Assembly: GCF_000224085.1 (NCBI RefSeq)
Contig: NC_015945.1
Span: 2,534,501 to 2,598,500 of the forward strand
Source of the DNA: Allomuricauda ruestringensis DSM 13258
GTDB lineage: Bacteria > Bacteroidota > Bacteroidia > Flavobacteriales > Flavobacteriaceae
DNA length: 64,000 nt
Direction of reading: 5' to 3'
Part shown: piece by piece, positions 1-64,000 of the stretch
How positions within the stretch are numbered: the stretch's first letter is position 1
Layout of the letters: each line of letters starts with the position of its first letter
The notes under the pieces: model-generated
What the model was told of the DNA's origin: nothing
Seen by the model: the letters and a program-made list of their open reading frames with translations, nothing else
The model's database searches: none
Position numbers and translations under genes: made by a program

Positions 1-2292
1 GGTAAGCATTTTCCCGGACATGGCGACACCGCTACCGATTCACACAAATCCTTGCCCATTATCAACTCATCTTTGGAGCGATTGGATTCCATTGAACTGT
101 ATCCTTTCAAAGAAGTAATGAAAGCTGGATTGAGCTCTACCATGGTGGCCCATTTGGATGTGCCCAGTTTGGAATCTCGGGAAGGGCACCCATCAACACT
201 TTCCAAAAGTATAGTGACGGGCGTATTGCAAAACCAATTGGGATTTAAAGGTTTGGTCATCACCGATGCCTTGAACATGAAGGCAGTTTCGGACTTTGCC
301 CCCGAAGGAGAGGTGGAATTGGAGGCCTTTTTGGCAGGGAATGATTTATTGTTGATGCCAGAAAACGTGCTCAAAGCCAAAGAAACCTTCATAAAGGCGT
401 ATAACGATGGTGTGGTCACGGAGGAAAGATTGGCCAAGTCTGTCAAAAAAATATTGATGGCCAAATACAAGGCTGGTCTGTACAATTATCAGCCTGTAAA
501 TTTGGAAAACCTCCTTGAGGATTTGAACGGAATTGAAAACGATGTGGTTTACGAAGAGGCTATGGAAGGTGCCATTACAGTTGCCAAGAACAATTTTTCG
601 TTGATGCCCATCAAAAAACTGGACAATAAAAAAATTGCATACGTGCATTTTGGTGATGCTTCCGGGGCCACTTTTCACGCAGCATTGAACAAATATTACA
701 AAGTAACCCATATCAAGGCCAAGGATATTGCTCAATATAAAAAGGAACTGGTGAAGTATAATTTGGTCATAATCGGTTTCCATAAAGATAATTCGAGTCC
801 TTGGAAAGGCTATAAATTTTCCAAAAACGAACTTTTTTGGCTGGAGGAAATATCCCGTTTGCGGACCAGCAATACCATTTTAGCCCTGTTCGCTAGGCCA
901 TACGCCCTGTTGGATGTCCTGAACTTTGATACCGTGGACGGGGTAGTGGTGGGCTATCAGAATAGTAAAATTGCACAGAAAAAGGTGGCCGAAGTTATTT
1001 TTGGTGCTATTGGGGCATCAGGAAAGCTGCCCGTATCTGCCCATGATGAGTTTCCGGTTGGTACAGGTGTTGAGGTAAACCCCATACAACGCTTGGGGTA
1101 TAGCATTCCAGAACGGGTGGGGATGAGTTCGGAGATGCTTGCCGAGGTGGACACGTTGGTTCAGCATGGATTGGATTCCTTGATGTTTCCAGGGGCGCAG
1201 GTGCTGATTGCCAGAAGGGGGAAAGTAATCTATAACAAGAATTTTGGGAAGCCCACCTATAACTCCACAAATGAGGTTGCCGAAGAATCCATATACGATC
1301 TGGCTTCTTTGACGAAGATTCTCTCCACCTTGCCCATGATCATGAAAATGGAAGAAGAGGGGGAGATTGCCCTGAACGATACATTCGGGGACCTGATTCC
1401 CGAATATGCCGATACGGAGTTAAAAGAGGTATCCGTCCTCAAAGCCTTATCCCACTATGGGCGATTGCCTTCCTGGATTGCCTTTTACTTGGATACCTTG
1501 AACAAGGACCGAAAACCATCATCGGAATTTTACAGGCAAAACCCATCAGAGGCTTTTCCGTACAAAGTTGCCGAGCATTTGTATTTGACTAGATCTTATA
1601 AAGATTCCATCTATAGCAGGATTGGGAGACAAAGCCTTAAATCGAACAGGTACCGGTATAGCGATGTGGGCTATTATGTGTTCAAAGAGTATATTGAGGA
1701 CACCTACAACAAACCTATCAATGAATTGGTCGATGAGTTTCTGTACAAGCCCATGGGGCTGCAACGAACCACCTTTAATCCCTTAAAAAAATTTTCAAAA
1801 GAGGAGATAGTTCCGTCCGAAGAGGACGACTATTACAGATATCAGACGGTGCAGGGCTATGTGCACGATATGGGAGCGGCCATGCTGGGCGGTGTAGGAG
1901 GCCATGCAGGACTGTTTAGCACAGCCAATGAGGTAGCGAAGATCATGCAAATGTACTTACAGGGCGGTTACTACGGTGGGGAACGGTTTTTTAATTCGCG
2001 TACGGTGAAGCGGTTCAATACCTGCTATTTCTGTAACAAAGATGTAAGGCGGGGCGTTGGTTTTGATAAACCCCAGTTAGAAGAAAAAGGTCCTACCTGT
2101 GGTTGTGTGTCCAGACAGAGCTTTGGCCATAGCGGATTTACGGGAACCTATACCTGGGCCGACCCTGAAGAGGAAATTGTCTATGTTTTTCTGTCCAACA
2201 GGACCTACCCGTCTGCGACGAATACATTATTGATCAAATCTGGATTGCGGACACGTATTCAGCAGGCCATTTATGATTCCATTATTAATTAG
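1..2292 (+). CDS. GH3 beta-N-acetylhexosaminidase fused to a beta-lactamase-like serine hydrolase (5' end missing)
   Basis: The reading frame is open from base 1, so the start and most of the GH3 barrel lie upstream. The first codons give the GH3/NagZ signature KHFPGHGDT. The expected Asp nucleophile is in VITDALNM (in-window residue 89). These enzymes remove beta-N-acetylglucosamine from muropeptides or glycans. After the GH3 C-terminal region (to about residue 360) comes a class C beta-lactamase/transpeptidase-like domain with an SxxK motif (SLTK, residues 436-439), a YSD motif and a late HSG motif near the C-terminus. The fusion is common in Bacteroidota and is inferred to act in the periplasm on peptidoglycan; the role of the second domain is unproven. 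bshA follows after 29 bases. Confidence 0.9.
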   Translation, partial: GKHFPGHGDTATDSHKSLPIINSSLERLDSIELYPFKEVMKAGLSSTMVAHLDVPSLESREGHPSTLSKSIVTGVLQNQLGFKGLVITDALNMKAVSDFAPEGEVELEAFLAGNDLLLMPENVLKAKETFIKAYNDGVVTEERLAKSVKKILMAKYKAGLYNYQPVNLENLLEDLNGIENDVVYEEAMEGAITVAKNNFSLMPIKKLDNKKIAYVHFGDASGATFHAALNKYYKVTHIKAKDIAQYKKELVKYNLVIIGFHKDNSSPWKGYKFSKNELFWLEEISRLRTSNTILALFARPYALLDVLNFDTVDGVVVGYQNSKIAQKKVAEVIFGAIGASGKLPVSAHDEFPVGTGVEVNPIQRLGYSIPERVGMSSEMLAEVDTLVQHGLDSLMFPGAQVLIARRGKVIYNKNFGKPTYNSTNEVAEESIYDLASLTKILSTLPMIMKMEEEGEIALNDTFGDLIPEYADTELKEVSVLKALSHYGRLPSWIAFYLDTLNKDRKPSSEFYRQNPSEAFPYKVAEHLYLTRSYKDSIYSRIGRQSLKSNRYRYSDVGYYVFKEYIEDTYNKPINELVDEFLYKPMGLQRTTFNPLKKFSKEEIVPSEEDDYYRYQTVQGYVHDMGAAMLGGVGGHAGLFSTANEVAKIMQMYLQGGYYGGERFFNSRTVKRFNTCYFCNKDVRRGVGFDKPQLEEKGPTCGCVSRQSFGHSGFTGTYTWADPEEEIVYVFLSNRTYPSATNTLLIKSGLRTRIQQAIYDSIIN

Positions 2293-2321
2293 GTAATGAA
2301 TAATTGCCTTAGATTTGTTGT

Positions 2322-3464
2322 ATGAAAATAGCGATTGTGTGTTACCCAACCTTTGGCGGTAGTGGCGTTGTTGCCACAGAATTGGGTATAGCCCTGGCAG
2401 AAAGGGGCCATGAGATACATTTTATCACTTACCGTCAACCCGTGCGTTTGGAGCTTTTGGGAAACAACATTCATTTTCACGAGGTACATGTGCCGGAATA
2501 TCCATTGTTCCACTACCAACCTTATGAGCTGGCACTTTCCAGTAAGTTGGTGGATACCATCAAGCTTCACGATATTGAACTGCTGCATGTGCATTATGCC
2601 ATCCCACATGCCTATGCGGGCTATATGGCCAAAAAGATGCTCCAGGAATACGGAATCTTTATTCCGATGATCACCACCTTGCACGGAACCGATATTACCT
2701 TGGTGGGCAAACATCCCTTTTATAAACCAGCGGTTACCTTCAGCATCAATAAATCGGATGTGGTGACCTCGGTTTCCGAGGCCTTGAAAAAGGAAACCTT
2801 AAAGCTTTTTGATATTGAAAAGGATATTGAGGTAATTCCCAACTTTATTGAAACCACCAAGTACAAGAACAATTATACGGATTGCCAACGTACCATGATG
2901 GCAAAGGAAGATGAACGGATCATTACCCACATCAGTAATTTTAGAAAGGTTAAGCGCATCCCCGACGTCATTAAAATATTCCATCGAATCCAAAAAACAA
3001 TGCCTGCAAAACTTATTATGGTGGGCGAAGGGCCTGAAAAGGAAAGGGCGGAAGATTTATGTGATTCTTTGGGTCTGAAAGACAAAGTGTTGTTCTTGGG
3101 CAATAGCAATGAAATTGATCGGATTCTTTGTTTTTCCGATTTGTTCCTGTTGCCTTCGGAAACGGAAAGCTTTGGTTTGGCGGCCTTGGAGGCCATGATC
3201 AACAAGGTAGCTGTAATTTCCAGCAACACAGGGGGCATTCCCGAAGTAAATATTGACGGGGTATCCGGTTATTTGGCCGATGTAGGCGATGTGGAGACCA
3301 TGGCAGCACGGGCCATAGAGATCTTAAAGGATGACGATACTTTGGAAAAGTTCAAGGAAAACGCATTCAATGTGGCATCAAAATTTGATATAGTACATGT
3401 ACTGCCTTTGTATGAAGACCTTTACGAAAAAGCCTTTAAATCACGCTTTAAAAACACCTTTTAG
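2322..3464 (+). CDS. bshA: N-acetyl-alpha-D-glucosaminyl L-malate synthase (bacillithiol biosynthesis)
   Basis: A 380-residue GT4 glycosyltransferase of BshA type, which joins GlcNAc from UDP-GlcNAc to L-malate in the first step of bacillithiol synthesis in the cytosol. Family-typical features are the N-terminal YPTFGGSGVVATELG loop, HVHYAIPHA, LHGTDITLVG and the C-terminal nucleotide-sugar motif around ETESFGLAALEAM (E-x7-E). Length is normal for BshA. An ATG start directly follows a TAGATTTG box (2310-2317) that resembles a Bacteroidota -7 element. The stop codon overlaps the open frame of the next gene, which suggests translational coupling. Bacillithiol is the usual low-molecular-weight thiol in many Flavobacteriaceae. 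Confidence 0.93.
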   Translation: MKIAIVCYPTFGGSGVVATELGIALAERGHEIHFITYRQPVRLELLGNNIHFHEVHVPEYPLFHYQPYELALSSKLVDTIKLHDIELLHVHYAIPHAYAGYMAKKMLQEYGIFIPMITTLHGTDITLVGKHPFYKPAVTFSINKSDVVTSVSEALKKETLKLFDIEKDIEVIPNFIETTKYKNNYTDCQRTMMAKEDERIITHISNFRKVKRIPDVIKIFHRIQKTMPAKLIMVGEGPEKERAEDLCDSLGLKDKVLFLGNSNEIDRILCFSDLFLLPSETESFGLAALEAMINKVAVISSNTGGIPEVNIDGVSGYLADVGDVETMAARAIEILKDDDTLEKFKENAFNVASKFDIVHVLPLYEDLYEKAFKSRFKNTF

Positions 3465-3490
3465 CCATCAGATATATATTCTTCATAGCA

Positions 3491-3928
3491 TTGATCTGTT
3501 TGCTCTCCTGCAAAGCGCAAAAAGAGGGGCGTTCCCCTGTGGGTGAAGAAATAGAAGGCATGGTTTTGATAGACCATCATAATTTTATCAACATAGATGC
3601 ATTTGAAGCACAGGTGATAAGGGATGCAAAATCGTTGCGAAAATTTTATGTGGAAATAAACAAAACCCGTAAACCTGGCCTTCCTGTTCCTGTTGTAGAT
3701 TTTTCCCAAGAGTTGGTGATTTTGGTCTGTTTGGGCGAGCAGAAAGGAGATAAGGCCCCCGTATTATCCAAATTGAAGGAGACCGACGAGGAAATTTCGA
3801 TGGTCCTGGAGCTTGTCGAGGTGGAAAAAGATGGGGACATGACGGTTCAGGCCATTAATTTCCCTTTTTATCTCTACAAAATGCCATTGGTCGATAAAAC
3901 CATCACTTTCCAAAGGATTGACCATTAG
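3491..3928 (+). CDS. Small lipoprotein, PrcB-like
   Basis: About 145 residues from a TTG codon, but that start leaves only six residues before the lipobox cysteine. The frame is open back to base 3452, and the upstream codons encode a hydrophobic stretch (IRYIFFIALICLLSC) that completes a lipoprotein signal. The true start is therefore probably a non-ATG codon near 3467-3476, coupled to the bshA stop at 3462-3464. The mature part contains TRKPGLPVPVVDF followed by QELVILVCLGE, resembling the C-terminal domain of PrcB-family proteins (subunit of a Treponema protease complex). That assignment is from remembered family pattern only. Envelope-attached; function unknown. Confidence 0.65.
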   Translation: MICLLSCKAQKEGRSPVGEEIEGMVLIDHHNFINIDAFEAQVIRDAKSLRKFYVEINKTRKPGLPVPVVDFSQELVILVCLGEQKGDKAPVLSKLKETDEEISMVLELVEVEKDGDMTVQAINFPFYLYKMPLVDKTITFQRIDH

Positions 3929-3967
3929 GACTTTTAAAATATATTTTGCTTCTCATCGAAAATAAGC

Positions 3968-3997
3968 GCACTTTGAAGTGCAAAGTTTCTTTTTTTA
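3968..3997 (+). terminator. Weak candidate terminator
   Basis: A six-base-pair stem (GCACTT / AAGTGC, 3968-3973 with 3976-3981) lies 40 bases after the PrcB-like gene and is followed by a T-rich run up to 3997. The two-base loop is too tight, but an overlapping alternative pairing (CTTTG / CAAAG) exists. It would separate the bshA pair from the OmpA-family gene. Confidence 0.35.
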
Positions 3998-4008
3998 AAG
4001 GCTTGCTA

Positions 4009-4016
4009 TAGCTTTG
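4009..4016 (+). promoter_or_regulatory. Candidate -7 box for the OmpA-family gene
   Basis: TAGCTTTG matches the Bacteroidota -7 consensus TAnnTTTG exactly and lies 28 bases before the ATG at 4045. No clear TTG -33 element is seen at the usual distance, so this is a partial match only. Confidence 0.35.
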
Positions 4017-4044
4017 ATGGCGATAAACCTCAAATCGAGTAAAA

Positions 4045-5226
4045 ATGAATACTTCAAAACCTTTGACCATGCTGGTCGTGGCTCTTTTTTCTTTTGCCTT
4101 GACCTATGCCCAAGACGTAGAATTGACCAAAAAGGATAGTATCGTACAAAGCTATTGGCTTGTATCGTTGGGAACCAATGTGGTAGATGACTCCGGAGAT
4201 GAATTTGGAAAACTTTTTGACTTAAGCGATGCTTGGAACATGGTACCTTACCCCTCTAGGCTTAGTTTTGGCCGTTATTTTAAAAATGGTCTTGGCTTGG
4301 AAGCCATAGGTTCTTACAATAAGTATAAGGAAGGAAAAATTGTGGACAACAATATTAATCCAGAAGATGTGGATTATTGGGGGCTTGATTTTAGGGTAAG
4401 CTACGATTTGAACATGATTTTGGGGCAGACCGGTTTTTTTGATCCATACGTAGGAATTGGTGCAGGTTATACCGATGCCAATAATCAGGGTAGGGGTACA
4501 TATAATGCTGTATTGGGTTTTAGGACGTGGCTCTCTGACCATTGGGGCTTGGATTTTAACTCCACAGGTAAATGGGCCATGGATTCAGAAAAGGCTACCA
4601 ACCACATACAGCACGCCCTTGGAGTGGCCTATAGGTTTAATGTAGAAAAAGGACTTTCCCGCAAAGGGGAGGAGAAATTGGCCTTATTGCAAGAAATGGA
4701 AAAAGAGCAGCAAAGGGTTCAGGATTCCATTGCCAAAGCCGAAGAAGAGGCCAGATTGTTGGCCGAACGACTTCAAAAGGAAAAAGAGGCCGCTGAACTT
4801 GCTGCGGCGGAAAAGGCAAAAAGGGAAGCAGAAGAAGCCAGGAGAGATGCACTGCAGACCAAGATAAACGATTTGGGGAATGTGTACTTTAAGCTTAACT
4901 CTTCGTATTTAACTGCTAAAGACAAAGCGCTGTTGGATCAGTTGGTCGCCATTATGGAAGATGAGCCCAATTTGATCATAAGGGTAACGGCACATACCGA
5001 TTCCAGAGGAACAGAAAAGTACAATCAATGGCTTTCGGAACGAAGGGCGGAACGAACTGTGGATTATGTGACCTCAAAAGGTATTTCAATGGATAGAATC
5101 AGTCACGAAGCCTTTGGCGAAACCCAATTGGTGAATGAATGTGAGGATGGGGTGCGTTGTACTGAGGATAAACATGCTAAGAACCGTAGGTCGGATTTTG
5201 AGATAGTTGAATTCCAATTAAATTAA
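4045..5226 (+). CDS. OmpA-family outer membrane protein
   Basis: 393 residues. A signal peptide (1-22, cleavage after TYA) is followed by a beta-barrel-like region with alternating aromatic strands (about 35-200). A charged, Ala/Glu/Lys-rich coiled-coil linker spans about 205-270. The C-terminal OmpA peptidoglycan-binding domain spans about 275-390 and contains TAHTDSRGTEKYNQWLSERRA and an NRRSDFEIV ending. A Cys pair (NECEDGVRC) lies in that domain. Role: non-covalent tether between outer membrane and peptidoglycan. It stands alone between the PrcB-like gene and the Rrf2 regulator, with its own candidate -7 box upstream. Confidence 0.9.
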   Translation: MNTSKPLTMLVVALFSFALTYAQDVELTKKDSIVQSYWLVSLGTNVVDDSGDEFGKLFDLSDAWNMVPYPSRLSFGRYFKNGLGLEAIGSYNKYKEGKIVDNNINPEDVDYWGLDFRVSYDLNMILGQTGFFDPYVGIGAGYTDANNQGRGTYNAVLGFRTWLSDHWGLDFNSTGKWAMDSEKATNHIQHALGVAYRFNVEKGLSRKGEEKLALLQEMEKEQQRVQDSIAKAEEEARLLAERLQKEKEAAELAAAEKAKREAEEARRDALQTKINDLGNVYFKLNSSYLTAKDKALLDQLVAIMEDEPNLIIRVTAHTDSRGTEKYNQWLSERRAERTVDYVTSKGISMDRISHEAFGETQLVNECEDGVRCTEDKHAKNRRSDFEIVEFQLN

Positions 5227-5289
5227 ATATCCTTTGTTTTGTTGATGGGGTGTCGATTTCCAGTTATCCTTAATTAATTATATTGTCGT

Positions 5290-5736
5290 ATGCTTACTAA
5301 TGGTTGTAAATATGCAATAAGGGCTGTAATCTACTTGGTAATGTATGCCGATGTCAACAATAAAATAGGGGCCAAAGTAATTGCAGAAGACCTGCAAGTA
5401 TCACAACCTTTTTTAGCCAAATTACTTAAGGAGTTGTCCGGTAAGGGGGTAATATTGTCAAACAAAGGCCCTGGCGGAGGATACTTTTTAAGTGAGGAGA
5501 ATAAAGAAAACACGCTTTGGGATATAATCTCCTGTATATCGGATGGGAATAAATTTGATGAGTGCTTTCTTGGTCTTGTTAAATGTAACAATGATAACCC
5601 CTGTCCTTTGCATTATGCCGTTGTTCCTTTTAAAAAGAAAATATTATCGGATTTTCAACAGAAAACCATTCATGCCGTTGTTGAAGAGGTAAAACAAAAC
5701 GGTACCGCTATTACTTTAAGAAACCTCGATATGTAA
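5290..5736 (+). CDS. Rrf2-family transcriptional regulator, probable Fe-S sensor
   Basis: 148 residues. The N-terminal winged helix-turn-helix (about 1-70) contains IAEDLQVSQPFLAKLLKEL and the wing KGPGGGYFL, typical of Rrf2 proteins (IscR, NsrR, CymR). Three cysteines at 92, 99 and 105 (C-x6-C-x5-C) match the arrangement that holds an iron-sulfur cluster in IscR/NsrR, so it may sense nitric oxide, oxygen or Fe-S status; this is inferred. The targets are not visible. It sits 63 bases after the OmpA gene and 262 bases before giant gene A, which starts with its own promoter-like sequence. Confidence 0.9.
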   Translation: MLTNGCKYAIRAVIYLVMYADVNNKIGAKVIAEDLQVSQPFLAKLLKELSGKGVILSNKGPGGGYFLSEENKENTLWDIISCISDGNKFDECFLGLVKCNNDNPCPLHYAVVPFKKKILSDFQQKTIHAVVEEVKQNGTAITLRNLDM

Positions 5737-5914
5737 GGTAGCCCCAAAAAGAACTCTTTTTTCCACATTAGTTTTTCTACTTGTACAAGATACTTTTGGT
5801 CAATAGCATAGCCACATCGTATTGAAACCATTTTTTTATCCAACAAAATAAAATACTAAATAGTCTTTTATCGGTATTTGGACTCAATTTAACGATTATC
5901 CCCGCGCTGTTTAA

Positions 5915-5942
5915 TTGATGCTCAAGGGTTGGATTATCTTTG
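5915..5942 (+). promoter_or_regulatory. Candidate promoter of giant gene A
   Basis: A TTG (5915-5917) and a perfect TAnnTTTG match, TATCTTTG (5935-5942), are separated by 17 bases, which fits the Bacteroidota -33/-7 pattern. The predicted transcript would start near 5950, leaving a leader of about 50 bases before the ATG at 5999. Gene A and the di-heme cytochrome gene behind it would share this transcript. Confidence 0.5.
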
Positions 5943-5998
5943 TTAAAAGATATTTAAACGGTTTCTTTTCTTAAAGTGCTAACTCTTTTCTATTGGTT

Positions 5999-8900
5999 AT
6001 GAATACTGGTTACCCCAACATTTTTAAAGCCCTTGCCGCTGCTTCTATTTTTATGTTGTCCGTACTTTGTTTTAACAACCTTCATGCACAGATTGATTTT
6101 AATAAAAGCGACTTGAACTTTAATGGAAATGAAAGTGTTTCAGGTGTTACTTCTTTAATGTATGGCCCAGACGGCCGACTGTATGTTTTAGAATATTATT
6201 GGGGAGGTAGTGCTGCTGGAACCATAAAAATACTAACCGTTCAAAGAAATAGTGCCAGTGATTATGTAGTTACGGATGTCGAAACATTAACAAGCGTTTT
6301 GAATATTGTCAATCATAATGATGACGGTACGGTAAACAATTCAGTTAAGCAAAGGGAGGCCACTGGTTTAACAGTTGCCGGTACAGCCGAGACCCCGATA
6401 ATTTATGTTACTTCCAGTGATTTCCGGATGGGCGCTGGGTATTCTGGGGGTGATATTAATCTTGACACTAACTCTGGTGTTATAACAAGGTTATCGTGGA
6501 ACGGAAGTTCTTGGGATGTTGTGGACCTTGTCAGAGGGTTGCCAAGATCTGAAGAAAACCATGCCACTAACGGTTTGGAGTTTATAACTATTAATGGAAC
6601 AGAATACCTTATTGTTGCGCAAGGTGGACATACCAATGCAGGTGCTCCTTCCAATAACTTCACTTTTATCTGCGAGTTTGCCTTGTCGGGAGCAGTTTTA
6701 GCTGTTGATCTCGATATGCTCAATGATATGCCAATAAAAATCGATAGCAATGGAAGACAATACATTTATGATTTGCCGACTATGGATGACCCCACACGCT
6801 CCAATATGAATGGAATAACCGATCCAGATGCTCCCGGATACAACGGAATTGATATTAATGACCCTTTTGGTGGTAATGACGGATTAAACATGGCAATCGT
6901 AGAAGTGGGAGGTCCTGTTCAGATAATGTCGCCAGGGTTTCGTAACCCCTACGATTTGGTCGTTACCGAGAGCAAAGCACTTTACGTTTCCGACAATGGT
7001 GCAAACGGAGATTGGGGGGGATTGCCCATTAACGAAGGAGGAGGTTCGGTAATCAATGATTATGACTCTTCGGAACCTGGGAGTACCACATTCGTAGATG
7101 GTGAAAAAGTTGATAATGATGATCATTTACAGTTAGTGACCATCAATTTAGATACTTATACTTTTGGTAGTTATTATTCCGGTCACCCAAATCCTATAAG
7201 GGCAAACCCCAATGGTGCCGGTCTTTTTACGGCACCGGAACAGTTTGGGACTACAGGGGCGGTATTTAGAACCCAAAAATACGATCCCGATGGTTCAACC
7301 CCTGGGTCTACTACTAATCCAAATATAGCACTGCCGGCCAACTGGCCTCCAGTTTCAACCGCCAACAGCATTGAGGGGGATTGGAGAGGCCCTGGGACAG
7401 CAAATCCTGATGGTCCCGACGACAATAACATTACCACATGGGATGTAAATACCAATGGATTGGATGAATATACAGCATCCAATTTCAATGGCGCCATGAA
7501 AGGCAATTTACTGGCCGGGGATAATCACGGGGTCATCAAAAGGGTAGAATTGAATCCTGATGGGTCCTTGTTGCAGCTTACAGAGCCATTTCTTACAGGT
7601 ATTGGGGGAGATGCTTTGGGAATTACATGTAATAGTGATACAGATTATTTTCCAGGTACCATTTGGGCGGGAACACTTAATGGCAACATTGTTGTTTTTG
7701 AACCCCAAGATTATGGTACTACCTGCATTACCATGGGTTCTCCAGAATTCGATGCTTCTGCTGACTACGATAATGATGGTTATACAAATCAGGATGAAAT
7801 AGACAATGGAACCGATTATTGCGATGTATTGTCCAAGCCCCAAGACTTTGATGCATCTGTGGGTGGAAACTTGGTTTCGGATTTAAACGACGACGACGAT
7901 GACGCTGACGGTATTTCCGATGCAAATGATCCATTTCAACTGGGAAATCCCAATTCTTCAGGAAGTGATGCATTTGTATTTCCTGTTTACAATGATTTTT
8001 ATAATACCCAAGGTTTAGGTGGTATCTCCAACCTAGGCTTAACAGGTTTGATGAACAACGGAGATAATGGTCCAAATTGGTTGGACTGGATAGATAAAAC
8101 TGATGCGGGCCCCAATCCAAATGATATACTGGACGGGAACACGGGTACTTTGGTACTGCAAATGAATGAAGGAACCGCATTCGGAACGACCAATACCCAG
8201 GAAAAAGGATATCAATATGGGATTCAGGTAAATCAAAGTAGTACAATTTTTTCGGTAGTGGGAAAAATGATCGATTTAAATTCTTCTTTGGGCATCTACG
8301 GAAATACCAGTGCTATCGGTGGTGAAATTGGCTTTTTTATTGGCGATGGTACCCAAAGCAATTATATTAAAATGGTACTCAAGAGCGATGGGATAACAAT
8401 ATTGCAGGAAGTCGATGATGTACCTGAAGCTCCTATCAACATCCCTATAGCTGTGGAGGACAGACCTAATGCTGATATCAACTTTTATTTTGTTATCGAC
8501 CCTTCCAGTGGACAAGTAGATCTTGAGTTTGTGGTTGATGGGGGCAACAGGACTCTAGCGACCACTCTAACTGCCAAAGGAAATATCCTTAATGCATTAC
8601 AAAATTCCAATATGGACTTGGCTGTTGGTTTAATCGGAACATCCAACACACCTGGGGTGGAACTGGAGGGCACATGGGATTTTCTCAATGTATATGAAGA
8701 GGGGGGAGGGTATTCCTTGAGAATTAATGCAGGCGGACCACAGCTCGTATATGACGGAAAATTATTTTCTGCAGATCAATTTTATAATAGCGGGTCGGAA
8801 TATAGTAATTCGAGTGCTCAAGTAGACGAACTTTATCAGACCGAACGATTTGCCAGCCTTAATGCCTTTAATTACAACATATCGTTGGAAAATGGTGAAT

Positions 8901-10789
8901 ACACCGTAATTCTTCATTTTGCCGAAATATACTTTGGTGCTACAGGGGGAGATTCTAACGGAGGTATTGGAGATAGAATTTTCAATGTTGAAATAGAGAA
9001 TGCGTTGGTTTTAGATCACTATGATATTGCGGCAGATGTAGGGTCGGAAATATCTGTTGCCAAACCTTTCGACATTACCGTTGCCGATGGTGAGTTGAAT
9101 TTGGATTTTCTGGTGCCAGCGGCTGGAGGTGCCAACAAGCCCAAAATTTCCGCAATCGAAATTCTTGGGAGCGCCAGCGTAAACAATCCACCCGTGGCCG
9201 TGGCCAGTGCATCTCCCGAAACAGGAAACATTCCTTTGGAAGTTAATTTTATCGGGAGCAATTCCATCGATGATAAACAAGTGGTAGGCTATTTATGGAA
9301 TTTCCAAGATGGAACACCGTTATCTTCCCAGGCAAATCCTACCCATACTTTTACGGAAGAGGGAATATATGCCGTTGAATTGACTGTTGAGGACGAAGAG
9401 GAACTTTTCGATACAACTATAGTGACCATTGAGGTTGTTGACCCACCGAACGAAGCTCCGATTGCAGTTGCAGATGCATCTCCCGTCAGTGGGAATGCTC
9501 CCTTGGAAGTTGCTTTTACGGGCAGCAATTCCTCTGATGATAATATTGTCGCTTATTCTTGGAATTTTAAAGATGGTTCCCCTATTTCCACAGCGACCAA
9601 TCCAGTACATACTTTCATAATACCAAACACATATATTGTTGAGTTGACTGTAGAAGATGCAGAAGGGTTAACGGATACATCCACAGTAACCATAGAGGTG
9701 GCCCCACCGACCAATGATCCTCCTACAGCTATAGTTGCCGCTAATCCAGTTCAGGGAGAAGCCCCACTTCTAGTTATTTTTAATGGTAGCGGTTCCAATG
9801 ATGATACTGGAATAATAGCATATCTCTGGGATTTTAAGGATGGGACAACTTCTACAGAGGTTAATCCTAAAAAAACATTTGAAGAACCTGGAACCTACCA
9901 TGTAGTACTACAAGTAATCGATGAAGGAGGTTTAACAGACGTAGATGTGATTGCCATTACAGTAAGTATCCCCTCAAATAATCCACCAGTAGCAGTTGCC
10001 AATGCTTCGGGGAGTATTGGCACAGTTCCATTAAGTGTTTCTTTTACCGGAGAAAATTCAACCGATGATAAAGGCGTGGTGAGTTATTCTTGGAATTTTA
10101 ATGATGGTAGTGAAATATCTCCTCTCCAAAATCCAAGTCACACCTTCGAAGTAGCTGGAACCTATGAGGTTGAATTGACAGTTTCTGATCAAGAAGGATT
10201 AACCGATACTACTTCTTTATTTATTCTTGTAACCCCGAAGCCCAATGAGCCTCCAGTGGCTGTAATTAAATCAATACCCAATCGGGGAGAGGTTCCCTTG
10301 GAAGTTAGTTTTGATGGGACCGGTTCAAACGATGATAAGGAAATAGTAAGGTATCTATGGGATTTTAAGGATGCAAATGTCCAATCAACAGAGGTCGTTA
10401 CCTCACATACTTTTACCGAGGTTGGAAGCTATGATGTGACCCTTACCGTATTTGATGATGAAAACCTAAACAATACAAAATCCATTTCAATTGTTGTAGT
10501 GGAAGAAACTGCCTCAGATGAAATAACCGGAAGAATAATAGTCAACCCGGCAAAGGATATGGCTAGAATTCAAATCGTGGACCATAGCGACTCAAACCGC
10601 TCCGTGGTTCGGATTTATTTGCACGATTCAAGCGGTAAGATGTTAGGTTTATATGACCCTGCTGAAATATTTGCCCATGGTATATATGAGATCCCCATTT
10701 TAACCTTAAGCGAGGGGGGTGCCTATTTTATTGGTTTTGAAATGGACAACAACGAGAAACTGGTGTTAAAGTTGATTGTTAAGAAATAG
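5999..10789 (+). CDS. Giant secreted protein A: beta-propeller / TSP3 / LamG-like / malectin / 5x PKD / T9SS-type tail
   Basis: 1,596 residues from the ATG at 5999; an in-frame TTG six bases earlier is less likely. Order of parts: signal peptide (1-31, ending LHA-Q); a propeller (about 32-572) with sorbosone/PQQ-glucose-dehydrogenase-like features such as GPDGRLYV and GLPRSEENHATNG; acidic calcium-type TSP3 repeats (587-647, DYDNDGYTNQDE); a jelly-roll/LamG-like region (655-897); a malectin-like sugar-binding domain (904-1057, RINAGGP); five PKD domains (1061-1501); and a C-terminal sorting-like domain (1506-1596). Export by Sec then T9SS is inferred. The first 900 residues are closely paralogous to proteins B and C in this window. 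A has no Kelch domain. Whether the propeller binds PQQ cannot be decided by eye. The cytochrome gene follows 15 bases later. Confidence 0.85.
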   Translation: MNTGYPNIFKALAAASIFMLSVLCFNNLHAQIDFNKSDLNFNGNESVSGVTSLMYGPDGRLYVLEYYWGGSAAGTIKILTVQRNSASDYVVTDVETLTSVLNIVNHNDDGTVNNSVKQREATGLTVAGTAETPIIYVTSSDFRMGAGYSGGDINLDTNSGVITRLSWNGSSWDVVDLVRGLPRSEENHATNGLEFITINGTEYLIVAQGGHTNAGAPSNNFTFICEFALSGAVLAVDLDMLNDMPIKIDSNGRQYIYDLPTMDDPTRSNMNGITDPDAPGYNGIDINDPFGGNDGLNMAIVEVGGPVQIMSPGFRNPYDLVVTESKALYVSDNGANGDWGGLPINEGGGSVINDYDSSEPGSTTFVDGEKVDNDDHLQLVTINLDTYTFGSYYSGHPNPIRANPNGAGLFTAPEQFGTTGAVFRTQKYDPDGSTPGSTTNPNIALPANWPPVSTANSIEGDWRGPGTANPDGPDDNNITTWDVNTNGLDEYTASNFNGAMKGNLLAGDNHGVIKRVELNPDGSLLQLTEPFLTGIGGDALGITCNSDTDYFPGTIWAGTLNGNIVVFEPQDYGTTCITMGSPEFDASADYDNDGYTNQDEIDNGTDYCDVLSKPQDFDASVGGNLVSDLNDDDDDADGISDANDPFQLGNPNSSGSDAFVFPVYNDFYNTQGLGGISNLGLTGLMNNGDNGPNWLDWIDKTDAGPNPNDILDGNTGTLVLQMNEGTAFGTTNTQEKGYQYGIQVNQSSTIFSVVGKMIDLNSSLGIYGNTSAIGGEIGFFIGDGTQSNYIKMVLKSDGITILQEVDDVPEAPINIPIAVEDRPNADINFYFVIDPSSGQVDLEFVVDGGNRTLATTLTAKGNILNALQNSNMDLAVGLIGTSNTPGVELEGTWDFLNVYEEGGGYSLRINAGGPQLVYDGKLFSADQFYNSGSEYSNSSAQVDELYQTERFASLNAFNYNISLENGEYTVILHFAEIYFGATGGDSNGGIGDRIFNVEIENALVLDHYDIAADVGSEISVAKPFDITVADGELNLDFLVPAAGGANKPKISAIEILGSASVNNPPVAVASASPETGNIPLEVNFIGSNSIDDKQVVGYLWNFQDGTPLSSQANPTHTFTEEGIYAVELTVEDEEELFDTTIVTIEVVDPPNEAPIAVADASPVSGNAPLEVAFTGSNSSDDNIVAYSWNFKDGSPISTATNPVHTFIIPNTYIVELTVEDAEGLTDTSTVTIEVAPPTNDPPTAIVAANPVQGEAPLLVIFNGSGSNDDTGIIAYLWDFKDGTTSTEVNPKKTFEEPGTYHVVLQVIDEGGLTDVDVIAITVSIPSNNPPVAVANASGSIGTVPLSVSFTGENSTDDKGVVSYSWNFNDGSEISPLQNPSHTFEVAGTYEVELTVSDQEGLTDTTSLFILVTPKPNEPPVAVIKSIPNRGEVPLEVSFDGTGSNDDKEIVRYLWDFKDANVQSTEVVTSHTFTEVGSYDVTLTVFDDENLNNTKSISIVVVEETASDEITGRIIVNPAKDMARIQIVDHSDSNRSVVRIYLHDSSGKMLGLYDPAEIFAHGIYEIPILTLSEGGAYFIGFEMDNNEKLVLKLIVKK

Positions 10790-10804
10790 AAAAATATCCA
10801 AACG

Positions 10805-12481
10805 ATGAAGAAGGATAGTTTTAGTACACAATTTTGCTTGACGCGTGTTCTGCAAGTAAACAAAAAGTTTCAAATAGGGATATGTGTTTTGTTTGTGGCT
10901 TTTATAGGATGTACAGACGACCGATTGCCTGAAACCACTGGTTTTGATGTAGATTCTGATGGCGATGGCATTTGGGACGAAGAAGAAATCCAAAACGGTA
11001 CCGATAAGAACAACCCTTGTGACCCCATTCAGGATTTTGATTATACCGTCTATGATGAGCTGAATTTGATTTGGTCCAATAGTGATTGCGATAATGATGG
11101 TATTAGTAATGCCGAGGAACTTGTAAGTGAAACAAATCCTTATATGGATGAGACCCTTGATTCTGACGGAGATGGTATACCGGATTTTGAAGAGTTGAAG
11201 AACGGGACAGATCGATATAGTGCATGTGATCCGTTTCAAAATGCCGAATATTCGGGATACTTGGCGGAAAATGCAATATGGTCCTCCTCGGATTGTGATC
11301 ATGATGGGATTTCCAATGGTAAAGAATTAGCCAATAGTACCAATCCTTATTTAGATGAGATCGGAGGAATCGATACCGACGGAGATGGGATCAAGGACGA
11401 GAGGGAGGTATTGGATGGCACCAATTTAAACGATCCTTGTGACCCTATTCATAGTGATGGTTATACCGGGTACGACTCGGATAACGAAATATGGGTTAAT
11501 AGCGACTGCGATGATGATGGGATAAACAACGGGGATGAATTGTCGCAGGCCACAGACCCTTATTTGGACAATAGGGTTTATGCGGTACCGGAATTTCTCT
11601 CTACTTTATCCGGATTACAGATTTTTCAAGGACCCCTTTCAAATTTGGAACCGGTTGAAACCTCTTACGAGTATAACTTAAGTACAACTGTTTTTACCGA
11701 TTACTCTTATCAGCTCAGAACCATTTCCGTACCAAAATCGAAACAAATGGTATATAATGGTTCAGGATTACTTCAGTTTCCCGATAACACCGTCCTTTCC
11801 ATGACATTCTTTTACCCAAATGATGAACGGAATCCATCGCTTGGAAAGAAAATAATAGAAACAAGAGTACTCATCAAAACCAATGGAATTTGGAGCGCAG
11901 GTAATTACATTTGGAACAATGCACAAACCGAAGCTTATCTTGATGAAGGAACACATACCGTTCCAGTGGCTTGGGTAGATAAACAGGGTAACAATAGAAC
12001 CGTTAATTACAAGGTTCCCCCGACCAACCTGTGTATTCAATGCCATGGCAACAATAGTGTACTTCGCCCCATTGGAATTAAGACAAGGGCTTTGAATTTT
12101 GAACATAATGGCATAAATCAAATAGCGTATTTTGTGGGCGAAGGACTTCTTTATGGAGCCCCAGATATCTCTCAAATTGAAGTTTTACCGGATTGGACCG
12201 ACACATCAATATTTTTAGAGGATAGGGCCAGGGCCTATCTGGATGTGAACTGTGCACATTGCCATCAACCTGGTGGTTCGTATACCGTTAATTATGGCGG
12301 AGAATTTGATTTTAGTTACGAGACTTCGTTTCAAAACAGTAAAATCAATGACGTGAAAACGGCCATCATTACGCGTATGAACACCCAAATACCTGGTTAT
12401 TTTATGCCTCTATTGGGCACAACGGTGATTCATACAGAAGGTGTAGAACTTATAGAAGCCTATATAGATACCCTTGATTGA
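10805..12481 (+). CDS. Surface lipoprotein with calcium repeats and a SO2930-type di-heme cytochrome c domain
   Basis: 558 residues. The signal ends in a lipobox with Cys36 (AFIGC) followed by TDD, an acidic tail resembling the Bacteroidota surface-lipoprotein export signal. Residues about 48-255 hold three TSP3-like calcium repeat pairs (DSDGDGI..., SDCDNDGISNAEEL). The C-terminal half resembles the SO2930 family of di-heme cytochromes, with haem motifs CIQCH (410-414) and CAHCH (483-487). It lies 15 bases after giant gene A, with related calcium repeats, so the two are probably co-transcribed. A role as electron acceptor for a surface oxidation reaction is an inference from this pairing. 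Confidence 0.85.
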   Translation: MKKDSFSTQFCLTRVLQVNKKFQIGICVLFVAFIGCTDDRLPETTGFDVDSDGDGIWDEEEIQNGTDKNNPCDPIQDFDYTVYDELNLIWSNSDCDNDGISNAEELVSETNPYMDETLDSDGDGIPDFEELKNGTDRYSACDPFQNAEYSGYLAENAIWSSSDCDHDGISNGKELANSTNPYLDEIGGIDTDGDGIKDEREVLDGTNLNDPCDPIHSDGYTGYDSDNEIWVNSDCDDDGINNGDELSQATDPYLDNRVYAVPEFLSTLSGLQIFQGPLSNLEPVETSYEYNLSTTVFTDYSYQLRTISVPKSKQMVYNGSGLLQFPDNTVLSMTFFYPNDERNPSLGKKIIETRVLIKTNGIWSAGNYIWNNAQTEAYLDEGTHTVPVAWVDKQGNNRTVNYKVPPTNLCIQCHGNNSVLRPIGIKTRALNFEHNGINQIAYFVGEGLLYGAPDISQIEVLPDWTDTSIFLEDRARAYLDVNCAHCHQPGGSYTVNYGGEFDFSYETSFQNSKINDVKTAIITRMNTQIPGYFMPLLGTTVIHTEGVELIEAYIDTLD

Positions 12482-12553
12482 TGATTAATGGGAAAGCCTT
12501 AACCGATAGAAATTCATGCATTAAAATAGATTGCCTAAAACGCCGATTTCGTT

Positions 12554-12595
12554 AACCTGAACTTACCAGCCTGCCGGACGCGCAGGATTCAGGTT
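12554..12595. repeat. Imperfect palindrome between converging genes
   Basis: AACCTGAA (12554-12561) pairs with TTCAGGTT (12588-12595), and an inner CCTGC/GCAGG pair can extend the stem across a GC-rich centre. It lies between the cytochrome gene (plus strand) and the cytochrome operon (minus strand). Neither side has a good T-run, so it is recorded as a palindromic intergenic element, not a proven terminator. Confidence 0.4.
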
Positions 12596-12701
12596 CTCAT
12601 AACAATTTGTTTATTAGAATAACGCATTACAATACTTTTTTTAGACTGCCCCTTTTTATTTGAAAAGTTTAGGGGATGATTGAGGAATTATGGATTAAAC
12701 A

Positions 12702-13109
12702 TCACAGGTTTTTTACATATTTGACCAGCATCCAAAAATCTTCATCGCTTTGTATTACTTTCTCAAAACTGGGCATATCCTTTCTCCCTTTCGATATTTT
12801 GTAATAAATACTGCCATCGGTTTGGTCTTTAAAGGAAGCAGCGGTAAAATCTGCCACAGGGGTATTCAATAGCTTTCCAGCAGACCCGTCTCCCTGTCCT
12901 TTTTTACCATGGCACATTTTGCAATATTTGGAGTAGACCATACGTCCAATGCTATCCTCATCCTCATAATCGGCAAAAGGGTTTTTCATATTTTGGTACT
13001 CTTCTGGAACTATCCACGTTTCTTGTTGCTCAAAACCAGTAGTTTTCATCGATAGTATGGCTAATCCTCCTATAAGAATTGGGATAACTAAAAAGGCTCT
13101 TTTTTTCAT
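12702..13109 (-). CDS. Mono-haem cytochrome c
   Basis: 135 residues. An N-terminal hydrophobic segment (about 4-20) acts as signal or anchor. A class I cytochrome c domain follows with CKMCH at 63-67, a following GKKGQGDGSAG loop, and a probable distal Met ligand in RKDMPSF (about 111). Last gene of the three-gene minus-strand operon after the lipoprotein haem protein and the DUF5777 barrel. It probably carries electrons in the periplasm or outer membrane. The partner oxidase or dehydrogenase is not in the window, unless it is the neighbouring protein A system. Confidence 0.88.
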   Translation of the reverse strand: MKKRAFLVIPILIGGLAILSMKTTGFEQQETWIVPEEYQNMKNPFADYEDEDSIGRMVYSKYCKMCHGKKGQGDGSAGKLLNTPVADFTAASFKDQTDGSIYYKISKGRKDMPSFEKVIQSDEDFWMLVKYVKNL

Positions 13110-13197
13110 GGGGTTGTGTTTATTTTCTAAGATCTAAGAAGTTTTAAAAACAACTATCGGCTCAGAATGTATGGATTTTAAATCCATAGAGGTTTAT

Positions 13198-14067
13198 TTA
13201 TAGCCGATAGGCTCTGGTAATATTGAATCCAAAAAGAATGTCTCCATTAAAAAAATTATTTTGGTTGAACATAGTATCCTGTTGCGGCACAATTCCACTG
13301 TAATTGCCTATAAATATTTGAAATGCATGACCGGCGGTTGAGAACTCGACACCAATGGCAAGTCCTGGTTCAGGGTCGGTATTGAACTCTACACTATTCA
13401 AATGATGGGTAAACGGCAGGTTGGCATCAATTAAAATAGAAGTTTGCAGGCTTATTTTATACCTGCCACCAATTCCAACTGCAATTTTATCATTCCTGTT
13501 TTTTATATCCACCAAGTTATAATGCGAAACACTTGGGGCCAACTGAAGTGATAAGTTTGGACCAAACCGTTTAGTGATTATGAGCTGATTAAAAAATGAA
13601 AATCTATCTTGATCGCTGGTAAAATTTTCCTTGGGCCTGGCGTCAACAGTAAAATTTCCATAATAAGAAACACTTACGGGTATACTATTGGATCGGGTTT
13701 GTTTAAAAATGCCGGCTTTAAGACTAAAATCTTGCAGACGGTTAAATCTTGTTGTTCCAAAGCCAATGGTAAATCTATCGCTCACTGCAAATGTGGCACC
13801 CAGTCTAATGTTTGATGGGGCCCAAATACCGAACAAATCATTTCCCCCGGTATTGATAAGCCCAAAACGGTGCTTAATTTGAATCTCCAATGTTTTTTTG
13901 GGGAAAAGAACATTCGAGGGGTTGTTGATAATAAATGAGCTTTCAAATGCTGAACGTGCTGGTCTTTCGGCAAGGGAATCCCTTTTTGTGATTTGGGAGA
14001 TGATCGATTGTGACATAAAAAGCACAAACAACGGGACCATACTATATTTTAAACTTATTGTTCCCAT
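13198..14067 (-). CDS. DUF5777-type outer membrane beta-barrel protein
   Basis: 289 residues from the ATG at 14067; a longer reading from 14100 would run into the upstream gene. A signal peptide (about 1-25) is followed by a region with FPKKTLEIQIKHRFGLINTGG and GIWAPSNIRLGATFAVSDR, then regular amphipathic strands to the end, which fits the DUF5777 beta-barrel family. It starts two bases after the stop codon of the upstream haem lipoprotein. Barrels of this family are often found beside cytochrome c genes in Bacteroidota. A porin-like or electron-conduit role is possible but unproven. Confidence 0.8.
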   Translation of the reverse strand: MGTISLKYSMVPLFVLFMSQSIISQITKRDSLAERPARSAFESSFIINNPSNVLFPKKTLEIQIKHRFGLINTGGNDLFGIWAPSNIRLGATFAVSDRFTIGFGTTRFNRLQDFSLKAGIFKQTRSNSIPVSVSYYGNFTVDARPKENFTSDQDRFSFFNQLIITKRFGPNLSLQLAPSVSHYNLVDIKNRNDKIAVGIGGRYKISLQTSILIDANLPFTHHLNSVEFNTDPEPGLAIGVEFSTAGHAFQIFIGNYSGIVPQQDTMFNQNNFFNGDILFGFNITRAYRL

Positions 14068-14069
14068 AT

Positions 14070-14453
14070 TTAATTGTTTAATGCTCCTTGCTCTATCCAA
14101 TTTTTAATTAATGTTATCTGGGAATCCGGCAGACTTCCAGTTGGTGGCATAACACTGGGGTTGCCAATAAGCCTTTGGTATAGTAAACTTCCGTCCAGGT
14201 CGTTGGCAATAATATAATTTTCGTTTATGAGGGTTGGATAAGAGTTTCCTTCACTCAAATCGGGATTTGGAACCAGGGCAGGATGGCAAACGGTACAGTT
14301 TGCATCAAATATAGGCTGGACATCTGCTGCAAATGAGACTTCTGTTTTAGAGAGCACTTCTTCCTCAGGGTGGTCGTAATAACAACTTTGAAAAGAAATG
14401 AATAGCAGAAGGACCGTTAACCTTTGAATGGGACTTCTATATTTTTTTATCAT
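14070..14453 (-). CDS. Cytochrome c-like lipoprotein
   Basis: 127 residues. ATG at 14453, with an in-frame TTG one codon earlier. A lipoprotein signal ends at Cys24 (FQSC), followed by YYDHPEEE, again acidic. A single haem-binding CTVCH (53-57) sits in the pattern DVQPIFDANCTVCH, common in small c-type cytochromes and planctomycete-type cytochrome C domains. A late MPPTG gives a candidate Met ligand. First gene of the minus-strand operon with the barrel and the mono-haem cytochrome. Probably an envelope electron carrier; direction of electron flow is unknown. Confidence 0.8.
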   Translation of the reverse strand: MIKKYRSPIQRLTVLLLFISFQSCYYDHPEEEVLSKTEVSFAADVQPIFDANCTVCHPALVPNPDLSEGNSYPTLINENYIIANDLDGSLLYQRLIGNPSVMPPTGSLPDSQITLIKNWIEQGALNN

Positions 14454-14649
14454 CAACTAATGTATGTATCTGGTTATGCACACAAAGCCATGGTAATGAC
14501 TCGGGCAATTACGCTGCGACCTCATGAAAACCCAATAATATCCGAAGATTAAAGTTGATGTTATTTTAACTTTTATTTTATGATTTTTATCATTTTTTAA
14601 ACCAAAGATGGTTCAGTCAGGTACTTCCAAAGAAGTGGGCGGAAGGAGG

Positions 14650-15801
14650 TTAACTTAGTAGAATGTTTTTATAGGCCTCCAATATAGGTTCTCGCCTAAA
14701 ATCTTGAATACGTTGTAAAAGCTTGGGCTTACATGCCTTCAAAAATTCGGGATGTTGCAACACATAATCCAAGGCCTTTTGCATGCAGGCTACATTGTTT
14801 ACCGGAGTTAGAATACCGTAGTCGGTAAACATTATATCATCGGTTTTGGCCTGTTTCAGCTCCATCATTTCGTCGGGACCCGATTTGCAATTGGTACTCA
14901 CAATGGGCAAGCCACAACACATGGCTTCCATAAGCACGTTGGGGAATCCTTCGTTTAAAGAACCGAACAAAAAGAAATCGGCAGCCTTTAAATATTGGAA
15001 CGGATTGCTTTCAAAGCCCATCAAAAACACTTGTTCTTCCAAGCCAAGGTGTTTGATCTTGGACTCCAGTTGCAATCTAAGTTCACCTTCGCCAAAAATG
15101 TAGAGGCGTAGGTTTTTGAAAGGGACTACGGCCTCCAACAAAAAACCGTGGTTTTTTTCAGGAACCAATCGGCCTATACTAACGGTGTTGACATAATTTG
15201 CATCGAAAAAACCTTCCAATTTTTCAATTTTGTTGATTTTGTCAATATCGATGGGGTTGTATATGGTTTGGGTCCGTTCTTTGGAAACACCAAAATTATC
15301 GACCAAATCCTGGGCACTGGCCTTGGCATTGCTTACTACCAAATCTGCTTTACGGTATAGGCGTTTCACCAAAAAATTATTGATCCGTGCTTGAAGGTCG
15401 TTCCCGCCGTATTGCATGCTCGGAAAGTTGCGCTCACTGATCATGAGCTTGTAGGGATGTCCAGTGAACCACCGCGCCATAATATTCACATAGCAGGGGC
15501 GTGTTAAAAGGCTGAAGGAATGGGTAATGTTTTCCCTTTTTAAAAAACGGGCATATTTATACGCCAACCAAGGCAGTTTCAATAATTTTAGAATACCGGA
15601 TTCGTTTTTTTGTGATTTGGCCAAATAATGAATGGGAACTTCTTCGGGAACAGGGTAAGCCAGTTCTTCCTCGGTTAGTACCAAAACCACGGAGAGCCCT
15701 TTTTTTACCAAATAGGGGAGCAGGTAGGAAGTTACGCGTTCGGCACCGCCACCGGCCAAGGAGTTGATGAAGATTGCTATTTTTTTTGGAGATTTTTCCA
15801 T
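14650..15801 (-). CDS. GT4 glycosyltransferase (EPS)
   Basis: 383 residues with the GT-B fold of family GT4. The N-terminal acceptor side starts INSLAGGGAERVTSYL. The donor side has SIGRLVPEKNHGFLLEA and the E-x7-E motif in NEGFPNVLMEAMCCGLPIV. It transfers a sugar from a nucleotide donor to the growing lipid-linked repeat unit at the cytoplasmic face; the sugar is not predictable. Last gene of the minus-strand EPS block, behind the ATP-grasp gene. The GGGAERV start is shared with the genes at 18043 and 21817, so these three are paralogues. Confidence 0.88.
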   Translation of the reverse strand: MEKSPKKIAIFINSLAGGGAERVTSYLLPYLVKKGLSVVLVLTEEELAYPVPEEVPIHYLAKSQKNESGILKLLKLPWLAYKYARFLKRENITHSFSLLTRPCYVNIMARWFTGHPYKLMISERNFPSMQYGGNDLQARINNFLVKRLYRKADLVVSNAKASAQDLVDNFGVSKERTQTIYNPIDIDKINKIEKLEGFFDANYVNTVSIGRLVPEKNHGFLLEAVVPFKNLRLYIFGEGELRLQLESKIKHLGLEEQVFLMGFESNPFQYLKAADFFLFGSLNEGFPNVLMEAMCCGLPIVSTNCKSGPDEMMELKQAKTDDIMFTDYGILTPVNNVACMQKALDYVLQHPEFLKACKPKLLQRIQDFRREPILEAYKNILLS

Positions 15802-15878
15802 TCAGAATTTTAGGGGTAGTACCGAACTATTTTACCTATTAGGTGAAAATTATTTTTTTATTTCTATAAACTTTAATT

Positions 15879-16949
15879 TTATTTCTTGGATAGCTTGAGT
15901 ATTTCATCAAAATAGTCACCAAAAAGAGGCCCATTGGTGATTTGGTGACCATTGATACCTTGTCCAAAGGTATTGTATTCAATGATTTTTACTTCAGAAT
16001 TTTCATTCACCATAATATCCCATGATACTATTTTAAAGTAGGGTAGTTTTGTGTGCAGACTTTTAACTGTTTCAATAATTTTATTGTACTCAGGAATTGT
16101 AAAACCTTCAAAAACAATCTCGGTTTCGCTTTGGATTGATTTTTTGCCATATTTATCTATCCCAAATCTTTTAAGGTCACCATTTTCGTTGATTCCACAG
16201 ACGACTCCTCCCAAAGTAAAATTATCTGTAAAGACCCCTGTCTTACCAATGCGAATTATTCCTGAAAGAATTACCGTTTCAAAGGGACGCAAGTAGGACA
16301 GAATTCGTATGGTATTTATAGAAGTTGGGTTTAACTCGGCCAATTTGGGCGACTGTTTTAGTACTTCCTGAATGGTGAAATCATTAGAATACTCTAAGAA
16401 AATGGAATTAACAAGTTCCCCCCTGTCTTTTGAGATACTCAAATCTATTTTTTTCACACCGTCACCGCCATAAGTTGCCATTGAAGGTTTGATTACAAAT
16501 TCATCAAGTTGTGCGCAATATTTCATGGCGTTTTCTTTCGATGCGGGCTCACCATTGATATAATAAAAGCCATTACAATTTTTAACCCATGTTTTTGGAG
16601 TTATTTCCGGTTTTAAGAATTTTTCTATTGAGTTTTTGTCCTCCCAAGCCCGATATAGGCCAGTTTTATTCAAAGCAGGCTCTATATAGCAGTAAAAGAG
16701 TGATTCAGGAATGAAATCTATACATGTTTTGGAGTACAGATTGCCAAAAAATCTATGCCATTTAACAGAAATATTCTTAAAGCCATATTGTGCGTACCTG
16801 GTTTTAATTTCTTTTTTGGTTTTATTATCCAAATATGGTGGTTTGGTATCTCTAATAAGCTTAAGGATTTTCTTGTTATAACCATATTGGAGCCGTTTAA
16901 CCCTCAAATAGGAATTGAATTTATGATAAAACCTTTCAGTGAAATTCAT
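15879..16949 (-). CDS. Sugar-transfer-associated ATP-grasp protein
   Basis: 356 residues. ATP-grasp features include DEFVIKPSMATYGGDGVKKID (about 150-170) and, near the C-terminus, SWDIMVNENSEVKIIEYNT, whose Asp and Glu would bind magnesium. This matches the group of ATP-grasp proteins found with sugar transfer genes. Such enzymes form amide or ester bonds using ATP, so it may attach an amino acid or other acid group to the EPS. It is unlike the two TupA-type genes here in its N-terminus. Located between a GT4 gene and a TupA-like gene on the same strand. Confidence 0.75.
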   Translation of the reverse strand: MNFTERFYHKFNSYLRVKRLQYGYNKKILKLIRDTKPPYLDNKTKKEIKTRYAQYGFKNISVKWHRFFGNLYSKTCIDFIPESLFYCYIEPALNKTGLYRAWEDKNSIEKFLKPEITPKTWVKNCNGFYYINGEPASKENAMKYCAQLDEFVIKPSMATYGGDGVKKIDLSISKDRGELVNSIFLEYSNDFTIQEVLKQSPKLAELNPTSINTIRILSYLRPFETVILSGIIRIGKTGVFTDNFTLGGVVCGINENGDLKRFGIDKYGKKSIQSETEIVFEGFTIPEYNKIIETVKSLHTKLPYFKIVSWDIMVNENSEVKIIEYNTFGQGINGHQITNGPLFGDYFDEILKLSKK

Positions 16950-17049
16950 GGATATGATTTAAGTGAAAATTGAAATGTTATTAGGGTTGGTTACAAATAA
17001 AATGAGGGTTTACGAAATATAATAGTTTATAAGGTACTTTCTATTCTAA

Positions 17050-17979
17050 TTATTTTTCTTTTTTAAAAGCATCTTTAATATTTAACATATTACCAAGCAT
17101 ATAATCGTAAGATTCTGGGATAAATTTACCGAAACCAGAATCTGAATGAAAGGTCAGTTCGCCAAAGAAAATGGAATCGTCTATGCTATAGAAGTCCACT
17201 CTAACATAGGTAAAATCTTTGGCTATTTTTTCTGCCAGTTCCTTCATTTTGGAATAATTGGAAGGTTTGGGAACCTCATCTCCGTTTTCATAGATCCATT
17301 TACAGGGAATTTTTTTCCAATCCACATCATACAAGTTTCTTTTATGTTCCGTATGTCTGTCCAGATCTACTTGGGTAAATACTAACTTTCCGTTAAAACA
17401 ATGTAGTTTGTAATCGTCAGGAATGTTGCCTTTGGTATCGGTCAGCAACTTTTCCACCACTATCCTTGGTTCTATATCTTTATATTGCCATTCTCGGGTA
17501 CTGTAATAATGATTTTCCCGTAAAAGTTTTGCCAAAACCTTTCTTTTTGCTTTCCAATCTATGTTGCTTTTATCCTTAACGATGATGCCTCCAGAACTAT
17601 TGTGGTTTGTTTTGATGATTACGGGGTAATCTGGAAGGTTTTCAGCTGTAATGTCCTTGGGATTCTTGGTATGTAAAACTAGGGGGATCAGATAGGCTTC
17701 GCCAATGGTGTCTTTTATGTACTCCCGTACTTTATATTTATCTGCGGCAATGGGCAATAAAGGATGACGCTCGTAAATTTTAAGAAAATTGATTTTTTCA
17801 TTTAGTGTAAGTGGGTTTTCCAAATCCAGTTCACGCCCCATGCTGGAACGGAATTTACGCTTGACCAATGTTTTGTCGGGGATTAATTGCAAGACATATT
17901 CATATAATAAAAAGAAGGGGTGCAATATAAAATAGCCAAGACTGGTGTTGAGGTATAAATGTCGGATTTTTTGTTTCAT
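17050..17979 (-). CDS. TupA-like ATP-grasp protein
   Basis: 309 residues resembling the TupA family, named for teichuronopeptide synthesis in alkaliphilic Bacillus. Shared landmarks are LTLNEKINFLKIYERHP, YPVIIKTNHNSSGGIIV, DYKLHCFNGKLVFTQVDLD and VRVDFYSIDDSIFFGELTF, the last giving acidic metal ligands. The expected chemistry is ATP-dependent ligation, probably of an amino acid to a uronic acid or sugar. A close paralogue lies at 22890. It is between a GT4 gene and the other ATP-grasp gene. Substrate is unknown. Confidence 0.8.
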   Translation of the reverse strand: MKQKIRHLYLNTSLGYFILHPFFLLYEYVLQLIPDKTLVKRKFRSSMGRELDLENPLTLNEKINFLKIYERHPLLPIAADKYKVREYIKDTIGEAYLIPLVLHTKNPKDITAENLPDYPVIIKTNHNSSGGIIVKDKSNIDWKAKRKVLAKLLRENHYYSTREWQYKDIEPRIVVEKLLTDTKGNIPDDYKLHCFNGKLVFTQVDLDRHTEHKRNLYDVDWKKIPCKWIYENGDEVPKPSNYSKMKELAEKIAKDFTYVRVDFYSIDDSIFFGELTFHSDSGFGKFIPESYDYMLGNMLNIKDAFKKEK

Positions 17980-18042
17980 AAACCTTGGTTTTAGCTGGTT
18001 GGTATAATGTGTGCCGAATGGGTTGATAGGTTACTTCTTATT

Positions 18043-19161
18043 TTACTTTTTCTTGCTTGTAATTGATTTAAAGAAATTTTCGTAATCCGAAATAATCTTT
18101 TGCGAACCGAATTTTTTTACGACATGACTTGATACCTGACTGGGGGGGGAATTTTCAAGTTGCTTGATCAAAAGATTAAGTTTTTCAACAAAATCGGTAT
18201 CATTCTTTACCAAATACCCATTTTCACCATTAATAATAATTTCATTCATCCCACCAGGAGCTTCATATACTATGGCGGGAGTGCCTATCCCTAAACTTTC
18301 AATCAAAGCGTTGGGAAAACCTTCAAAAAAAGAGCCCTGTAAATAAATATGGCTGTTGGCCATATGTTGGTACACTTCTTTGCTAATGGGAATATGCTTA
18401 ATTTTATCCATGATATTGTAGGAGTTGGCTACCTTAAAAATACGTTCCTTTTCGGCTCCATCACCAATAATTGTATAAGTAAAGGGAACCTTTAGTTTAG
18501 ATAGCCCTTTGATGATTCTTTCATACCCCTTTTGTTTGCTCAATCTTCCAACCGTTATTAACTGTAATGATGTATTATCGGGATTGCTTTCTTTTGTTTT
18601 GATTTCCTCTGAAACTGGGTTATTGATGGTTATGATATTCTTGTTAGCATATTTTTCCATCTGAATCATGTCTTTTTTCATATCCTCTGACTGGCAGATA
18701 AAATAGTTGATACGATTGTGTGCTAAATCTGATATTTTGGAATCAAGAAAGCTAAAAACCCCTTTGTTTTTAGTGTTACTTTTATTCCGCTTTTTAAACG
18801 AATCCCTAACACTTAGAACAATTGTTTCTCGTGCTACACATATTGTACGAGGATAAAAATAAGCTACTAGGCCGACAATGTAATTAACATGGGTAAGTGA
18901 GCTGAAAGCAATGTGAGGCTTGTGCTTGAAAAATAATTTTAGTATATCGAAAAAGGCGTTTTTCGCATTTGGATGGTTGAGATAAACTACTTCTACTCCT
19001 TCTGTAGGATATATGGTATCCTCTTTAAAGCCAATAACAACTAGTTTGACATCGAATTTTTTTTGATTCAAGTTTTTGGCAATAAAGAGCATAACCCTTT
19101 CTGCTCCACCCGCGATTAGACTCGGAATAAATATTAGGATTTTTAGTTTTTTACTACTCAT
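18043..19161 (-). CDS. GT4 glycosyltransferase (EPS)
   Basis: 372 residues, GT-B fold. N-terminal IPSLIAGGAERVMLFIAKNL, donor-binding TVGRLSKQKGYERIIKGL, and E-x7-E in FEGFPNALIESLGIGTPAIV. Predicted to add one sugar to the lipid-linked EPS unit in the cytoplasm. Sits between the TupA-like gene and the flippase. AT-rich compared with the GT4 at 14650, as are its neighbours from 15.8 to 23.8 kb, which fits a variable, exchanged part of the EPS locus. Confidence 0.87.
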   Translation of the reverse strand: MSSKKLKILIFIPSLIAGGAERVMLFIAKNLNQKKFDVKLVVIGFKEDTIYPTEGVEVVYLNHPNAKNAFFDILKLFFKHKPHIAFSSLTHVNYIVGLVAYFYPRTICVARETIVLSVRDSFKKRNKSNTKNKGVFSFLDSKISDLAHNRINYFICQSEDMKKDMIQMEKYANKNIITINNPVSEEIKTKESNPDNTSLQLITVGRLSKQKGYERIIKGLSKLKVPFTYTIIGDGAEKERIFKVANSYNIMDKIKHIPISKEVYQHMANSHIYLQGSFFEGFPNALIESLGIGTPAIVYEAPGGMNEIIINGENGYLVKNDTDFVEKLNLLIKQLENSPPSQVSSHVVKKFGSQKIISDYENFFKSITSKKK

Positions 19162-19256
19162 GTGTTAGTTGAGGTATATGTTTTTAACGGACTTATCACT
19201 ATTGTATTATTGATTTTATGTTTTTCTTGTTTAGGAAAGCTGTCTAATAGGTGTTA

Positions 19257-20618
19257 TTATATAGATGCTGTTTGATTATTATGTATTTTTCTGATGTACA
19301 GATAAATAATTAAGGCATTTACAAAATAAACTATGGATGTGGCCAAAGCGATTCCCTTAACTCCCATTAGTTTTAAGAATATGTAATTCAATACAATGTT
19401 TAAAATCAAGTTTACCACTGAAGACAATACCAAAAAATTATTTTTGTTTATTGCGTTCAAATATTTGTTCATCACAATGGCAGAAATATAGAAGGGTATT
19501 TGAATCAAATACATTTGCTGTATGATATAAACTTGATCCGTATCCGAACTGGTAAATGTGCCGCGTTCAAAAAATAGGGTGATGATAAGTTTTGATAATA
19601 AAATGAGTAGGATGGCTAAAATACTTCCAAGGCCCAATCCAGAAGCTAATATTTTATTAAGGTAATTAAAAAGTGTTTTGCTTCCATCCAGTGCTTTTTT
19701 TGAAAAATAGGGGAGCAGTGTACTACCTACAGGAATACTGATAAGTCCTAGCACCACTACAGGAACTTTACTCCCATAGTTAAGGGAAGCAATGGCACCT
19801 ACCGCTAACTGAGCAGAAAAATATTGGTCAACCATTGGATTCATTCCGTGTATCAAACTGGATGATATTTTTGCAGGAAATTGTTTTATAAGAATTTGAA
19901 TATTATGGCTTTTAAAATTTGGTTTGTCAATACATATCACTTTCTTTTTGGTTCCAATGACTATTAAATATATAAGGCTTAATACACTACCAACCAACAT
20001 ACCTATGGCAAGCGTTTTTTCTTGTAAATTTTGATGGAAAAATGCTAGAAAGATAATGGTTGTCAAGGGAACAAATAGGCCTTTTAAGGAAGAATACAGA
20101 AATTCATCGTTTACCATTAATAGGCCAGATATTAAAGACGATACCCCCCAAAATAGCATACAGGGCAACACAATCCACAATTGAGTTTTAATCAGTTCGT
20201 AATAATGTGGTTCATGACCAGGAAATAACACTTCCAAATAAACATCAATACCTAAATAAGTTATTCCCATCATGATTAGGGCCAAAGCCAGCGTAATGAT
20301 GAAGCTTGAACCCTGAAAAGCCCCTATACTTTGCTGTTGATGGCTTTTTTCTGCAACATAATTGGGTATAAATACTGAACTATAGGAACCTATAAATACG
20401 TTTTGTACAAAAGAAGGAACCAAAACAGCAATCAAATACGTATCCAAAAGCTCAGAAATACCAAAGGTGTCAGCAATCAATATTTCCTTAAAAAAGGCAA
20501 TACCTTTGACCAGTAGCGATACTACCGCTACGGTCAACATGTTGGAAAATAGTTGGCCTTGAAATTTTTTCCAAATCTTTTTAATTAGGGAGCGCCAATT
20601 TTTATCCTCTTTCTGCAT
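19257..20618 (-). CDS. MurJ/Wzx-like polysaccharide flippase (MOP superfamily)
   Basis: 453 residues with about 12-14 hydrophobic helices. The N-terminal region LTVAVVSLLVKGIAFFKEIL and ADTFGISELLDTYLIAVLVP has the pattern of MurJ-type lipid II flippases. Given the EPS setting it most likely moves the lipid-linked repeat unit across the inner membrane. A cell also needs a true MurJ, expected elsewhere in the genome. It starts eight bases after the stop of the polymerase gene, so the two are probably co-translated. Confidence 0.83.
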   Translation of the reverse strand: MQKEDKNWRSLIKKIWKKFQGQLFSNMLTVAVVSLLVKGIAFFKEILIADTFGISELLDTYLIAVLVPSFVQNVFIGSYSSVFIPNYVAEKSHQQQSIGAFQGSSFIITLALALIMMGITYLGIDVYLEVLFPGHEPHYYELIKTQLWIVLPCMLFWGVSSLISGLLMVNDEFLYSSLKGLFVPLTTIIFLAFFHQNLQEKTLAIGMLVGSVLSLIYLIVIGTKKKVICIDKPNFKSHNIQILIKQFPAKISSSLIHGMNPMVDQYFSAQLAVGAIASLNYGSKVPVVVLGLISIPVGSTLLPYFSKKALDGSKTLFNYLNKILASGLGLGSILAILLILLSKLIITLFFERGTFTSSDTDQVYIIQQMYLIQIPFYISAIVMNKYLNAINKNNFLVLSSVVNLILNIVLNYIFLKLMGVKGIALATSIVYFVNALIIYLYIRKIHNNQTASI

Positions 20619-20626
20619 TTACCCCA

Positions 20627-21817
20627 CTATGTTTTTTCGATTTCGGAAGCCATTGTACCTTGATTGACAATTGAGTAGTGTTCAAAAGATTTGAAGCTGG
20701 ATGACTCTTTTAATTGAATCGCTATCCACAAGAGGATAAAAATGGCATATTCGTTGGTCATAAAATTATGGTTGGTCATAAAAAAGAGGGCCAAACCACT
20801 AAGCATTAATAGGCCATGTGGTTTTTCCTGAAATTGATGATATCCCCTCAAAAACAATTTGAAAAGAAAGGCAAGAAAAATTAATAAAGGAATTATACCG
20901 CTTTCGCCCCAAATCAATAAATAGGTGTTATGCACACCCCATTTTGTTGGAACAATACCATAACCATAAAAAGAATGGTATCCATTACCGAAAATTGGAT
21001 TTTCAAACAACACATCGTAATAGCGTGCCCAGGTTTCGGTTCTGGAGTCTTCATTCAATGCTTGGACATCATTTTGTTGAGAACCACTGATCAATGCTCC
21101 AATCTGTTCCAAGCGTTCGTTTTTAACCGGCAAAAACTCGTTAAAGGTTACAAGCAAAATCAGCACTCCAAATCCAATGAGCAACATCTTGGCGTTTTTT
21201 ATACTCAAACGAATTGACATCAGATTCAGCAAAAGCCAAGTGACCATAAAGGTGCGGGATAGGGTTATCAGTCCTAATCCTGTAAACGAAAGCTTGCCAA
21301 AAAGCCTTAAGGGTTTAATAATGGAAAAACTTAGAGCAAAACCCATTAAACAGACCAAGCCTCCATTATTCGCATCTAAATAAAAACCACTATAACGACC
21401 ATAATCGGCCAGAGGGTTTTGGAAAAGAAAGATATTCCCCAAAATGGACAAGGCCCCAATCAAAAGAAAAAACCAAAGTTCCTTTTGAGTTGTATTTTTT
21501 ACCACTTCATACCCACCCCAAATTATGATAATGTATTTGATGACCCTTACAAAGAAGAAATGAATATCGGCAATATATACTTGGCTGACTAGGATACCAA
21601 TCATATAATATAGTATTCCGAATACAAGCATTTCATAGCAATTCCCAGTCTTTTTGTTCAGAATAACATATACTAAAATTAATCCATAGGAGGCGTAGCT
21701 TAATAAAGAGGATAAAGTATCATTAATATAGACTAATGTAAACCCAGGAAAGTTCCATAGAATCAGGGCTAAAATAACATAGCGTAGTATGGGGAAAACC
21801 TCAGGTTTAGATTCCAT
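20627..21817 (-). CDS. Wzy/O-antigen-ligase-like polymerase
   Basis: 396 residues from the ATG at 21817, which shares one base with the stop codon of the preceding GT4 gene (TAATG), a typical coupled start. About 10-12 membrane helices, with a large extracytoplasmic loop near residues 240-295 that contains ETWARYYDVLFENPIFGNGY and GVHNTYLLIWGESG, as in Wzy_C/O-antigen ligase proteins. Role: joins repeat units into the long chain at the periplasmic side, or ligates the chain. Polymerase is preferred because the flippase is adjacent. Confidence 0.83.
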   Translation of the reverse strand: MESKPEVFPILRYVILALILWNFPGFTLVYINDTLSSLLSYASYGLILVYVILNKKTGNCYEMLVFGILYYMIGILVSQVYIADIHFFFVRVIKYIIIIWGGYEVVKNTTQKELWFFLLIGALSILGNIFLFQNPLADYGRYSGFYLDANNGGLVCLMGFALSFSIIKPLRLFGKLSFTGLGLITLSRTFMVTWLLLNLMSIRLSIKNAKMLLIGFGVLILLVTFNEFLPVKNERLEQIGALISGSQQNDVQALNEDSRTETWARYYDVLFENPIFGNGYHSFYGYGIVPTKWGVHNTYLLIWGESGIIPLLIFLAFLFKLFLRGYHQFQEKPHGLLMLSGLALFFMTNHNFMTNEYAIFILLWIAIQLKESSSFKSFEHYSIVNQGTMASEIEKT

Positions 21818-22887
21818 TAATCTGTACTTAGTTCTTTGAATAAAGCTTCCCACTTTCTAATAATCTCTGATAAAGTGAACTTTTGCATACTTTGGGGAGC
21901 TTTAGTAGCTAAAGCCATCCGTAGCTTGTCATCTTCTAACAAAAGCCTCAGATTATCTTGCATCGATTCTGCATTTTGGTTTTCCACAAGTATTCCATTT
22001 ACTTGATTTTCAATCAATTCACTTGGCCCGGATACACAATCGTAAGCAATACAGGCCATGCCATTGCTAAGTGCTTCCATCAATCCCATAGGGAGCCCTT
22101 CAAATCTTGAAGGGAGCGCAAAGATTTGAGTATCCTGCATAATTTCAAAGACATTAGGACAAAACCCAGCAAATTCCACATTTTCTTCAATGCCTAAGTC
22201 TTCGGTGATTCCTTTAAGGTGAGCAAAGCCAGTTTCACCTCCTCCTAAAATCTTTAGTGTCCAATCACTGTTTTCTTTGAGAATGGGTGCAATTACAGGT
22301 AAAAAAGAATCAAATCCTTTTTGGTGATAGCGATCTAAAGATCCGACCAATAAAATTGTTTTATTTCTTTCAAGCAAAGGTTTAGAATAACTGGGTACCG
22401 AAATTGGATTGGGCATAACTTTAACCCGCGCCCCCATGTTGGTATAATAATCTACGTCATAGGAAGTCAAAACAGTAATAAAATCAGCAAATCTATAGAA
22501 GTACTTTCGAATGAATAAAGTCTTTTTGTTCTTCTTTTTAAATGAATGATTGATATGTTCCGAAACGATTACATTGATTTTAAGCAAGAGCCCAACAACT
22601 ATGGCAATTAGACCATTTGTGGGCATAAAAGAAATCAAAATATCAGGTTTTGGTTCTTGTTTTTTGTAAAAACGGAACAGATTATAAATGGATCTTAGTT
22701 TATGGTTTTTAATGGAACCTTGATGCAGTTTTATTCGTTTTACCTTATTTGAAACCACATATTTATCATCATCATTAAAAGTTATCAATCTTATTTCATG
22801 ATTTTCTGCAAGTGCATCTGCTATGGTTACCATAACTCTTTCGGCACCACCGCCTTTTAAACTATCGATACTAAAGTCTATTCTCAT
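21817..22887 (-). CDS. GT4 glycosyltransferase (EPS)
   Basis: 356 residues. N-terminal IDSLKGGGAERVMVTIADAL, GT4 donor site around LLVGSLDRYHQKGFDSFLPV, and E-x7-E in FEGLPMGLMEALSNGMACIA. The HINHSF and VLTSYDVDYYTNMGA stretches are typical of capsular GT4 enzymes. Its start lies two bases after the TupA-like gene at 22890, and its stop overlaps the polymerase start, so 22890-20627 is one tight translation unit. Confidence 0.88.
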   Translation of the reverse strand: MRIDFSIDSLKGGGAERVMVTIADALAENHEIRLITFNDDDKYVVSNKVKRIKLHQGSIKNHKLRSIYNLFRFYKKQEPKPDILISFMPTNGLIAIVVGLLLKINVIVSEHINHSFKKKNKKTLFIRKYFYRFADFITVLTSYDVDYYTNMGARVKVMPNPISVPSYSKPLLERNKTILLVGSLDRYHQKGFDSFLPVIAPILKENSDWTLKILGGGETGFAHLKGITEDLGIEENVEFAGFCPNVFEIMQDTQIFALPSRFEGLPMGLMEALSNGMACIAYDCVSGPSELIENQVNGILVENQNAESMQDNLRLLLEDDKLRMALATKAPQSMQKFTLSEIIRKWEALFKELSTD

Positions 22888-22889
22888 CT

Positions 22890-23837
22890 TTAGGATATAA
22901 TTAATCTACTACCCAACTTTACATCCCATTCAAAAGGATATATAGGCTTGCTTCCTGAATGATGGTATAGCGTTAATTCACCAAAATAAAGATTATTGTC
23001 AATAACGTACCAATCCACCCTTAAGTATTTAAATTGTTGTGATAAGCTTTCGGATAACATAATCATTTTATCCAAGCACTTTGGTTTATCGACGTTTGTT
23101 TTACTTGGTTTAATAAATTCCCCATTTGGAAGTCTGCCTCCCCATTCGTAAGGCTCTCGATTCCAGTCCCTATCATACCAATTACAGAATTGATTGCTGG
23201 TTCCTCTATCAATATCAACATTAATCATCTGTACTTTACCATTAAAACAATGTACTTTATAATCATAAGGAACATTGCCATTTCGGTCACTTAATAACTT
23301 TTCTACAATTACTAGAGGCTCGATATCTTTGTAAACCATTTCACGACCCATCCAATAATAGTTTTCAGCTAAATTTGCTTTTAACTGATTTTGAATGGAT
23401 TTCCAGTCAATTTCTTCCTTTTTATTCTTAATGACAATTCCTCCAGAACTATTATGATTGGTTTTAATAATAACTGGATAATCTGGTATGTTTTCTGGGA
23501 TTATATTATTTGGATCATTGGTCATATAGGCGAGAGGTACCAAATATTCTTCCCCGATTTTATTTTTAATATATTCTCTAACACGGTATTTATCCGCAAG
23601 TTTACTGCCTATTGGATTCTCATAGTTTAATTTTAACCAATTAATTTTTTCATTTAAAGTTTTGGGTTCATTGAGATTTAGCTTGTAACCAAAATTATCT
23701 TTAAATCTTCTTAATATAAATTTTTCATTTGACAGGTATTTTTTGAGCAAGAAAAATTGGTAGGTTAAAACAATAGGCCTAAGAACTAAAAACCCAGTTC
23801 TATTTTTGTTATATAAATCTTTTAAAAAACCTTTCAT
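22890..23837 (-). CDS. TupA-like ATP-grasp protein, second copy
   Basis: 315 residues, paralogous to the gene at 17050 along its whole length: LTLNEKINWLK, ADKYRVREYIKNKIGEEYLVPL, YPVIIKTNHNSSGGIVIKNK, DYKVHCFNGKVQMINVDIDR and LRVDWYVIDNNLYFGELTLYHHSG. Likely an ATP-dependent ligase that adds an amino acid or similar group to the EPS. First gene of the block after the terminator behind the pectate-lyase-like gene. Having two copies suggests two attachment sites or two substrates. Confidence 0.8.
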   Translation of the reverse strand: MKGFLKDLYNKNRTGFLVLRPIVLTYQFFLLKKYLSNEKFILRRFKDNFGYKLNLNEPKTLNEKINWLKLNYENPIGSKLADKYRVREYIKNKIGEEYLVPLAYMTNDPNNIIPENIPDYPVIIKTNHNSSGGIVIKNKKEEIDWKSIQNQLKANLAENYYWMGREMVYKDIEPLVIVEKLLSDRNGNVPYDYKVHCFNGKVQMINVDIDRGTSNQFCNWYDRDWNREPYEWGGRLPNGEFIKPSKTNVDKPKCLDKMIMLSESLSQQFKYLRVDWYVIDNNLYFGELTLYHHSGSKPIYPFEWDVKLGSRLIIS

Positions 23838-23882
23838 TCCTAAATTTTAATGGAAAAGTATAAATGAATGGATTGACCGCAC

Positions 23883-23909
23883 AAAAAAAGCTGTTCAAAG
23901 GAACAGCTT
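23883..23909 (-). terminator. Rho-independent terminator of the pectate-lyase-like gene
   Basis: On the minus strand a nine-base-pair stem (AAGCTGTTC / GAACAGCTT, 23901-23909 with 23888-23896) with a four-base loop runs straight into seven T residues. It lies 55 bases after the lyase stop codon. It should separate lyase transcription from the downstream EPS genes, which then need their own promoter. Confidence 0.85.
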
Positions 23910-23963
23910 AATCGATAATGAACATATTTCTTTTTTGAATGAAGAAATAGCTAATTAAATTTT

Positions 23964-25712
23964 TTAATTCATGGTCAATGAAAATACAAATTCTTCAATG
24001 TTGGTATAACCATTTCCATCCTCGTCATCGGAGGGTTTAGCCGTTAAATTGCCAAAAGTATGAATTTCCCAAACGTCTGCCATACCATCATTATCGGTAT
24101 CATAAGTTGCTGCACGCGCAGTGGAAGTTATATTTGGAAATCCGCCAATGGTATTAATGTCTGTAATGCCTTGAATTCCATTTTCATCCGTCCAATTACC
24201 AATCAATCTTGCATCAACTACATCAGGAAAAATGACACTAGGGCCAACGTTGTTTAAAACAGCATCAACAACCTCCGAACTCGGTAATGGAGTGTATGGG
24301 CTTGATATGCGTCTAGATGATTGATTTGCAGATTCCCAGTTGCTATTCATCATACCATGCGTATTAGTCCCCAATTGTATATTGTCAGTTTGATACATGT
24401 AGCCCTCATCTGCCAATCCATCCGGATTCTCGTAACTGTTTAATTGGTATACATGATCAGCTTGCCCTGGTGGGTAATCAGAATCAGCTTTAAAAACATT
24501 ACCTATACTTTCAACAGTAGCTGGGCCAAAACTTGTTGTCATAGCTCTGTTATAATTATAAAGAACATTATTCACAAACTCAAAATCAGTTTCATCCCCA
24601 TAAGTATGTTCAGGAACTCTATTGCCATTATTGGCCCAATAATTTTGAATCATTGAAAAATTATGAACATTTCTGCCAATCAACGCTGCATAATGGTTTC
24701 CATCGATGTTTTCTGCTATTATTGAATTCTGAAGGGTTATATTTTGAGTTGGAGAATTTGATGATCCTCCAGAATCTCCGGTTATAGAGAAGTTTTCATC
24801 ATTTCCCCAAGTTAAGCTTACATGGTCAACTACTACATTTTCAACCGTTGAGTTAGATGTATGGTTAGTAATGCCTATTGGATCGGATTCACTCTCACCC
24901 GCTATTCTAATCCTTAAATATCTAATGATAACTTCTGATGTCATTACCCTGATTCCATTTCCCTTTATAGTTATGCCTGGATACGGTGCGGTTTGCCCAA
25001 GTATGGTAATGTTTGGATTCCTTATACTTCGCTGTGAAGTCCATTCTATTTCACCTCCAACATCAAACACCACAATTCTTGGCCCACTGGCATACATAGC
25101 CTCTACCAAACTTCCTGGTCCATCTTCATTTAAATTGGTTACATGGATAATACGTCCACCTCTACCGCCTACGGCATTTTGGCCAAAACCTTTGGCGCCG
25201 GGGAACGCTTTTAACGCTCCCATGTCCGCGCTACCATATTGGGTGTTTACGACCACGGTGGCCTTTTTTTCATATTTGTTTTGACTACCTTTTCCTCGTA
25301 CCTCCACGGTATAGGTAAATTCGTCGCTTACCATACCATTGTTGCCGGCCTTGTTGGCAGATTCCGGTTTTGGTGAATAGGTTATGGTATTATCCTCGTT
25401 GAGGCTTATATCGCCTTCCAAGGCATCGGATACTGCCACAATTTGAAAGCTTTCCAATTCTTGGGAAGGAATACTGTCATTTTTCAATACATCCAAGATA
25501 GCCGATTCCACAGCTCCGGAAATGGTGAATTCATCATTGTTTACACTAAAGGATACTGGGTTTATGAGTTCGCCATCCTCAGTTGTTTCTTCTTCAATTT
25601 GGTTTTGAATCGTTTCATCGAACAAATCACTATCCTTACTACATGAAGAAAGCGTCAGGGAAATAAAAAGCAATAAAAGACTCACGTACGAAATGGTTTT
25701 GTGGGATGCCAT
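23964..25712 (-). CDS. Pectate-lyase-like surface lipoprotein (parallel beta-helix)
   Basis: 582 residues. Lipoprotein signal with Cys24 (TLSSC) followed by SKDSD, an acidic tail suggesting surface display. An Ig-like domain (about 45-155) precedes a right-handed beta-helix (about 165-480) starting AFPGAKGFGQNAVGGRGGRI, with FDVGGEIEW, ILGQTAPYPGITIKG, IIRYLRIR and VVDHVSLTWGNDE, the pattern of PL1-type pectate lyases and trehalose-like helix proteins. A calcium-binding dockerin/TSP3-like end (DTDNDGMADVWE, DDEDGNGYTN) closes it. It is embedded in the EPS block with uronate-sugar genes, so it probably cuts or edits the cell's own polymer or a similar algal pectin; the substrate is unproven. 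Confidence 0.82.
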   Translation of the reverse strand: MASHKTISYVSLLLLFISLTLSSCSKDSDLFDETIQNQIEEETTEDGELINPVSFSVNNDEFTISGAVESAILDVLKNDSIPSQELESFQIVAVSDALEGDISLNEDNTITYSPKPESANKAGNNGMVSDEFTYTVEVRGKGSQNKYEKKATVVVNTQYGSADMGALKAFPGAKGFGQNAVGGRGGRIIHVTNLNEDGPGSLVEAMYASGPRIVVFDVGGEIEWTSQRSIRNPNITILGQTAPYPGITIKGNGIRVMTSEVIIRYLRIRIAGESESDPIGITNHTSNSTVENVVVDHVSLTWGNDENFSITGDSGGSSNSPTQNITLQNSIIAENIDGNHYAALIGRNVHNFSMIQNYWANNGNRVPEHTYGDETDFEFVNNVLYNYNRAMTTSFGPATVESIGNVFKADSDYPPGQADHVYQLNSYENPDGLADEGYMYQTDNIQLGTNTHGMMNSNWESANQSSRRISSPYTPLPSSEVVDAVLNNVGPSVIFPDVVDARLIGNWTDENGIQGITDINTIGGFPNITSTARAATYDTDNDGMADVWEIHTFGNLTAKPSDDEDGNGYTNIEEFVFSLTMN

Positions 25713-25762
25713 TTAGAATAAAGAGGTTAAGTGGTTAAAAACTATATTTCCGACTTGGGAAA

Positions 25763-25770
25763 CAAATCTA
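25763..25770 (-). promoter_or_regulatory. Candidate -7 box for the pectate-lyase-like gene
   Basis: On the minus strand TAGATTTG matches TAnnTTTG exactly, 51 bases before the start codon at 25712. No TTG is seen at the ideal -33 distance. The repeated TCGATGAAA motifs lie just upstream. Confidence 0.35.
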
Positions 25771-25809
25771 ATTTAATTGTATGTTTTATCGACGTAAAAC
25801 TATTTTTTT

Positions 25810-25960
25810 TCGATGAAATGCACTTTCTAATCCATTGATTCTCTGTGGTGCTATATTTTTTCGATGAAAATCGGTTTAAATCGGACAAACTACATTCTCG
25901 ACATGACTGATACGGAGTGTACCCTTGTTTGGATGTGCAACCCATGAATTATCGATGAAA
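25810..25960. promoter_or_regulatory. Three TCGATGAAA motifs upstream of the lyase gene
   Basis: Exact copies at 25810-25818, 25861-25869 and 25952-25960; the first two follow T-tracts. A diverged form (TCGACGTAAA) is at 25789. The clustering upstream of a surface enzyme suggests an operator, but no binding protein can be named. Confidence 0.35.
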
Positions 25961-26130
25961 TACCCCTTTTTTTAACATTGAGGCGTTTTTTTTAACAAGG
26001 CTAAAGAGGGCTCGTCCATTGGAATAATGCCGATAAACTGCCTTAGAGAAGTAATCGGAAAGCTTAAACTAAAAAAAAATTAAAGGAGGAAAACCAATAA
26101 TTTGGGGAGACTACTATAAATTTTACGGTT

Positions 26131-26200
26131 ATTCTGTCGGGAGGAGCTACGAGAAGCCTTATGGCAATGAGATACCTCTTCGTGCCTCATTCGGAATGAC
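26131..26200. repeat. Palindromic intergenic repeat, copy 1
   Basis: Arms TTATTCTGTCGG... and ...TCATTCGGAATGAC, the degenerate form of the flavobacterial TGTCATTCTGA/TCAGAATGACA repeat, around a centre containing TGAGATACCTCTTCG. Confidence 0.6.
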
Positions 26201-26319
26201 AAGTAACAAAAAGGTTCTCGATACAATCTTTCTTCATTTTCACTCATAAAGATTACTCGAAATGACGCCTAGAATTAAGTTCTATGTTCAAAACGCACAA
26301 TGGGTATTTAAGAGTATTG

Positions 26320-26404
26320 TGTCATTTCGAACGCAGTGAGAAATCTCATTGCAAATTCAAAATTATGAGATCCCTCTTCGTGGCTCATTAGGAAGTATGA
26401 CGCG
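26320..26404. repeat. Palindromic intergenic repeat, copy 2
   Basis: Left arm TGTCATTTCGAACGCAGTGA (26320-26339), right arm ending in AGTATGACGCG; both contain the ATCTCAT/ATGAGAT inner match. Same family as the neighbouring copies. Confidence 0.6.
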
Positions 26405-26416
26405 TAAACCCCTGCC

Positions 26417-26534
26417 TGTTATTCTGAAGGAGCATGGCGACTGAAGAATCTCTTTTATAAGAACAAGTTCAAGCTCAAGAACAAGTACAAGCTGAAATAC
26501 TAGACTATAGATTCTTCACTTCGTTCAGAATGAC
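26417..26534. repeat. Palindromic intergenic repeat, copy 3
   Basis: Left arm TGTTATTCTGAAGGAG with GAAGAATCT, right arm AGATTCTTCACTTCGTTCAG then AATGACA (to 26534). Between the arms is a short imperfect direct repeat (AACAAGTTCAAGCT / AACAAGTACAAGCT, 26462-26492). Confidence 0.65.
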
Positions 26535-26620
26535 AAAAAAGATGGTTCTTGAAGGTTCCGTGCAATTTGTGTCAATTATAGCCAATCGTCATTCGGCATG
26601 ACTTTTTTTAGACCTCTGGT

Positions 26621-27646
26621 TTATTCATAAAAATCATTATACCAGTCCACAAATTCCTTTACTCCCTTTTCAATGGGCGTATCGGGCTTGTAGTCGTAGT
26701 CTCTTATCAGGTCGTTCACGTCTGCCCAAGTACTTTCTACATCACCAGGTTGAATGGGCATTAAATTACGTTTGGCGGGTGTGTCCAAAGAGGACTCAAT
26801 GGCATCAATAAAATCCGTAAGCTTAACCTGTTTGTTGTTGCCAATATTATAAATCTTATAAAGTTCGTCCTTTCGTTTGCTTTCTGCTACAGGCGTTTCA
26901 ATAATTTTGGACATTCCTCCGACAATATCGTCCACATAGGTAAAGTCTCTGGCCATATTGCCATAGTTGAACACATTAATGGGCTTGCCCTTTTTTATGG
27001 CATCCACAAAGAGGAACAGGGCCATGTCCGGTCTGCCCCAAGGGCCATAAACGGTAAAGAACCGAAGCCCGGTAGTGGGCAGCTGGTACAAGTGGCTATA
27101 GGTGTGTGCCATAAGCTCATTGCTCTTTTTGGTGGCAGCATAAATACTAATGGGCCTATCCACGGTGTCTTCCGTAGAAAAGGGAATTTTTTCGTTCAAT
27201 CCGTAAACGCTGGAGCTACTGGCATACACCAAGTGCTTAACGTTGCCATGTCGGCAGCATTCCAATAAATTGGCGAAACCCACCACATTGCTTTGAATGT
27301 ATGCATCGGGATTTTCCAAACTATAACGTACTCCGGCCTGGGCCCCCAGATTACAGACTACATCGAAAGTGTTTTCTTGAAATAGCCGATCCAAACCTTG
27401 GCGGTCGGCGAGATCGAGTTTTATGAACTTCATTTGCTCGCCATGCAATGTGCTTGAGGATATTTGTCCGTCCACTTCTGCTTTAGCTCTTGGAATGCCC
27501 AGTTGCTGTATACGGGCATATTTTAACCCAACATCATAATAATCGTTGATATTGTCCAAACCAATTACGGTATGTCCGTTTTTGATCAGAAGCTCACAAA
27601 GGTGGTATCCTATAAATCCTGCTGCCCCAGTTACTAAGATGTTCAT
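26621..27646 (-). CDS. UDP-glucuronate 4-epimerase-like SDR enzyme
   Basis: 341 residues of the extended short-chain dehydrogenase/reductase type. The NAD-binding GAAGFIG is at 7-13, and the catalytic Tyr169-x3-Lys173 is in IYAATKKSNE. The loop DNINDYYDVGLK and SLENPDAYIQSNVVGF are characteristic of UDP-glucuronate epimerases that make UDP-galacturonate. It follows ugd (28877) and a GT4 gene on the same strand, which fits supply of UDP-GlcA. A UDP-GlcNAc or UDP-glucose epimerase is less likely from the loop pattern. Confidence 0.85.
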   Translation of the reverse strand: MNILVTGAAGFIGYHLCELLIKNGHTVIGLDNINDYYDVGLKYARIQQLGIPRAKAEVDGQISSSTLHGEQMKFIKLDLADRQGLDRLFQENTFDVVCNLGAQAGVRYSLENPDAYIQSNVVGFANLLECCRHGNVKHLVYASSSSVYGLNEKIPFSTEDTVDRPISIYAATKKSNELMAHTYSHLYQLPTTGLRFFTVYGPWGRPDMALFLFVDAIKKGKPINVFNYGNMARDFTYVDDIVGGMSKIIETPVAESKRKDELYKIYNIGNNKQVKLTDFIDAIESSLDTPAKRNLMPIQPGDVESTWADVNDLIRDYDYKPDTPIEKGVKEFVDWYNDFYE

Positions 27647-27679
27647 TGGTTATTTTTTATAAATTCTTATTGCTATATA

Positions 27680-28792
27680 TTATTTCGCTGAGCTTTTCTT
27701 TAAAATATCCTCGATATATTTTTCGGTCGAGGCTGCCATTTGGTGTGTTGAGAAGGTTTCCAAAAAGGTTTTTCTTGAATTCTCGCCCAACTCCACCATC
27801 AGTTCCTTATCCCGTATCAAATTGGAGAGCTTTTCTGCCAAATGGTTGGGATTTTCTTTTGGAATTAAATATCCATTGTAACCGTCCCTCACCATTTCAT
27901 GAACCCCGCCCACATCAGAAGCTACTATGGGAACTCCTACGGACATGGCCTCACATATAGAAAGGGGGAGCCCCTCAAATCTGGAGGTAAGCACAAAAAT
28001 ATCCGACTTGTTCAAAAATGAGGGAATATCGTTGCTTTCGCCATGAAAGGTAATCAAATGATCGATCTTCATTTTCTTGGACAGATCCACAAATTCTTGG
28101 TGTAAATCCCCATGGCCCACCAAATCCACTTGGATAGGTGCATCTTTTAAGGATTGTAAGGCCTTGAACAGGGTCATGTGATCCTTTTGATACGAAAAAC
28201 GGGCCGTCATCAATATGGTAATCGGGTCTTCTTTTGCTTCTTTCCGTTCTTCTTTTAAAAAGTCCGGACTTCCGTTATAAATTACGCGCATTCTGGATTC
28301 GGGGACTATGCTGTGCTTTGAGGCCAAATTGAAATCAAATGCTGAAACGGTGATCAAATGGTCGGTAAACCTGCCCATCACTTTTTCAATGGCCATGTAC
28401 ACATATCGCTTAAGCCCTTTTACCCCGGGCGTGAACGACCAACCATGGACTGTGAAAATGTTGGGCACTCCTATTTTATGACAAGCAAGTCGGCATAAAA
28501 TTCCTGCTTTGGACGAATGCGAGATTACAATATCCGGTGCTTCCTGTTTCAATAATTCGCAGATGGTCTTGTAGCATTTAAAGTCGTTTATGGGCGAAAT
28601 TTCCCTTTTAAGACTTGGTATGCAGGTAACCTTTACGTTAAGTGCTTCAAGCCGTTTGGTCAAAGTGCCCTCTTGTCCGACCATTACCTGAACCTCATGA
28701 CCGCTTTTGACCATGGCTTCCGTGTTATTGAAAAGCACCATTTGAGCTCCACCAATTGGTTCGCTAAGTGTAATAACCTGGATTATCTTCAT
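27680..28792 (-). CDS. GT4 glycosyltransferase (EPS)
   Basis: 370 residues from the ATG at 28792; the frame is open 60 bases further but the preferred start gives MKIIQVITLSEPIGGAQMV, the standard N-terminus. Other landmarks are ISHSSKAGILCRLACHK, VHGWSFTPGVKG, the donor site MTARFSYQKDHMTLFKAL and E-x7-E in FEGLPLSICEAMSVGVPIV, close to the PelF/CapM-type GT4 enzymes. Lies between ugd and the epimerase, so it may use UDP-GlcA or UDP-GalA; this is inference. Confidence 0.88.
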   Translation of the reverse strand: MKIIQVITLSEPIGGAQMVLFNNTEAMVKSGHEVQVMVGQEGTLTKRLEALNVKVTCIPSLKREISPINDFKCYKTICELLKQEAPDIVISHSSKAGILCRLACHKIGVPNIFTVHGWSFTPGVKGLKRYVYMAIEKVMGRFTDHLITVSAFDFNLASKHSIVPESRMRVIYNGSPDFLKEERKEAKEDPITILMTARFSYQKDHMTLFKALQSLKDAPIQVDLVGHGDLHQEFVDLSKKMKIDHLITFHGESNDIPSFLNKSDIFVLTSRFEGLPLSICEAMSVGVPIVASDVGGVHEMVRDGYNGYLIPKENPNHLAEKLSNLIRDKELMVELGENSRKTFLETFSTHQMAASTEKYIEDILKKSSAK

Positions 28793-28876
28793 TTGCCCAA
28801 AAGGTGTGTTTTTCTGTATAATATGCTTGTGGCCATATGGTACGTATATCACATAACTGGATGCTAAACCCTATGG

Positions 28877-30280
28877 TTAGCTTCCGTTTTGCCCGATTTT
28901 GTAGAATTTAAAGCCCAGAGCCTCCATTTTTTTGTGGTCCAAAATTCTACGTCCATCAAAAACAAAGGCTGGCTTAAGCATAAGATCGTGTATGGCTTGC
29001 CAATCATACTCCTTAAATTCATCCCATTCGGTTAACACGGCAATGGCATGGGCATCTTTTGCAGCTTCGATGGGATCGTTTACAACGGTCACCAATTTTT
29101 CGATTTCTTCCCTTGATTTATTACCAAGGTATTCCAGATCGGCATAAATGGTTTCTTTGGACACCTTTGGATCGTACACCACAATATTTGCGTTTTCTTC
29201 CAATAGCGCATCTGCTACATAAATGGCAGCGGATTCGCGGGTATCGTTGGTGTCCTTTTTAAAGGCCCAACCATAGAAAGCTATTTTTTTGCCGGAAACC
29301 GTATTGTAAAGCGTGGCAATAATATTGTCCGCAAAACGTCTTTTTTGGTAATCGTTCATTATGATTACCTGTTCCCAATAATCGGCAACTTCTTGCAATC
29401 CAAAGCTTTTGGCAATGTAAACCAAGTTCAAGATATCTTTTTGAAAACAAGACCCTCCAAAACCAACGGAGGAATTCAAAAACCGAGATCCAATTCTGGA
29501 GTCGTATCCAATTGCCTTGGATACTTCGGCAACATTGGCATCTGTTCTTTCACAAAGTGCCGAAATTGAATTGATGGAAGAGACCCGTTGCGCCAAAAAA
29601 GCATTGGCTACAAGTTTGGAGAGCTCAGAAGACCAAACATTGGTCTGTAAAATACGTTCTTTGGGCAGCCAGTGCTCGTACACCCAGCTTAAGGCATCCT
29701 TTGCTTCTTGTCCAGATGGGGTATCCGCACCACCTATCAATATACGGTCTGCATCGAGCAAGTCATCAATAGCGGTCCCTTCTGCGAGGAATTCGGGGTT
29801 GGACAGGATTTCAAAATTCACATTGTTGCCCGTATTCTCCAAAATACTTTTCAGCGCTTCGGCTGTCCGAACAGGAAGTGTGGATTTTTCAACCACAATT
29901 TTATCGTTAACGGCCACTTTTGCTATGTTTCGGGCACATAGTTCAATATATTTTAGGTCAGCCGCTTGGCCTTTGCCCTTACCGTATGTTTTTGTTGGTG
30001 TGTTCACGGAAATGAAGATCATATCGGCCTCATCTATAGCGCGGTCCACCTCGGTCGAGAAGAACAGGTTTTTCCCTCTGGCCTTTCCTACAACTTCTTT
30101 TAAGCCAGGTTCGTAAATGGGAAGTTTATCCAAATCTTCATGGTTCCAAAGATCTATTCTTTTTTGGTTTATATCGACTACATTTACCGTTATTTCAGGA
30201 CATTTAGAGGCAATTACAGACATAGTGGGGCCTCCAACATAACCGGCTCCAATACAGCAAATATTCTTGATTTTTTTCAT
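28877..30280 (-). CDS. ugd: UDP-glucose 6-dehydrogenase
   Basis: 467 residues, the length and pattern of the eukaryote-like UGDH group. NAD-binding [14 protein letters not shown] (11-24), [31 protein letters not shown], and the catalytic Cys278 in [11 protein letters not shown]. It oxidises UDP-glucose to UDP-glucuronate with two NAD+. First gene of the minus-strand block; with the epimerase it implies an acidic, uronate-containing EPS. It diverges from the Wza-like gene across 529 bases. Confidence in the reaction is high, since all key motifs are intact. Confidence 0.95.
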
Positions 30281-30809
30281 GCTTAATTTTTGTTGAATTC
30301 AAAGATGGTAAAAAAATTATAAGACTTGTACTTGATTTTAGACCAAGTCACTTTTTTTTGGATGAAAGGGAATAATAGTGATTGCATTTAATCGGTCATT
30401 TATTTTTGGTATGATTATTTATTGCGCAAGGGAAAATTCTGTCAGACGATAAAATGGAATCACAAAGATAAAAAGGTAAATTAGTTCGGTTGAACGATTT
30501 TTCATAAGCTTAAACGAAATAAAAAGAGGTTTGTGGAAGACTGATATACTTTTAGTCGCGATTTTATGTTTTATTAAAACTCAAACTATCCTTTAATATT
30601 ATGTCAATACATAAATAGATGTTTTGTTCAAACAAAAGTAAATATTTATTAAATAATGGTTTTGCCAAGAGCGGCTTAAATACGGGTGCATTATCCGCTG
30701 TTGATGGCCGTACCCCTAATTTGTGTGAAAATAGGTTTCTTTGGCAACCAAAGTTATTCTATATTTCGCTTTAAATCGATTTAAGTTCATCTAACCAAAA
30801 TATTCAACA
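30281..30809. other. 529-base divergent control region between ugd and the Wza-like gene
   Basis: No gene seen. A T8-GGATGAAA sequence (30352-30367) resembles the TCGATGAAA motifs upstream of the lyase gene. A promoter-like element for the plus-strand export genes is near the right end. The rest is AT-rich with no clear structure. Confidence 0.5.
30740..30767 (+). promoter_or_regulatory. Candidate promoter of the Wza/Wzc genes
   Basis: TTTG (30740-30743) and TATATTTC (30760-30767; seven of eight to TAnnTTTG) are separated by 16 bases, slightly short of the usual spacing. The ATG follows at 30810. Confidence 0.35.
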
Positions 30810-31583
30810 ATGAAATTTCAACCTCGTAACATAGTACTTTTTTTAATTGCCATAATTTTTCTAGGATCCTGCGCATCTAAAGAGGATGTGGTTTATTTCC
30901 AAAATGCAGCCTTATCCGGTTTGGAGACACAGGTAAAGGAAAGCACATCCACTACTCGGTTCAAAGTCGATGATTTGATCAGTATTTATGTTTCCACCCT
31001 TGATCCAGAAGCCAGTGCCCCATTCAACCTTTTTAGGGGAACACAGGAAGGAGGCATTAGGCCAGAGCAGGTAGATTATTTAGTGGACAAAGAGGGCGAG
31101 ATAGATTTTCCGGTCGTTGGTAAAGTCAAAGTAGTTGGACTTACCCCCGAAGAGTTACGGGTTAAACTGACCGAGCATTTATCGGATTATCTAAAAGACC
31201 CCATTATCAATATTAGATTAAAAAACTTTACCGTCACAGTTCTTGGAGAGGTGAAACGCCCCGGTACATACGTGGTCAATGGGGAGCAAATTACAATTTT
31301 CGAAGCCCTGGGGTTGGCCGGAGATATGACCATTAAAGGCATGCGAAAGAATGTTTTGGTGGTTAGGGAGTTCGACGGAACAAAAGTGTATTACCGGATT
31401 GACCTGACCAACAACAGTGCTGCGGAATCCCCTGTGTACTATCTAACACAAAACGATGTTGTTTATGTTGAACCGAACAAATCGGCCATAACCTCTTCCA
31501 CTTTGGATAACAGGGCCAGTATCACGGTATCCATTGTAACGGCTTTGATTACATCCGCAGTTATTTTAATTTCAAGAAATTAA
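30810..31583 (+). CDS. Wza-like polysaccharide export lipoprotein
   Basis: 257 residues. Lipoprotein signal with Cys21 (FLGSC). The polysaccharide export (Poly_export) domain spans about 45-140 with FKVDDLISIYVSTLDPEA and LVDKEGEIDFPVVGKVKVVG; a SLBB-type domain follows (about 145-225) with VTVLGEVKRPGTYVV. A C-terminal hydrophobic segment (about 236-253) would cross the outer membrane. It forms the outer-membrane channel for the EPS, working with the Wzc-like kinase 30 bases downstream. The short size is usual for Bacteroidota. Confidence 0.9.
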   Translation: MKFQPRNIVLFLIAIIFLGSCASKEDVVYFQNAALSGLETQVKESTSTTRFKVDDLISIYVSTLDPEASAPFNLFRGTQEGGIRPEQVDYLVDKEGEIDFPVVGKVKVVGLTPEELRVKLTEHLSDYLKDPIINIRLKNFTVTVLGEVKRPGTYVVNGEQITIFEALGLAGDMTIKGMRKNVLVVREFDGTKVYYRIDLTNNSAAESPVYYLTQNDVVYVEPNKSAITSSTLDNRASITVSIVTALITSAVILISRN

Positions 31584-31613
31584 TCTACACCAAAAAAATT
31601 TCCACTCATATAT

Positions 31614-34001
31614 ATGGAAAATCCCAATTTGAACGCTAAAATGCAAAGAAATAATTTGAAGGGAGAGCTGGAGAAATACCTGAAGCACAAGCATTGGTTT
31701 GTGCTGTCGGCAATAGTCGCAGTTTCCATTGCATACCTTTATGTAAGGTATGCCACGCCGAAATACCAAGCCAATGCCACCATCCAGATTGTAGAGGAAA
31801 AAAGTGCTCCTTCGGAACTCAGTCTTTTCAGTGATTTGAACTTGTTACCTGGGGGATCAAAAAAGGTCGAGGATGAAATTGAGGTGATGCGTTCCCGAAC
31901 CAATGTAAGACAGGCAGTCATAAACCTGGGGCTCGATAAAAAAGTGATGCATGTAGGCCGGGTAAAAAATTCCGAAATTTATGGTGATGTCCCGGTGAAA
32001 ATTACCATAGATTCCATAAAAAGGGATGTGCAATTCAGTTGTTATATCATTCCAAAGTCCCAAACCAACTTTTTGTACTGGACAGAAGAGAACGAAGAAC
32101 AGCAAAATAGAACTTTTGGTGAGGAGATCACTACTAATCGAGGTAAAATAACAATCCTTCCAGAAGAAAGCAAAAAATTGAAACCTTATATTGGGGAAAC
32201 ATTAAAAATAGTGCTTTCCCCTGTGAGCGATGTTACCTTAAGCTACCAAAAAGCGCTTGGGGCCGCTATTGCCGACGAATATTCCTCAATAATAAATTTG
32301 ACCATCCAAGATGCCGTACAGGAAAAGGCCATGGATTTTTTGAACGAGTTGATACATATCTACAACCTCAACGGAAAAAATGACAAAAAAGCCATTGCCG
32401 ACCGAACTGCTGAATTTATAGATGACAGAATTGCGGATATTTACAGCGACTTATCAGAGGCAGACCAAAGTGCACAAGATTTTAAATCGGACAGGGGGCT
32501 CACGGATATCCAATCACAATCCAATATCAATTTGAACGTAAGTGCGGCAAATCAGCAAGAATTGCAGGATGCACAGATCCAATTACAGATAGCCAACAGC
32601 GTGAGTGATGAACTTGAGAGTCAAGCGGGGTACGGCATTCTTCCTTCCAATATTGGGTTGGCAGATGCTTCGATCACCAGCACAACTGCAAGGTACAACC
32701 AACTGGTTTTGGAACGTGAGCGCCTATTGAAGAGCTCCAATGAAAAAAACCCTGTTATCGTTAACATAGACGAACAGTTGGAGAACCTAAAAAAGAGCAT
32801 GCAATCCAGTTTGAACAGTATGACCAATAATTTGAATTTAAGGGTGAACAACCTTAGTTCACAGTTGGCCACCATCAATTCAAAAATATATTCTGCTCCA
32901 AGGAACGAAAGAGCATTGCGAGAGATTACCCGGAAGCAGCAAACGGTAGAGGGCCTGTACTTGTATTTATTGCAAAAAAGAGAAGAAGCCCAAATTGCAT
33001 ACGCTTCGGCATCACCCAACTCTAAAGTTGTGGATACGGCTTTCCCTGCAAGTAAGTTTCCGGTAGCACCTAAAAAAAGTATTATATACCTAGCGTCATT
33101 TTTATTGGGAATTTTAATTCCTGCCGGAATTGTTTACGGCTTGGATGTAATAGATGACAAGATCCACAGTGCCCATGCATTGGAAAAATTGGTTGTAGGG
33201 GCCGGGGTGCCCGTTATCGGCGAATTGCCCCGATTAAAGAATAAATCCATAAAAACTGTAGCAAAGGACGATCGTTCTGTGCTATCGGAGGCCTTACGAA
33301 TTATCAGGACCAATATGGATTATTTGCTCAAAACGGAACTAAAGGGCGGCAATGCCAGAAAAAACATAATTTATGTCAGTTCCAGCCTTCCAACAGAAGG
33401 AAAAACCTTTTTCTCCACCAACCTTGCCTTGATTTTATCCAGCACGGGCAAAAAAGTCTTATTGGTCGGGGCAGATATTCGAAACCCGAAGTTTTATATG
33501 TTTTTTAACGATGGAAAGGAGCATGTTAAAAATAAGAGGTCAAGCTTTAAGAGGAATGCTGGGTTGACGGATTATTTGTTTGATGACTCCCTTGTTTTGA
33601 AGGATATAACCAATAGTACCGAGGTAAACGAGAACAAAATAGATGTTATCCATTCGGGTAAAACATTTCCAAATCCTTCCGAATTACTTATGAATAATCG
33701 ATTTGGACACCTTATGGACACAGTTTCCCAAGTTTATGATTATGTTATAGTCGATACCGCACCAATGATGCCGGTTACGGATACACTTCTTATAAGTGAA
33801 TACGCCGACCTTTTGGTTTATGTAACTAGAGCGGGCCAATCGAGTATAGGCGACGTAGAGTTCCCACTAAAGCTCAGAAAAGAAGGAAAATTAAATAACC
33901 TGGCCTTTGTGGTGAATGGTGTAAAAGCATCAGAACTAGGCTATGGTGGAAAATATGGATACGGTTATGGCGCCCAAAGTAAAAAGTGGTGGAAATTTTA
34001 G
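31614..34001 (+). CDS. Wzc-like polysaccharide co-polymerase / tyrosine autokinase
   Basis: 795 residues. N-terminal Wzz domain with a membrane helix near 24-45, a long periplasmic coiled-coil region (about 240-470), a GNVR-like stretch and a second helix near 487-510. The cytoplasmic BY-kinase domain has Walker A PTEGKTFFSTN (Lys597), Walker A' VGADIRNPK and Walker B VIVDTAPMMP. The tail is tyrosine-rich (YGGKYGYGYGAQ), the site of autophosphorylation. It controls EPS chain length and export together with the Wza-like lipoprotein; the CpsB-type phosphatase at 55406 is its likely partner. Confidence 0.92.
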   Translation: MENPNLNAKMQRNNLKGELEKYLKHKHWFVLSAIVAVSIAYLYVRYATPKYQANATIQIVEEKSAPSELSLFSDLNLLPGGSKKVEDEIEVMRSRTNVRQAVINLGLDKKVMHVGRVKNSEIYGDVPVKITIDSIKRDVQFSCYIIPKSQTNFLYWTEENEEQQNRTFGEEITTNRGKITILPEESKKLKPYIGETLKIVLSPVSDVTLSYQKALGAAIADEYSSIINLTIQDAVQEKAMDFLNELIHIYNLNGKNDKKAIADRTAEFIDDRIADIYSDLSEADQSAQDFKSDRGLTDIQSQSNINLNVSAANQQELQDAQIQLQIANSVSDELESQAGYGILPSNIGLADASITSTTARYNQLVLERERLLKSSNEKNPVIVNIDEQLENLKKSMQSSLNSMTNNLNLRVNNLSSQLATINSKIYSAPRNERALREITRKQQTVEGLYLYLLQKREEAQIAYASASPNSKVVDTAFPASKFPVAPKKSIIYLASFLLGILIPAGIVYGLDVIDDKIHSAHALEKLVVGAGVPVIGELPRLKNKSIKTVAKDDRSVLSEALRIIRTNMDYLLKTELKGGNARKNIIYVSSSLPTEGKTFFSTNLALILSSTGKKVLLVGADIRNPKFYMFFNDGKEHVKNKRSSFKRNAGLTDYLFDDSLVLKDITNSTEVNENKIDVIHSGKTFPNPSELLMNNRFGHLMDTVSQVYDYVIVDTAPMMPVTDTLLISEYADLLVYVTRAGQSSIGDVEFPLKLRKEGKLNNLAFVVNGVKASELGYGGKYGYGYGAQSKKWWKF

Positions 34002-34082
34002 TCATTCCCATCAAAACAATAAAAAATATAAAAAACAAGTCTGCCAATTGGGCAACCAAAATTAAAATCACCTTCGTTTACA

Positions 34083-34946
34083 ATGGAAAATAGGAAACAT
34101 GCATACCTTGTCATGGCCCATAACGAACCCGAATTGCTATGCAAACTGTTAGGTTGTTTGGATGATGAGCGTAATGACATTTATCTTCATTTGGACCAAA
34201 AATTTGATGCCATATCCGAGAATGACCTAAAAGATCAATGTAAATCTTCCAATGTTTTTTTTATCGAAAGAAAACCGATTTATTGGTCTGGCTATAGTCA
34301 AATAGATTGCGAATTGAGATTGTTGAAGGCGGCCATCCAAAAAAATTATGCCTATTATCACTTGATTTCCGGTGTGGACCTACCTATTAAAAGTCAGGAT
34401 TATATTCATGATTTTTTTGAAAAACACGATGGCCAACAGTTTTTGTCCGTTACCAAGGTAAAGAACTGGAAAATAGCCAGCCGCTATAAATACTATCACT
34501 TTATCAATATTAACAAAAGGTTGCCCAGAAAGTGGTCCAGATCGCTTCGTTATCCATTTGCATTCCTGCAAACTTGTTTGTTTATCAACAGGTTCAGGAA
34601 CAGTAGCTTAAAGGATTTTTATTGGGGCCAGGCTTGGTTCAGCATTACAAACGATTTTGCAAAATACGTCGTGGGCAAAGAAAGATTCATTGCGGAGAAC
34701 TTTGACAACGGTTTTTTTAACGATGAGGTATTTATGCAAACCCTTTTGATGAACTCCGAATTTAAGGACAGCCACTCCTCATCTATGAGCTATGCACGAT
34801 TGATTGATTGGGATAGGGGGAAACCCTACACATGGACTATTGATGAGTTTGATGAGCTTGTGGCTTCAACAGCATTGTTCAGTCGAAAATTTTCAATGAA
34901 CAAAGATCCAGAGGTGATTGAAAAAATACTGGAAAAGATTCAATAA
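34083..34946 (+). CDS. GT14 core-2/I-branching-like beta-glycosyltransferase
   Basis: 287 residues. Landmarks of the family are AYLVMAHNEPELLCKLLGCL at the N-terminus, DIYLHLDQK, YYHLISGVDLPIKS (the Asp-containing acceptor/donor loop), YWGQAWFSITNDFAKYVV and NDEVFMQTLLMNS. Family members transfer GlcNAc or xylose in beta linkage; the bacterial substrate is unknown. It follows the kinase by 81 bases on the same strand and probably adds a branch to the EPS. No membrane segment is evident. Confidence 0.87.
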   Translation: MENRKHAYLVMAHNEPELLCKLLGCLDDERNDIYLHLDQKFDAISENDLKDQCKSSNVFFIERKPIYWSGYSQIDCELRLLKAAIQKNYAYYHLISGVDLPIKSQDYIHDFFEKHDGQQFLSVTKVKNWKIASRYKYYHFININKRLPRKWSRSLRYPFAFLQTCLFINRFRNSSLKDFYWGQAWFSITNDFAKYVVGKERFIAENFDNGFFNDEVFMQTLLMNSEFKDSHSSSMSYARLIDWDRGKPYTWTIDEFDELVASTALFSRKFSMNKDPEVIEKILEKIQ

Positions 34947-35330
34947 AGCCTTGTTTTGGAGGTTTAACGATGTATTGCCTTTCCTTGAAAAGTAGGGTGA
35001 AATTTTCAAGATAACTTGCTTAAATAAGCTTGGGGTATTTGCATCCCGAGCTAATTTACTGTGCTCGAAAACCAATCTGAATAGGCTTGTTTTCAAAAGT
35101 TTATCCACCGTTTTTTACTTTTTTAAATTGGACAAACTGCACATTTCCTCTGTTTATTTTTTCTCCAAAAAAAAGCAAAGCCCCACCCAATACAGATACA
35201 TGGTCATTTAACGATAAAGCATTTGGTTTAATCGAATAAAAACGCTCTTATTAATGGGAGGGGGGCTATTCTATTATTTTTGAGTGTTAGAAAGAATTCT
35301 GGCCAAATTGCTATGAACTATATCAATACC
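34947..35330. other. Region before giant gene B
   Basis: No gene. Contains an eight-base-pair inverted repeat (CTTGAAAA / TTTTCAAG, 34984-34991 with 35003-35010) without a T-run, a GCTTAAATAAGC palindrome (35018-35029), and TATTTTTG (35275-35282), an exact -7 box match just upstream of gene B. That position argues against the in-frame TTG at 35280 as the start. Confidence 0.5.
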
Positions 35331-38300
35331 ATGAAAAAAAATTACTTTTCTTATGCACTTAGGGTATCTTTTATAACCCTACTCTTTTTATTTAATCCAT
35401 TCAATTCCGAAGTTAATGCCCAAATCAATTTTACAGAGGGTAGTGAGTTGAATTTTAACGGGGATGATGTTTCTTCTGGCTTTACTTCGCTGATGTTTGG
35501 ACCGGATGGGAGGTTATATGCTGCTAAAAGGTCTGGAACTATAAAAGTGTACACGGTTCAAAGAAATGGCCCGACCGATTACGAAGTCATTGGGGTAGAA
35601 TCTTTGTCTGGCGTTACAAATATTGTCAACCATGATGATGACGGTGGGCTGTGCAGTGGTGGTGTAGATTGTTCCAAAAGGCAAACCACAGGATTGACAG
35701 TAGGGGGCACCGCCTCAAACCCAATCATTTATGTGTCTTCCAGTGATCATCGCATAGGATCAGGAGAAAATGGAGGTAACGGAGACGTTAATTTAGATAC
35801 CAATTCTGGTATTATTACTAGATTTACTTGGAACGGTACTTCATGGGATGTGGTGGATTTGGTAAGGGGATTGCCCCGTAGCGAAGAGAACCATGCCACC
35901 AATGGTTTGGAGTTGGCTACAATTGATGGTACAGAGTATTTAATAGTAGCTCAGGGAGGCCACACTAACGGAGGTGGGCCATCTACTAATTTTGTACATA
36001 CTTGTGAATATGCCCTTTCTGGAGCTGTTTTAGCTGTGGACTTGGATGCAATTGATGCATTGCCCATACAGACCGATGGCAACAACCGCGATTATATTTA
36101 TGATCTTCCAACTTTGGACGACCCAACGCGCGCGAATGTTAACGGAATTACTGATCCTGATGCCCCAGGGTATGATGGAGTTGATGTTAATGACCCATGG
36201 GGTGGAAACGATGGGTTGAATCAGGCAATGATAGTTCCAGATGGTCCCGTTCAAATTCTTGCTCCAGGCTTTAGAAATGCTTATGATATTGTAGTAACCG
36301 AAAGTGGTGCCTTATACGCTACAGACAATGGACCCAATGACGGTTGGGGAGGGTTTCCTGTAAATGAAGGCACGGTAAACGTAACCAATGCGTATGATGC
36401 AAATGAACCGGGCAGTCAATCGGCTTCAGGAGGGGAACTAATAAACAATAAGGATCACTTGGAGTTGATCACCACAAATCTTCAAACGTATACCTTTGGA
36501 AGTTTTTATGGGGGGCATCCTAATCCGACAAGGGCAAACCCCAATGGGGCAGGATTGTATACTGCGCCAAACCAAAATGGTACTGATGGTGCTGTATTTC
36601 GTACTTCAACTTATGATCCGGATACTTCAACACCAGGTTCCACAGCAAACCCTAGTATTGCATTGCCAGCTAACTGGCCTCCGGTACAAACTTCAAATAC
36701 TGTAGAGGGTGATTGGAGAGATCCCGAAAACCCAAACCCAGATGGTCCCGATGATGCGCCCATTGTAATTTGGGGAACAAATACGAACGGTATCGATGAA
36801 TATACCGCAAGTAATTTTGGTGGTGCCATGCAAGGCGATTTAATTGCTGGAGTTAACACAGGAGTTCTACGGAGAGTGGAATTAAAAGAAGATGGTACTT
36901 TGGAGAATTTTTTTCCTAATCAGTTTTCTGGTATTGGGGGAAATGCGCTAGGGGTTACTTGTAATAGTGATTTCGATATATTTCCAGGAACTGTTTGGGC
37001 TGCTACATTGAACGGAAAGATAGTGGTTTTTGAACCACAGGATTTTATTGAATGTGATAATCCTGCAGGTGACCCATTGGCAGATTTTGACAATGATGGC
37101 TATACCAACCAAGACGAACTGGACAATGGAACCGATCCCTGTAACGGAGGTTCGCAACCTGCGGATTTTGATAAGGCGGCAGGTGCACCATACGTGTCTG
37201 ACCTTAATGATGACGATGACGATAATGATGGTATTTTGGATCAAAATGACCCTTTTCAACTAGGTGACCCAACTGTTGGTGGCAGTGATGCATTTGAACT
37301 TCCTATTTACAATGGATTATTTAATGATCAACAAGGTTTGGGGGGGATCTTTGGTTTGGGAATGACCGGACTAATGAACAATGGAGACCCAAATCCCAAC
37401 TATTTAAATTGGTTGGACAGAAGGGATGACCCCAACGATCCCAATTCCAATGATGTATTGGGAGGAGCTCCAGGCCTTATGACATCCCACATGACTTCAG
37501 GTACCGCTAACGGAAGCACCAACACACAGGAAAAAGGGTATCAATATGGGGTACAGGTAGATCAATCCACAGGGGTGTTCACCGTAATAGGAAACTTGAT
37601 AAATTTGGTAGGCCCATTGCGTATTTATGGAAATACCGCTGCAGTTGGAGGTGAATTGGGCCATTTTATTGGCGATGGCACCCAAAGTAACTTTATTAAA
37701 ATGGTGGTTACCGAAACGGGCATCACAGCGCTTCAGGAAATCAACGATGTGCCACAGACACCGATCAACATCCCAATAGCTGAAGTAAATAGACCTAGCA
37801 GTGAAATTGTATTCTATTTTATGGTGGATCCTTCCAACGGGGAGGTGACCTTGCAATTCGAATTTGATGGAGGGGGTAGAATAACTGCTGGAACATTAAC
37901 AGCCCAAGGCAGTATTCTTGATGCCATCCAGCAATCCAATCAAGATTTGGCCGTTGGTTTTATTGGAACCTCCAATACCGAGGGGGTGGAATTGGAAGGT
38001 ACCTGGGATTTTCTAAATGTGGTGGGGCAAGAACCTACGGTATCTCAAGAGATTCCAGACATCACCAAGATTGTTGACTCTGCTGATGAAATTGTTGATT
38101 TGAATAACTTTTTTGCAGATGACTTTGGAGATGCTAACCTTACCTACGCTGTGATTAATAACTCTGATCCTAACATAGGAACTGCAATGAATGGAAACGA
38201 GTTGACACTTTCTTTCCCTTCCATCACTGCTATTTCTGACATTACCGTTCGAGCAACTGATGACGATGGGTTTTTTATTGAGGATACTTTTAACGTAACC

Positions 38301-41300
38301 GTTAGCGATGCTCCGGTAGTTTTATATCGTGTAAATGCAGGAGGTCCCGAACTGGCGGCCATTGATGGAGGAATGGTTTGGGGAGCGGACGAACCGGGAA
38401 ATAACTCACCATATCTTTTAGAAGCGGGTACAAATCAGGCGTTTGTATCATCAGTTATGCCAGTAGATGGTTCGGTAAACCAAGCAACCACACCATTGGA
38501 AATATACGCTACTGAAAGATTTGACGCTACAGGTGGTATGCCCAATTTAACCTATGCCTTTCCTGTGGCAGAACCGGGTAATTATGAAATCCGACTTTAT
38601 ATGGGCAATAGTTACAACCTTTCTTCAGAACCTGGAGAACGTGTTTTTGACGTTGGGTTGGAAGGCACTATTTTACCGCTCTTGAATGATATTGATCTTT
38701 CCGCAACTTATGGCCATCAAACAGGGACCGTTGTTACCCACACTTTAAAAGTAATCGACGGAACGCTGAACATAAGTTTCTTCCATGGCGTGGCAGAAAA
38801 CCCTTTGATCAATGCCATAGAAATTTTGGATGCTTTCGACAATGACACGCCCATCTACGTACATCCTATTGCCGATCAAATTGGTAATGTTGGGGAACAG
38901 TTAAATGGTGGTCTTGGTGTATCAGCTTATGGAGGTGACGGAAATTTACAATATTCCGCTACAGGATTGCCTCCAGGACTTGTTATTGAACCGACCAATG
39001 GACAAATTGGTGGAACAATAGACGAAACCGCTGCTTCGGGAAGCCCTTACAGCGTTACCATAACGGTTGATGACAGTGATGGTTTGACAAGTGATACCGT
39101 TTCCGTCGACTTTTCTTGGACCGTAACAGAAACATTCGCTGTTCGGATCAACGCAGGAGGGAACCAAGTAAGCCCTACGGACATTGGTCCAAAATGGGAA
39201 GATAATGCCACCAATGGAGAACAAATTGGGGGGAATTATGTGGTCAACACAGGAAACACAAGCGATTTTGTGGGTACGACCTATGCCAATAGGGACAGTT
39301 CTATACCAGCTTATCTGGACAATGGAACCTTTGCCGAAATTTTTGAAGAAGACCGTTATGACCCATCCAGTGCCCCTGAAATGGAATATACCGTAGTACT
39401 GGATAATGGAGACTATATGGTGAACCTGTATGTTGCCAATGCTTATAATGGCGCTAGTGAGGTAGGCGACCGTATATTCGATATCCTTATTGAAGGAGCA
39501 CTTGTGGAAGATGATTTTGATGTGATCGATCGTTTCGGTCATCAGGTAGGGGGTATGTTAACCTATCCGGTTGAAGTAACCGATGGTGAATTGAACATTT
39601 TGTTCAATCATGGCGCTATAGAAAATCCTCTAGTTAATGCCATAGAAATATTTAAGGTAGATGCTAACAACCCGACCCTTACATTGGCCAATATTTCGGA
39701 TCAAACCAACGAAATCATTAATAGTGTAAACATAACGGCATCGGCAACGGGAGGAGACCCTGGCGAGGATGTTACCTATTATATGTCCGGTCACCCAGAT
39801 GGAGTTTCCATTAACCCTTCAACAGGTGAGATTTCAGGAACCATAACAGTGGCCGCAGCTAATGGAGGGCCCAATAACGATGGTGTTCATACCGTTGTGG
39901 TAACGGCGATGAAACCTTTATCTGCACCATCAAGCCAAGTGTTTACGTGGACGATAGATTCACAATACCTGTGGAACGATAAAAATGAGAACGAAAACTA
40001 TATAGCACGACACGAAACATCATTTGTACAGGCTGGGGATAAATTTTATCTCATGGGAGGGCGCGAGTTTGCTCAGACCATAGATATTTATGATTATACC
40101 AGTAATACATGGACTTCGTTAGCGGATTCGGCTCCCTTTGAATTCAATCACTTTCAAGCAACAGAATACAAAGGCTTAATTTGGGTAATTGGGGCGTTCA
40201 AAACAAATAACTTTCCAAACGAAGTTCCAGCAGACTACATATGGATGTTTGATCCTGTAAGCCAAGAATGGATACAAGGACCGGAAATTCCAGAAAGCAG
40301 AAGACGTGGGTCTACGGGATTGGTAGTATACAATGACAAATTTTATATTGTTGGAGGTAACACGGACGGTCACGCAGGAGGTTATGTAGCATGGTTTGAT
40401 GAATATGATCCGGCAACGGGTACTTGGACATCTTTGGCAGATGCCCCCGAAGCTAGAGACCACTTTGCAGCTGTTCTGATAGGAAACAAATTGTATGTGG
40501 CTGCCGGTAGGCAATCAGGTGGGGTGAGCGCTTGGAAACCAACCATACCACAAGTGGATGTTTACGATTTTGTAGCAGGAACATGGAGTACGCTACCCAG
40601 CGGACAAGATATTCCAACACCAAGGGGAGGTGCGTCAGCTGTAAATTTCAACAATAAATTGGTTGTTATTGGTGGAGAAGTTCAAGATGAAGTAGTATAT
40701 GGTGTTGAAACCGATGATGCATTGAAAATAACAGAGGAGTACGATCCCGTTTCGCAATCTTGGAAACGACTACCCGATATGAATTATGAGAGACATGGAA
40801 CACAGGCCATAGTTTCCGGTCCAGGGGTACATATTTTGGCCGGAGCTCCAAGTAGGGGCGGGGGAAACCAAAAAAACATGGAATATTTGGGACAGGACAG
40901 CCCTGTTGGAACACCGAGCGTGGCCAGTACCCTATCAGTTCCAAGTACTGTGGTTATTGTAGATGGCGAGACCGTGGACATCGACCTTTCTTTAATTGAT
41001 GGTAACGTAGGTTTATTTGTAAAGTCGATGGATATTTCCGGGGCCAATGCAGATGATTTTAGCATTGACGCCGGGCAACTGGAGAACATGCTAATGAATC
41101 CAAATGAAACCCGAACCCTAAGTGTAACTTTATCGGGAACAGGCGCTGATAGGACCGCAATTTTGACCATTAACTATGGTAATTCAGACACGGCAAGTAT
41201 AGCGTTGACAAACAATCCCAATGCAACCTTTAGTGTGACCAACCCGGGAGATCAATATAATTATGAGGGGGATGATGTTTCGCTTCAGGTCGAGGCCACC

Positions 41301-44300
41301 AGTCCCAATGTAACTTCGTATAGTGCTATTGGATTACCACCAAACTTGACCATTAATGAAAATACCGGGGTTATTTCCGGTACCATTGATGATGGGTTTA
41401 TAAGTGGGGGAAGTAATGTCTTCCAAGAAGATAATGGGCTTTTGATTATTGAGGCAGAAACGGATTTTGATGATACCTCGGGAGGTTTTGATATTTTGAC
41501 TGAATCTGAAACCACTTATTTGGTAACAACTACCAATCATATTGGCAACACTAATGGACAAACTGTTTCGTATGAATTCCAAATTGATAATCCAGGAGTT
41601 TACCGTTTTCATATGAAATCGGATTTTAGTGGAACAGACCCTACGGAAGAAAACGATATTTGGTTTAAAATCGATAATACTACTGATGTCCATTTTTTCA
41701 CAGTGCAAGGCGGTGATTTGACCAGTACCTCAGAGTTTGAAAATATTATTGGTGGCGGTGGTTCCAGTAAAACCATATATTATCCGGGCGGAAACTCGGA
41801 AGGTAGACCAGATTTTGGAAGTTTAAATCCTGGAGTCAACGGTTTTTTCAAGCTATGGAGAACAGGTCCCGAAAGTAATAAGTGGGATGGGCAAACAATT
41901 GATAACAATGGTTTTCCTGTGTATGCATATTTTCCAAGTGCAGGGATATATACAATTCAAGCCTCAGAGCGTTCTGCGGGACATAAGTTGGATAGATTTG
42001 CATTGGCACATATTGATTTGGTCAGTACAGGAGAGCCCATTGCTACTTTAGATGGCCCCGAATCCCAACAAGGAGATGATATCTATGGTGATGGGGCTGC
42101 TGTTGATAGCCCATACAGTGTATCGGTAACAGTTACCGATAATGGCGACCCGGCAGGTAATGAAACCATCGATTTCCTATGGTACATTGGTGCATCCGGA
42201 GATTTAATAGCGGTTCCGCAGGCTGATGTTACTACGGGTGTTGTTCCTTTAACAGTAAACTTTACCGGAAGCAATTCTTTGGATAATGTAGGAGTGACCA
42301 GTTACCTTTGGAGTTTTAACGACGGCACCGGAGCTACATCTATAGCGCCCGACCCTTCCTATGAGTTCACGGAGATAGGAACCTATACTGTGGATTTAAC
42401 AGTTGAAGATGCAGATGGGGGTACAGATACAAAAAGTATCACCATTGAGGTTACGGGCACAGGAATACCACCTACAGCAGTCGCATCTGCTAATGTTGTA
42501 GATGGTGAAGCGCCTTTGGAAGTAATTTTTACGGGAAGCGCATCAACCGATGATTTAGGAGTGATTGAAAGTTATTCATGGGATTTTGGTGATGGCGGCA
42601 CTTCTACAGAGGCCGATCCTACGTATTCATATTTAAACCCAGGCATATATACTACGGTACTTACCGTTACCGATATTGAAGGACTTGCTGATACAGCTGA
42701 GGTTGACATTACGGTAAACCAGCCCAATGATGCTCCTATAGCAGAAGCTTTGGCCTCTCAAGAATCTGGAACGGCGCCCTTGCAAGTTGATTTTACAGGA
42801 AGCGGTTCTTCAGATGATGTGGGTATAATTACCTACGCTTGGGACTTTGGCGATGGAGGTATATCAACAGAACAAAATCCAACGTATACCTTTAACACAA
42901 CAGGGGTTTATGATGTGGTGTTGACCGTAACCGACGGGGGCGGTTTAACAGGAACCGATACCCTTACCATTACGGTAACAAATCAAAATCCTGTGGCCGT
43001 TGTGGTAGCTACTCCCGACGCTGGTGAAGCACCATTGGAAGTATCCTTCACAGGAAGTGGGTCTACCGATAATATTGCAATTGACACCTATACATGGGAC
43101 TTTGGAGATGGCTCAAACTCAACTGATGCGGACCCAATACATACATATACAGACCCGGGCAACTATACTGCTGAGCTTACGGTAACAGATAATGAAGGAG
43201 CTACGGCTACTGCATCTGTACTTATACAAGTAACGCAAGTTGGAGGCAATGAAGCCCCAGAGGCGGTGGCAACCGCAAATCCAACCGAGGGTGAAGCGCC
43301 ACTCCCTGTTACATTTAACGCAGGAGGATCAAGCGACGATGTTGGTATTGATACCTATTTCTGGGAATTCAGTGACGGCAGAACGTCGGATCAAATGAAT
43401 CCAACACTGACATTCGAAAATGCAGGGACTTACGATGCCACCTTGACCGTGACCGATGAAGCTGGATTGTCGGATTCAACGACCATACAGATCGTGGTAA
43501 CACAAGCACCTGAGGCAGTGATCTCCGCAACACCGGATAGCGGTAATGCACCGCTGGAAGTGAGCTTTATGGGAGGCAACTCTCTAGACGATGTTGGAGT
43601 TGAAAGCTATGCGTGGGATTTTGGCGATGGGAATTCATCAACAGAAATCAATCCGATACATACATACAACACACCGGACACATATACAGCAACATTGACA
43701 GTGACCGATGGTGAAGGGTTGACAGACACGGCAACTGTGAACATAGTTGTTACCGAAGAAGGCGGAAACCAAGCACCTGAGGCAGTTGCTTCCGCCAACC
43801 CAACACAGGGACAAGCACCATTGGCGGTTATTTTTAATGGTGAGGCATCAACAGACGATGCTGGCATCGATACCTATTTCTGGGAATTTAGTGACGGCAG
43901 AACGTCAAATCAAATGAATCCAATGCTGACATTCGAAAATGCAGGGACCTACGATGCCACCTTGACCGTGACCGATGAAGCTGGATTGTCGGATTCTGTA
44001 ACCATACAGATCGTGGTTGCCGAACCTGGCAGCAACGAAGCACCGGTAGCGGTTGTGTCGCCTGAATCGGAAAGTGGAGAGGCCCCCTTAGAAGTTAGCT
44101 TTATAGGAAGCAATTCAACCGATGATGTTGAGATAGTCAGTTATGCTTGGGACTTTGGTGACGGTAACAGTTCTACGGATGCCGATCCAATCCATACTTA
44201 CAACGAGGTTGGCAACTATACAGCCCAACTAACAGTAACTGATGGAGAAGGATTGACGGATACAGCTACCGTTGACATCGAAGTTGTTGAAGATTCTGAG

Positions 44301-44576
44301 ACCACCGCTAGCGTAGCTCCGAATCCAGTTCCGATTAATGAAGATTATGCAAGTATTCAATTAAGCCAGCTTCCACACGACGACGTAGTGGTGACCAGTA
44401 TTCATTTGCACGATTCCATGGGTAGGCTTATCGCATCGTTTGACCCAATGCAGGTTTATAATGGTGAGGGTGCATATAGGATTCCGATAGATACCCTCCG
44501 TAGCGGACTTTATTATGCTACCCTTGAATTGAGTGACGGCGACCCGATAGGAATTAAGTTCTTGGTTTCCAATTAA
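35331..44576 (+). CDS. Giant secreted protein B: propeller / TSP3 / LamG-like / 2 malectin / Kelch / inserted CBM-like / 8x PKD / T9SS-type tail
   Basis: 3,081 residues from ATG 35331 (ATG at 35313 also possible). Parts in order: signal peptide (to about 31, VNA-Q); propeller (32-575) like protein A; TSP3 calcium repeats (582-643); LamG-like (647-898); Ig/cadherin-like (900-995); malectin 1 (996-1170, RVNAGGP); He_PIG Ig-like (1174-1265); malectin 2 (1269-1443); He_PIG (1447-1545); Kelch propeller (1546-1853, KFYLMGG, KFYIVGG); choice-of-anchor-like domain (1862-1960); a third He_PIG domain split by an inserted carbohydrate-binding-like domain (about 2026-2250); eight PKD domains (2290-2987); and a sorting-like tail (2988-3081). 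No catalytic domain is recognised. Likely secreted by T9SS and binding EPS or algal glycans. A strong terminator follows. Confidence 0.87.
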   Translation: MKKNYFSYALRVSFITLLFLFNPFNSEVNAQINFTEGSELNFNGDDVSSGFTSLMFGPDGRLYAAKRSGTIKVYTVQRNGPTDYEVIGVESLSGVTNIVNHDDDGGLCSGGVDCSKRQTTGLTVGGTASNPIIYVSSSDHRIGSGENGGNGDVNLDTNSGIITRFTWNGTSWDVVDLVRGLPRSEENHATNGLELATIDGTEYLIVAQGGHTNGGGPSTNFVHTCEYALSGAVLAVDLDAIDALPIQTDGNNRDYIYDLPTLDDPTRANVNGITDPDAPGYDGVDVNDPWGGNDGLNQAMIVPDGPVQILAPGFRNAYDIVVTESGALYATDNGPNDGWGGFPVNEGTVNVTNAYDANEPGSQSASGGELINNKDHLELITTNLQTYTFGSFYGGHPNPTRANPNGAGLYTAPNQNGTDGAVFRTSTYDPDTSTPGSTANPSIALPANWPPVQTSNTVEGDWRDPENPNPDGPDDAPIVIWGTNTNGIDEYTASNFGGAMQGDLIAGVNTGVLRRVELKEDGTLENFFPNQFSGIGGNALGVTCNSDFDIFPGTVWAATLNGKIVVFEPQDFIECDNPAGDPLADFDNDGYTNQDELDNGTDPCNGGSQPADFDKAAGAPYVSDLNDDDDDNDGILDQNDPFQLGDPTVGGSDAFELPIYNGLFNDQQGLGGIFGLGMTGLMNNGDPNPNYLNWLDRRDDPNDPNSNDVLGGAPGLMTSHMTSGTANGSTNTQEKGYQYGVQVDQSTGVFTVIGNLINLVGPLRIYGNTAAVGGELGHFIGDGTQSNFIKMVVTETGITALQEINDVPQTPINIPIAEVNRPSSEIVFYFMVDPSNGEVTLQFEFDGGGRITAGTLTAQGSILDAIQQSNQDLAVGFIGTSNTEGVELEGTWDFLNVVGQEPTVSQEIPDITKIVDSADEIVDLNNFFADDFGDANLTYAVINNSDPNIGTAMNGNELTLSFPSITAISDITVRATDDDGFFIEDTFNVTVSDAPVVLYRVNAGGPELAAIDGGMVWGADEPGNNSPYLLEAGTNQAFVSSVMPVDGSVNQATTPLEIYATERFDATGGMPNLTYAFPVAEPGNYEIRLYMGNSYNLSSEPGERVFDVGLEGTILPLLNDIDLSATYGHQTGTVVTHTLKVIDGTLNISFFHGVAENPLINAIEILDAFDNDTPIYVHPIADQIGNVGEQLNGGLGVSAYGGDGNLQYSATGLPPGLVIEPTNGQIGGTIDETAASGSPYSVTITVDDSDGLTSDTVSVDFSWTVTETFAVRINAGGNQVSPTDIGPKWEDNATNGEQIGGNYVVNTGNTSDFVGTTYANRDSSIPAYLDNGTFAEIFEEDRYDPSSAPEMEYTVVLDNGDYMVNLYVANAYNGASEVGDRIFDILIEGALVEDDFDVIDRFGHQVGGMLTYPVEVTDGELNILFNHGAIENPLVNAIEIFKVDANNPTLTLANISDQTNEIINSVNITASATGGDPGEDVTYYMSGHPDGVSINPSTGEISGTITVAAANGGPNNDGVHTVVVTAMKPLSAPSSQVFTWTIDSQYLWNDKNENENYIARHETSFVQAGDKFYLMGGREFAQTIDIYDYTSNTWTSLADSAPFEFNHFQATEYKGLIWVIGAFKTNNFPNEVPADYIWMFDPVSQEWIQGPEIPESRRRGSTGLVVYNDKFYIVGGNTDGHAGGYVAWFDEYDPATGTWTSLADAPEARDHFAAVLIGNKLYVAAGRQSGGVSAWKPTIPQVDVYDFVAGTWSTLPSGQDIPTPRGGASAVNFNNKLVVIGGEVQDEVVYGVETDDALKITEEYDPVSQSWKRLPDMNYERHGTQAIVSGPGVHILAGAPSRGGGNQKNMEYLGQDSPVGTPSVASTLSVPSTVVIVDGETVDIDLSLIDGNVGLFVKSMDISGANADDFSIDAGQLENMLMNPNETRTLSVTLSGTGADRTAILTINYGNSDTASIALTNNPNATFSVTNPGDQYNYEGDDVSLQVEATSPNVTSYSAIGLPPNLTINENTGVISGTIDDGFISGGSNVFQEDNGLLIIEAETDFDDTSGGFDILTESETTYLVTTTNHIGNTNGQTVSYEFQIDNPGVYRFHMKSDFSGTDPTEENDIWFKIDNTTDVHFFTVQGGDLTSTSEFENIIGGGGSSKTIYYPGGNSEGRPDFGSLNPGVNGFFKLWRTGPESNKWDGQTIDNNGFPVYAYFPSAGIYTIQASERSAGHKLDRFALAHIDLVSTGEPIATLDGPESQQGDDIYGDGAAVDSPYSVSVTVTDNGDPAGNETIDFLWYIGASGDLIAVPQADVTTGVVPLTVNFTGSNSLDNVGVTSYLWSFNDGTGATSIAPDPSYEFTEIGTYTVDLTVEDADGGTDTKSITIEVTGTGIPPTAVASANVVDGEAPLEVIFTGSASTDDLGVIESYSWDFGDGGTSTEADPTYSYLNPGIYTTVLTVTDIEGLADTAEVDITVNQPNDAPIAEALASQESGTAPLQVDFTGSGSSDDVGIITYAWDFGDGGISTEQNPTYTFNTTGVYDVVLTVTDGGGLTGTDTLTITVTNQNPVAVVVATPDAGEAPLEVSFTGSGSTDNIAIDTYTWDFGDGSNSTDADPIHTYTDPGNYTAELTVTDNEGATATASVLIQVTQVGGNEAPEAVATANPTEGEAPLPVTFNAGGSSDDVGIDTYFWEFSDGRTSDQMNPTLTFENAGTYDATLTVTDEAGLSDSTTIQIVVTQAPEAVISATPDSGNAPLEVSFMGGNSLDDVGVESYAWDFGDGNSSTEINPIHTYNTPDTYTATLTVTDGEGLTDTATVNIVVTEEGGNQAPEAVASANPTQGQAPLAVIFNGEASTDDAGIDTYFWEFSDGRTSNQMNPMLTFENAGTYDATLTVTDEAGLSDSVTIQIVVAEPGSNEAPVAVVSPESESGEAPLEVSFIGSNSTDDVEIVSYAWDFGDGNSSTDADPIHTYNEVGNYTAQLTVTDGEGLTDTATVDIEVVEDSETTASVAPNPVPINEDYASIQLSQLPHDDVVVTSIHLHDSMGRLIASFDPMQVYNGEGAYRIPIDTLRSGLYYATLELSDGDPIGIKFLVSN

Positions 44577-44913
44577 AGTAATACGAACTAAAAGATAATA
44601 AGTAGGCCTCGGTTTCGAGGCCTTTTTTATTGAACAAACAATCAGCTAACCACCATTCATTCCAATTGGGGCAAGGAACCAAATATTGAGCCTTCTGGAG
44701 AAAGTCTTGATTTTCCCCATTAAACTGAAGGTGTTTTTAGTACAGCAAACGGCTGATAGTTTTTAAGGCTGTAAATTTGTTGACCTGACTGTATTTGTAA
44801 TCATCTAAGGCACTTAAAATGGCAATTTATCTTAATTCACACCCAAGCTTATATTAATCGTAAGAATGATTTGTATTTTAATCCAAGCACTTTGGAAAGT
44901 TGACCATGCTGCT
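44577..44913. other. Convergent intergenic region after gene B
   Basis: Holds the gene B terminator at its left end. In the remaining 285 bases before the priming transferase stop codon I see no gene, repeat or RNA. Confidence 0.5.
44605..44628 (+). terminator. Rho-independent terminator of gene B
   Basis: Seven-base-pair GC-rich stem GGCCTCG / CGAGGCC (44605-44611 with 44616-44622), four-base loop, then six T residues. It lies 29 bases after the stop codon of gene B. Confidence 0.9.
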
Positions 44914-46284
44914 TTATACGCCCCTCGAAAACAAAATGGTCGAAAGCGTCTTAAAAATGATGCGTAAATCAAGAACTACGGATTTATTCTTAATGTAATA
45001 AAGGTCGTACTCCAATTTTCTAATGGAGTCCTCCAGATTTTCACCATATTTATATTTAACCTGTGCCCAACCGGAGATGCCTGGTTTTACAAGGTGTCTT
45101 ACGTTATAAAAAGGAGTGACCTTGTTTAATTTGTCCACAAACACTTTTCTTTCGGGTCTGGGCCCAATAAAAGACATGTCCCCACGGATAATGGACCAGA
45201 CCTGTGGCAGTTCGTCCACCCTAAATTTTCGCAAAACCTTTCCAAATTTGGTAACCCTAGCATCGTTTTTGGTGGCCATTTTAGCCCCTTTTTTCTCCGC
45301 ATCGACAACCATGGACCTAAACTTAAAAACTTTGTATTCCTTTCCATGTTTGCCCACCCTCAATTGGGTGTAAAAGAGTGGTCCGGGATTGAAAAAAATA
45401 TTCAATAGAAATACAAATGGTATGGAAAGTAAGAAAGCGATTCCCGAAACCAAGGTTAGGAAGAAATTGAACGCAAAGTTGGCAATGCCCTGTAAATAAT
45501 GAATTTTATTATTGCTCAATTGCAGAATTTCGTAAAGGCTATCATTGTGGGAATCTATGGGAAGTGCCTCATAGGTACTTTCATAGAACGAAGTATAGGT
45601 GAGTACTTCTTTTCCCGACAACAATGAATTTACCAGCATATTTTCCATTTGTTTGGAAAAATGGTTGTAACTCCTTGTATTGATAATGCACGAATCTATA
45701 CTTTTTTCAATAAGCTTGTTTTCACTGATGGGATCGCTGTCCTCGGAATTTAAATAAGTGGAAACAACTTTATAGTAGGTTTCGTTATCATCTCCGTTGA
45801 TATAGTCAAGGTTTTTTTCCAAACTATCCTTGGTCGTTTCATCGTAGATGTAGAGGACCCGTTTGGTCGTAGGGACAAATTTGAAAATATAATTGAAGAG
45901 CAAACGCCATAACGATAACTGGATAGGGCAGAAAATTATGAATACCAATAAATATAATTGCCAATACGCAAAAGCAAAGAAAAATGTGGTAACCCCCACT
46001 ATGGAAATAGTGAACAAAAAAGTGATGGTGAATATCCTTATAATGGAATAGGTGATGGATTTGGGAACCTTCTCCAGGTTGTAAGTTTCAAAAATATATG
46101 CCAAAACAAAGTAAATGGCCACCCCAATGGCAACAATCGTTATTTGATAAAAAAGGGGGTCTTCATTCTGGTAATCAACGGCCCTTAAAACAAAGTTTCT
46201 TAGAGAGATCCCGATCAATGTCAAATCACCTAAAAACAGAATAGATTTTCTTTCTAAGGTATTCAGTAGAGGTTTTGTACTCAT
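44914..46284 (-). CDS. WcaJ-like polyprenyl glycosylphosphotransferase (EPS priming)
   Basis: 456 residues. About four N-terminal membrane helices and a CoA-binding_3-like middle region (about 135-240) precede a fifth helix (about 268-292). The bacterial sugar transferase domain follows with GPLFYTQLRVGKHGKEYKVF, FKFRSM, DELPQVWSIIRGDMSFIGPR and KPGISGWAQV. It transfers a sugar-1-phosphate (usually glucose or galactose) to undecaprenyl phosphate, the first step of EPS assembly. It stands apart from the other EPS enzymes, between giant genes B and C, and diverges from the FlaA1-type membrane gene. Confidence 0.92.
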   Translation of the reverse strand: MSTKPLLNTLERKSILFLGDLTLIGISLRNFVLRAVDYQNEDPLFYQITIVAIGVAIYFVLAYIFETYNLEKVPKSITYSIIRIFTITFLFTISIVGVTTFFFAFAYWQLYLLVFIIFCPIQLSLWRLLFNYIFKFVPTTKRVLYIYDETTKDSLEKNLDYINGDDNETYYKVVSTYLNSEDSDPISENKLIEKSIDSCIINTRSYNHFSKQMENMLVNSLLSGKEVLTYTSFYESTYEALPIDSHNDSLYEILQLSNNKIHYLQGIANFAFNFFLTLVSGIAFLLSIPFVFLLNIFFNPGPLFYTQLRVGKHGKEYKVFKFRSMVVDAEKKGAKMATKNDARVTKFGKVLRKFRVDELPQVWSIIRGDMSFIGPRPERKVFVDKLNKVTPFYNVRHLVKPGISGWAQVKYKYGENLEDSIRKLEYDLYYIKNKSVVLDLRIIFKTLSTILFSRGV

Positions 46285-46484
46285 AATTTTCTATATGCTA
46301 TTAGAGCTCAATTCAAATGTACGCCTAAGCACCAAGGGATAAAAATCCTATTTAACAAACGTTCATTTTTCAAGATTCATATACGAACACCCGATTTTTT
46401 TGAAGTTGGACGAAAAGAAATCCGAGAGTTCCCCTTCAGGATTTTTTAGTCTTAAATTTGATTAAAACCATCATTCATTTTGTT

Positions 46485-47387
46485 ATGACCAAGAACAATC
46501 TTCGCATCAATAAAATGTTCCCCGTACGATTAGTTTTTCTAATTGATATATTACTGACCAGTATATCTTTTGTGCTATCGTACTTTCTGTGCTCCCTTAT
46601 CCTTCCTGATATTTGGAATCATGGAATGTTGATCCAATTGCCAATTATTGTAGCGCTTACGTCTTTTATTTTTCTTTTTATAGGTATTTACAAAGGATAT
46701 GTGAAATATAATACTGTACGTGAAGTATATAGCATTTTCAATGCCATTTGTCTAGCCAATATTTTAACAATAGTCCTAGTGGTCGTAAATGGCAAGCTGT
46801 TTATGGAAAAGGATTTAATGGTACCGCTATCAATTATTATTGTTCACAGTATATTGAGCTTTAGTGCCCTTGCAATCTCTAGGTATCTTTATAAATTCTT
46901 TACCCTAAAAATTTCAAAACAAGTTCAAAATTCTTCTATACTGATCTACAACAATGCCTTGGAAGTTAAAAAACTAAAATCCATGATTTCCCTGCTCGAA
47001 GAAAGAAACGGAGGGAACGACCAATTTTTGGTATTGAACAGCGAACATTTTGTAAAACGGTTTAGTGATAAATATATTACTAAAATTGATTCCTGGTATA
47101 TACATGAAGATTTACTCAGGAACAACAATGATGAATATATGGAGTTTATTGACAAAATTCTAAATAAGAGCGAAACCGTTTATTTGGTCAATCTGATTAC
47201 CAAGGATTTGGATTCGTCACAATATGGGTTAACATTGATCGACTTAAACAAAAATGGAGTCCTTGCCAATAAGAAACTTAGAAGTGGTGAAAATAAAGTC
47301 CTTGACGACCAAAAAGTAAGTGTCAATGAAAACCTGACCATTCCCATTGGCAACAATTCAAACTTCCTGAATCAGCAATCCGTTTAA
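46485..47387 (+). CDS. Orphan FlaA1/CapD-type membrane domain without SDR catalytic part
   Basis: 300 residues from ATG 46485 (an in-frame TTG at 46458 is less likely). Four predicted membrane helices (about 8-140), with FLFIGIYKGYVKYNTVREVY matching the helix 2-3 junction of FlaA1/PglF-type UDP-sugar dehydratases. A soluble region (about 145-255) looks like a CoA-binding_3 fold (SSILIYNNALEVKKL). The protein then ends; the NAD-binding GxxGxxG and YxxxK parts of the family are absent. It could be a truncated gene or a stand-alone regulatory/scaffold subunit. Divergent from the priming transferase, whose N-terminus has a similar layout. Confidence 0.65.
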   Translation: MTKNNLRINKMFPVRLVFLIDILLTSISFVLSYFLCSLILPDIWNHGMLIQLPIIVALTSFIFLFIGIYKGYVKYNTVREVYSIFNAICLANILTIVLVVVNGKLFMEKDLMVPLSIIIVHSILSFSALAISRYLYKFFTLKISKQVQNSSILIYNNALEVKKLKSMISLLEERNGGNDQFLVLNSEHFVKRFSDKYITKIDSWYIHEDLLRNNNDEYMEFIDKILNKSETVYLVNLITKDLDSSQYGLTLIDLNKNGVLANKKLRSGENKVLDDQKVSVNENLTIPIGNNSNFLNQQSV

Positions 47388-47840
47388 GTACATTTAACCT
47401 AGGCCCAATAAAGTCCGTAATTGGTGGCATTTAATTAATGTCTATTGATATAGGTAACAGCAGAGGCTAGGTCCAATCTCAATTTTCTATTTATCATGTC
47501 GTCGTGTTCAAGAAATATCTTGCCGTGATGTGCACTTCATTCTGCTGATCAAAAATTAAGAAGCATTTCATGTAAAGGACTATACTTTATTTTACAGGGG
47601 CACAGGTTAACAAGAATAATATTACAAAACATAAGACATTGATTGTCAGATGTATGAATCAAAACGGCGTTTGTCGATCTTAATGGTAGTTGGTCTAATT
47701 GCCATTTCCGCTTTATGAGGGTTCAAGCTTGTGATTTATCTTCGTATGGTTCCCCAAACAATAACACAGGATGAAAATGAAAATCAGTACGTTTGGGGAT
47801 TGTTTCCCCTCCCTTTACGTTTATCAAACCAACAAATAAA
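47388..47840. other. 453-base region before giant gene C
   Basis: No convincing gene, and no trace of the missing SDR domain of the preceding gene. TATCTTCG (47737-47744) matches seven of eight -7 positions about 97 bases before gene C. A 22-codon frame from 47771 is probably chance. Confidence 0.45.
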
Positions 47841-50800
47841 ATGAAAGAACACTACTCCACAGTGCAGAGGTGCGCGGGCTGCCTTTGTATCCTTTTCCTT
47901 ATTTTTTATAGTTCCTCGATTTCAGCTCAAGTAAGTTTTTCCCAAACATTGCTAAAGTACAATGGCAATGAGGATTTGAGTGGTGGGGTTACGGGTATGA
48001 TGTACGGTCCCGATAATCGATTGTATGTTACCTCCCTCAAGGGAATGGTAAACATATTTACCATAGAACGGAACTTGACAAACGATTATGAAGTGCTTGA
48101 TGTGGAGGTTTTGGATGATATCCAAGGTATCGTTAACCATGATGATGATGGATCGCCCTGTAATGGAAGTTATTCCCAATGCCATACACGCGAGACCATA
48201 GGAATCGTATTGAGCGGTTCGGCCGAGAACCCGGTTTTCTATGTCTCCTCTAGCGATGTTAGAATAGGCGCAGGTTCCGGGGGCGGTAACGGTGATGTAG
48301 GTCTGGACACCAATTCAGGGGTCATTACCAGGTTCAGCTGGACAGGGAGTTCATGGGACGTGGTGGATATTGTACGTGGTTTGCCAAGATCTGAAGAAAA
48401 CCATGCTACAAATGGTTTGGATTTGGTAACGATAGGAGGTAAGGAATATTTATTGGTGACCCAAGGAGGACATACCAATGGGGGTGGCCCCTCGGTTAAT
48501 TTTGTATTTTCCACAGAATACGCACTTGCAGCCGCTATTTTGGCCATTGATCTTGATGCTATCAACAGTATGCCCGTACAATTGGACAATGGACGCCAAT
48601 ATATTTACGACCTGCCAACGCTTGATGATCCTACACGTGCCAATGTCAATGGTATAACCGATCCAGATTTACCCGGTTACGATGGCGTGGACATCAATGA
48701 TCCCTGGGGAGGTAACGATGGCCTGAACCAGGCAAAAGTGATACCCAACGGTCCCGTTCAAATTCTATCACCGGGTTACAGGAATGCCTATGATTTGGTA
48801 GTCACCAAGTCGGGCGCACTTTATGTGACCGACAATGGTGCCAACGGCGGTTGGGGCGGTTTTCCCGTAAACGAAGGAACTGCCAATGTCAACAACGACT
48901 ATGACCCAAACGAGCCCGGAAGCCAATCCTATTCCGGCGGTGAGCACATAAACAATAAGGATCATCTACAATTGGTGACAACAGATTTGTCCACCTATAC
49001 ATTCTGGGAATATTATGGTGGCCATCCCAACCCTGTGCGAGCAAATCCTGCGGGTGCTGGTCTGTATACTGCTCCAGGCGATGGAAACGTAGGAGCTGTT
49101 TTTAGAACCCAGATATTTGATCCAAGTTCTCCAGGCGCCGGATACACAAGTGACCCCAGTATCGCACTCCCTGTAGATTGGCCACCTGTTCCCGTGGAAT
49201 TGGCCAACGTGGTGGAAGGAGACTGGCGTGGTCCGGACGAGGACAATCCCGATGGACCATTAGATGGTGAAATTGCCGTATGGAGCACCAACACAAATGG
49301 AATCGCCGAATACAGGGCCTCCAATTTCAATGGGGCCATGCAAGGAGATTTGCTCGCAACGGCAAGCAGCGGAAATATAAGAAGGGTACAGTTGACCTCC
49401 GATGGGCAATTGGAAAGTTTGAACCAAAGCTTTTTGTCGGGAACAAAAGGCTATGTTTTGGCCATTGCAACTACCGACGATGATGAAATTTTTCCCGGAA
49501 CCATTTGGACAGGCGATCTAAGCGGTAACATTCAGGTGTTTGAACCCTTGGATTTTGTGGAATGTATATTGCCTGGAAATCCCGGGTATGACCCATTGGC
49601 CGACAATGATTTTGACGGCTATACCAATCAGGATGAAATCGATAACGGTACCGATATCTGTAACGGGGGATCACAACCTTCGGACTTCGATAGTCTGCAA
49701 GGGGGTACATTGGTTTCCGATTTGAACGACCCCGATGACGATTTTGATGGTATTCCCGATGTGGATGACCCCTTCCAGTTGGGGGACCCTACTACAAACG
49801 GAAGCGATGCCTTTACTTTGCCCGTTGCCAATGATTTCTTTAACTATCAGCAAGGGTTGGGCGGTTATCTTGGTTTGGGGCTCACAGGATTCATGAACAA
49901 TGGAACTGGAAACGGGAATTGGCTCAATTTTACCGATAGGAGGGACGACCCCAACGACCCCAATCCAAACGACGTAATGGGGGGCGCCCCGGGAATAGTA
50001 ACCATGCACATGACGTCAGGAACTGCACTGGGGACTACCAATACCCAAGAAAAGGGGCTACAATATGGTGCCCAAGTCGATGTTTCCGCAGGGGTATTCC
50101 GTGTTACAGGAGGTATGGTTGGACTTACAGGTGAATCGCGTTTGTATGGCAATACGGCAGCAATCAATGGCGAACTCGGATTTTTTATAGGGGACGGAAC
50201 ACAATCCAATTACATCAAATTTGTAGTCAATACCAATGGCCTTTTGGTACAACAGGAAATAAACGATGAGGCCAATTTGCCGATTACCGTATCTATTCCG
50301 GAGCCTAATCGCCCTGAAACCGGAATTTTGTTCCATTTTGTGGTAAACCCTTCAACGGGAGAAGTGACTTTTGAATATCAAATTGATGGTGCGGCCCCTG
50401 TTGAGATAGGTCGTCTTACAGCTGAGGGAAGCATCTTGGAGGCCATTCAAAGCCAAGGAACAGATTTGGCCCTTGGACTTATAGGTACTTCCAATACCGA
50501 AGGAGTTGAGTTGGAGGGTAGCTGGGATTTTTTGAATATTACCGGAAGCTCACCTACCGTGGTGCAAGGCATAGCTGATATGGAACGTATCGTAGGCTCT
50601 TCCGATGAAACCATTGATTTGGATACCGTTTTTGATGATAATCTAGGCGTGGAAAATTTAAGCTACTCTGTTGAGAATAACACCAATCCCAACATTGGTG
50701 CAATCATATCAGACAATATGTTGACCATAACCTTACCAGCAACACCTGCGGAAAGCACAATCACCATAAGGGCGACTGATAGTGAGTCATTGTTTGTAGA

Positions 50801-53800
50801 AATGTCCTTTGCGGTAAGTGTAATCGAGGACAATATTATACTATACCGTATCAATGCGGGTGGTCCAGAAATAGCTTCTATTGACAATGATCTGGTCTGG
50901 AGTGCGGATCAGTCAAGCAATAATTCTCCATTTTTGGTAGAGCCGGGAACCAATACCACCTATGCAGGAACCATAACTAACTTGGACCCAAGTATTGATA
51001 CCAATACCACACCTTTGGGCATATTCGATACCGAACGTTTCGATGAAGCGAGCGGTGCCCCAAACATGATCTACTCCTTTCCCGTTTCCAAAAACGGCAA
51101 TTATGAGATACACCTTTACATGGGCAATGGCTACTCGGGTACATCGCAACCCGGTGAACGCATTTTTGATGCACTTATAGAAGGAATTGACTTGCCTCTT
51201 TTAACGGATATTGATCTTTCGGAAAAATTCGGACATGCATCGGGTGGTGTGATAAGTCATATCGTCAAAGTATCCGACGGGGCAATCGATATCGAATTTT
51301 TGCACGGAGCTATCCAAAACCCTTTGGTCAATGGTATTGAGATTTTGGATGTTTCCGATAGTAGCACACCCATTTACGTATTTGATATCACAAATCAAAT
51401 CAGCAGCCCCGGCGAACAGCTCAATGGAAGCTTGATCGTTGATGCCAATGGAGGTGATGGCAATCTGACCTACGCGGCCGAAGGGCTCCCACCAGGGCTC
51501 TTTATTGAACCAACCAATGGTCAAATAGGGGGAACCATCGAGGCAAATGCGGCGGGGGGAAGTCCCTATACCGTTATTATAACCGTTGACGATAGTGATG
51601 GGACAACGGAGGATACAACAATGGTCAGTTTTCAATGGACCATTGATGGCGATTACTTCTGGACGGACAAGAATGAAAATCTAAATTATACGGCCAGACA
51701 CGAAAATTCCTTTGTGCAAGCCGGGGATAAATTCTACCTCATGGGAGGTCGGGAAAACGCACAGACTATTGATATTTATGATTACGGAACGGATACTTGG
51801 ACTTCATTGTCCAATTCGGCCCCATTTGAGTTCAATCATTTCCAGGCCACAGAATACAAAGGCCTAATTTGGATCATTGGCTCCTTTAAAACAAATGCAT
51901 TTCCCAATGAAATCCCAGCAGAATTTATCTGGATGTTCGACCCAGCTAGCCAAGAATGGATACAGGGACCCGAAATCCCAACCAATAGACGTCGTGGATC
52001 ATCCGGTTTGGTGGTCTATCAAGACAAGTTTTATGTGGTTGCAGGGAATACCGACGGACATGACGGGGGCTATGTGCCTTGGTTTGACGTATACGACCCC
52101 TCAACAGGGACTTGGACTGCCTTAACGGATGCTCCAAGGGCAAGGGACCATTTTTCAGCAGTAATTATTGGTGACAAGTTGTATGTGGCGGGAGGAAGGC
52201 TTTCCGGTGGTGCCGGAGGGGTTTGGGCCCCCACTATCGCGGAGGTCGATGTTTATGATTTTACAACGGGAAGCTGGAGTACTTTGCCCAGCGGACAAAA
52301 TATTCCAACGCCAAGGGGAGGTGCCGCGACGGTCAATTTCAACAATAAGTTAGTAGTTATCGGAGGTGAGGTAGAGGATGAAGAGATATATGGCGTATTG
52401 ACGGATGATGCCCTGAAAATCACGGAAGAGTATGACCCTCTATCAGGTACTTGGAAGCGATTGCCAGATATGAATTACGAGAGGCACGGTACACAGGCCA
52501 TTGTCTCGGGTCCAGGAATCCATATTTTGGCAGGAGCCCCGAACAGGGGGGGCGGCAACCAAAAGAACATGGAGTTTTTGGGCGTGGATGCCCCGGAAGG
52601 AACGGCAAGCCAGGCGAGCACATTACAGTTTCCCGAAAGTGTTGCTTTTGAGGACGACCAAACTCTTGAAATAGACTTGTCCGTGATGGACGGAAACGTG
52701 GGGATGTTTATTAGGTCTATGGAGATTTCGGGTACTAATGCTTCAGATTTCAGTATAGACTCTGGCGAGCTTGTCAATGCCCTTCTTAATCCCGGTCAAA
52801 CCCATACCATAACCGTATCGTTAAATGGTGCCGGAGCAGGTAAAACCGCAACTTTAACTATTGACTATGGTAATTCAAGTGCGGCCAGTATAGCACTTAC
52901 AGGAACCGACGTAGATAGTGAAGGCGTGGTGGGCCTTACCTTGGTGGACGCCTCGACGGACACGGATTTGTTCAACTTGGTGGATGGCCAGCAAATCGAC
53001 CTGGGGCCATCCGGCGGACAGGCCCTCAATATCAGGGCGAACACACTTGGTGGACCGGGCAGCGTGCTTTTCGAACTGATGGGCCCTGTTTCGGCCACCC
53101 AACGTGAGGGCGTGGCCCCTTACGCGTTGTTCGGTGACCTATCGGGCAATTACAACGGGAGGGACCTTCCGTTGGGGAACTATACCCTTACGGCCACGGC
53201 CTATAACGGCAGTGGTTCGAGCAGCGGTGTCATGGGCCAACCACTGAGCGTGAACTTTTCTTTGGTGACCGGGGCGGATGGGACACCCGTTGCGATGGCA
53301 ACCGCTGATGTGGAGACCGGAGAGGCTCCATTGACCGTAAATTTCACGGGAAGCAATTCCACGGACGATGTAGGCATAATCTCCTACGAGTGGGACTTCG
53401 GGGACGGCAGTGCGCTGTCCAACGAGGCGGACCCTGTCCACACCTATACGGTCGCGGGCAGTTATGATGCGGTACTGACGGTGACCGATGGCGATGGGCA
53501 GACGGACACGGACACCATAACCATAATCGCAAATACGGTGCAGAGCGATTCCCCTATTTCTTTTGCCGAAGCTGACCAAGTAAACGGGGACGCTCCCTTG
53601 GAAATACAGTTTACTGGAAGCAATTCCACGGACGATGTAGGCATAATCTCCTACGAGTGGGACTTCGGGGACGGCAGTTCGCTGTCCAACGAGGCAGACC
53701 CTGTCCACACCTATACGGCAGCGGGCAGTTATGATGCGGTACTGACGGTGACCGATGGCGATGGGCAGACAGATACCGATTTCGTTGCCATAAACGTATC

Positions 53801-55139
53801 AGGACCCATTACCGAGGGCGTGGTGAGCCTAACCTTGGTGGATGCCTCCGCGGATACCGACCTGTTCAACTTGGTGGATGGCCAGCAAATCGACCTGGGG
53901 CCATCCGGCGGACAGGCCCTCAACATTCGTGCGAACACACTCGGTGGACCGGGCAGCGTGCTTTTCGAACTGATGGGCCCTGTTTCGGCCACCCAACGTG
54001 AGGGCGTGGCCCCTTACGCGTTGTTTGGCGACCAATCGGGCAATTACAACGAGAGAGACCTTCCGTTGGGGAACTACACCCTTACGGCCACAGCCTACAA
54101 TGGGAGCGGTTCGAGCAGCGGTATCATGGGCCAGCCACTGACCGTGAATTTTTCTTTGGTAACCGGTACGGGCGGGTTGCCCGTGGCTATGGCAACCGCC
54201 GATGTGGAGACCGGAGAGGCTCCATTGACCGTAAATTTCACGGGAAGCGATTCCACGGACGATGTAGGCATAATCTCCTACGGGTGGGACTTCGGGGACG
54301 GCAGTGCGCTTTCCAACGAGGCGGACCCCGTCCACACCTATACGGCAGCGGGCAGTTATGATGCCATGCTGACGGTGACCGATGGCGATGGCCAGACGGA
54401 TACGGACACCGTTACCATAAACGTATCAGGGCCCATTACCGAGGGCGTGGTGAGCCTCACCTTGGTAGACGCCTCCTCTGATACAGACCTGTTCGATTTG
54501 GTTGACGGCCAGCAGATCGACCTGGGGCCATCCGGCGGACAGTCCCTCAACATTCGTGCGAACACGCTTGGGGTGGCGGGCAGTGTACTTTTCGAACTGA
54601 CCGGTCCTGTTTCGGCTACGCAACGGGAGGGCGTAGCACCCTACGCATTGTTTGGCGACCTATCGGGCAATTACAACGAGAGAGACCTTCCGTTGGGGAA
54701 CTATACCCTTACGGCCACGGCCTACAATGGCAGTGGTTCGAGCAGCGGTATTATGGGCCAACCCTTGATGATTGATTTTTCCATAGTTTCCGGTTTAACG
54801 GGCAAAGCAAGTTCTTCCAATATGGATAATGCACTCGTGGAATCTGAACCACAATTCAAAGTAGAAAGTAAAGATGTTCCTTTTGAAATCATCATGTTCC
54901 CAAACCCTGGGGCAACAGAGGTCACAATATCGACCAACTCACTTAACTCAGACCTGAAAGGGGTTAGGATATTTGATGCTACCGGACAATTGGTGAGGTC
55001 TTTCAACCCTTCAGAATATAGAGATGGCAGGAATGATTATAAACTACCTGTCAATAGTTTGCAGGCAGGGGTGTATCATCTTGGTATCTTGACTTATGAT
55101 GGCGGGACATATTTCAAACAATTGATCATAAGAAAATAA
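47841..55139 (+). CDS. Giant secreted protein C: propeller / TSP3 / LamG-like / malectin / Kelch / repeated LNIRA-APYALFGD modules with PKD / T9SS tail
   Basis: 2,432 residues from ATG 47841 (a TTG at 47793 gives no better signal). Signal peptide to about 33 (SISA-Q). Propeller (about 34-574), TSP3 (580-647), LamG-like (650-902), Ig-like (904-995), malectin (999-1170), He_PIG (1177-1268), Kelch (1272-1583) and choice-of-anchor-like (1589-1690) all align with protein B. Then come three near-identical modules (1694-1812, 1992-2108, 2200-2317) containing LDLxPSGGQ-like, LNIRANTLG and APYALFGD, alternating with three PKD domains. The tail (2347-2432) is a clear T9SS type A sorting domain (FPNPGATEVTIS, GVYHLGI, KQLIIRK). 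The module region is more GC-rich than its surroundings. Probable secreted matrix/adhesion protein. Confidence 0.88.
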   Translation: MKEHYSTVQRCAGCLCILFLIFYSSSISAQVSFSQTLLKYNGNEDLSGGVTGMMYGPDNRLYVTSLKGMVNIFTIERNLTNDYEVLDVEVLDDIQGIVNHDDDGSPCNGSYSQCHTRETIGIVLSGSAENPVFYVSSSDVRIGAGSGGGNGDVGLDTNSGVITRFSWTGSSWDVVDIVRGLPRSEENHATNGLDLVTIGGKEYLLVTQGGHTNGGGPSVNFVFSTEYALAAAILAIDLDAINSMPVQLDNGRQYIYDLPTLDDPTRANVNGITDPDLPGYDGVDINDPWGGNDGLNQAKVIPNGPVQILSPGYRNAYDLVVTKSGALYVTDNGANGGWGGFPVNEGTANVNNDYDPNEPGSQSYSGGEHINNKDHLQLVTTDLSTYTFWEYYGGHPNPVRANPAGAGLYTAPGDGNVGAVFRTQIFDPSSPGAGYTSDPSIALPVDWPPVPVELANVVEGDWRGPDEDNPDGPLDGEIAVWSTNTNGIAEYRASNFNGAMQGDLLATASSGNIRRVQLTSDGQLESLNQSFLSGTKGYVLAIATTDDDEIFPGTIWTGDLSGNIQVFEPLDFVECILPGNPGYDPLADNDFDGYTNQDEIDNGTDICNGGSQPSDFDSLQGGTLVSDLNDPDDDFDGIPDVDDPFQLGDPTTNGSDAFTLPVANDFFNYQQGLGGYLGLGLTGFMNNGTGNGNWLNFTDRRDDPNDPNPNDVMGGAPGIVTMHMTSGTALGTTNTQEKGLQYGAQVDVSAGVFRVTGGMVGLTGESRLYGNTAAINGELGFFIGDGTQSNYIKFVVNTNGLLVQQEINDEANLPITVSIPEPNRPETGILFHFVVNPSTGEVTFEYQIDGAAPVEIGRLTAEGSILEAIQSQGTDLALGLIGTSNTEGVELEGSWDFLNITGSSPTVVQGIADMERIVGSSDETIDLDTVFDDNLGVENLSYSVENNTNPNIGAIISDNMLTITLPATPAESTITIRATDSESLFVEMSFAVSVIEDNIILYRINAGGPEIASIDNDLVWSADQSSNNSPFLVEPGTNTTYAGTITNLDPSIDTNTTPLGIFDTERFDEASGAPNMIYSFPVSKNGNYEIHLYMGNGYSGTSQPGERIFDALIEGIDLPLLTDIDLSEKFGHASGGVISHIVKVSDGAIDIEFLHGAIQNPLVNGIEILDVSDSSTPIYVFDITNQISSPGEQLNGSLIVDANGGDGNLTYAAEGLPPGLFIEPTNGQIGGTIEANAAGGSPYTVIITVDDSDGTTEDTTMVSFQWTIDGDYFWTDKNENLNYTARHENSFVQAGDKFYLMGGRENAQTIDIYDYGTDTWTSLSNSAPFEFNHFQATEYKGLIWIIGSFKTNAFPNEIPAEFIWMFDPASQEWIQGPEIPTNRRRGSSGLVVYQDKFYVVAGNTDGHDGGYVPWFDVYDPSTGTWTALTDAPRARDHFSAVIIGDKLYVAGGRLSGGAGGVWAPTIAEVDVYDFTTGSWSTLPSGQNIPTPRGGAATVNFNNKLVVIGGEVEDEEIYGVLTDDALKITEEYDPLSGTWKRLPDMNYERHGTQAIVSGPGIHILAGAPNRGGGNQKNMEFLGVDAPEGTASQASTLQFPESVAFEDDQTLEIDLSVMDGNVGMFIRSMEISGTNASDFSIDSGELVNALLNPGQTHTITVSLNGAGAGKTATLTIDYGNSSAASIALTGTDVDSEGVVGLTLVDASTDTDLFNLVDGQQIDLGPSGGQALNIRANTLGGPGSVLFELMGPVSATQREGVAPYALFGDLSGNYNGRDLPLGNYTLTATAYNGSGSSSGVMGQPLSVNFSLVTGADGTPVAMATADVETGEAPLTVNFTGSNSTDDVGIISYEWDFGDGSALSNEADPVHTYTVAGSYDAVLTVTDGDGQTDTDTITIIANTVQSDSPISFAEADQVNGDAPLEIQFTGSNSTDDVGIISYEWDFGDGSSLSNEADPVHTYTAAGSYDAVLTVTDGDGQTDTDFVAINVSGPITEGVVSLTLVDASADTDLFNLVDGQQIDLGPSGGQALNIRANTLGGPGSVLFELMGPVSATQREGVAPYALFGDQSGNYNERDLPLGNYTLTATAYNGSGSSSGIMGQPLTVNFSLVTGTGGLPVAMATADVETGEAPLTVNFTGSDSTDDVGIISYGWDFGDGSALSNEADPVHTYTAAGSYDAMLTVTDGDGQTDTDTVTINVSGPITEGVVSLTLVDASSDTDLFDLVDGQQIDLGPSGGQSLNIRANTLGVAGSVLFELTGPVSATQREGVAPYALFGDLSGNYNERDLPLGNYTLTATAYNGSGSSSGIMGQPLMIDFSIVSGLTGKASSSNMDNALVESEPQFKVESKDVPFEIIMFPNPGATEVTISTNSLNSDLKGVRIFDATGQLVRSFNPSEYRDGRNDYKLPVNSLQAGVYHLGILTYDGGTYFKQLIIRK
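52920..54790 (+). repeat. Internal near-identical DNA repeats in gene C
   Basis: A unit of about 355 bases begins at 52920, 53813 and 54438, and a PKD unit of about 250 bases occurs at about 53284, 53580 and 54187. Long tracts are identical at the DNA level, for example around GACCTGGGGCCATCCGGCGG in all three units. Silent sites are conserved too, so the copies are recent or kept alike by gene conversion. Confidence 0.88.
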
Positions 55140-55190
55140 ACAGTATCGTACCTAACTGGAAACTTATTTAATCAGTAAACAAGCTTAGTT

Positions 55191-55244
55191 CCAACCCTTT
55201 TTCCTATGAAATAGTTTTTCTGGTGGAAAAAGGGTTGGATTTTT
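55191..55244 (+). terminator. Terminator after gene C
   Basis: A perfect 14-base-pair inverted repeat (CCAACCCTTTTTCC, 55191-55204, with 55225-55238), 20-base loop, then ATTTTTG. It lies 51 bases after the gene C stop codon. The opposite strand has no T-run, so it should act on the plus strand. Confidence 0.8.
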
Positions 55245-55405
55245 GAAACCAAATGATAACAATTTATGCTGATTCCCTGTGGGTGGATGCCCGATGGCCC
55301 TAATCCAGTCAATATACAGTATCCTTATTGTGAAGGGTAAATAACTATAAAGAAAATAAGGTTAAGCCTTATAAAAATAACCAAGACCCACGGAACATTT
55401 CATAA

Positions 55406-56149
55406 TTAGTAGAAAGACTGAATCGTATTTTCTATAACAGGAAGTAATTCGTTCAACACTTTTCTGGAAAGTTTGATCTCTTTCAACAGTGAAAGCTGTC
55501 TACTGTTGTGAATATCCGTTCCAACAAAATCAATAAGGCTATCACTGAGCAATTTTTCAGCCATTTTTTGTACCCCTGTACCATAAGCTTCTGAGCCGAG
55601 TGAAAGCAGGTTGAGCTGGAATAAGATTCCATTCGATTTCATGGATGGATATTTCCCATACTTCTGGTGGAAATACATATATCGCTCAGGGTGGGCCAAA
55701 ATTGGAAAATATTGGTATTTTGCAATTTTTTCAACAGCAATATCAAAATTATAGGAAGGTTGCAGGTAGGACATTTCTATCAGCAAATACTGTTTGCTTA
55801 AGGGCATCACCTGTTGATTTTCCAGAATACTTTCAAAATTATCATCGATCATGTGTTCGGCAGCACAATCGATATTGATGTTGGACAACCCCTTGTTGCC
55901 TAATTCCATTGAAAGTTGATGGTAAGCCTTTTTAATGGTTTCAGGGGTATTATCATAAAAATTGTGCATGATATGGGGGGTGCAAATAAAATGGGTGATA
56001 CCAAAGCCCGATAGGCCATTGATCAAATCCATGGAATCATCCACCGTCTTTGCCCCATCATCTATACCCGGGAGTATATGGTTGTGAATATCTACCAACC
56101 CATGCAAATGGTCTGCTAAGAATTCTTTCTTTTGAAAAAAACTGAACAT
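55406..56149 (-). CDS. CpsB/YwqE-type tyrosine-protein phosphatase (PHP fold)
   Basis: 247 residues. Metal-binding PHP motifs: DIHNHILPGIDDGAK near the N-terminus, CTPHIM, EMSYL, ILAHPERY and GTDIHNS near the C-terminus. Such manganese-dependent phosphatases remove phosphate from the tyrosine tail of Wzc/CpsD-type kinases and so tune capsule or EPS export. The Wzc-like kinase at 31614 is the natural target. Its place here, 21 kb away and beyond giant gene C, marks the far edge of the EPS locus. Confidence 0.9.
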   Translation of the reverse strand: MFSFFQKKEFLADHLHGLVDIHNHILPGIDDGAKTVDDSMDLINGLSGFGITHFICTPHIMHNFYDNTPETIKKAYHQLSMELGNKGLSNINIDCAAEHMIDDNFESILENQQVMPLSKQYLLIEMSYLQPSYNFDIAVEKIAKYQYFPILAHPERYMYFHQKYGKYPSMKSNGILFQLNLLSLGSEAYGTGVQKMAEKLLSDSLIDFVGTDIHNSRQLSLLKEIKLSRKVLNELLPVIENTIQSFY

Positions 56150-56220
56150 GATTACAATTTGGACTGCTAAGATAATGGATATGTTGCCTTAATGTCAAAA
56201 TAGGGGAGGGCAATGGGCAT

Positions 56221-56251
56221 AAAAACAAAAACCGACCTTTTTAAAGGTCGG
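56221..56251 (-). terminator. Minus-strand terminator-like hairpin upstream of the histidine kinase
   Basis: Nine-base-pair stem CCGACCTTT / AAAGGTCGG (56232-56240 with 56243-56251), read on the minus strand, runs into TTTTTGTTTTT. It lies between two divergent genes, so it would end a minus-strand transcript starting within 56252-56410, or block read-through from the kinase side. Confidence 0.6.
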
Positions 56252-56410
56252 CTTGATAGATTCGCTACTATTTTTATCTAACTAAACTCAGCGCTAAGAT
56301 AAGTCTTGTTCCGATGCTCAGGGATTAACAAAAGATCAAAAAGGTTAATGAAAGATTAATAGGATTAACCATTGGGTAATTAGCTGGTTATTTTTTGTTT
56401 ATTTAGCAGT

Positions 56411-57682
56411 ATGCTGACCAAGAGAAACCTGTATGTCCTTGTTTTTGTGATTGCCGTAATCGGCCTTTTGGTGGTGCAATACCAATATTTGCGAGTGGGA
56501 CTCGGCTTGGCAAGAGCTCAATTTTCGGATAAAATAGATAAGGCAAGACAGAACATCAATAGTGAATTGTCCGAGGTAAATTCCTTAACCTACACCCTTG
56601 GCAATGCCATAAGAAAGGACACCACTGAAGTAAGGATAGGGTTGGACAGCCTTGAAAAGGCATCCCAATACTATTTAAATGATTATATATCTTATCAGTT
56701 GAGCGTTTCCGGAATTGATGCGCCTTTTTCCTATACCTTGTACTCCCGAGATTCCATAACGTATTTAAGCTCTGTTAGGTCGCACCTCAAGGCCGAGGAC
56801 AAATTAACTTACCCTATTGAAATTGAGGGGTATTTGCCAGAACTTTTAAAAAAAGAGATTATTCTGGAAATTGGTTTTGAAGATTTGAACAAGTACTTCT
56901 TGGGGCAAATACGTGGGTTGATCATTCCAGGGCTATTATTTCTTTTCATGATTGTCATTGTCGTTGTGTGGGTACTCCGATCATTTTATTTGCAGCGAAG
57001 CATCAATACAACTACGAACGATTTCATCAATAACCTGACACATGAACTAAAAACCCCGGTTTTTTCCATAGGATTGGCCACTAAGATTTTGGAAGAAGAT
57101 GTTCCGGATAACAAAAAAGCTGTGGTGGAACTCATTCGCACCGAGTCGGATAGATTAAAAAAACATATCGAGAAGGTTTTGGAACTGGCCAGTATGGAAT
57201 CAGGAAAAAAACTGTTGCGGTTTCAAGAATTCGATTTTAGACCGGATTTAAAGCGAATATGTGAAGGTTTTGCCTTACTTGCGCAACATGACATTACATT
57301 CGAGTACGAACTTGGAGAGGGACCCTATAACATTCGGGCTGAAAAGTTTCATTTGGAAAACGTAATCGGTAATTTATTGGAGAATGCACGGAAGTATTCG
57401 GACAATCCCAAGGTAACACTGACCGCCCAAACCCAAAAAGGACACCTGCTGGTTCATATTTCGGATAACGGCCAGGGTATTGCCAAGGAAGACATCAAAA
57501 AAATTTTTAGCAAATATTATAGGGTGAAGAACGGGGATGTGCACAAGGTAAAAGGCTATGGTCTTGGATTGTATTATGTGCAAAAGATCATAAAAATGCA
57601 CCGTGGCAGAATTTCGGTGAAAAGTGAATTGGGAGAAGGAACTACTTTTATGCTATCCCTTAAATTAACCAAAAATGGATAA
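56411..57682 (+). CDS. Sensor histidine kinase
   Basis: 423 residues. Two membrane helices (about 6-25 and 173-193) flank a periplasmic sensor region of about 150 residues with no recognised fold. The HisKA phospho-acceptor is His211 in LTHELKTPVFS. The ATPase domain has an N box (NVIGNLLENARKYSDN), G1 (DNGQGIAKED) and G2 (GYGLGLYYVQ). No HAMP domain is obvious. It overlaps the response regulator gene by eight bases, so the pair is translationally coupled. Signal and target genes are unknown, though the EPS locus is adjacent. Confidence 0.93.
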   Translation: MLTKRNLYVLVFVIAVIGLLVVQYQYLRVGLGLARAQFSDKIDKARQNINSELSEVNSLTYTLGNAIRKDTTEVRIGLDSLEKASQYYLNDYISYQLSVSGIDAPFSYTLYSRDSITYLSSVRSHLKAEDKLTYPIEIEGYLPELLKKEIILEIGFEDLNKYFLGQIRGLIIPGLLFLFMIVIVVVWVLRSFYLQRSINTTTNDFINNLTHELKTPVFSIGLATKILEEDVPDNKKAVVELIRTESDRLKKHIEKVLELASMESGKKLLRFQEFDFRPDLKRICEGFALLAQHDITFEYELGEGPYNIRAEKFHLENVIGNLLENARKYSDNPKVTLTAQTQKGHLLVHISDNGQGIAKEDIKKIFSKYYRVKNGDVHKVKGYGLGLYYVQKIIKMHRGRISVKSELGEGTTFMLSLKLTKNG

Positions 57683-58376
57683 AATGTATAAATTGATTTT
57701 GGTAGAAGACGATAATTCCCTGGGGTATTTGCTCTCGGAATATTTGGGAATGAAAGGATTTAACGTCACTTGGGCCAAAGACGCTTCGGAGGCCATGCTC
57801 AAAACAAAAACCAATGTGTTCGACTTGGCCATTTTGGATGTAATGCTTCCTGACATGGACGGATTTGAACTATCCCAGAAAATAAAGGCGATCAATGCAG
57901 AGCTACCATTTATCTTTTTAACGGCCCGTTCGCTCAAAATAGATGTTTTAAAAGGGTTTTCTTTAGGTGCGGTCGACTATTTAAAGAAGCCGATTGACGA
58001 AGAGGAGCTGGTAGTCCGTATCAATGCATTATTGTCCAGATTGGTCAGCGATGCGGGGCATGAAGATCAGGTATCGCAGTACGAAATTGGAGACTATGTG
58101 CTCAACATGGACAATTTTGAACTCAACTATAAAGGAAAACCGATAAAATTGACGGGTAAAGAGTTTGACCTATTGGCCTTGCTGGCCAAAAACAAAAATC
58201 AATTGTGCACCCACAAGGAAATATTGACCACGGTCTGGGACAAAAACGACTATTTCAACAAGAAAAGCCTCAATGTTTTTATATCACATTTACGAAAGCA
58301 TCTAGGCCAAGACCCCAAACTGAGTATAGTAAACGTGAGCCGTCGCGGGTTTATGCTTAGGGTAGAGGAGACTTAA
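57675..58376 (+). CDS. OmpR/PhoB-family response regulator
   Basis: 233 residues; ATG 57675 overlaps the kinase, with a second ATG at 57684. Receiver domain 1-125 with acidic pocket EDD (11-13), phospho-acceptor Asp55 (LAILDVMLPDMDG), Thr in FLTARS and Lys in DYLKKPID. The C-terminal winged-helix DNA-binding domain (about 135-232) contains LTGKEFDLLALLAKN and NVFISHLRKHLG. Controlled by the kinase in front of it; binding sites are not identified. Confidence 0.94.
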   Translation: MDKMYKLILVEDDNSLGYLLSEYLGMKGFNVTWAKDASEAMLKTKTNVFDLAILDVMLPDMDGFELSQKIKAINAELPFIFLTARSLKIDVLKGFSLGAVDYLKKPIDEEELVVRINALLSRLVSDAGHEDQVSQYEIGDYVLNMDNFELNYKGKPIKLTGKEFDLLALLAKNKNQLCTHKEILTTVWDKNDYFNKKSLNVFISHLRKHLGQDPKLSIVNVSRRGFMLRVEET

Positions 58377-58437
58377 ACCAAATGTTCTGGCTTGGTTTTT
58401 GATACACTTTCATAAAATCTGGTTACCGTTTGTTTAT

Positions 58438-58680
58438 ATGTTTAAGTTTTTTAAAAATAGTTCCCCCAAGCACTCTTTGCATCAATTGGACCATCTTTAT
58501 GGCCAAACGATATGTAAATGTCCGTTGCAAGAGCAAATATCCTATTGTCAAAGACTCATCGAAAGTTCCAAGTATCATCTGGAGCAATCGTGCCCTAAAA
58601 AGGATTCCGATTATTTTAAGAACTTGATCGAAGCTGCGGATAAAGAACTTCAACGATTGAACTCCCAAAGAAAATCCTGA
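58438..58680 (+). CDS. Small cysteine-containing hypothetical protein
   Basis: 80 residues from ATG 58438; a TTG 39 bases earlier is possible. No family recognised. The protein begins MFKFFKNSSPKHSLHQLDHL and has four cysteines (CKC, YCQRL, SCPKK). The rest is predicted helical and charged, which suggests a small soluble cytoplasmic protein. It follows the response regulator by about 60 bases on the same strand and may be part of that transcript. Confidence 0.55.
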   Translation: MFKFFKNSSPKHSLHQLDHLYGQTICKCPLQEQISYCQRLIESSKYHLEQSCPKKDSDYFKNLIEAADKELQRLNSQRKS

Positions 58681-58740
58681 TGGATTTGAGGTGAAACACT
58701 GTAAAAAGCAGTAAATTTAGGATTGAAAAAAAAATCAGCA

Positions 58741-59505
58741 ATGAAAAAATCGATCCTTGTTATAGCCCTACTGTCAATTTGTATCAACGCGTTTGCCACA
58801 GAAACCAAACTTATGGTCCGGGCAAAAGCAAAGGACGCCAAGTTCGTGGGAAGTTCCATAGGTGGGGCGCATGTTATTGTGCGCAATACCCAGAACGGCG
58901 AAATTTTAGCGGAAGGAAACACGGTTGGTGGTACCGGGAACACAAATCTTATCATGAAAAGTCCCCATGAGCGCTACATGCAGCTTAGTGATGACAAGAC
59001 TGCTGGTTTTTTGGCCGTTGTGGATATTGACGAACCTACTTTTGTTCGTGTGGAGGTGCTTTCTCCGGTCAACAAAAAAAATGCACAGATACATGTAAGT
59101 ACCGAGCTTTGGCTAATACCCGGAAAGGATATTTTAGGCGATGGTGTAGTATTGGAGATCCCGGGCTTTGTGATCGATATATTGGAACCCAGCACGCATC
59201 AATATATTTCTTTGGAATCGATTCCCGCATCTGGTATAAAGATTACGGCCAACATTGTGATGATGTGCGGCTGCCCAATTGAAAAAGAAGGTATTTGGGA
59301 TTCCAATCTTATGGAGGTCAAGGCCATTGTACAAAAAGATGGAGCATCTTTTGGCGAAACAGTATTGAACAATCCGAGCCAAAACACCTTTGAAGGAACC
59401 CTGGACGTAAAGGAGGCAGGATATTACCAAATTACGGTGTATGCCTATAATCCCAGAACAGGAAATACGGGGGTTGATACGATAAATTTTGTGGTACGGG
59501 GATAA
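58741..59505 (+). CDS. Secreted or periplasmic hypothetical protein
   Basis: 254 residues from ATG 58741. Signal peptide 1-20 (ICINAFA-T). The body looks all-beta with an N-terminal Ig-like or fibronectin-like stretch (LMVRAKAKDAKFVGSSIGGA), a middle segment, and a C-terminal beta-sandwich (about 165-254) of the kind found in carboxypeptidase-regulatory-like or DUF-type domains (YYQITVYAYNPRTGNTGVDTINFVV). It contains the unusual MMCGCPIEKEG, with two cysteines. Family not recognised. It lies 61 bases after the small hypothetical gene and 85 bases before the aminopeptidase. Confidence 0.75.
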   Translation: MKKSILVIALLSICINAFATETKLMVRAKAKDAKFVGSSIGGAHVIVRNTQNGEILAEGNTVGGTGNTNLIMKSPHERYMQLSDDKTAGFLAVVDIDEPTFVRVEVLSPVNKKNAQIHVSTELWLIPGKDILGDGVVLEIPGFVIDILEPSTHQYISLESIPASGIKITANIVMMCGCPIEKEGIWDSNLMEVKAIVQKDGASFGETVLNNPSQNTFEGTLDVKEAGYYQITVYAYNPRTGNTGVDTINFVVRG

Positions 59506-59589
59506 AACCCATCTAATACAGGCACCAAAACAATTTTCATTGATTGGGTTGTATAAAATTGGTACCTTATACCTTCCAACCAGTCCATT

Positions 59590-62145
59590 ATGAAAAAGAA
59601 CATTGCGTTCTCCATTTGTTTATTAGTACTCAACGCAGCCTGCGATACCGCCCCAAAGGTTGACTTATTGGAGGAAGGTATTCCCTTAAAAATGGCAACA
59701 TATAGAAAAGAGCAGGTGTCCGATGTGGTATACACCCTATCTTTCGATATTCCATCCGAAAAGCAGGATCCGATTCCTTCCAGGTTAAAGTTGGATTTGG
59801 AAATCAACGACCTTTCCCACCCCCTATACCTCGATTTTAATGCAGCCGGTTCCTTGCTAAAAAGCATCGGTGTCAATGGTGAAGCGCAGGAAATCAACCA
59901 TCAAAAAGAACACATCATTGTTTCTGAGAATCTTAAGAAAGGCCCAAATACCATCGAAATTGTTTTTAATGCAGGCGAATTGTCCTTAAACCGTAATGAG
60001 GACTTTCTGTACACGCTTCTTGTTCCTGACCGGGCCAGTACCTTATTCCCTTGTTTTGACCAGCCCAACATCAAAGCACGCTATATTTTGGATGTTACTG
60101 CTCCAGACGGATGGAAAGTATTGTGTGGCGCACCTTTGTTGAAAAGTACCAAGAAAGGAGACAAGGTACACTATAGCTTTGATGAGAGCGACTCCATGAG
60201 CACATATTTGTTCTCCATGGTCGCCGGAAAGTTCGAGTCCGTGACAGAGAACCCGGGGGTGTTTGATATGACACTTTTATACCGAGAAACAGACTCAGTT
60301 AAGATAGAGCATAGTATTCCGATCATTTTTGATTTGCATCAACGATCCATAGATTTTTTGAAGGATTATACACGTTATGAGTTTCCTTTTCAAAAGTTGG
60401 ATTATGTGGCCATCCCTGGGTTTCAGTACGGTGGAATGGAACATGTGGGAGCTGTTCAATATCGGCAATCCTCCATTTTTTTGGATGAGAGCGCCACGGA
60501 GCGCCGCAGAATGGCAAGTGCCAAATTGATTGCCCATGAAACCTCCCATATGTGGTTTGGGGACATGGTGACGATGGATTGGTTCAATGATGTTTGGATG
60601 AAGGAAGTGTTTGCCAATTTTATGGCCGATAAAATCATAAACCCCACTTTTCCCGATATCAATCATAACCTACAATTCATGATTTCCCATTACCGGGGTG
60701 CCTACGGAGAGGATAGAACCCGTGGCACCAATCCCATTCGTCAACAACTGGATAACTTAAAGCATGCTGGTAGTCTGTACGGAGGAATCATTTATAACAA
60801 GGCCCCCATTATGATGCGCCAATTGGAAGCGACCATAGGGGAGAAGGCCTTTCGCGATGGCGTACGGGAATATATTTCAACCTATGCCTTCAACAATGCC
60901 ACTTGGAATGACTTGGTAGAAATTTTGGACGAACTTACTCCCAAAGATTTAAAACAGTGGAGCGAGGTATGGGTAAACCAATCCGGTAGGCCTGTTTTAA
61001 CGGAAAAAATCAATTATGAAGAAGGAAAAATTACAAATTTTACCATTTCCCAACATGCGGAAGATGGGAGCGATAAGCTATGGCCGCAGTCTTTTGAGGT
61101 AACCTTGGTATATCCGGAAGCCACCCGTATTATCCCTGTTACGATTTCTGGAAGTAGTGTGGAAGTAAAGTTGGCCATAGGATTGCCAAAACCCCAGGCT
61201 ATCATTTATAATTCCAATGCTTTTGGATATGGCGTTTTTCCTTTGGATGCTTCGGATTTGACCATCATCCCACAATTGAAGGACGAAGTAGCTCGCGCTT
61301 ATGCCTATGTAAACACATACGAGAACGCATTGTCCGGGAACATATCTCCTCTCGAAGCCTTTGACCTATATATGGAAGGTGTTCTCAATGAAAGCAACGA
61401 GTTTGTACACGGAATGGCATGCGGACAGGCAAGCGCTATATTTTGGAGTTTTTTGGACGGAGAACAGCGAACAAAAAAACAACCTTTGGTGGAGGAACTG
61501 CTCTGGAAGGAACTTCTTGATGATGGGCACAAACCCAATATTAAAAAGAACCTATTTGGACTTTGGAAGGGATTGGCCTATTCGGACAATGCCAAAGAGA
61601 GGCTTTACCAAATTTGGAACAAAGACCTTGAGATTCCCGATTTAAAGTTAAATCAAGATGATTATACCGACATGGCCATGTCCCTTGCCCTTTACGGGCA
61701 CGAAAAAGCAGCAACCATATTGGAAGAGGCCAGGGCGCAGTTAAAAAATCCGGATAAAGTGAAACGCTTTGAGTTTTTATTGCCAGCTCTTTCATCGGAC
61801 GTTACGGTGAGGGATGCTTTTTTTGAGTCGCTCAAAGAAGTCCAAAATCGTGAAAAGGAATCTTGGGTGGGCACGGCATGTGGTTTTATACATCATCCGC
61901 TACGTCAAAAAACGGCGATCAAACATTTGCCCTTGGCTTTGGAACTACTCGAAGAAATACAAAAAACAGGGGATATTTTCTTTCCCAAACGATGGCTTAC
62001 ATCCACTGTGGGACAATACCAAACCAATAAGGCCTATGAGATGGTCGAAACGTATTTATCACAACATCCTGATATGGAGCCATCGTTAAAGGGCAAGCTT
62101 TTGCAGGCTTCGGATGATCTGTATCGTTTTGTAAATCAGGAGTAA
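59590..62145 (+). CDS. M1-family metallo-aminopeptidase (lipoprotein)
   Basis: 851 residues. Lipoprotein signal with Cys18 (LNAAC). N-terminal beta domain to about 230, with LFPCFDQPNIKARY. The substrate-binding loop reads GGMEHVGAVQYR where most family members have GAMEN. The zinc site is HETSH (316-320) with Glu339, the HExxH-x18-E spacing. Downstream helical domain to the C-terminus. It removes N-terminal amino acids from peptides in the periplasm or at the cell surface. The GGMEH variant is seen in some Bacteroidota and may shift specificity. Confidence 0.92.
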   Translation: MKKNIAFSICLLVLNAACDTAPKVDLLEEGIPLKMATYRKEQVSDVVYTLSFDIPSEKQDPIPSRLKLDLEINDLSHPLYLDFNAAGSLLKSIGVNGEAQEINHQKEHIIVSENLKKGPNTIEIVFNAGELSLNRNEDFLYTLLVPDRASTLFPCFDQPNIKARYILDVTAPDGWKVLCGAPLLKSTKKGDKVHYSFDESDSMSTYLFSMVAGKFESVTENPGVFDMTLLYRETDSVKIEHSIPIIFDLHQRSIDFLKDYTRYEFPFQKLDYVAIPGFQYGGMEHVGAVQYRQSSIFLDESATERRRMASAKLIAHETSHMWFGDMVTMDWFNDVWMKEVFANFMADKIINPTFPDINHNLQFMISHYRGAYGEDRTRGTNPIRQQLDNLKHAGSLYGGIIYNKAPIMMRQLEATIGEKAFRDGVREYISTYAFNNATWNDLVEILDELTPKDLKQWSEVWVNQSGRPVLTEKINYEEGKITNFTISQHAEDGSDKLWPQSFEVTLVYPEATRIIPVTISGSSVEVKLAIGLPKPQAIIYNSNAFGYGVFPLDASDLTIIPQLKDEVARAYAYVNTYENALSGNISPLEAFDLYMEGVLNESNEFVHGMACGQASAIFWSFLDGEQRTKKQPLVEELLWKELLDDGHKPNIKKNLFGLWKGLAYSDNAKERLYQIWNKDLEIPDLKLNQDDYTDMAMSLALYGHEKAATILEEARAQLKNPDKVKRFEFLLPALSSDVTVRDAFFESLKEVQNREKESWVGTACGFIHHPLRQKTAIKHLPLALELLEEIQKTGDIFFPKRWLTSTVGQYQTNKAYEMVETYLSQHPDMEPSLKGKLLQASDDLYRFVNQE

Positions 62146-62232
62146 AGGCAATTTTTCTTCGTATTATGTGACTTTAGTTACAAGGAAATCACTCTAAATA
62201 GTTGTTTTTCAATGTCTTGATGACGAGGATCA

Positions 62233-62263
62233 TTGTATTCTTATAGCAGTGGCCATACTTTAG
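62233..62263 (+). promoter_or_regulatory. Candidate promoter of the DUF6799-like gene
   Basis: TTG (62233-62235) and TACTTTAG (62256-62263; seven of eight to TAnnTTTG) are separated by 20 bases. The ATG follows at 62293. Confidence 0.35.
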
Positions 62264-62292
62264 TTCCAATAAATTTTATAAATACGAGTACC

Positions 62293-62973
62293 ATGAAAAA
62301 GATTTTAATGTTGGTGTTCGTTGTTCTTGGAACAATGACACTGATGGCACAGGACAGGGATAGGGACAGAGTCCAAGATTCCGATCAAGATCGAGACCGT
62401 TTAATGCTGATCGATGGCGATGTACTTCAAATTCGAGATCGAGACCAGATGCGTTTGCAAGACCCCATTACGTTGAACGATGGAACGGTTGTTAATCCAA
62501 ATGGAATCTATTTTACCCGAGATCGAGACAGACTTAGGTTAAAAGATGGTGAATGTTTGGATAGTGATGGAATTAAATATCGCAATGAGTATCAGTATCG
62601 TTACAAAGTAATGCAAGCTGATAAAGGACTTACCGATGCACAGATTCAACAACGCAACCAAAACAGGTATCAATTGATGCTGATTGACGGAGATGTATAT
62701 CAAATCAGAACACAGTCGCAAAATAGATTACAACAGCGACTTGAACTTGCAGATGGGACCACGGTTAATCCAGACGGTACCTACATGAATCAAAATCGTC
62801 AGCAATTGAGGCTTCAAGACGGTGAATGTTTGAATTTGAATGGTGAAAAGTTCACAAACATGTACAAGCATCGTAAAATGATGGTAAACAAGAATATGAA
62901 GTCCATCAAAAACATGAAGTCTAAAAAGTCCATGAACAAATCAGCCCTTAAGAAAAAAGGGGGCGTCATGTGA
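62293..62973 (+). CDS. Secreted DUF6799-like repeat protein
   Basis: 226 residues from ATG 62293. Signal peptide 1-19 (LMAQ). A short run of alternating Asp/Arg residues (DRDRDRVQDSDQDRDR) is followed by two copies of a domain resembling DUF6799 (about 40-95 and 125-185), each with LMLIDGDV, LxDGTxVNPxG and LRLxDGECL. The C-terminus (about 190-226) is very rich in Lys and Met. The family is not assigned a function. The domain pairs are clearly an internal duplication. Probably periplasmic; its strong charge suggests binding to polyanions or metal ions. Confidence 0.72.
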   Translation: MKKILMLVFVVLGTMTLMAQDRDRDRVQDSDQDRDRLMLIDGDVLQIRDRDQMRLQDPITLNDGTVVNPNGIYFTRDRDRLRLKDGECLDSDGIKYRNEYQYRYKVMQADKGLTDAQIQQRNQNRYQLMLIDGDVYQIRTQSQNRLQQRLELADGTTVNPDGTYMNQNRQQLRLQDGECLNLNGEKFTNMYKHRKMMVNKNMKSIKNMKSKKSMNKSALKKKGGVM

Positions 62974-63041
62974 TGATACTGGATATAGGGTTTGATCAAT
63001 AGTATATGGTCGGGCCCTTGTTCTTTCTTAATTGATTTATC

Positions 63042-63950
63042 ATGAAACGGTATGTACTCTTAAGTGTAATCTTGTGTTTAGGTGCCATAATGGGTGCATT
63101 TGGACAAAAGACCAATAAGGAAAAGGCCAATAGGGAAGATTCTTATGTTTTGATGGATGTAAGTTATATGAACGATGCGGTATTTATGGGTAGGCGAGAT
63201 TCCATAACCGCTCCGTACCTATTGCCATCCATTGGATATTATGACAAATCGGGACTGTTTGTTGATGCCACTGTATCCTATCTTACAAGTTCAGACGAGC
63301 AACGCGTGGACCTTTTTTATTTAACCGGAGGGTATTTGTTTGATTCCAATAATTGGAGCGGAGGTGTTTCCGGAACGGCTTATTTTTACAATGAAGATAG
63401 TTATAATGTACAATCCGAGGTGGTCGCGGATATTACGGGATTGATCAGTTACGATTTTAAATTGCTGGAACTATCGCTCTACGCCAGTTCATATTTTAAT
63501 AAGAATAGCTCACCCGATATTTTTTTAGGTTTTATGGCCGATCATACCTTTAGGGCATTTGACGATCATTTATTGTTTGCCCCCCGATTTTCGGTATTTG
63601 CAGGATCCCAATACTTTTATGAAGAATACTACACTACCAGTCGATTGGGCAATAGAAAAAGCAGTGGTGGACAGGGCAGTGGTCCAGGGGGTTCTGTTGG
63701 CCCGGGAACCGAAATTACGACCGTGCAAATTGCAGAGGCATCTGAATTCAATGTACTCAATATGGAACTAGGCTTTCCTTTCCAATATCATTTCGACCAA
63801 TTTATTTTGTCGTTTACACCTAGTTGGGCATTTCCCCAGACTCCTGCAACCCTCACAACAGATACGGGTACATTTGAAGAGGATTTGGAGAATGTATTTT
63901 ATTGGTCCGTGGGCTTAAGCTACTGGTTCAATACAAATAAGAAGAAATAA
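63042..63950 (+). CDS. Outer-membrane beta-barrel-like hypothetical protein
   Basis: 302 residues. Signal peptide 1-21 (MGAFG-Q). The remainder has regular alternating strands with many aromatic residues and ends in YWFNTNKKK, so an outer-membrane barrel is likely. A Gly/Ser-rich loop (about 205-225, SSGGQGSGPGGSVGPG) would be extracellular. No family was recognised. It is 68 bases after the DUF6799-like gene on the same strand, and converges on the partial gene at the window edge with a gap of five bases. Confidence 0.75.
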   Translation: MKRYVLLSVILCLGAIMGAFGQKTNKEKANREDSYVLMDVSYMNDAVFMGRRDSITAPYLLPSIGYYDKSGLFVDATVSYLTSSDEQRVDLFYLTGGYLFDSNNWSGGVSGTAYFYNEDSYNVQSEVVADITGLISYDFKLLELSLYASSYFNKNSSPDIFLGFMADHTFRAFDDHLLFAPRFSVFAGSQYFYEEYYTTSRLGNRKSSGGQGSGPGGSVGPGTEITTVQIAEASEFNVLNMELGFPFQYHFDQFILSFTPSWAFPQTPATLTTDTGTFEEDLENVFYWSVGLSYWFNTNKKK

Positions 63951-63955
63951 GGTTT

Positions 63956-64000
63956 CTATTTTCTTTTGGGCAAATACAGTTCATAGGTTTCGGTCTCTGT
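63956..64000 (-). CDS. C-terminal tail of a minus-strand gene (partial)
   Basis: Reading the minus strand from base 64000 gives 14 codons (TETETYELYLPKRK) and a TAG stop at 63956-63958. The composition is protein-like, and a convergent gene with a short gap is a normal arrangement. Too short to assign a family. Confidence 0.4.
   Translation of the reverse strand, partial: TETETYELYLPKRK

Follow-up and report, generated by a model that had tools for sequence, protein, structure and literature searches.

Three giant proteins with a predicted sugar-dehydrogenase-like head at an EPS locus of Allomuricauda ruestringensis

The window, a 64,000-nucleotide stretch of the Allomuricauda ruestringensis DSM 13258 genome (contig NC_015945.1, positions 2,534,501 to 2,598,500), carries three giant genes, A, B and C, interspersed with genes for EPS synthesis and export (Table 1). 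An earlier, sequence-only reading had proposed that the three products are paralogues built on one common head of about 900 residues, and this is confirmed by their open reading frames and by end-to-end alignment, in which the head of A shares 65% identity with that of B and 59% with that of C (67% and 62% over the propeller part alone). Pairwise BLASTP of A-B, A-C and B-C returns E = 0 across about 1,270-1,320 residues, which rules out chance, and the stretch GLPRSEENHATNG is free of any difference among the three heads.

The domain layouts put forward for the regions behind the head agree with the stretches counted by Pfam (one malectin and five PKD in A; two malectins, Kelch and eight PKD in B; one malectin, Kelch and three PKD in C), and the repeated module set ascribed to C resolves into three copies of about 120 residues, 82-92% identical. 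At the DNA level these modules (window 52917-54800) are 81-90% identical, which marks a recent internal duplication that may vary from strain to strain. The presence of malectin, Kelch and ConA-type domains likewise supports the view that several sugar-binding folds are joined in one chain. Other attributions held in part: the TSP3 repeats of the heads are seen as two calcium-type motifs per head in a motif scan but not as a Pfam TSP3 match at E ≤ 0.001 in A, B or C, and the LamG-like region, which comes after the head propeller, does hold a jelly-roll domain, with a predicted fold of the ConA lectin type. As for the T9SS-like tails assigned to all three proteins, Por_Secre_tail passes the Pfam cut-off in C but is not detected by Pfam in A and B, which are joined only through a profile built from the tails at 20 other loci; this profile, from which A, B and C had been left out, finds all three C-termini (E 6e-22 for C; A and B in Table 1). 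The T9SS translocon marker SprA is present in the genome (2907 bits).

Table 1. Features of the locus in window coordinates
Feature	Position	Strand	Basis or remarks
Protein A	5999..10789	+	ATG 5999 inside ORF 5993-10789; head, malectin, 5 PKD, T9SS-like tail
A head propeller, sugar-dehydrogenase-like (predicted)	6089..7735	+	AF2, Foldseek, VIA
A codon of invariant His (GLPRSEENH), sGDH His144 counterpart	6560..6562	+	HMM alignment
A codons of invariant Arg-Asn, sGDH Arg228-Asn229 counterparts	6941..6946	+	HMM alignment
A two TSP3-type calcium motifs, propeller/lectin-like junction	7763..7912	+	motif scan
A ConA-type (LamG-like) jelly-roll domain	7925..8692	+	predicted fold
A malectin	8714..9157	+	Pfam E 9e-29
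A five PKD domains	9182..10501	+	Pfam; boundaries taken from sequence
A C-terminal T9SS-type tail	10508..10786	+	leave-out HMM E 5e-21
Gene X	10805..12481	+	15 bp after A; lipoprotein-like signal (by eye), TSP3 repeats, SO2930-like diheme domain
X diheme domain	11603..12478	+	CXXCH at 12032-12046 and 12251-12265
DUF5777 membrane beta-barrel gene	13198..14100	-	opposite strand, behind A-X pair
EPS synthesis genes	14650..30280	-	glycosyltransferases, MurJ-like flippase, Wzy-like, ATP-grasps, others
EPS export genes	30810..34946	+	Poly_export (Wza), Wzz/kinase-type (Wzc), Branch glycosyltransferase
Protein B	35331..44576	+	ATG 35331, ORF 35280-44576; head, 2 malectin, Kelch, insert, 8 PKD, tail
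B head propeller	35421..37064	+	alignment
B ConA-type domain	37239..38027	+	alignment with A
B first malectin	38322..38840	+	Pfam sees two stretches; limits by eye
B best-scoring malectin	39141..39644	+	Pfam
B Kelch propeller	39945..40811	+	Pfam
B inserted domain, no Pfam match	41409..42089	+	limits by eye
B eight PKD domains	42192..44285	+	Pfam; boundaries taken from sequence
B C-terminal T9SS-type tail	44289..44573	+	leave-out HMM E 7e-29
Initiating sugar transferase (Bac_transf)	44914..46284	-	
Protein C	47841..55139	+	ATG 47841, ORF 47793-55139; head, malectin, Kelch, 3 PKD, 3 repeat modules, tail
C head propeller	47931..49595	+	alignment
C ConA-type domain	49773..50540	+	alignment with A
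C malectin	50841..51338	+	Pfam
C Kelch propeller	51657..52508	+	Pfam
C repeat modules	52917-53279, 53811-54173, 54438-54800		about 120 residues each
C Por_Secre_tail	54894..55130	+	above Pfam cut-off
CpsB/CapC, EPS phosphatase-type gene	55406..56149	-	

The EPS synthesis block also includes TupA-like ATP-grasps, an epimerase, a UDP-glucose dehydrogenase and, by eye, a beta-helix lyase-like protein. The product of 23964-25712 (minus strand), inside this cluster, is lipoprotein-like, has a pectate-lyase-like beta-helix look by eye, matches only Big_9 in Pfam and is a candidate EPS lyase. Three ATP-grasp genes, one of the sugar-transfer type and two TupA-like, lie among the EPS genes at 15879-17979 and 22890-23837 (minus strand); their products may decorate a uronic-acid EPS with amides or peptides. 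Between the sugar transferase and C, a gene at 46458-47387 (plus strand) encodes a protein without a Pfam match, part of which resembles genes found about 2 kb upstream of Wza at many EPS-linked head loci, and at the window's start (1-2292, plus strand) a single chain combines glycoside hydrolase family 3 and beta-lactamase-type domains.

The sequence-only reading had taken the head for an unrecognised adhesin or matrix module, and had named Pfam, Foldseek and a head phylogeny as ways to check it. Pfam upholds the domain layouts, and Foldseek places the head among sugar dehydrogenases: with an AF2 model of the A head (pLDDT 75 and pTM 0.81, with weak loops and a pLDDT of about 61 over the ten-residue block that holds the invariant His), ranks 1-13 are all PQQ-dependent sugar dehydrogenases and a lactonase appears at rank 24. 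With sGDH-type structures as its nearest matches, the predicted propeller has the fold of the sGDH superfamily, and these matches rule out a single unknown fold. Counterparts of His144, Arg228 and Asn229 of sGDH are invariant in 125/125 heads as judged by HMM sequence alignment only, and six polar positions, the sGDH catalytic set included, do not vary across these 125 heads from several phyla. The adhesin proposal is thus not supported, in view of the predicted sugar-dehydrogenase fold with its catalytic residues and of the diheme gene beside A. A different chemistry on the six-bladed scaffold, for example that of a lactonase or a strictosidine-synthase-like hydrolase, appears quite improbable considering the order of the Foldseek matches, the correspondence of the aligned motifs to quinone-site motifs and the neighboring cytochrome, which suits a redox enzyme.

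In primary sequence, the tie of the head to sugar dehydrogenases is weak. The A head matches no Pfam family at E ≤ 1 and does not reach the gathering cut-off of GSDH (PF07995); 11/27 head homologues match GSDH at E ≤ 1 (best 3.1e-6), and matches to SSL_N (strictosidine-synthase-like) are equal in number among the same 27. Two homologues (P0043 and P0115) have precomputed PF07995 annotation, and the database name of a third relative (P0041) starts 'PQQ-dependent sugar dehydrog-'. A sequence search of the PDB returned nothing with the A head, two profiles or P0115; hhalign of the heads against a set of fused GSDH domains gave a probability of 1.8% and no useful alignment; and under the head HMM 40 fused GSDH rows score like shuffles, with only sGDH standing out. 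The prediction for the head is thus a distant kinship with PQQ-dependent sugar dehydrogenases in which the catalytic residues have been kept. A characterised enzyme function for the head had been named as what would overturn the adhesin proposal; the superfamily has one, but no characterised close member was found, and an adhesin or matrix role, added to catalysis or replacing it, is therefore possible.

The gene directly behind A, X, matches TIGR03806 with 230.6 bits (E 2.5e-68), below the curated cut-off of 313.3, and its product contains the two CXXCH motifs looked for, at positions 410 and 483. X follows the head gene at five loci (G000, G034, G488, L028 and L049), and the head phylogeny brings these five heads together in one clade (SH-aLRT 96 in a quick tree of 39 rows), while a more careful tree without the G rows groups A with L028 and L049 (support 92/95). 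No such adjacency was seen in the remaining 34 rows, among which the next gene is out of sight at L042, L053 and L059, where the ORF leaves the contig, and little sequence lies behind the head at L036. TIGR03806 scores above 200 bits in four genomes among 59 relatives and, of 36 genomes of the window's genus, only in G000 and G034. The DUF5777 barrel also follows the A-X pair in G034 and G488 but does not come next in L028. The chains of B and C contain no CXXCH, and no cytochrome adjoins them within the window. That every head has a cytochrome was considered and rejected, as 0/120 head homologues have an X domain or a CXXCH motif (120 listed of 1,206 found, proteins of about 300-970 residues). 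On the strength of GSDH-diheme fusions known elsewhere and of the single clade of X-adjacent heads, A and X together look like a split quinohemoprotein.

PQQ synthesis is likely absent: PqqC has no match in the genome, where controls were also silent, and no match above cut-off, with two sub-threshold ones, across 247 Bacteroidia genomes. PQQ would hence be scavenged, or the cofactor is another one. The same result also suits a head that has kept its fold and lost catalysis, with A, B and C acting by binding as EPS-anchored adhesins or matrix scaffolds. In animals, HHIP uses this fold for binding, and HHIP chains are among the Foldseek matches of the head model; the many lectin-type modules with PKD spacers, the linkage to EPS genes and the lack of CXXCH in B and C point the same way. 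The invariance of the six polar positions across phyla and the co-inheritance of A-type heads with a diheme cytochrome argue against it, and we hold this binding-only role to be possible but doubtful. It fits B and C, which lack both CXXCH and an adjoining X, better than A.

To describe the genomic setting of the heads, we used four core EPS markers: Wza, Wzc, the initiating transferase and CpsB. At least one lies at 29/36 Flavobacteriaceae head loci versus 0/40 random 20-kb stretches from five head-bearing genomes, a difference that a Fisher test overstates because loci of related species are non-independent. The seven marker-negative loci are L025, L027, L032, L034, L036, L043 and L044; for two of these, the contig is shorter than 8 kb. 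Outside the family, a core marker is found at 1/9 head loci. The proposed EPS association is therefore tight within Flavobacteriaceae but mostly not seen elsewhere, and the finding named as contrary to it, homologues without EPS linkage, applies to most of those examined outside the family. An EPS link everywhere is not borne out by other taxa.

The distribution of the head family is patchy. Head matches occur in 12/99 genomes searched first, all within the 60 of the genus, and, at class level, at E ≤ 1e-20 in 10/395 genomes, the window's own counted. Two of the 12 (G003 and G023) have weak partial matches only; in nine of the other ten the head lies 3.1-4.5 kb from the sole PF02563 match, and in G005 the two are on separate contigs. 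Among nine genomes outside the genus, a Wza lies near a head in G488 (at 15 kb) and near one of the two heads in G423 (at 4 kb), but not in G466 or G483, and in G457, G417, G462, G479 and G242, some of them fragmented assemblies, no contig is common to head and Wza. In G024, the L009 and L018 heads are nearly identical and about 10 kb apart, through recent duplication or gene conversion.

These data bear on whether the linkage reflects function or only an inherited chromosomal neighborhood, with the proteins acting on glycans from outside the cell, algal polysaccharide for instance, and unconnected with its own EPS. That most examined heads beyond Flavobacteriaceae are not near Wza, and that even in the family copies lie far from it (136 kb for a G024 head, 572 kb for the G488 A-X pair), would favor the latter. 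Against it stand the empty random controls and the gene order Wza-Wzc-(Branch)-head, which repeats across several genera with CpsB downstream at many loci, and we regard the neighborhood-only reading, with its action on outside glycans, as rather unlikely.

We propose, at roughly even odds, that A, B and C are surface sugar dehydrogenases held by their lectin domains on polysaccharide, with A passing electrons to X; the evidence suggests surface enzymes with sugar-binding arms and not only glue. The three would be exported by T9SS and exposed as oxidoreductase-lectin chains, whose head, a divergent sGDH/AA12-superfamily propeller, would oxidise a sugar, probably at C1; the invariant His would serve as the base, and the Arg-Asn pair would sit at the quinone. 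Anchorage to polysaccharide, likely the cell's own EPS coat in Flavobacteriaceae, would come from the ConA-type, malectin and Kelch domains, with the PKD chain as a spacer, and electrons from A would pass to the lipoprotein diheme cytochrome encoded alongside, the pair being a split form of the fused Bacteroidota quinohemoproteins. A bolder version, which we consider unlikely as a whole, pictures an oxidising EPS coat in Flavobacteriaceae: T9SS giants encoded next to Wza/Wzc would oxidise sugar ends in the cell's own matrix, electrons of the A-type would leave the matrix through the membrane-anchored diheme partner, and a split, lectin-anchored quinohemoprotein, running on PQQ obtained from neighbors, would edit or sense EPS. 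With the main proposal, 'unknown giant adhesins' at a recurrent part of flavobacterial EPS loci become the subject of a testable enzyme hypothesis, with a candidate electron acceptor named for A. If that hypothesis is right, the matrix around marine flavobacteria has redox chemistry of its own, dependent on outside PQQ. Neither the head superfamily nor the cytochrome domain is new; as far as our searches show, what is new is a divergent branch of heads whose quinone-site residues do not vary, its split from the cytochrome and its Wza/Wzc adjacency, the titles and abstract beginnings of open-licence literature having returned nothing on the head family, on GSDH-TIGR03806 pairing or on heads at EPS loci.

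Among known systems, the Thrombospondin/COMP signature domain resembles the head, which has only two of the motifs, in arrangement. X matches the SO2930 diheme cytochromes (TIGR03806) over the domain, although below their curated cut-off, and differs in its N-terminal lipoprotein-like TSP3 stalk. With sGDH of Acinetobacter calcoaceticus and the aldose sugar dehydrogenases (PF07995, TIGR03606), the head shares the predicted propeller and the His144/Arg228/Asn229 counterparts; unlike sGDH, the A head has about 550 residues, large inserts and no Pfam match, and the heads sit in T9SS-type multi-lectin chains, with PQQ as a putative cofactor. Fungal CcPDH, a secreted quinohemoprotein pyranose dehydrogenase, likewise combines an AA12-type propeller module with a heme partner, the likeness of the head to AA12 being purely one of predicted structure. 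The CcPDH cytochrome b domain lies within the same chain (PMC6881789, PMC6881810), whereas the heme partner here would be a separate diheme c-type protein, beside A only; one of these papers reports that more than a quarter of AA12 sequences lack the catalytic His, so that activity varies within the superfamily.

The Bacteroidota GSDH-SO2930 fusions are also close to the proposed pair. In G423, single chains carry a true GSDH domain followed by an X-type domain, together with PA14 and F5/8 domains or ricin domains, and a search with this GSDH domain, using words from the GSDH part only, found GSDH together with an X-type diheme domain in 120/120 proteins listed (1,920 found), all carrying PF07995, in a sample that began from a fusion protein and whose length window favors long proteins. 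Many of these have malectin, PKD, ricin or PA14 domains or a Por_Secre_tail, and several are annotated 'PQQ-dependent sugar dehydrogenase' (e.g., P0337 and P0360). Two adjoining genes of one genome (L101:2296-7140 and 7823-11239), each a fusion of GSDH, SO2930 diheme and carbohydrate-binding domains, stand for this large class. In contrast to such fusions, which the head profile does not detect above shuffles, A and X are encoded on separate genes.
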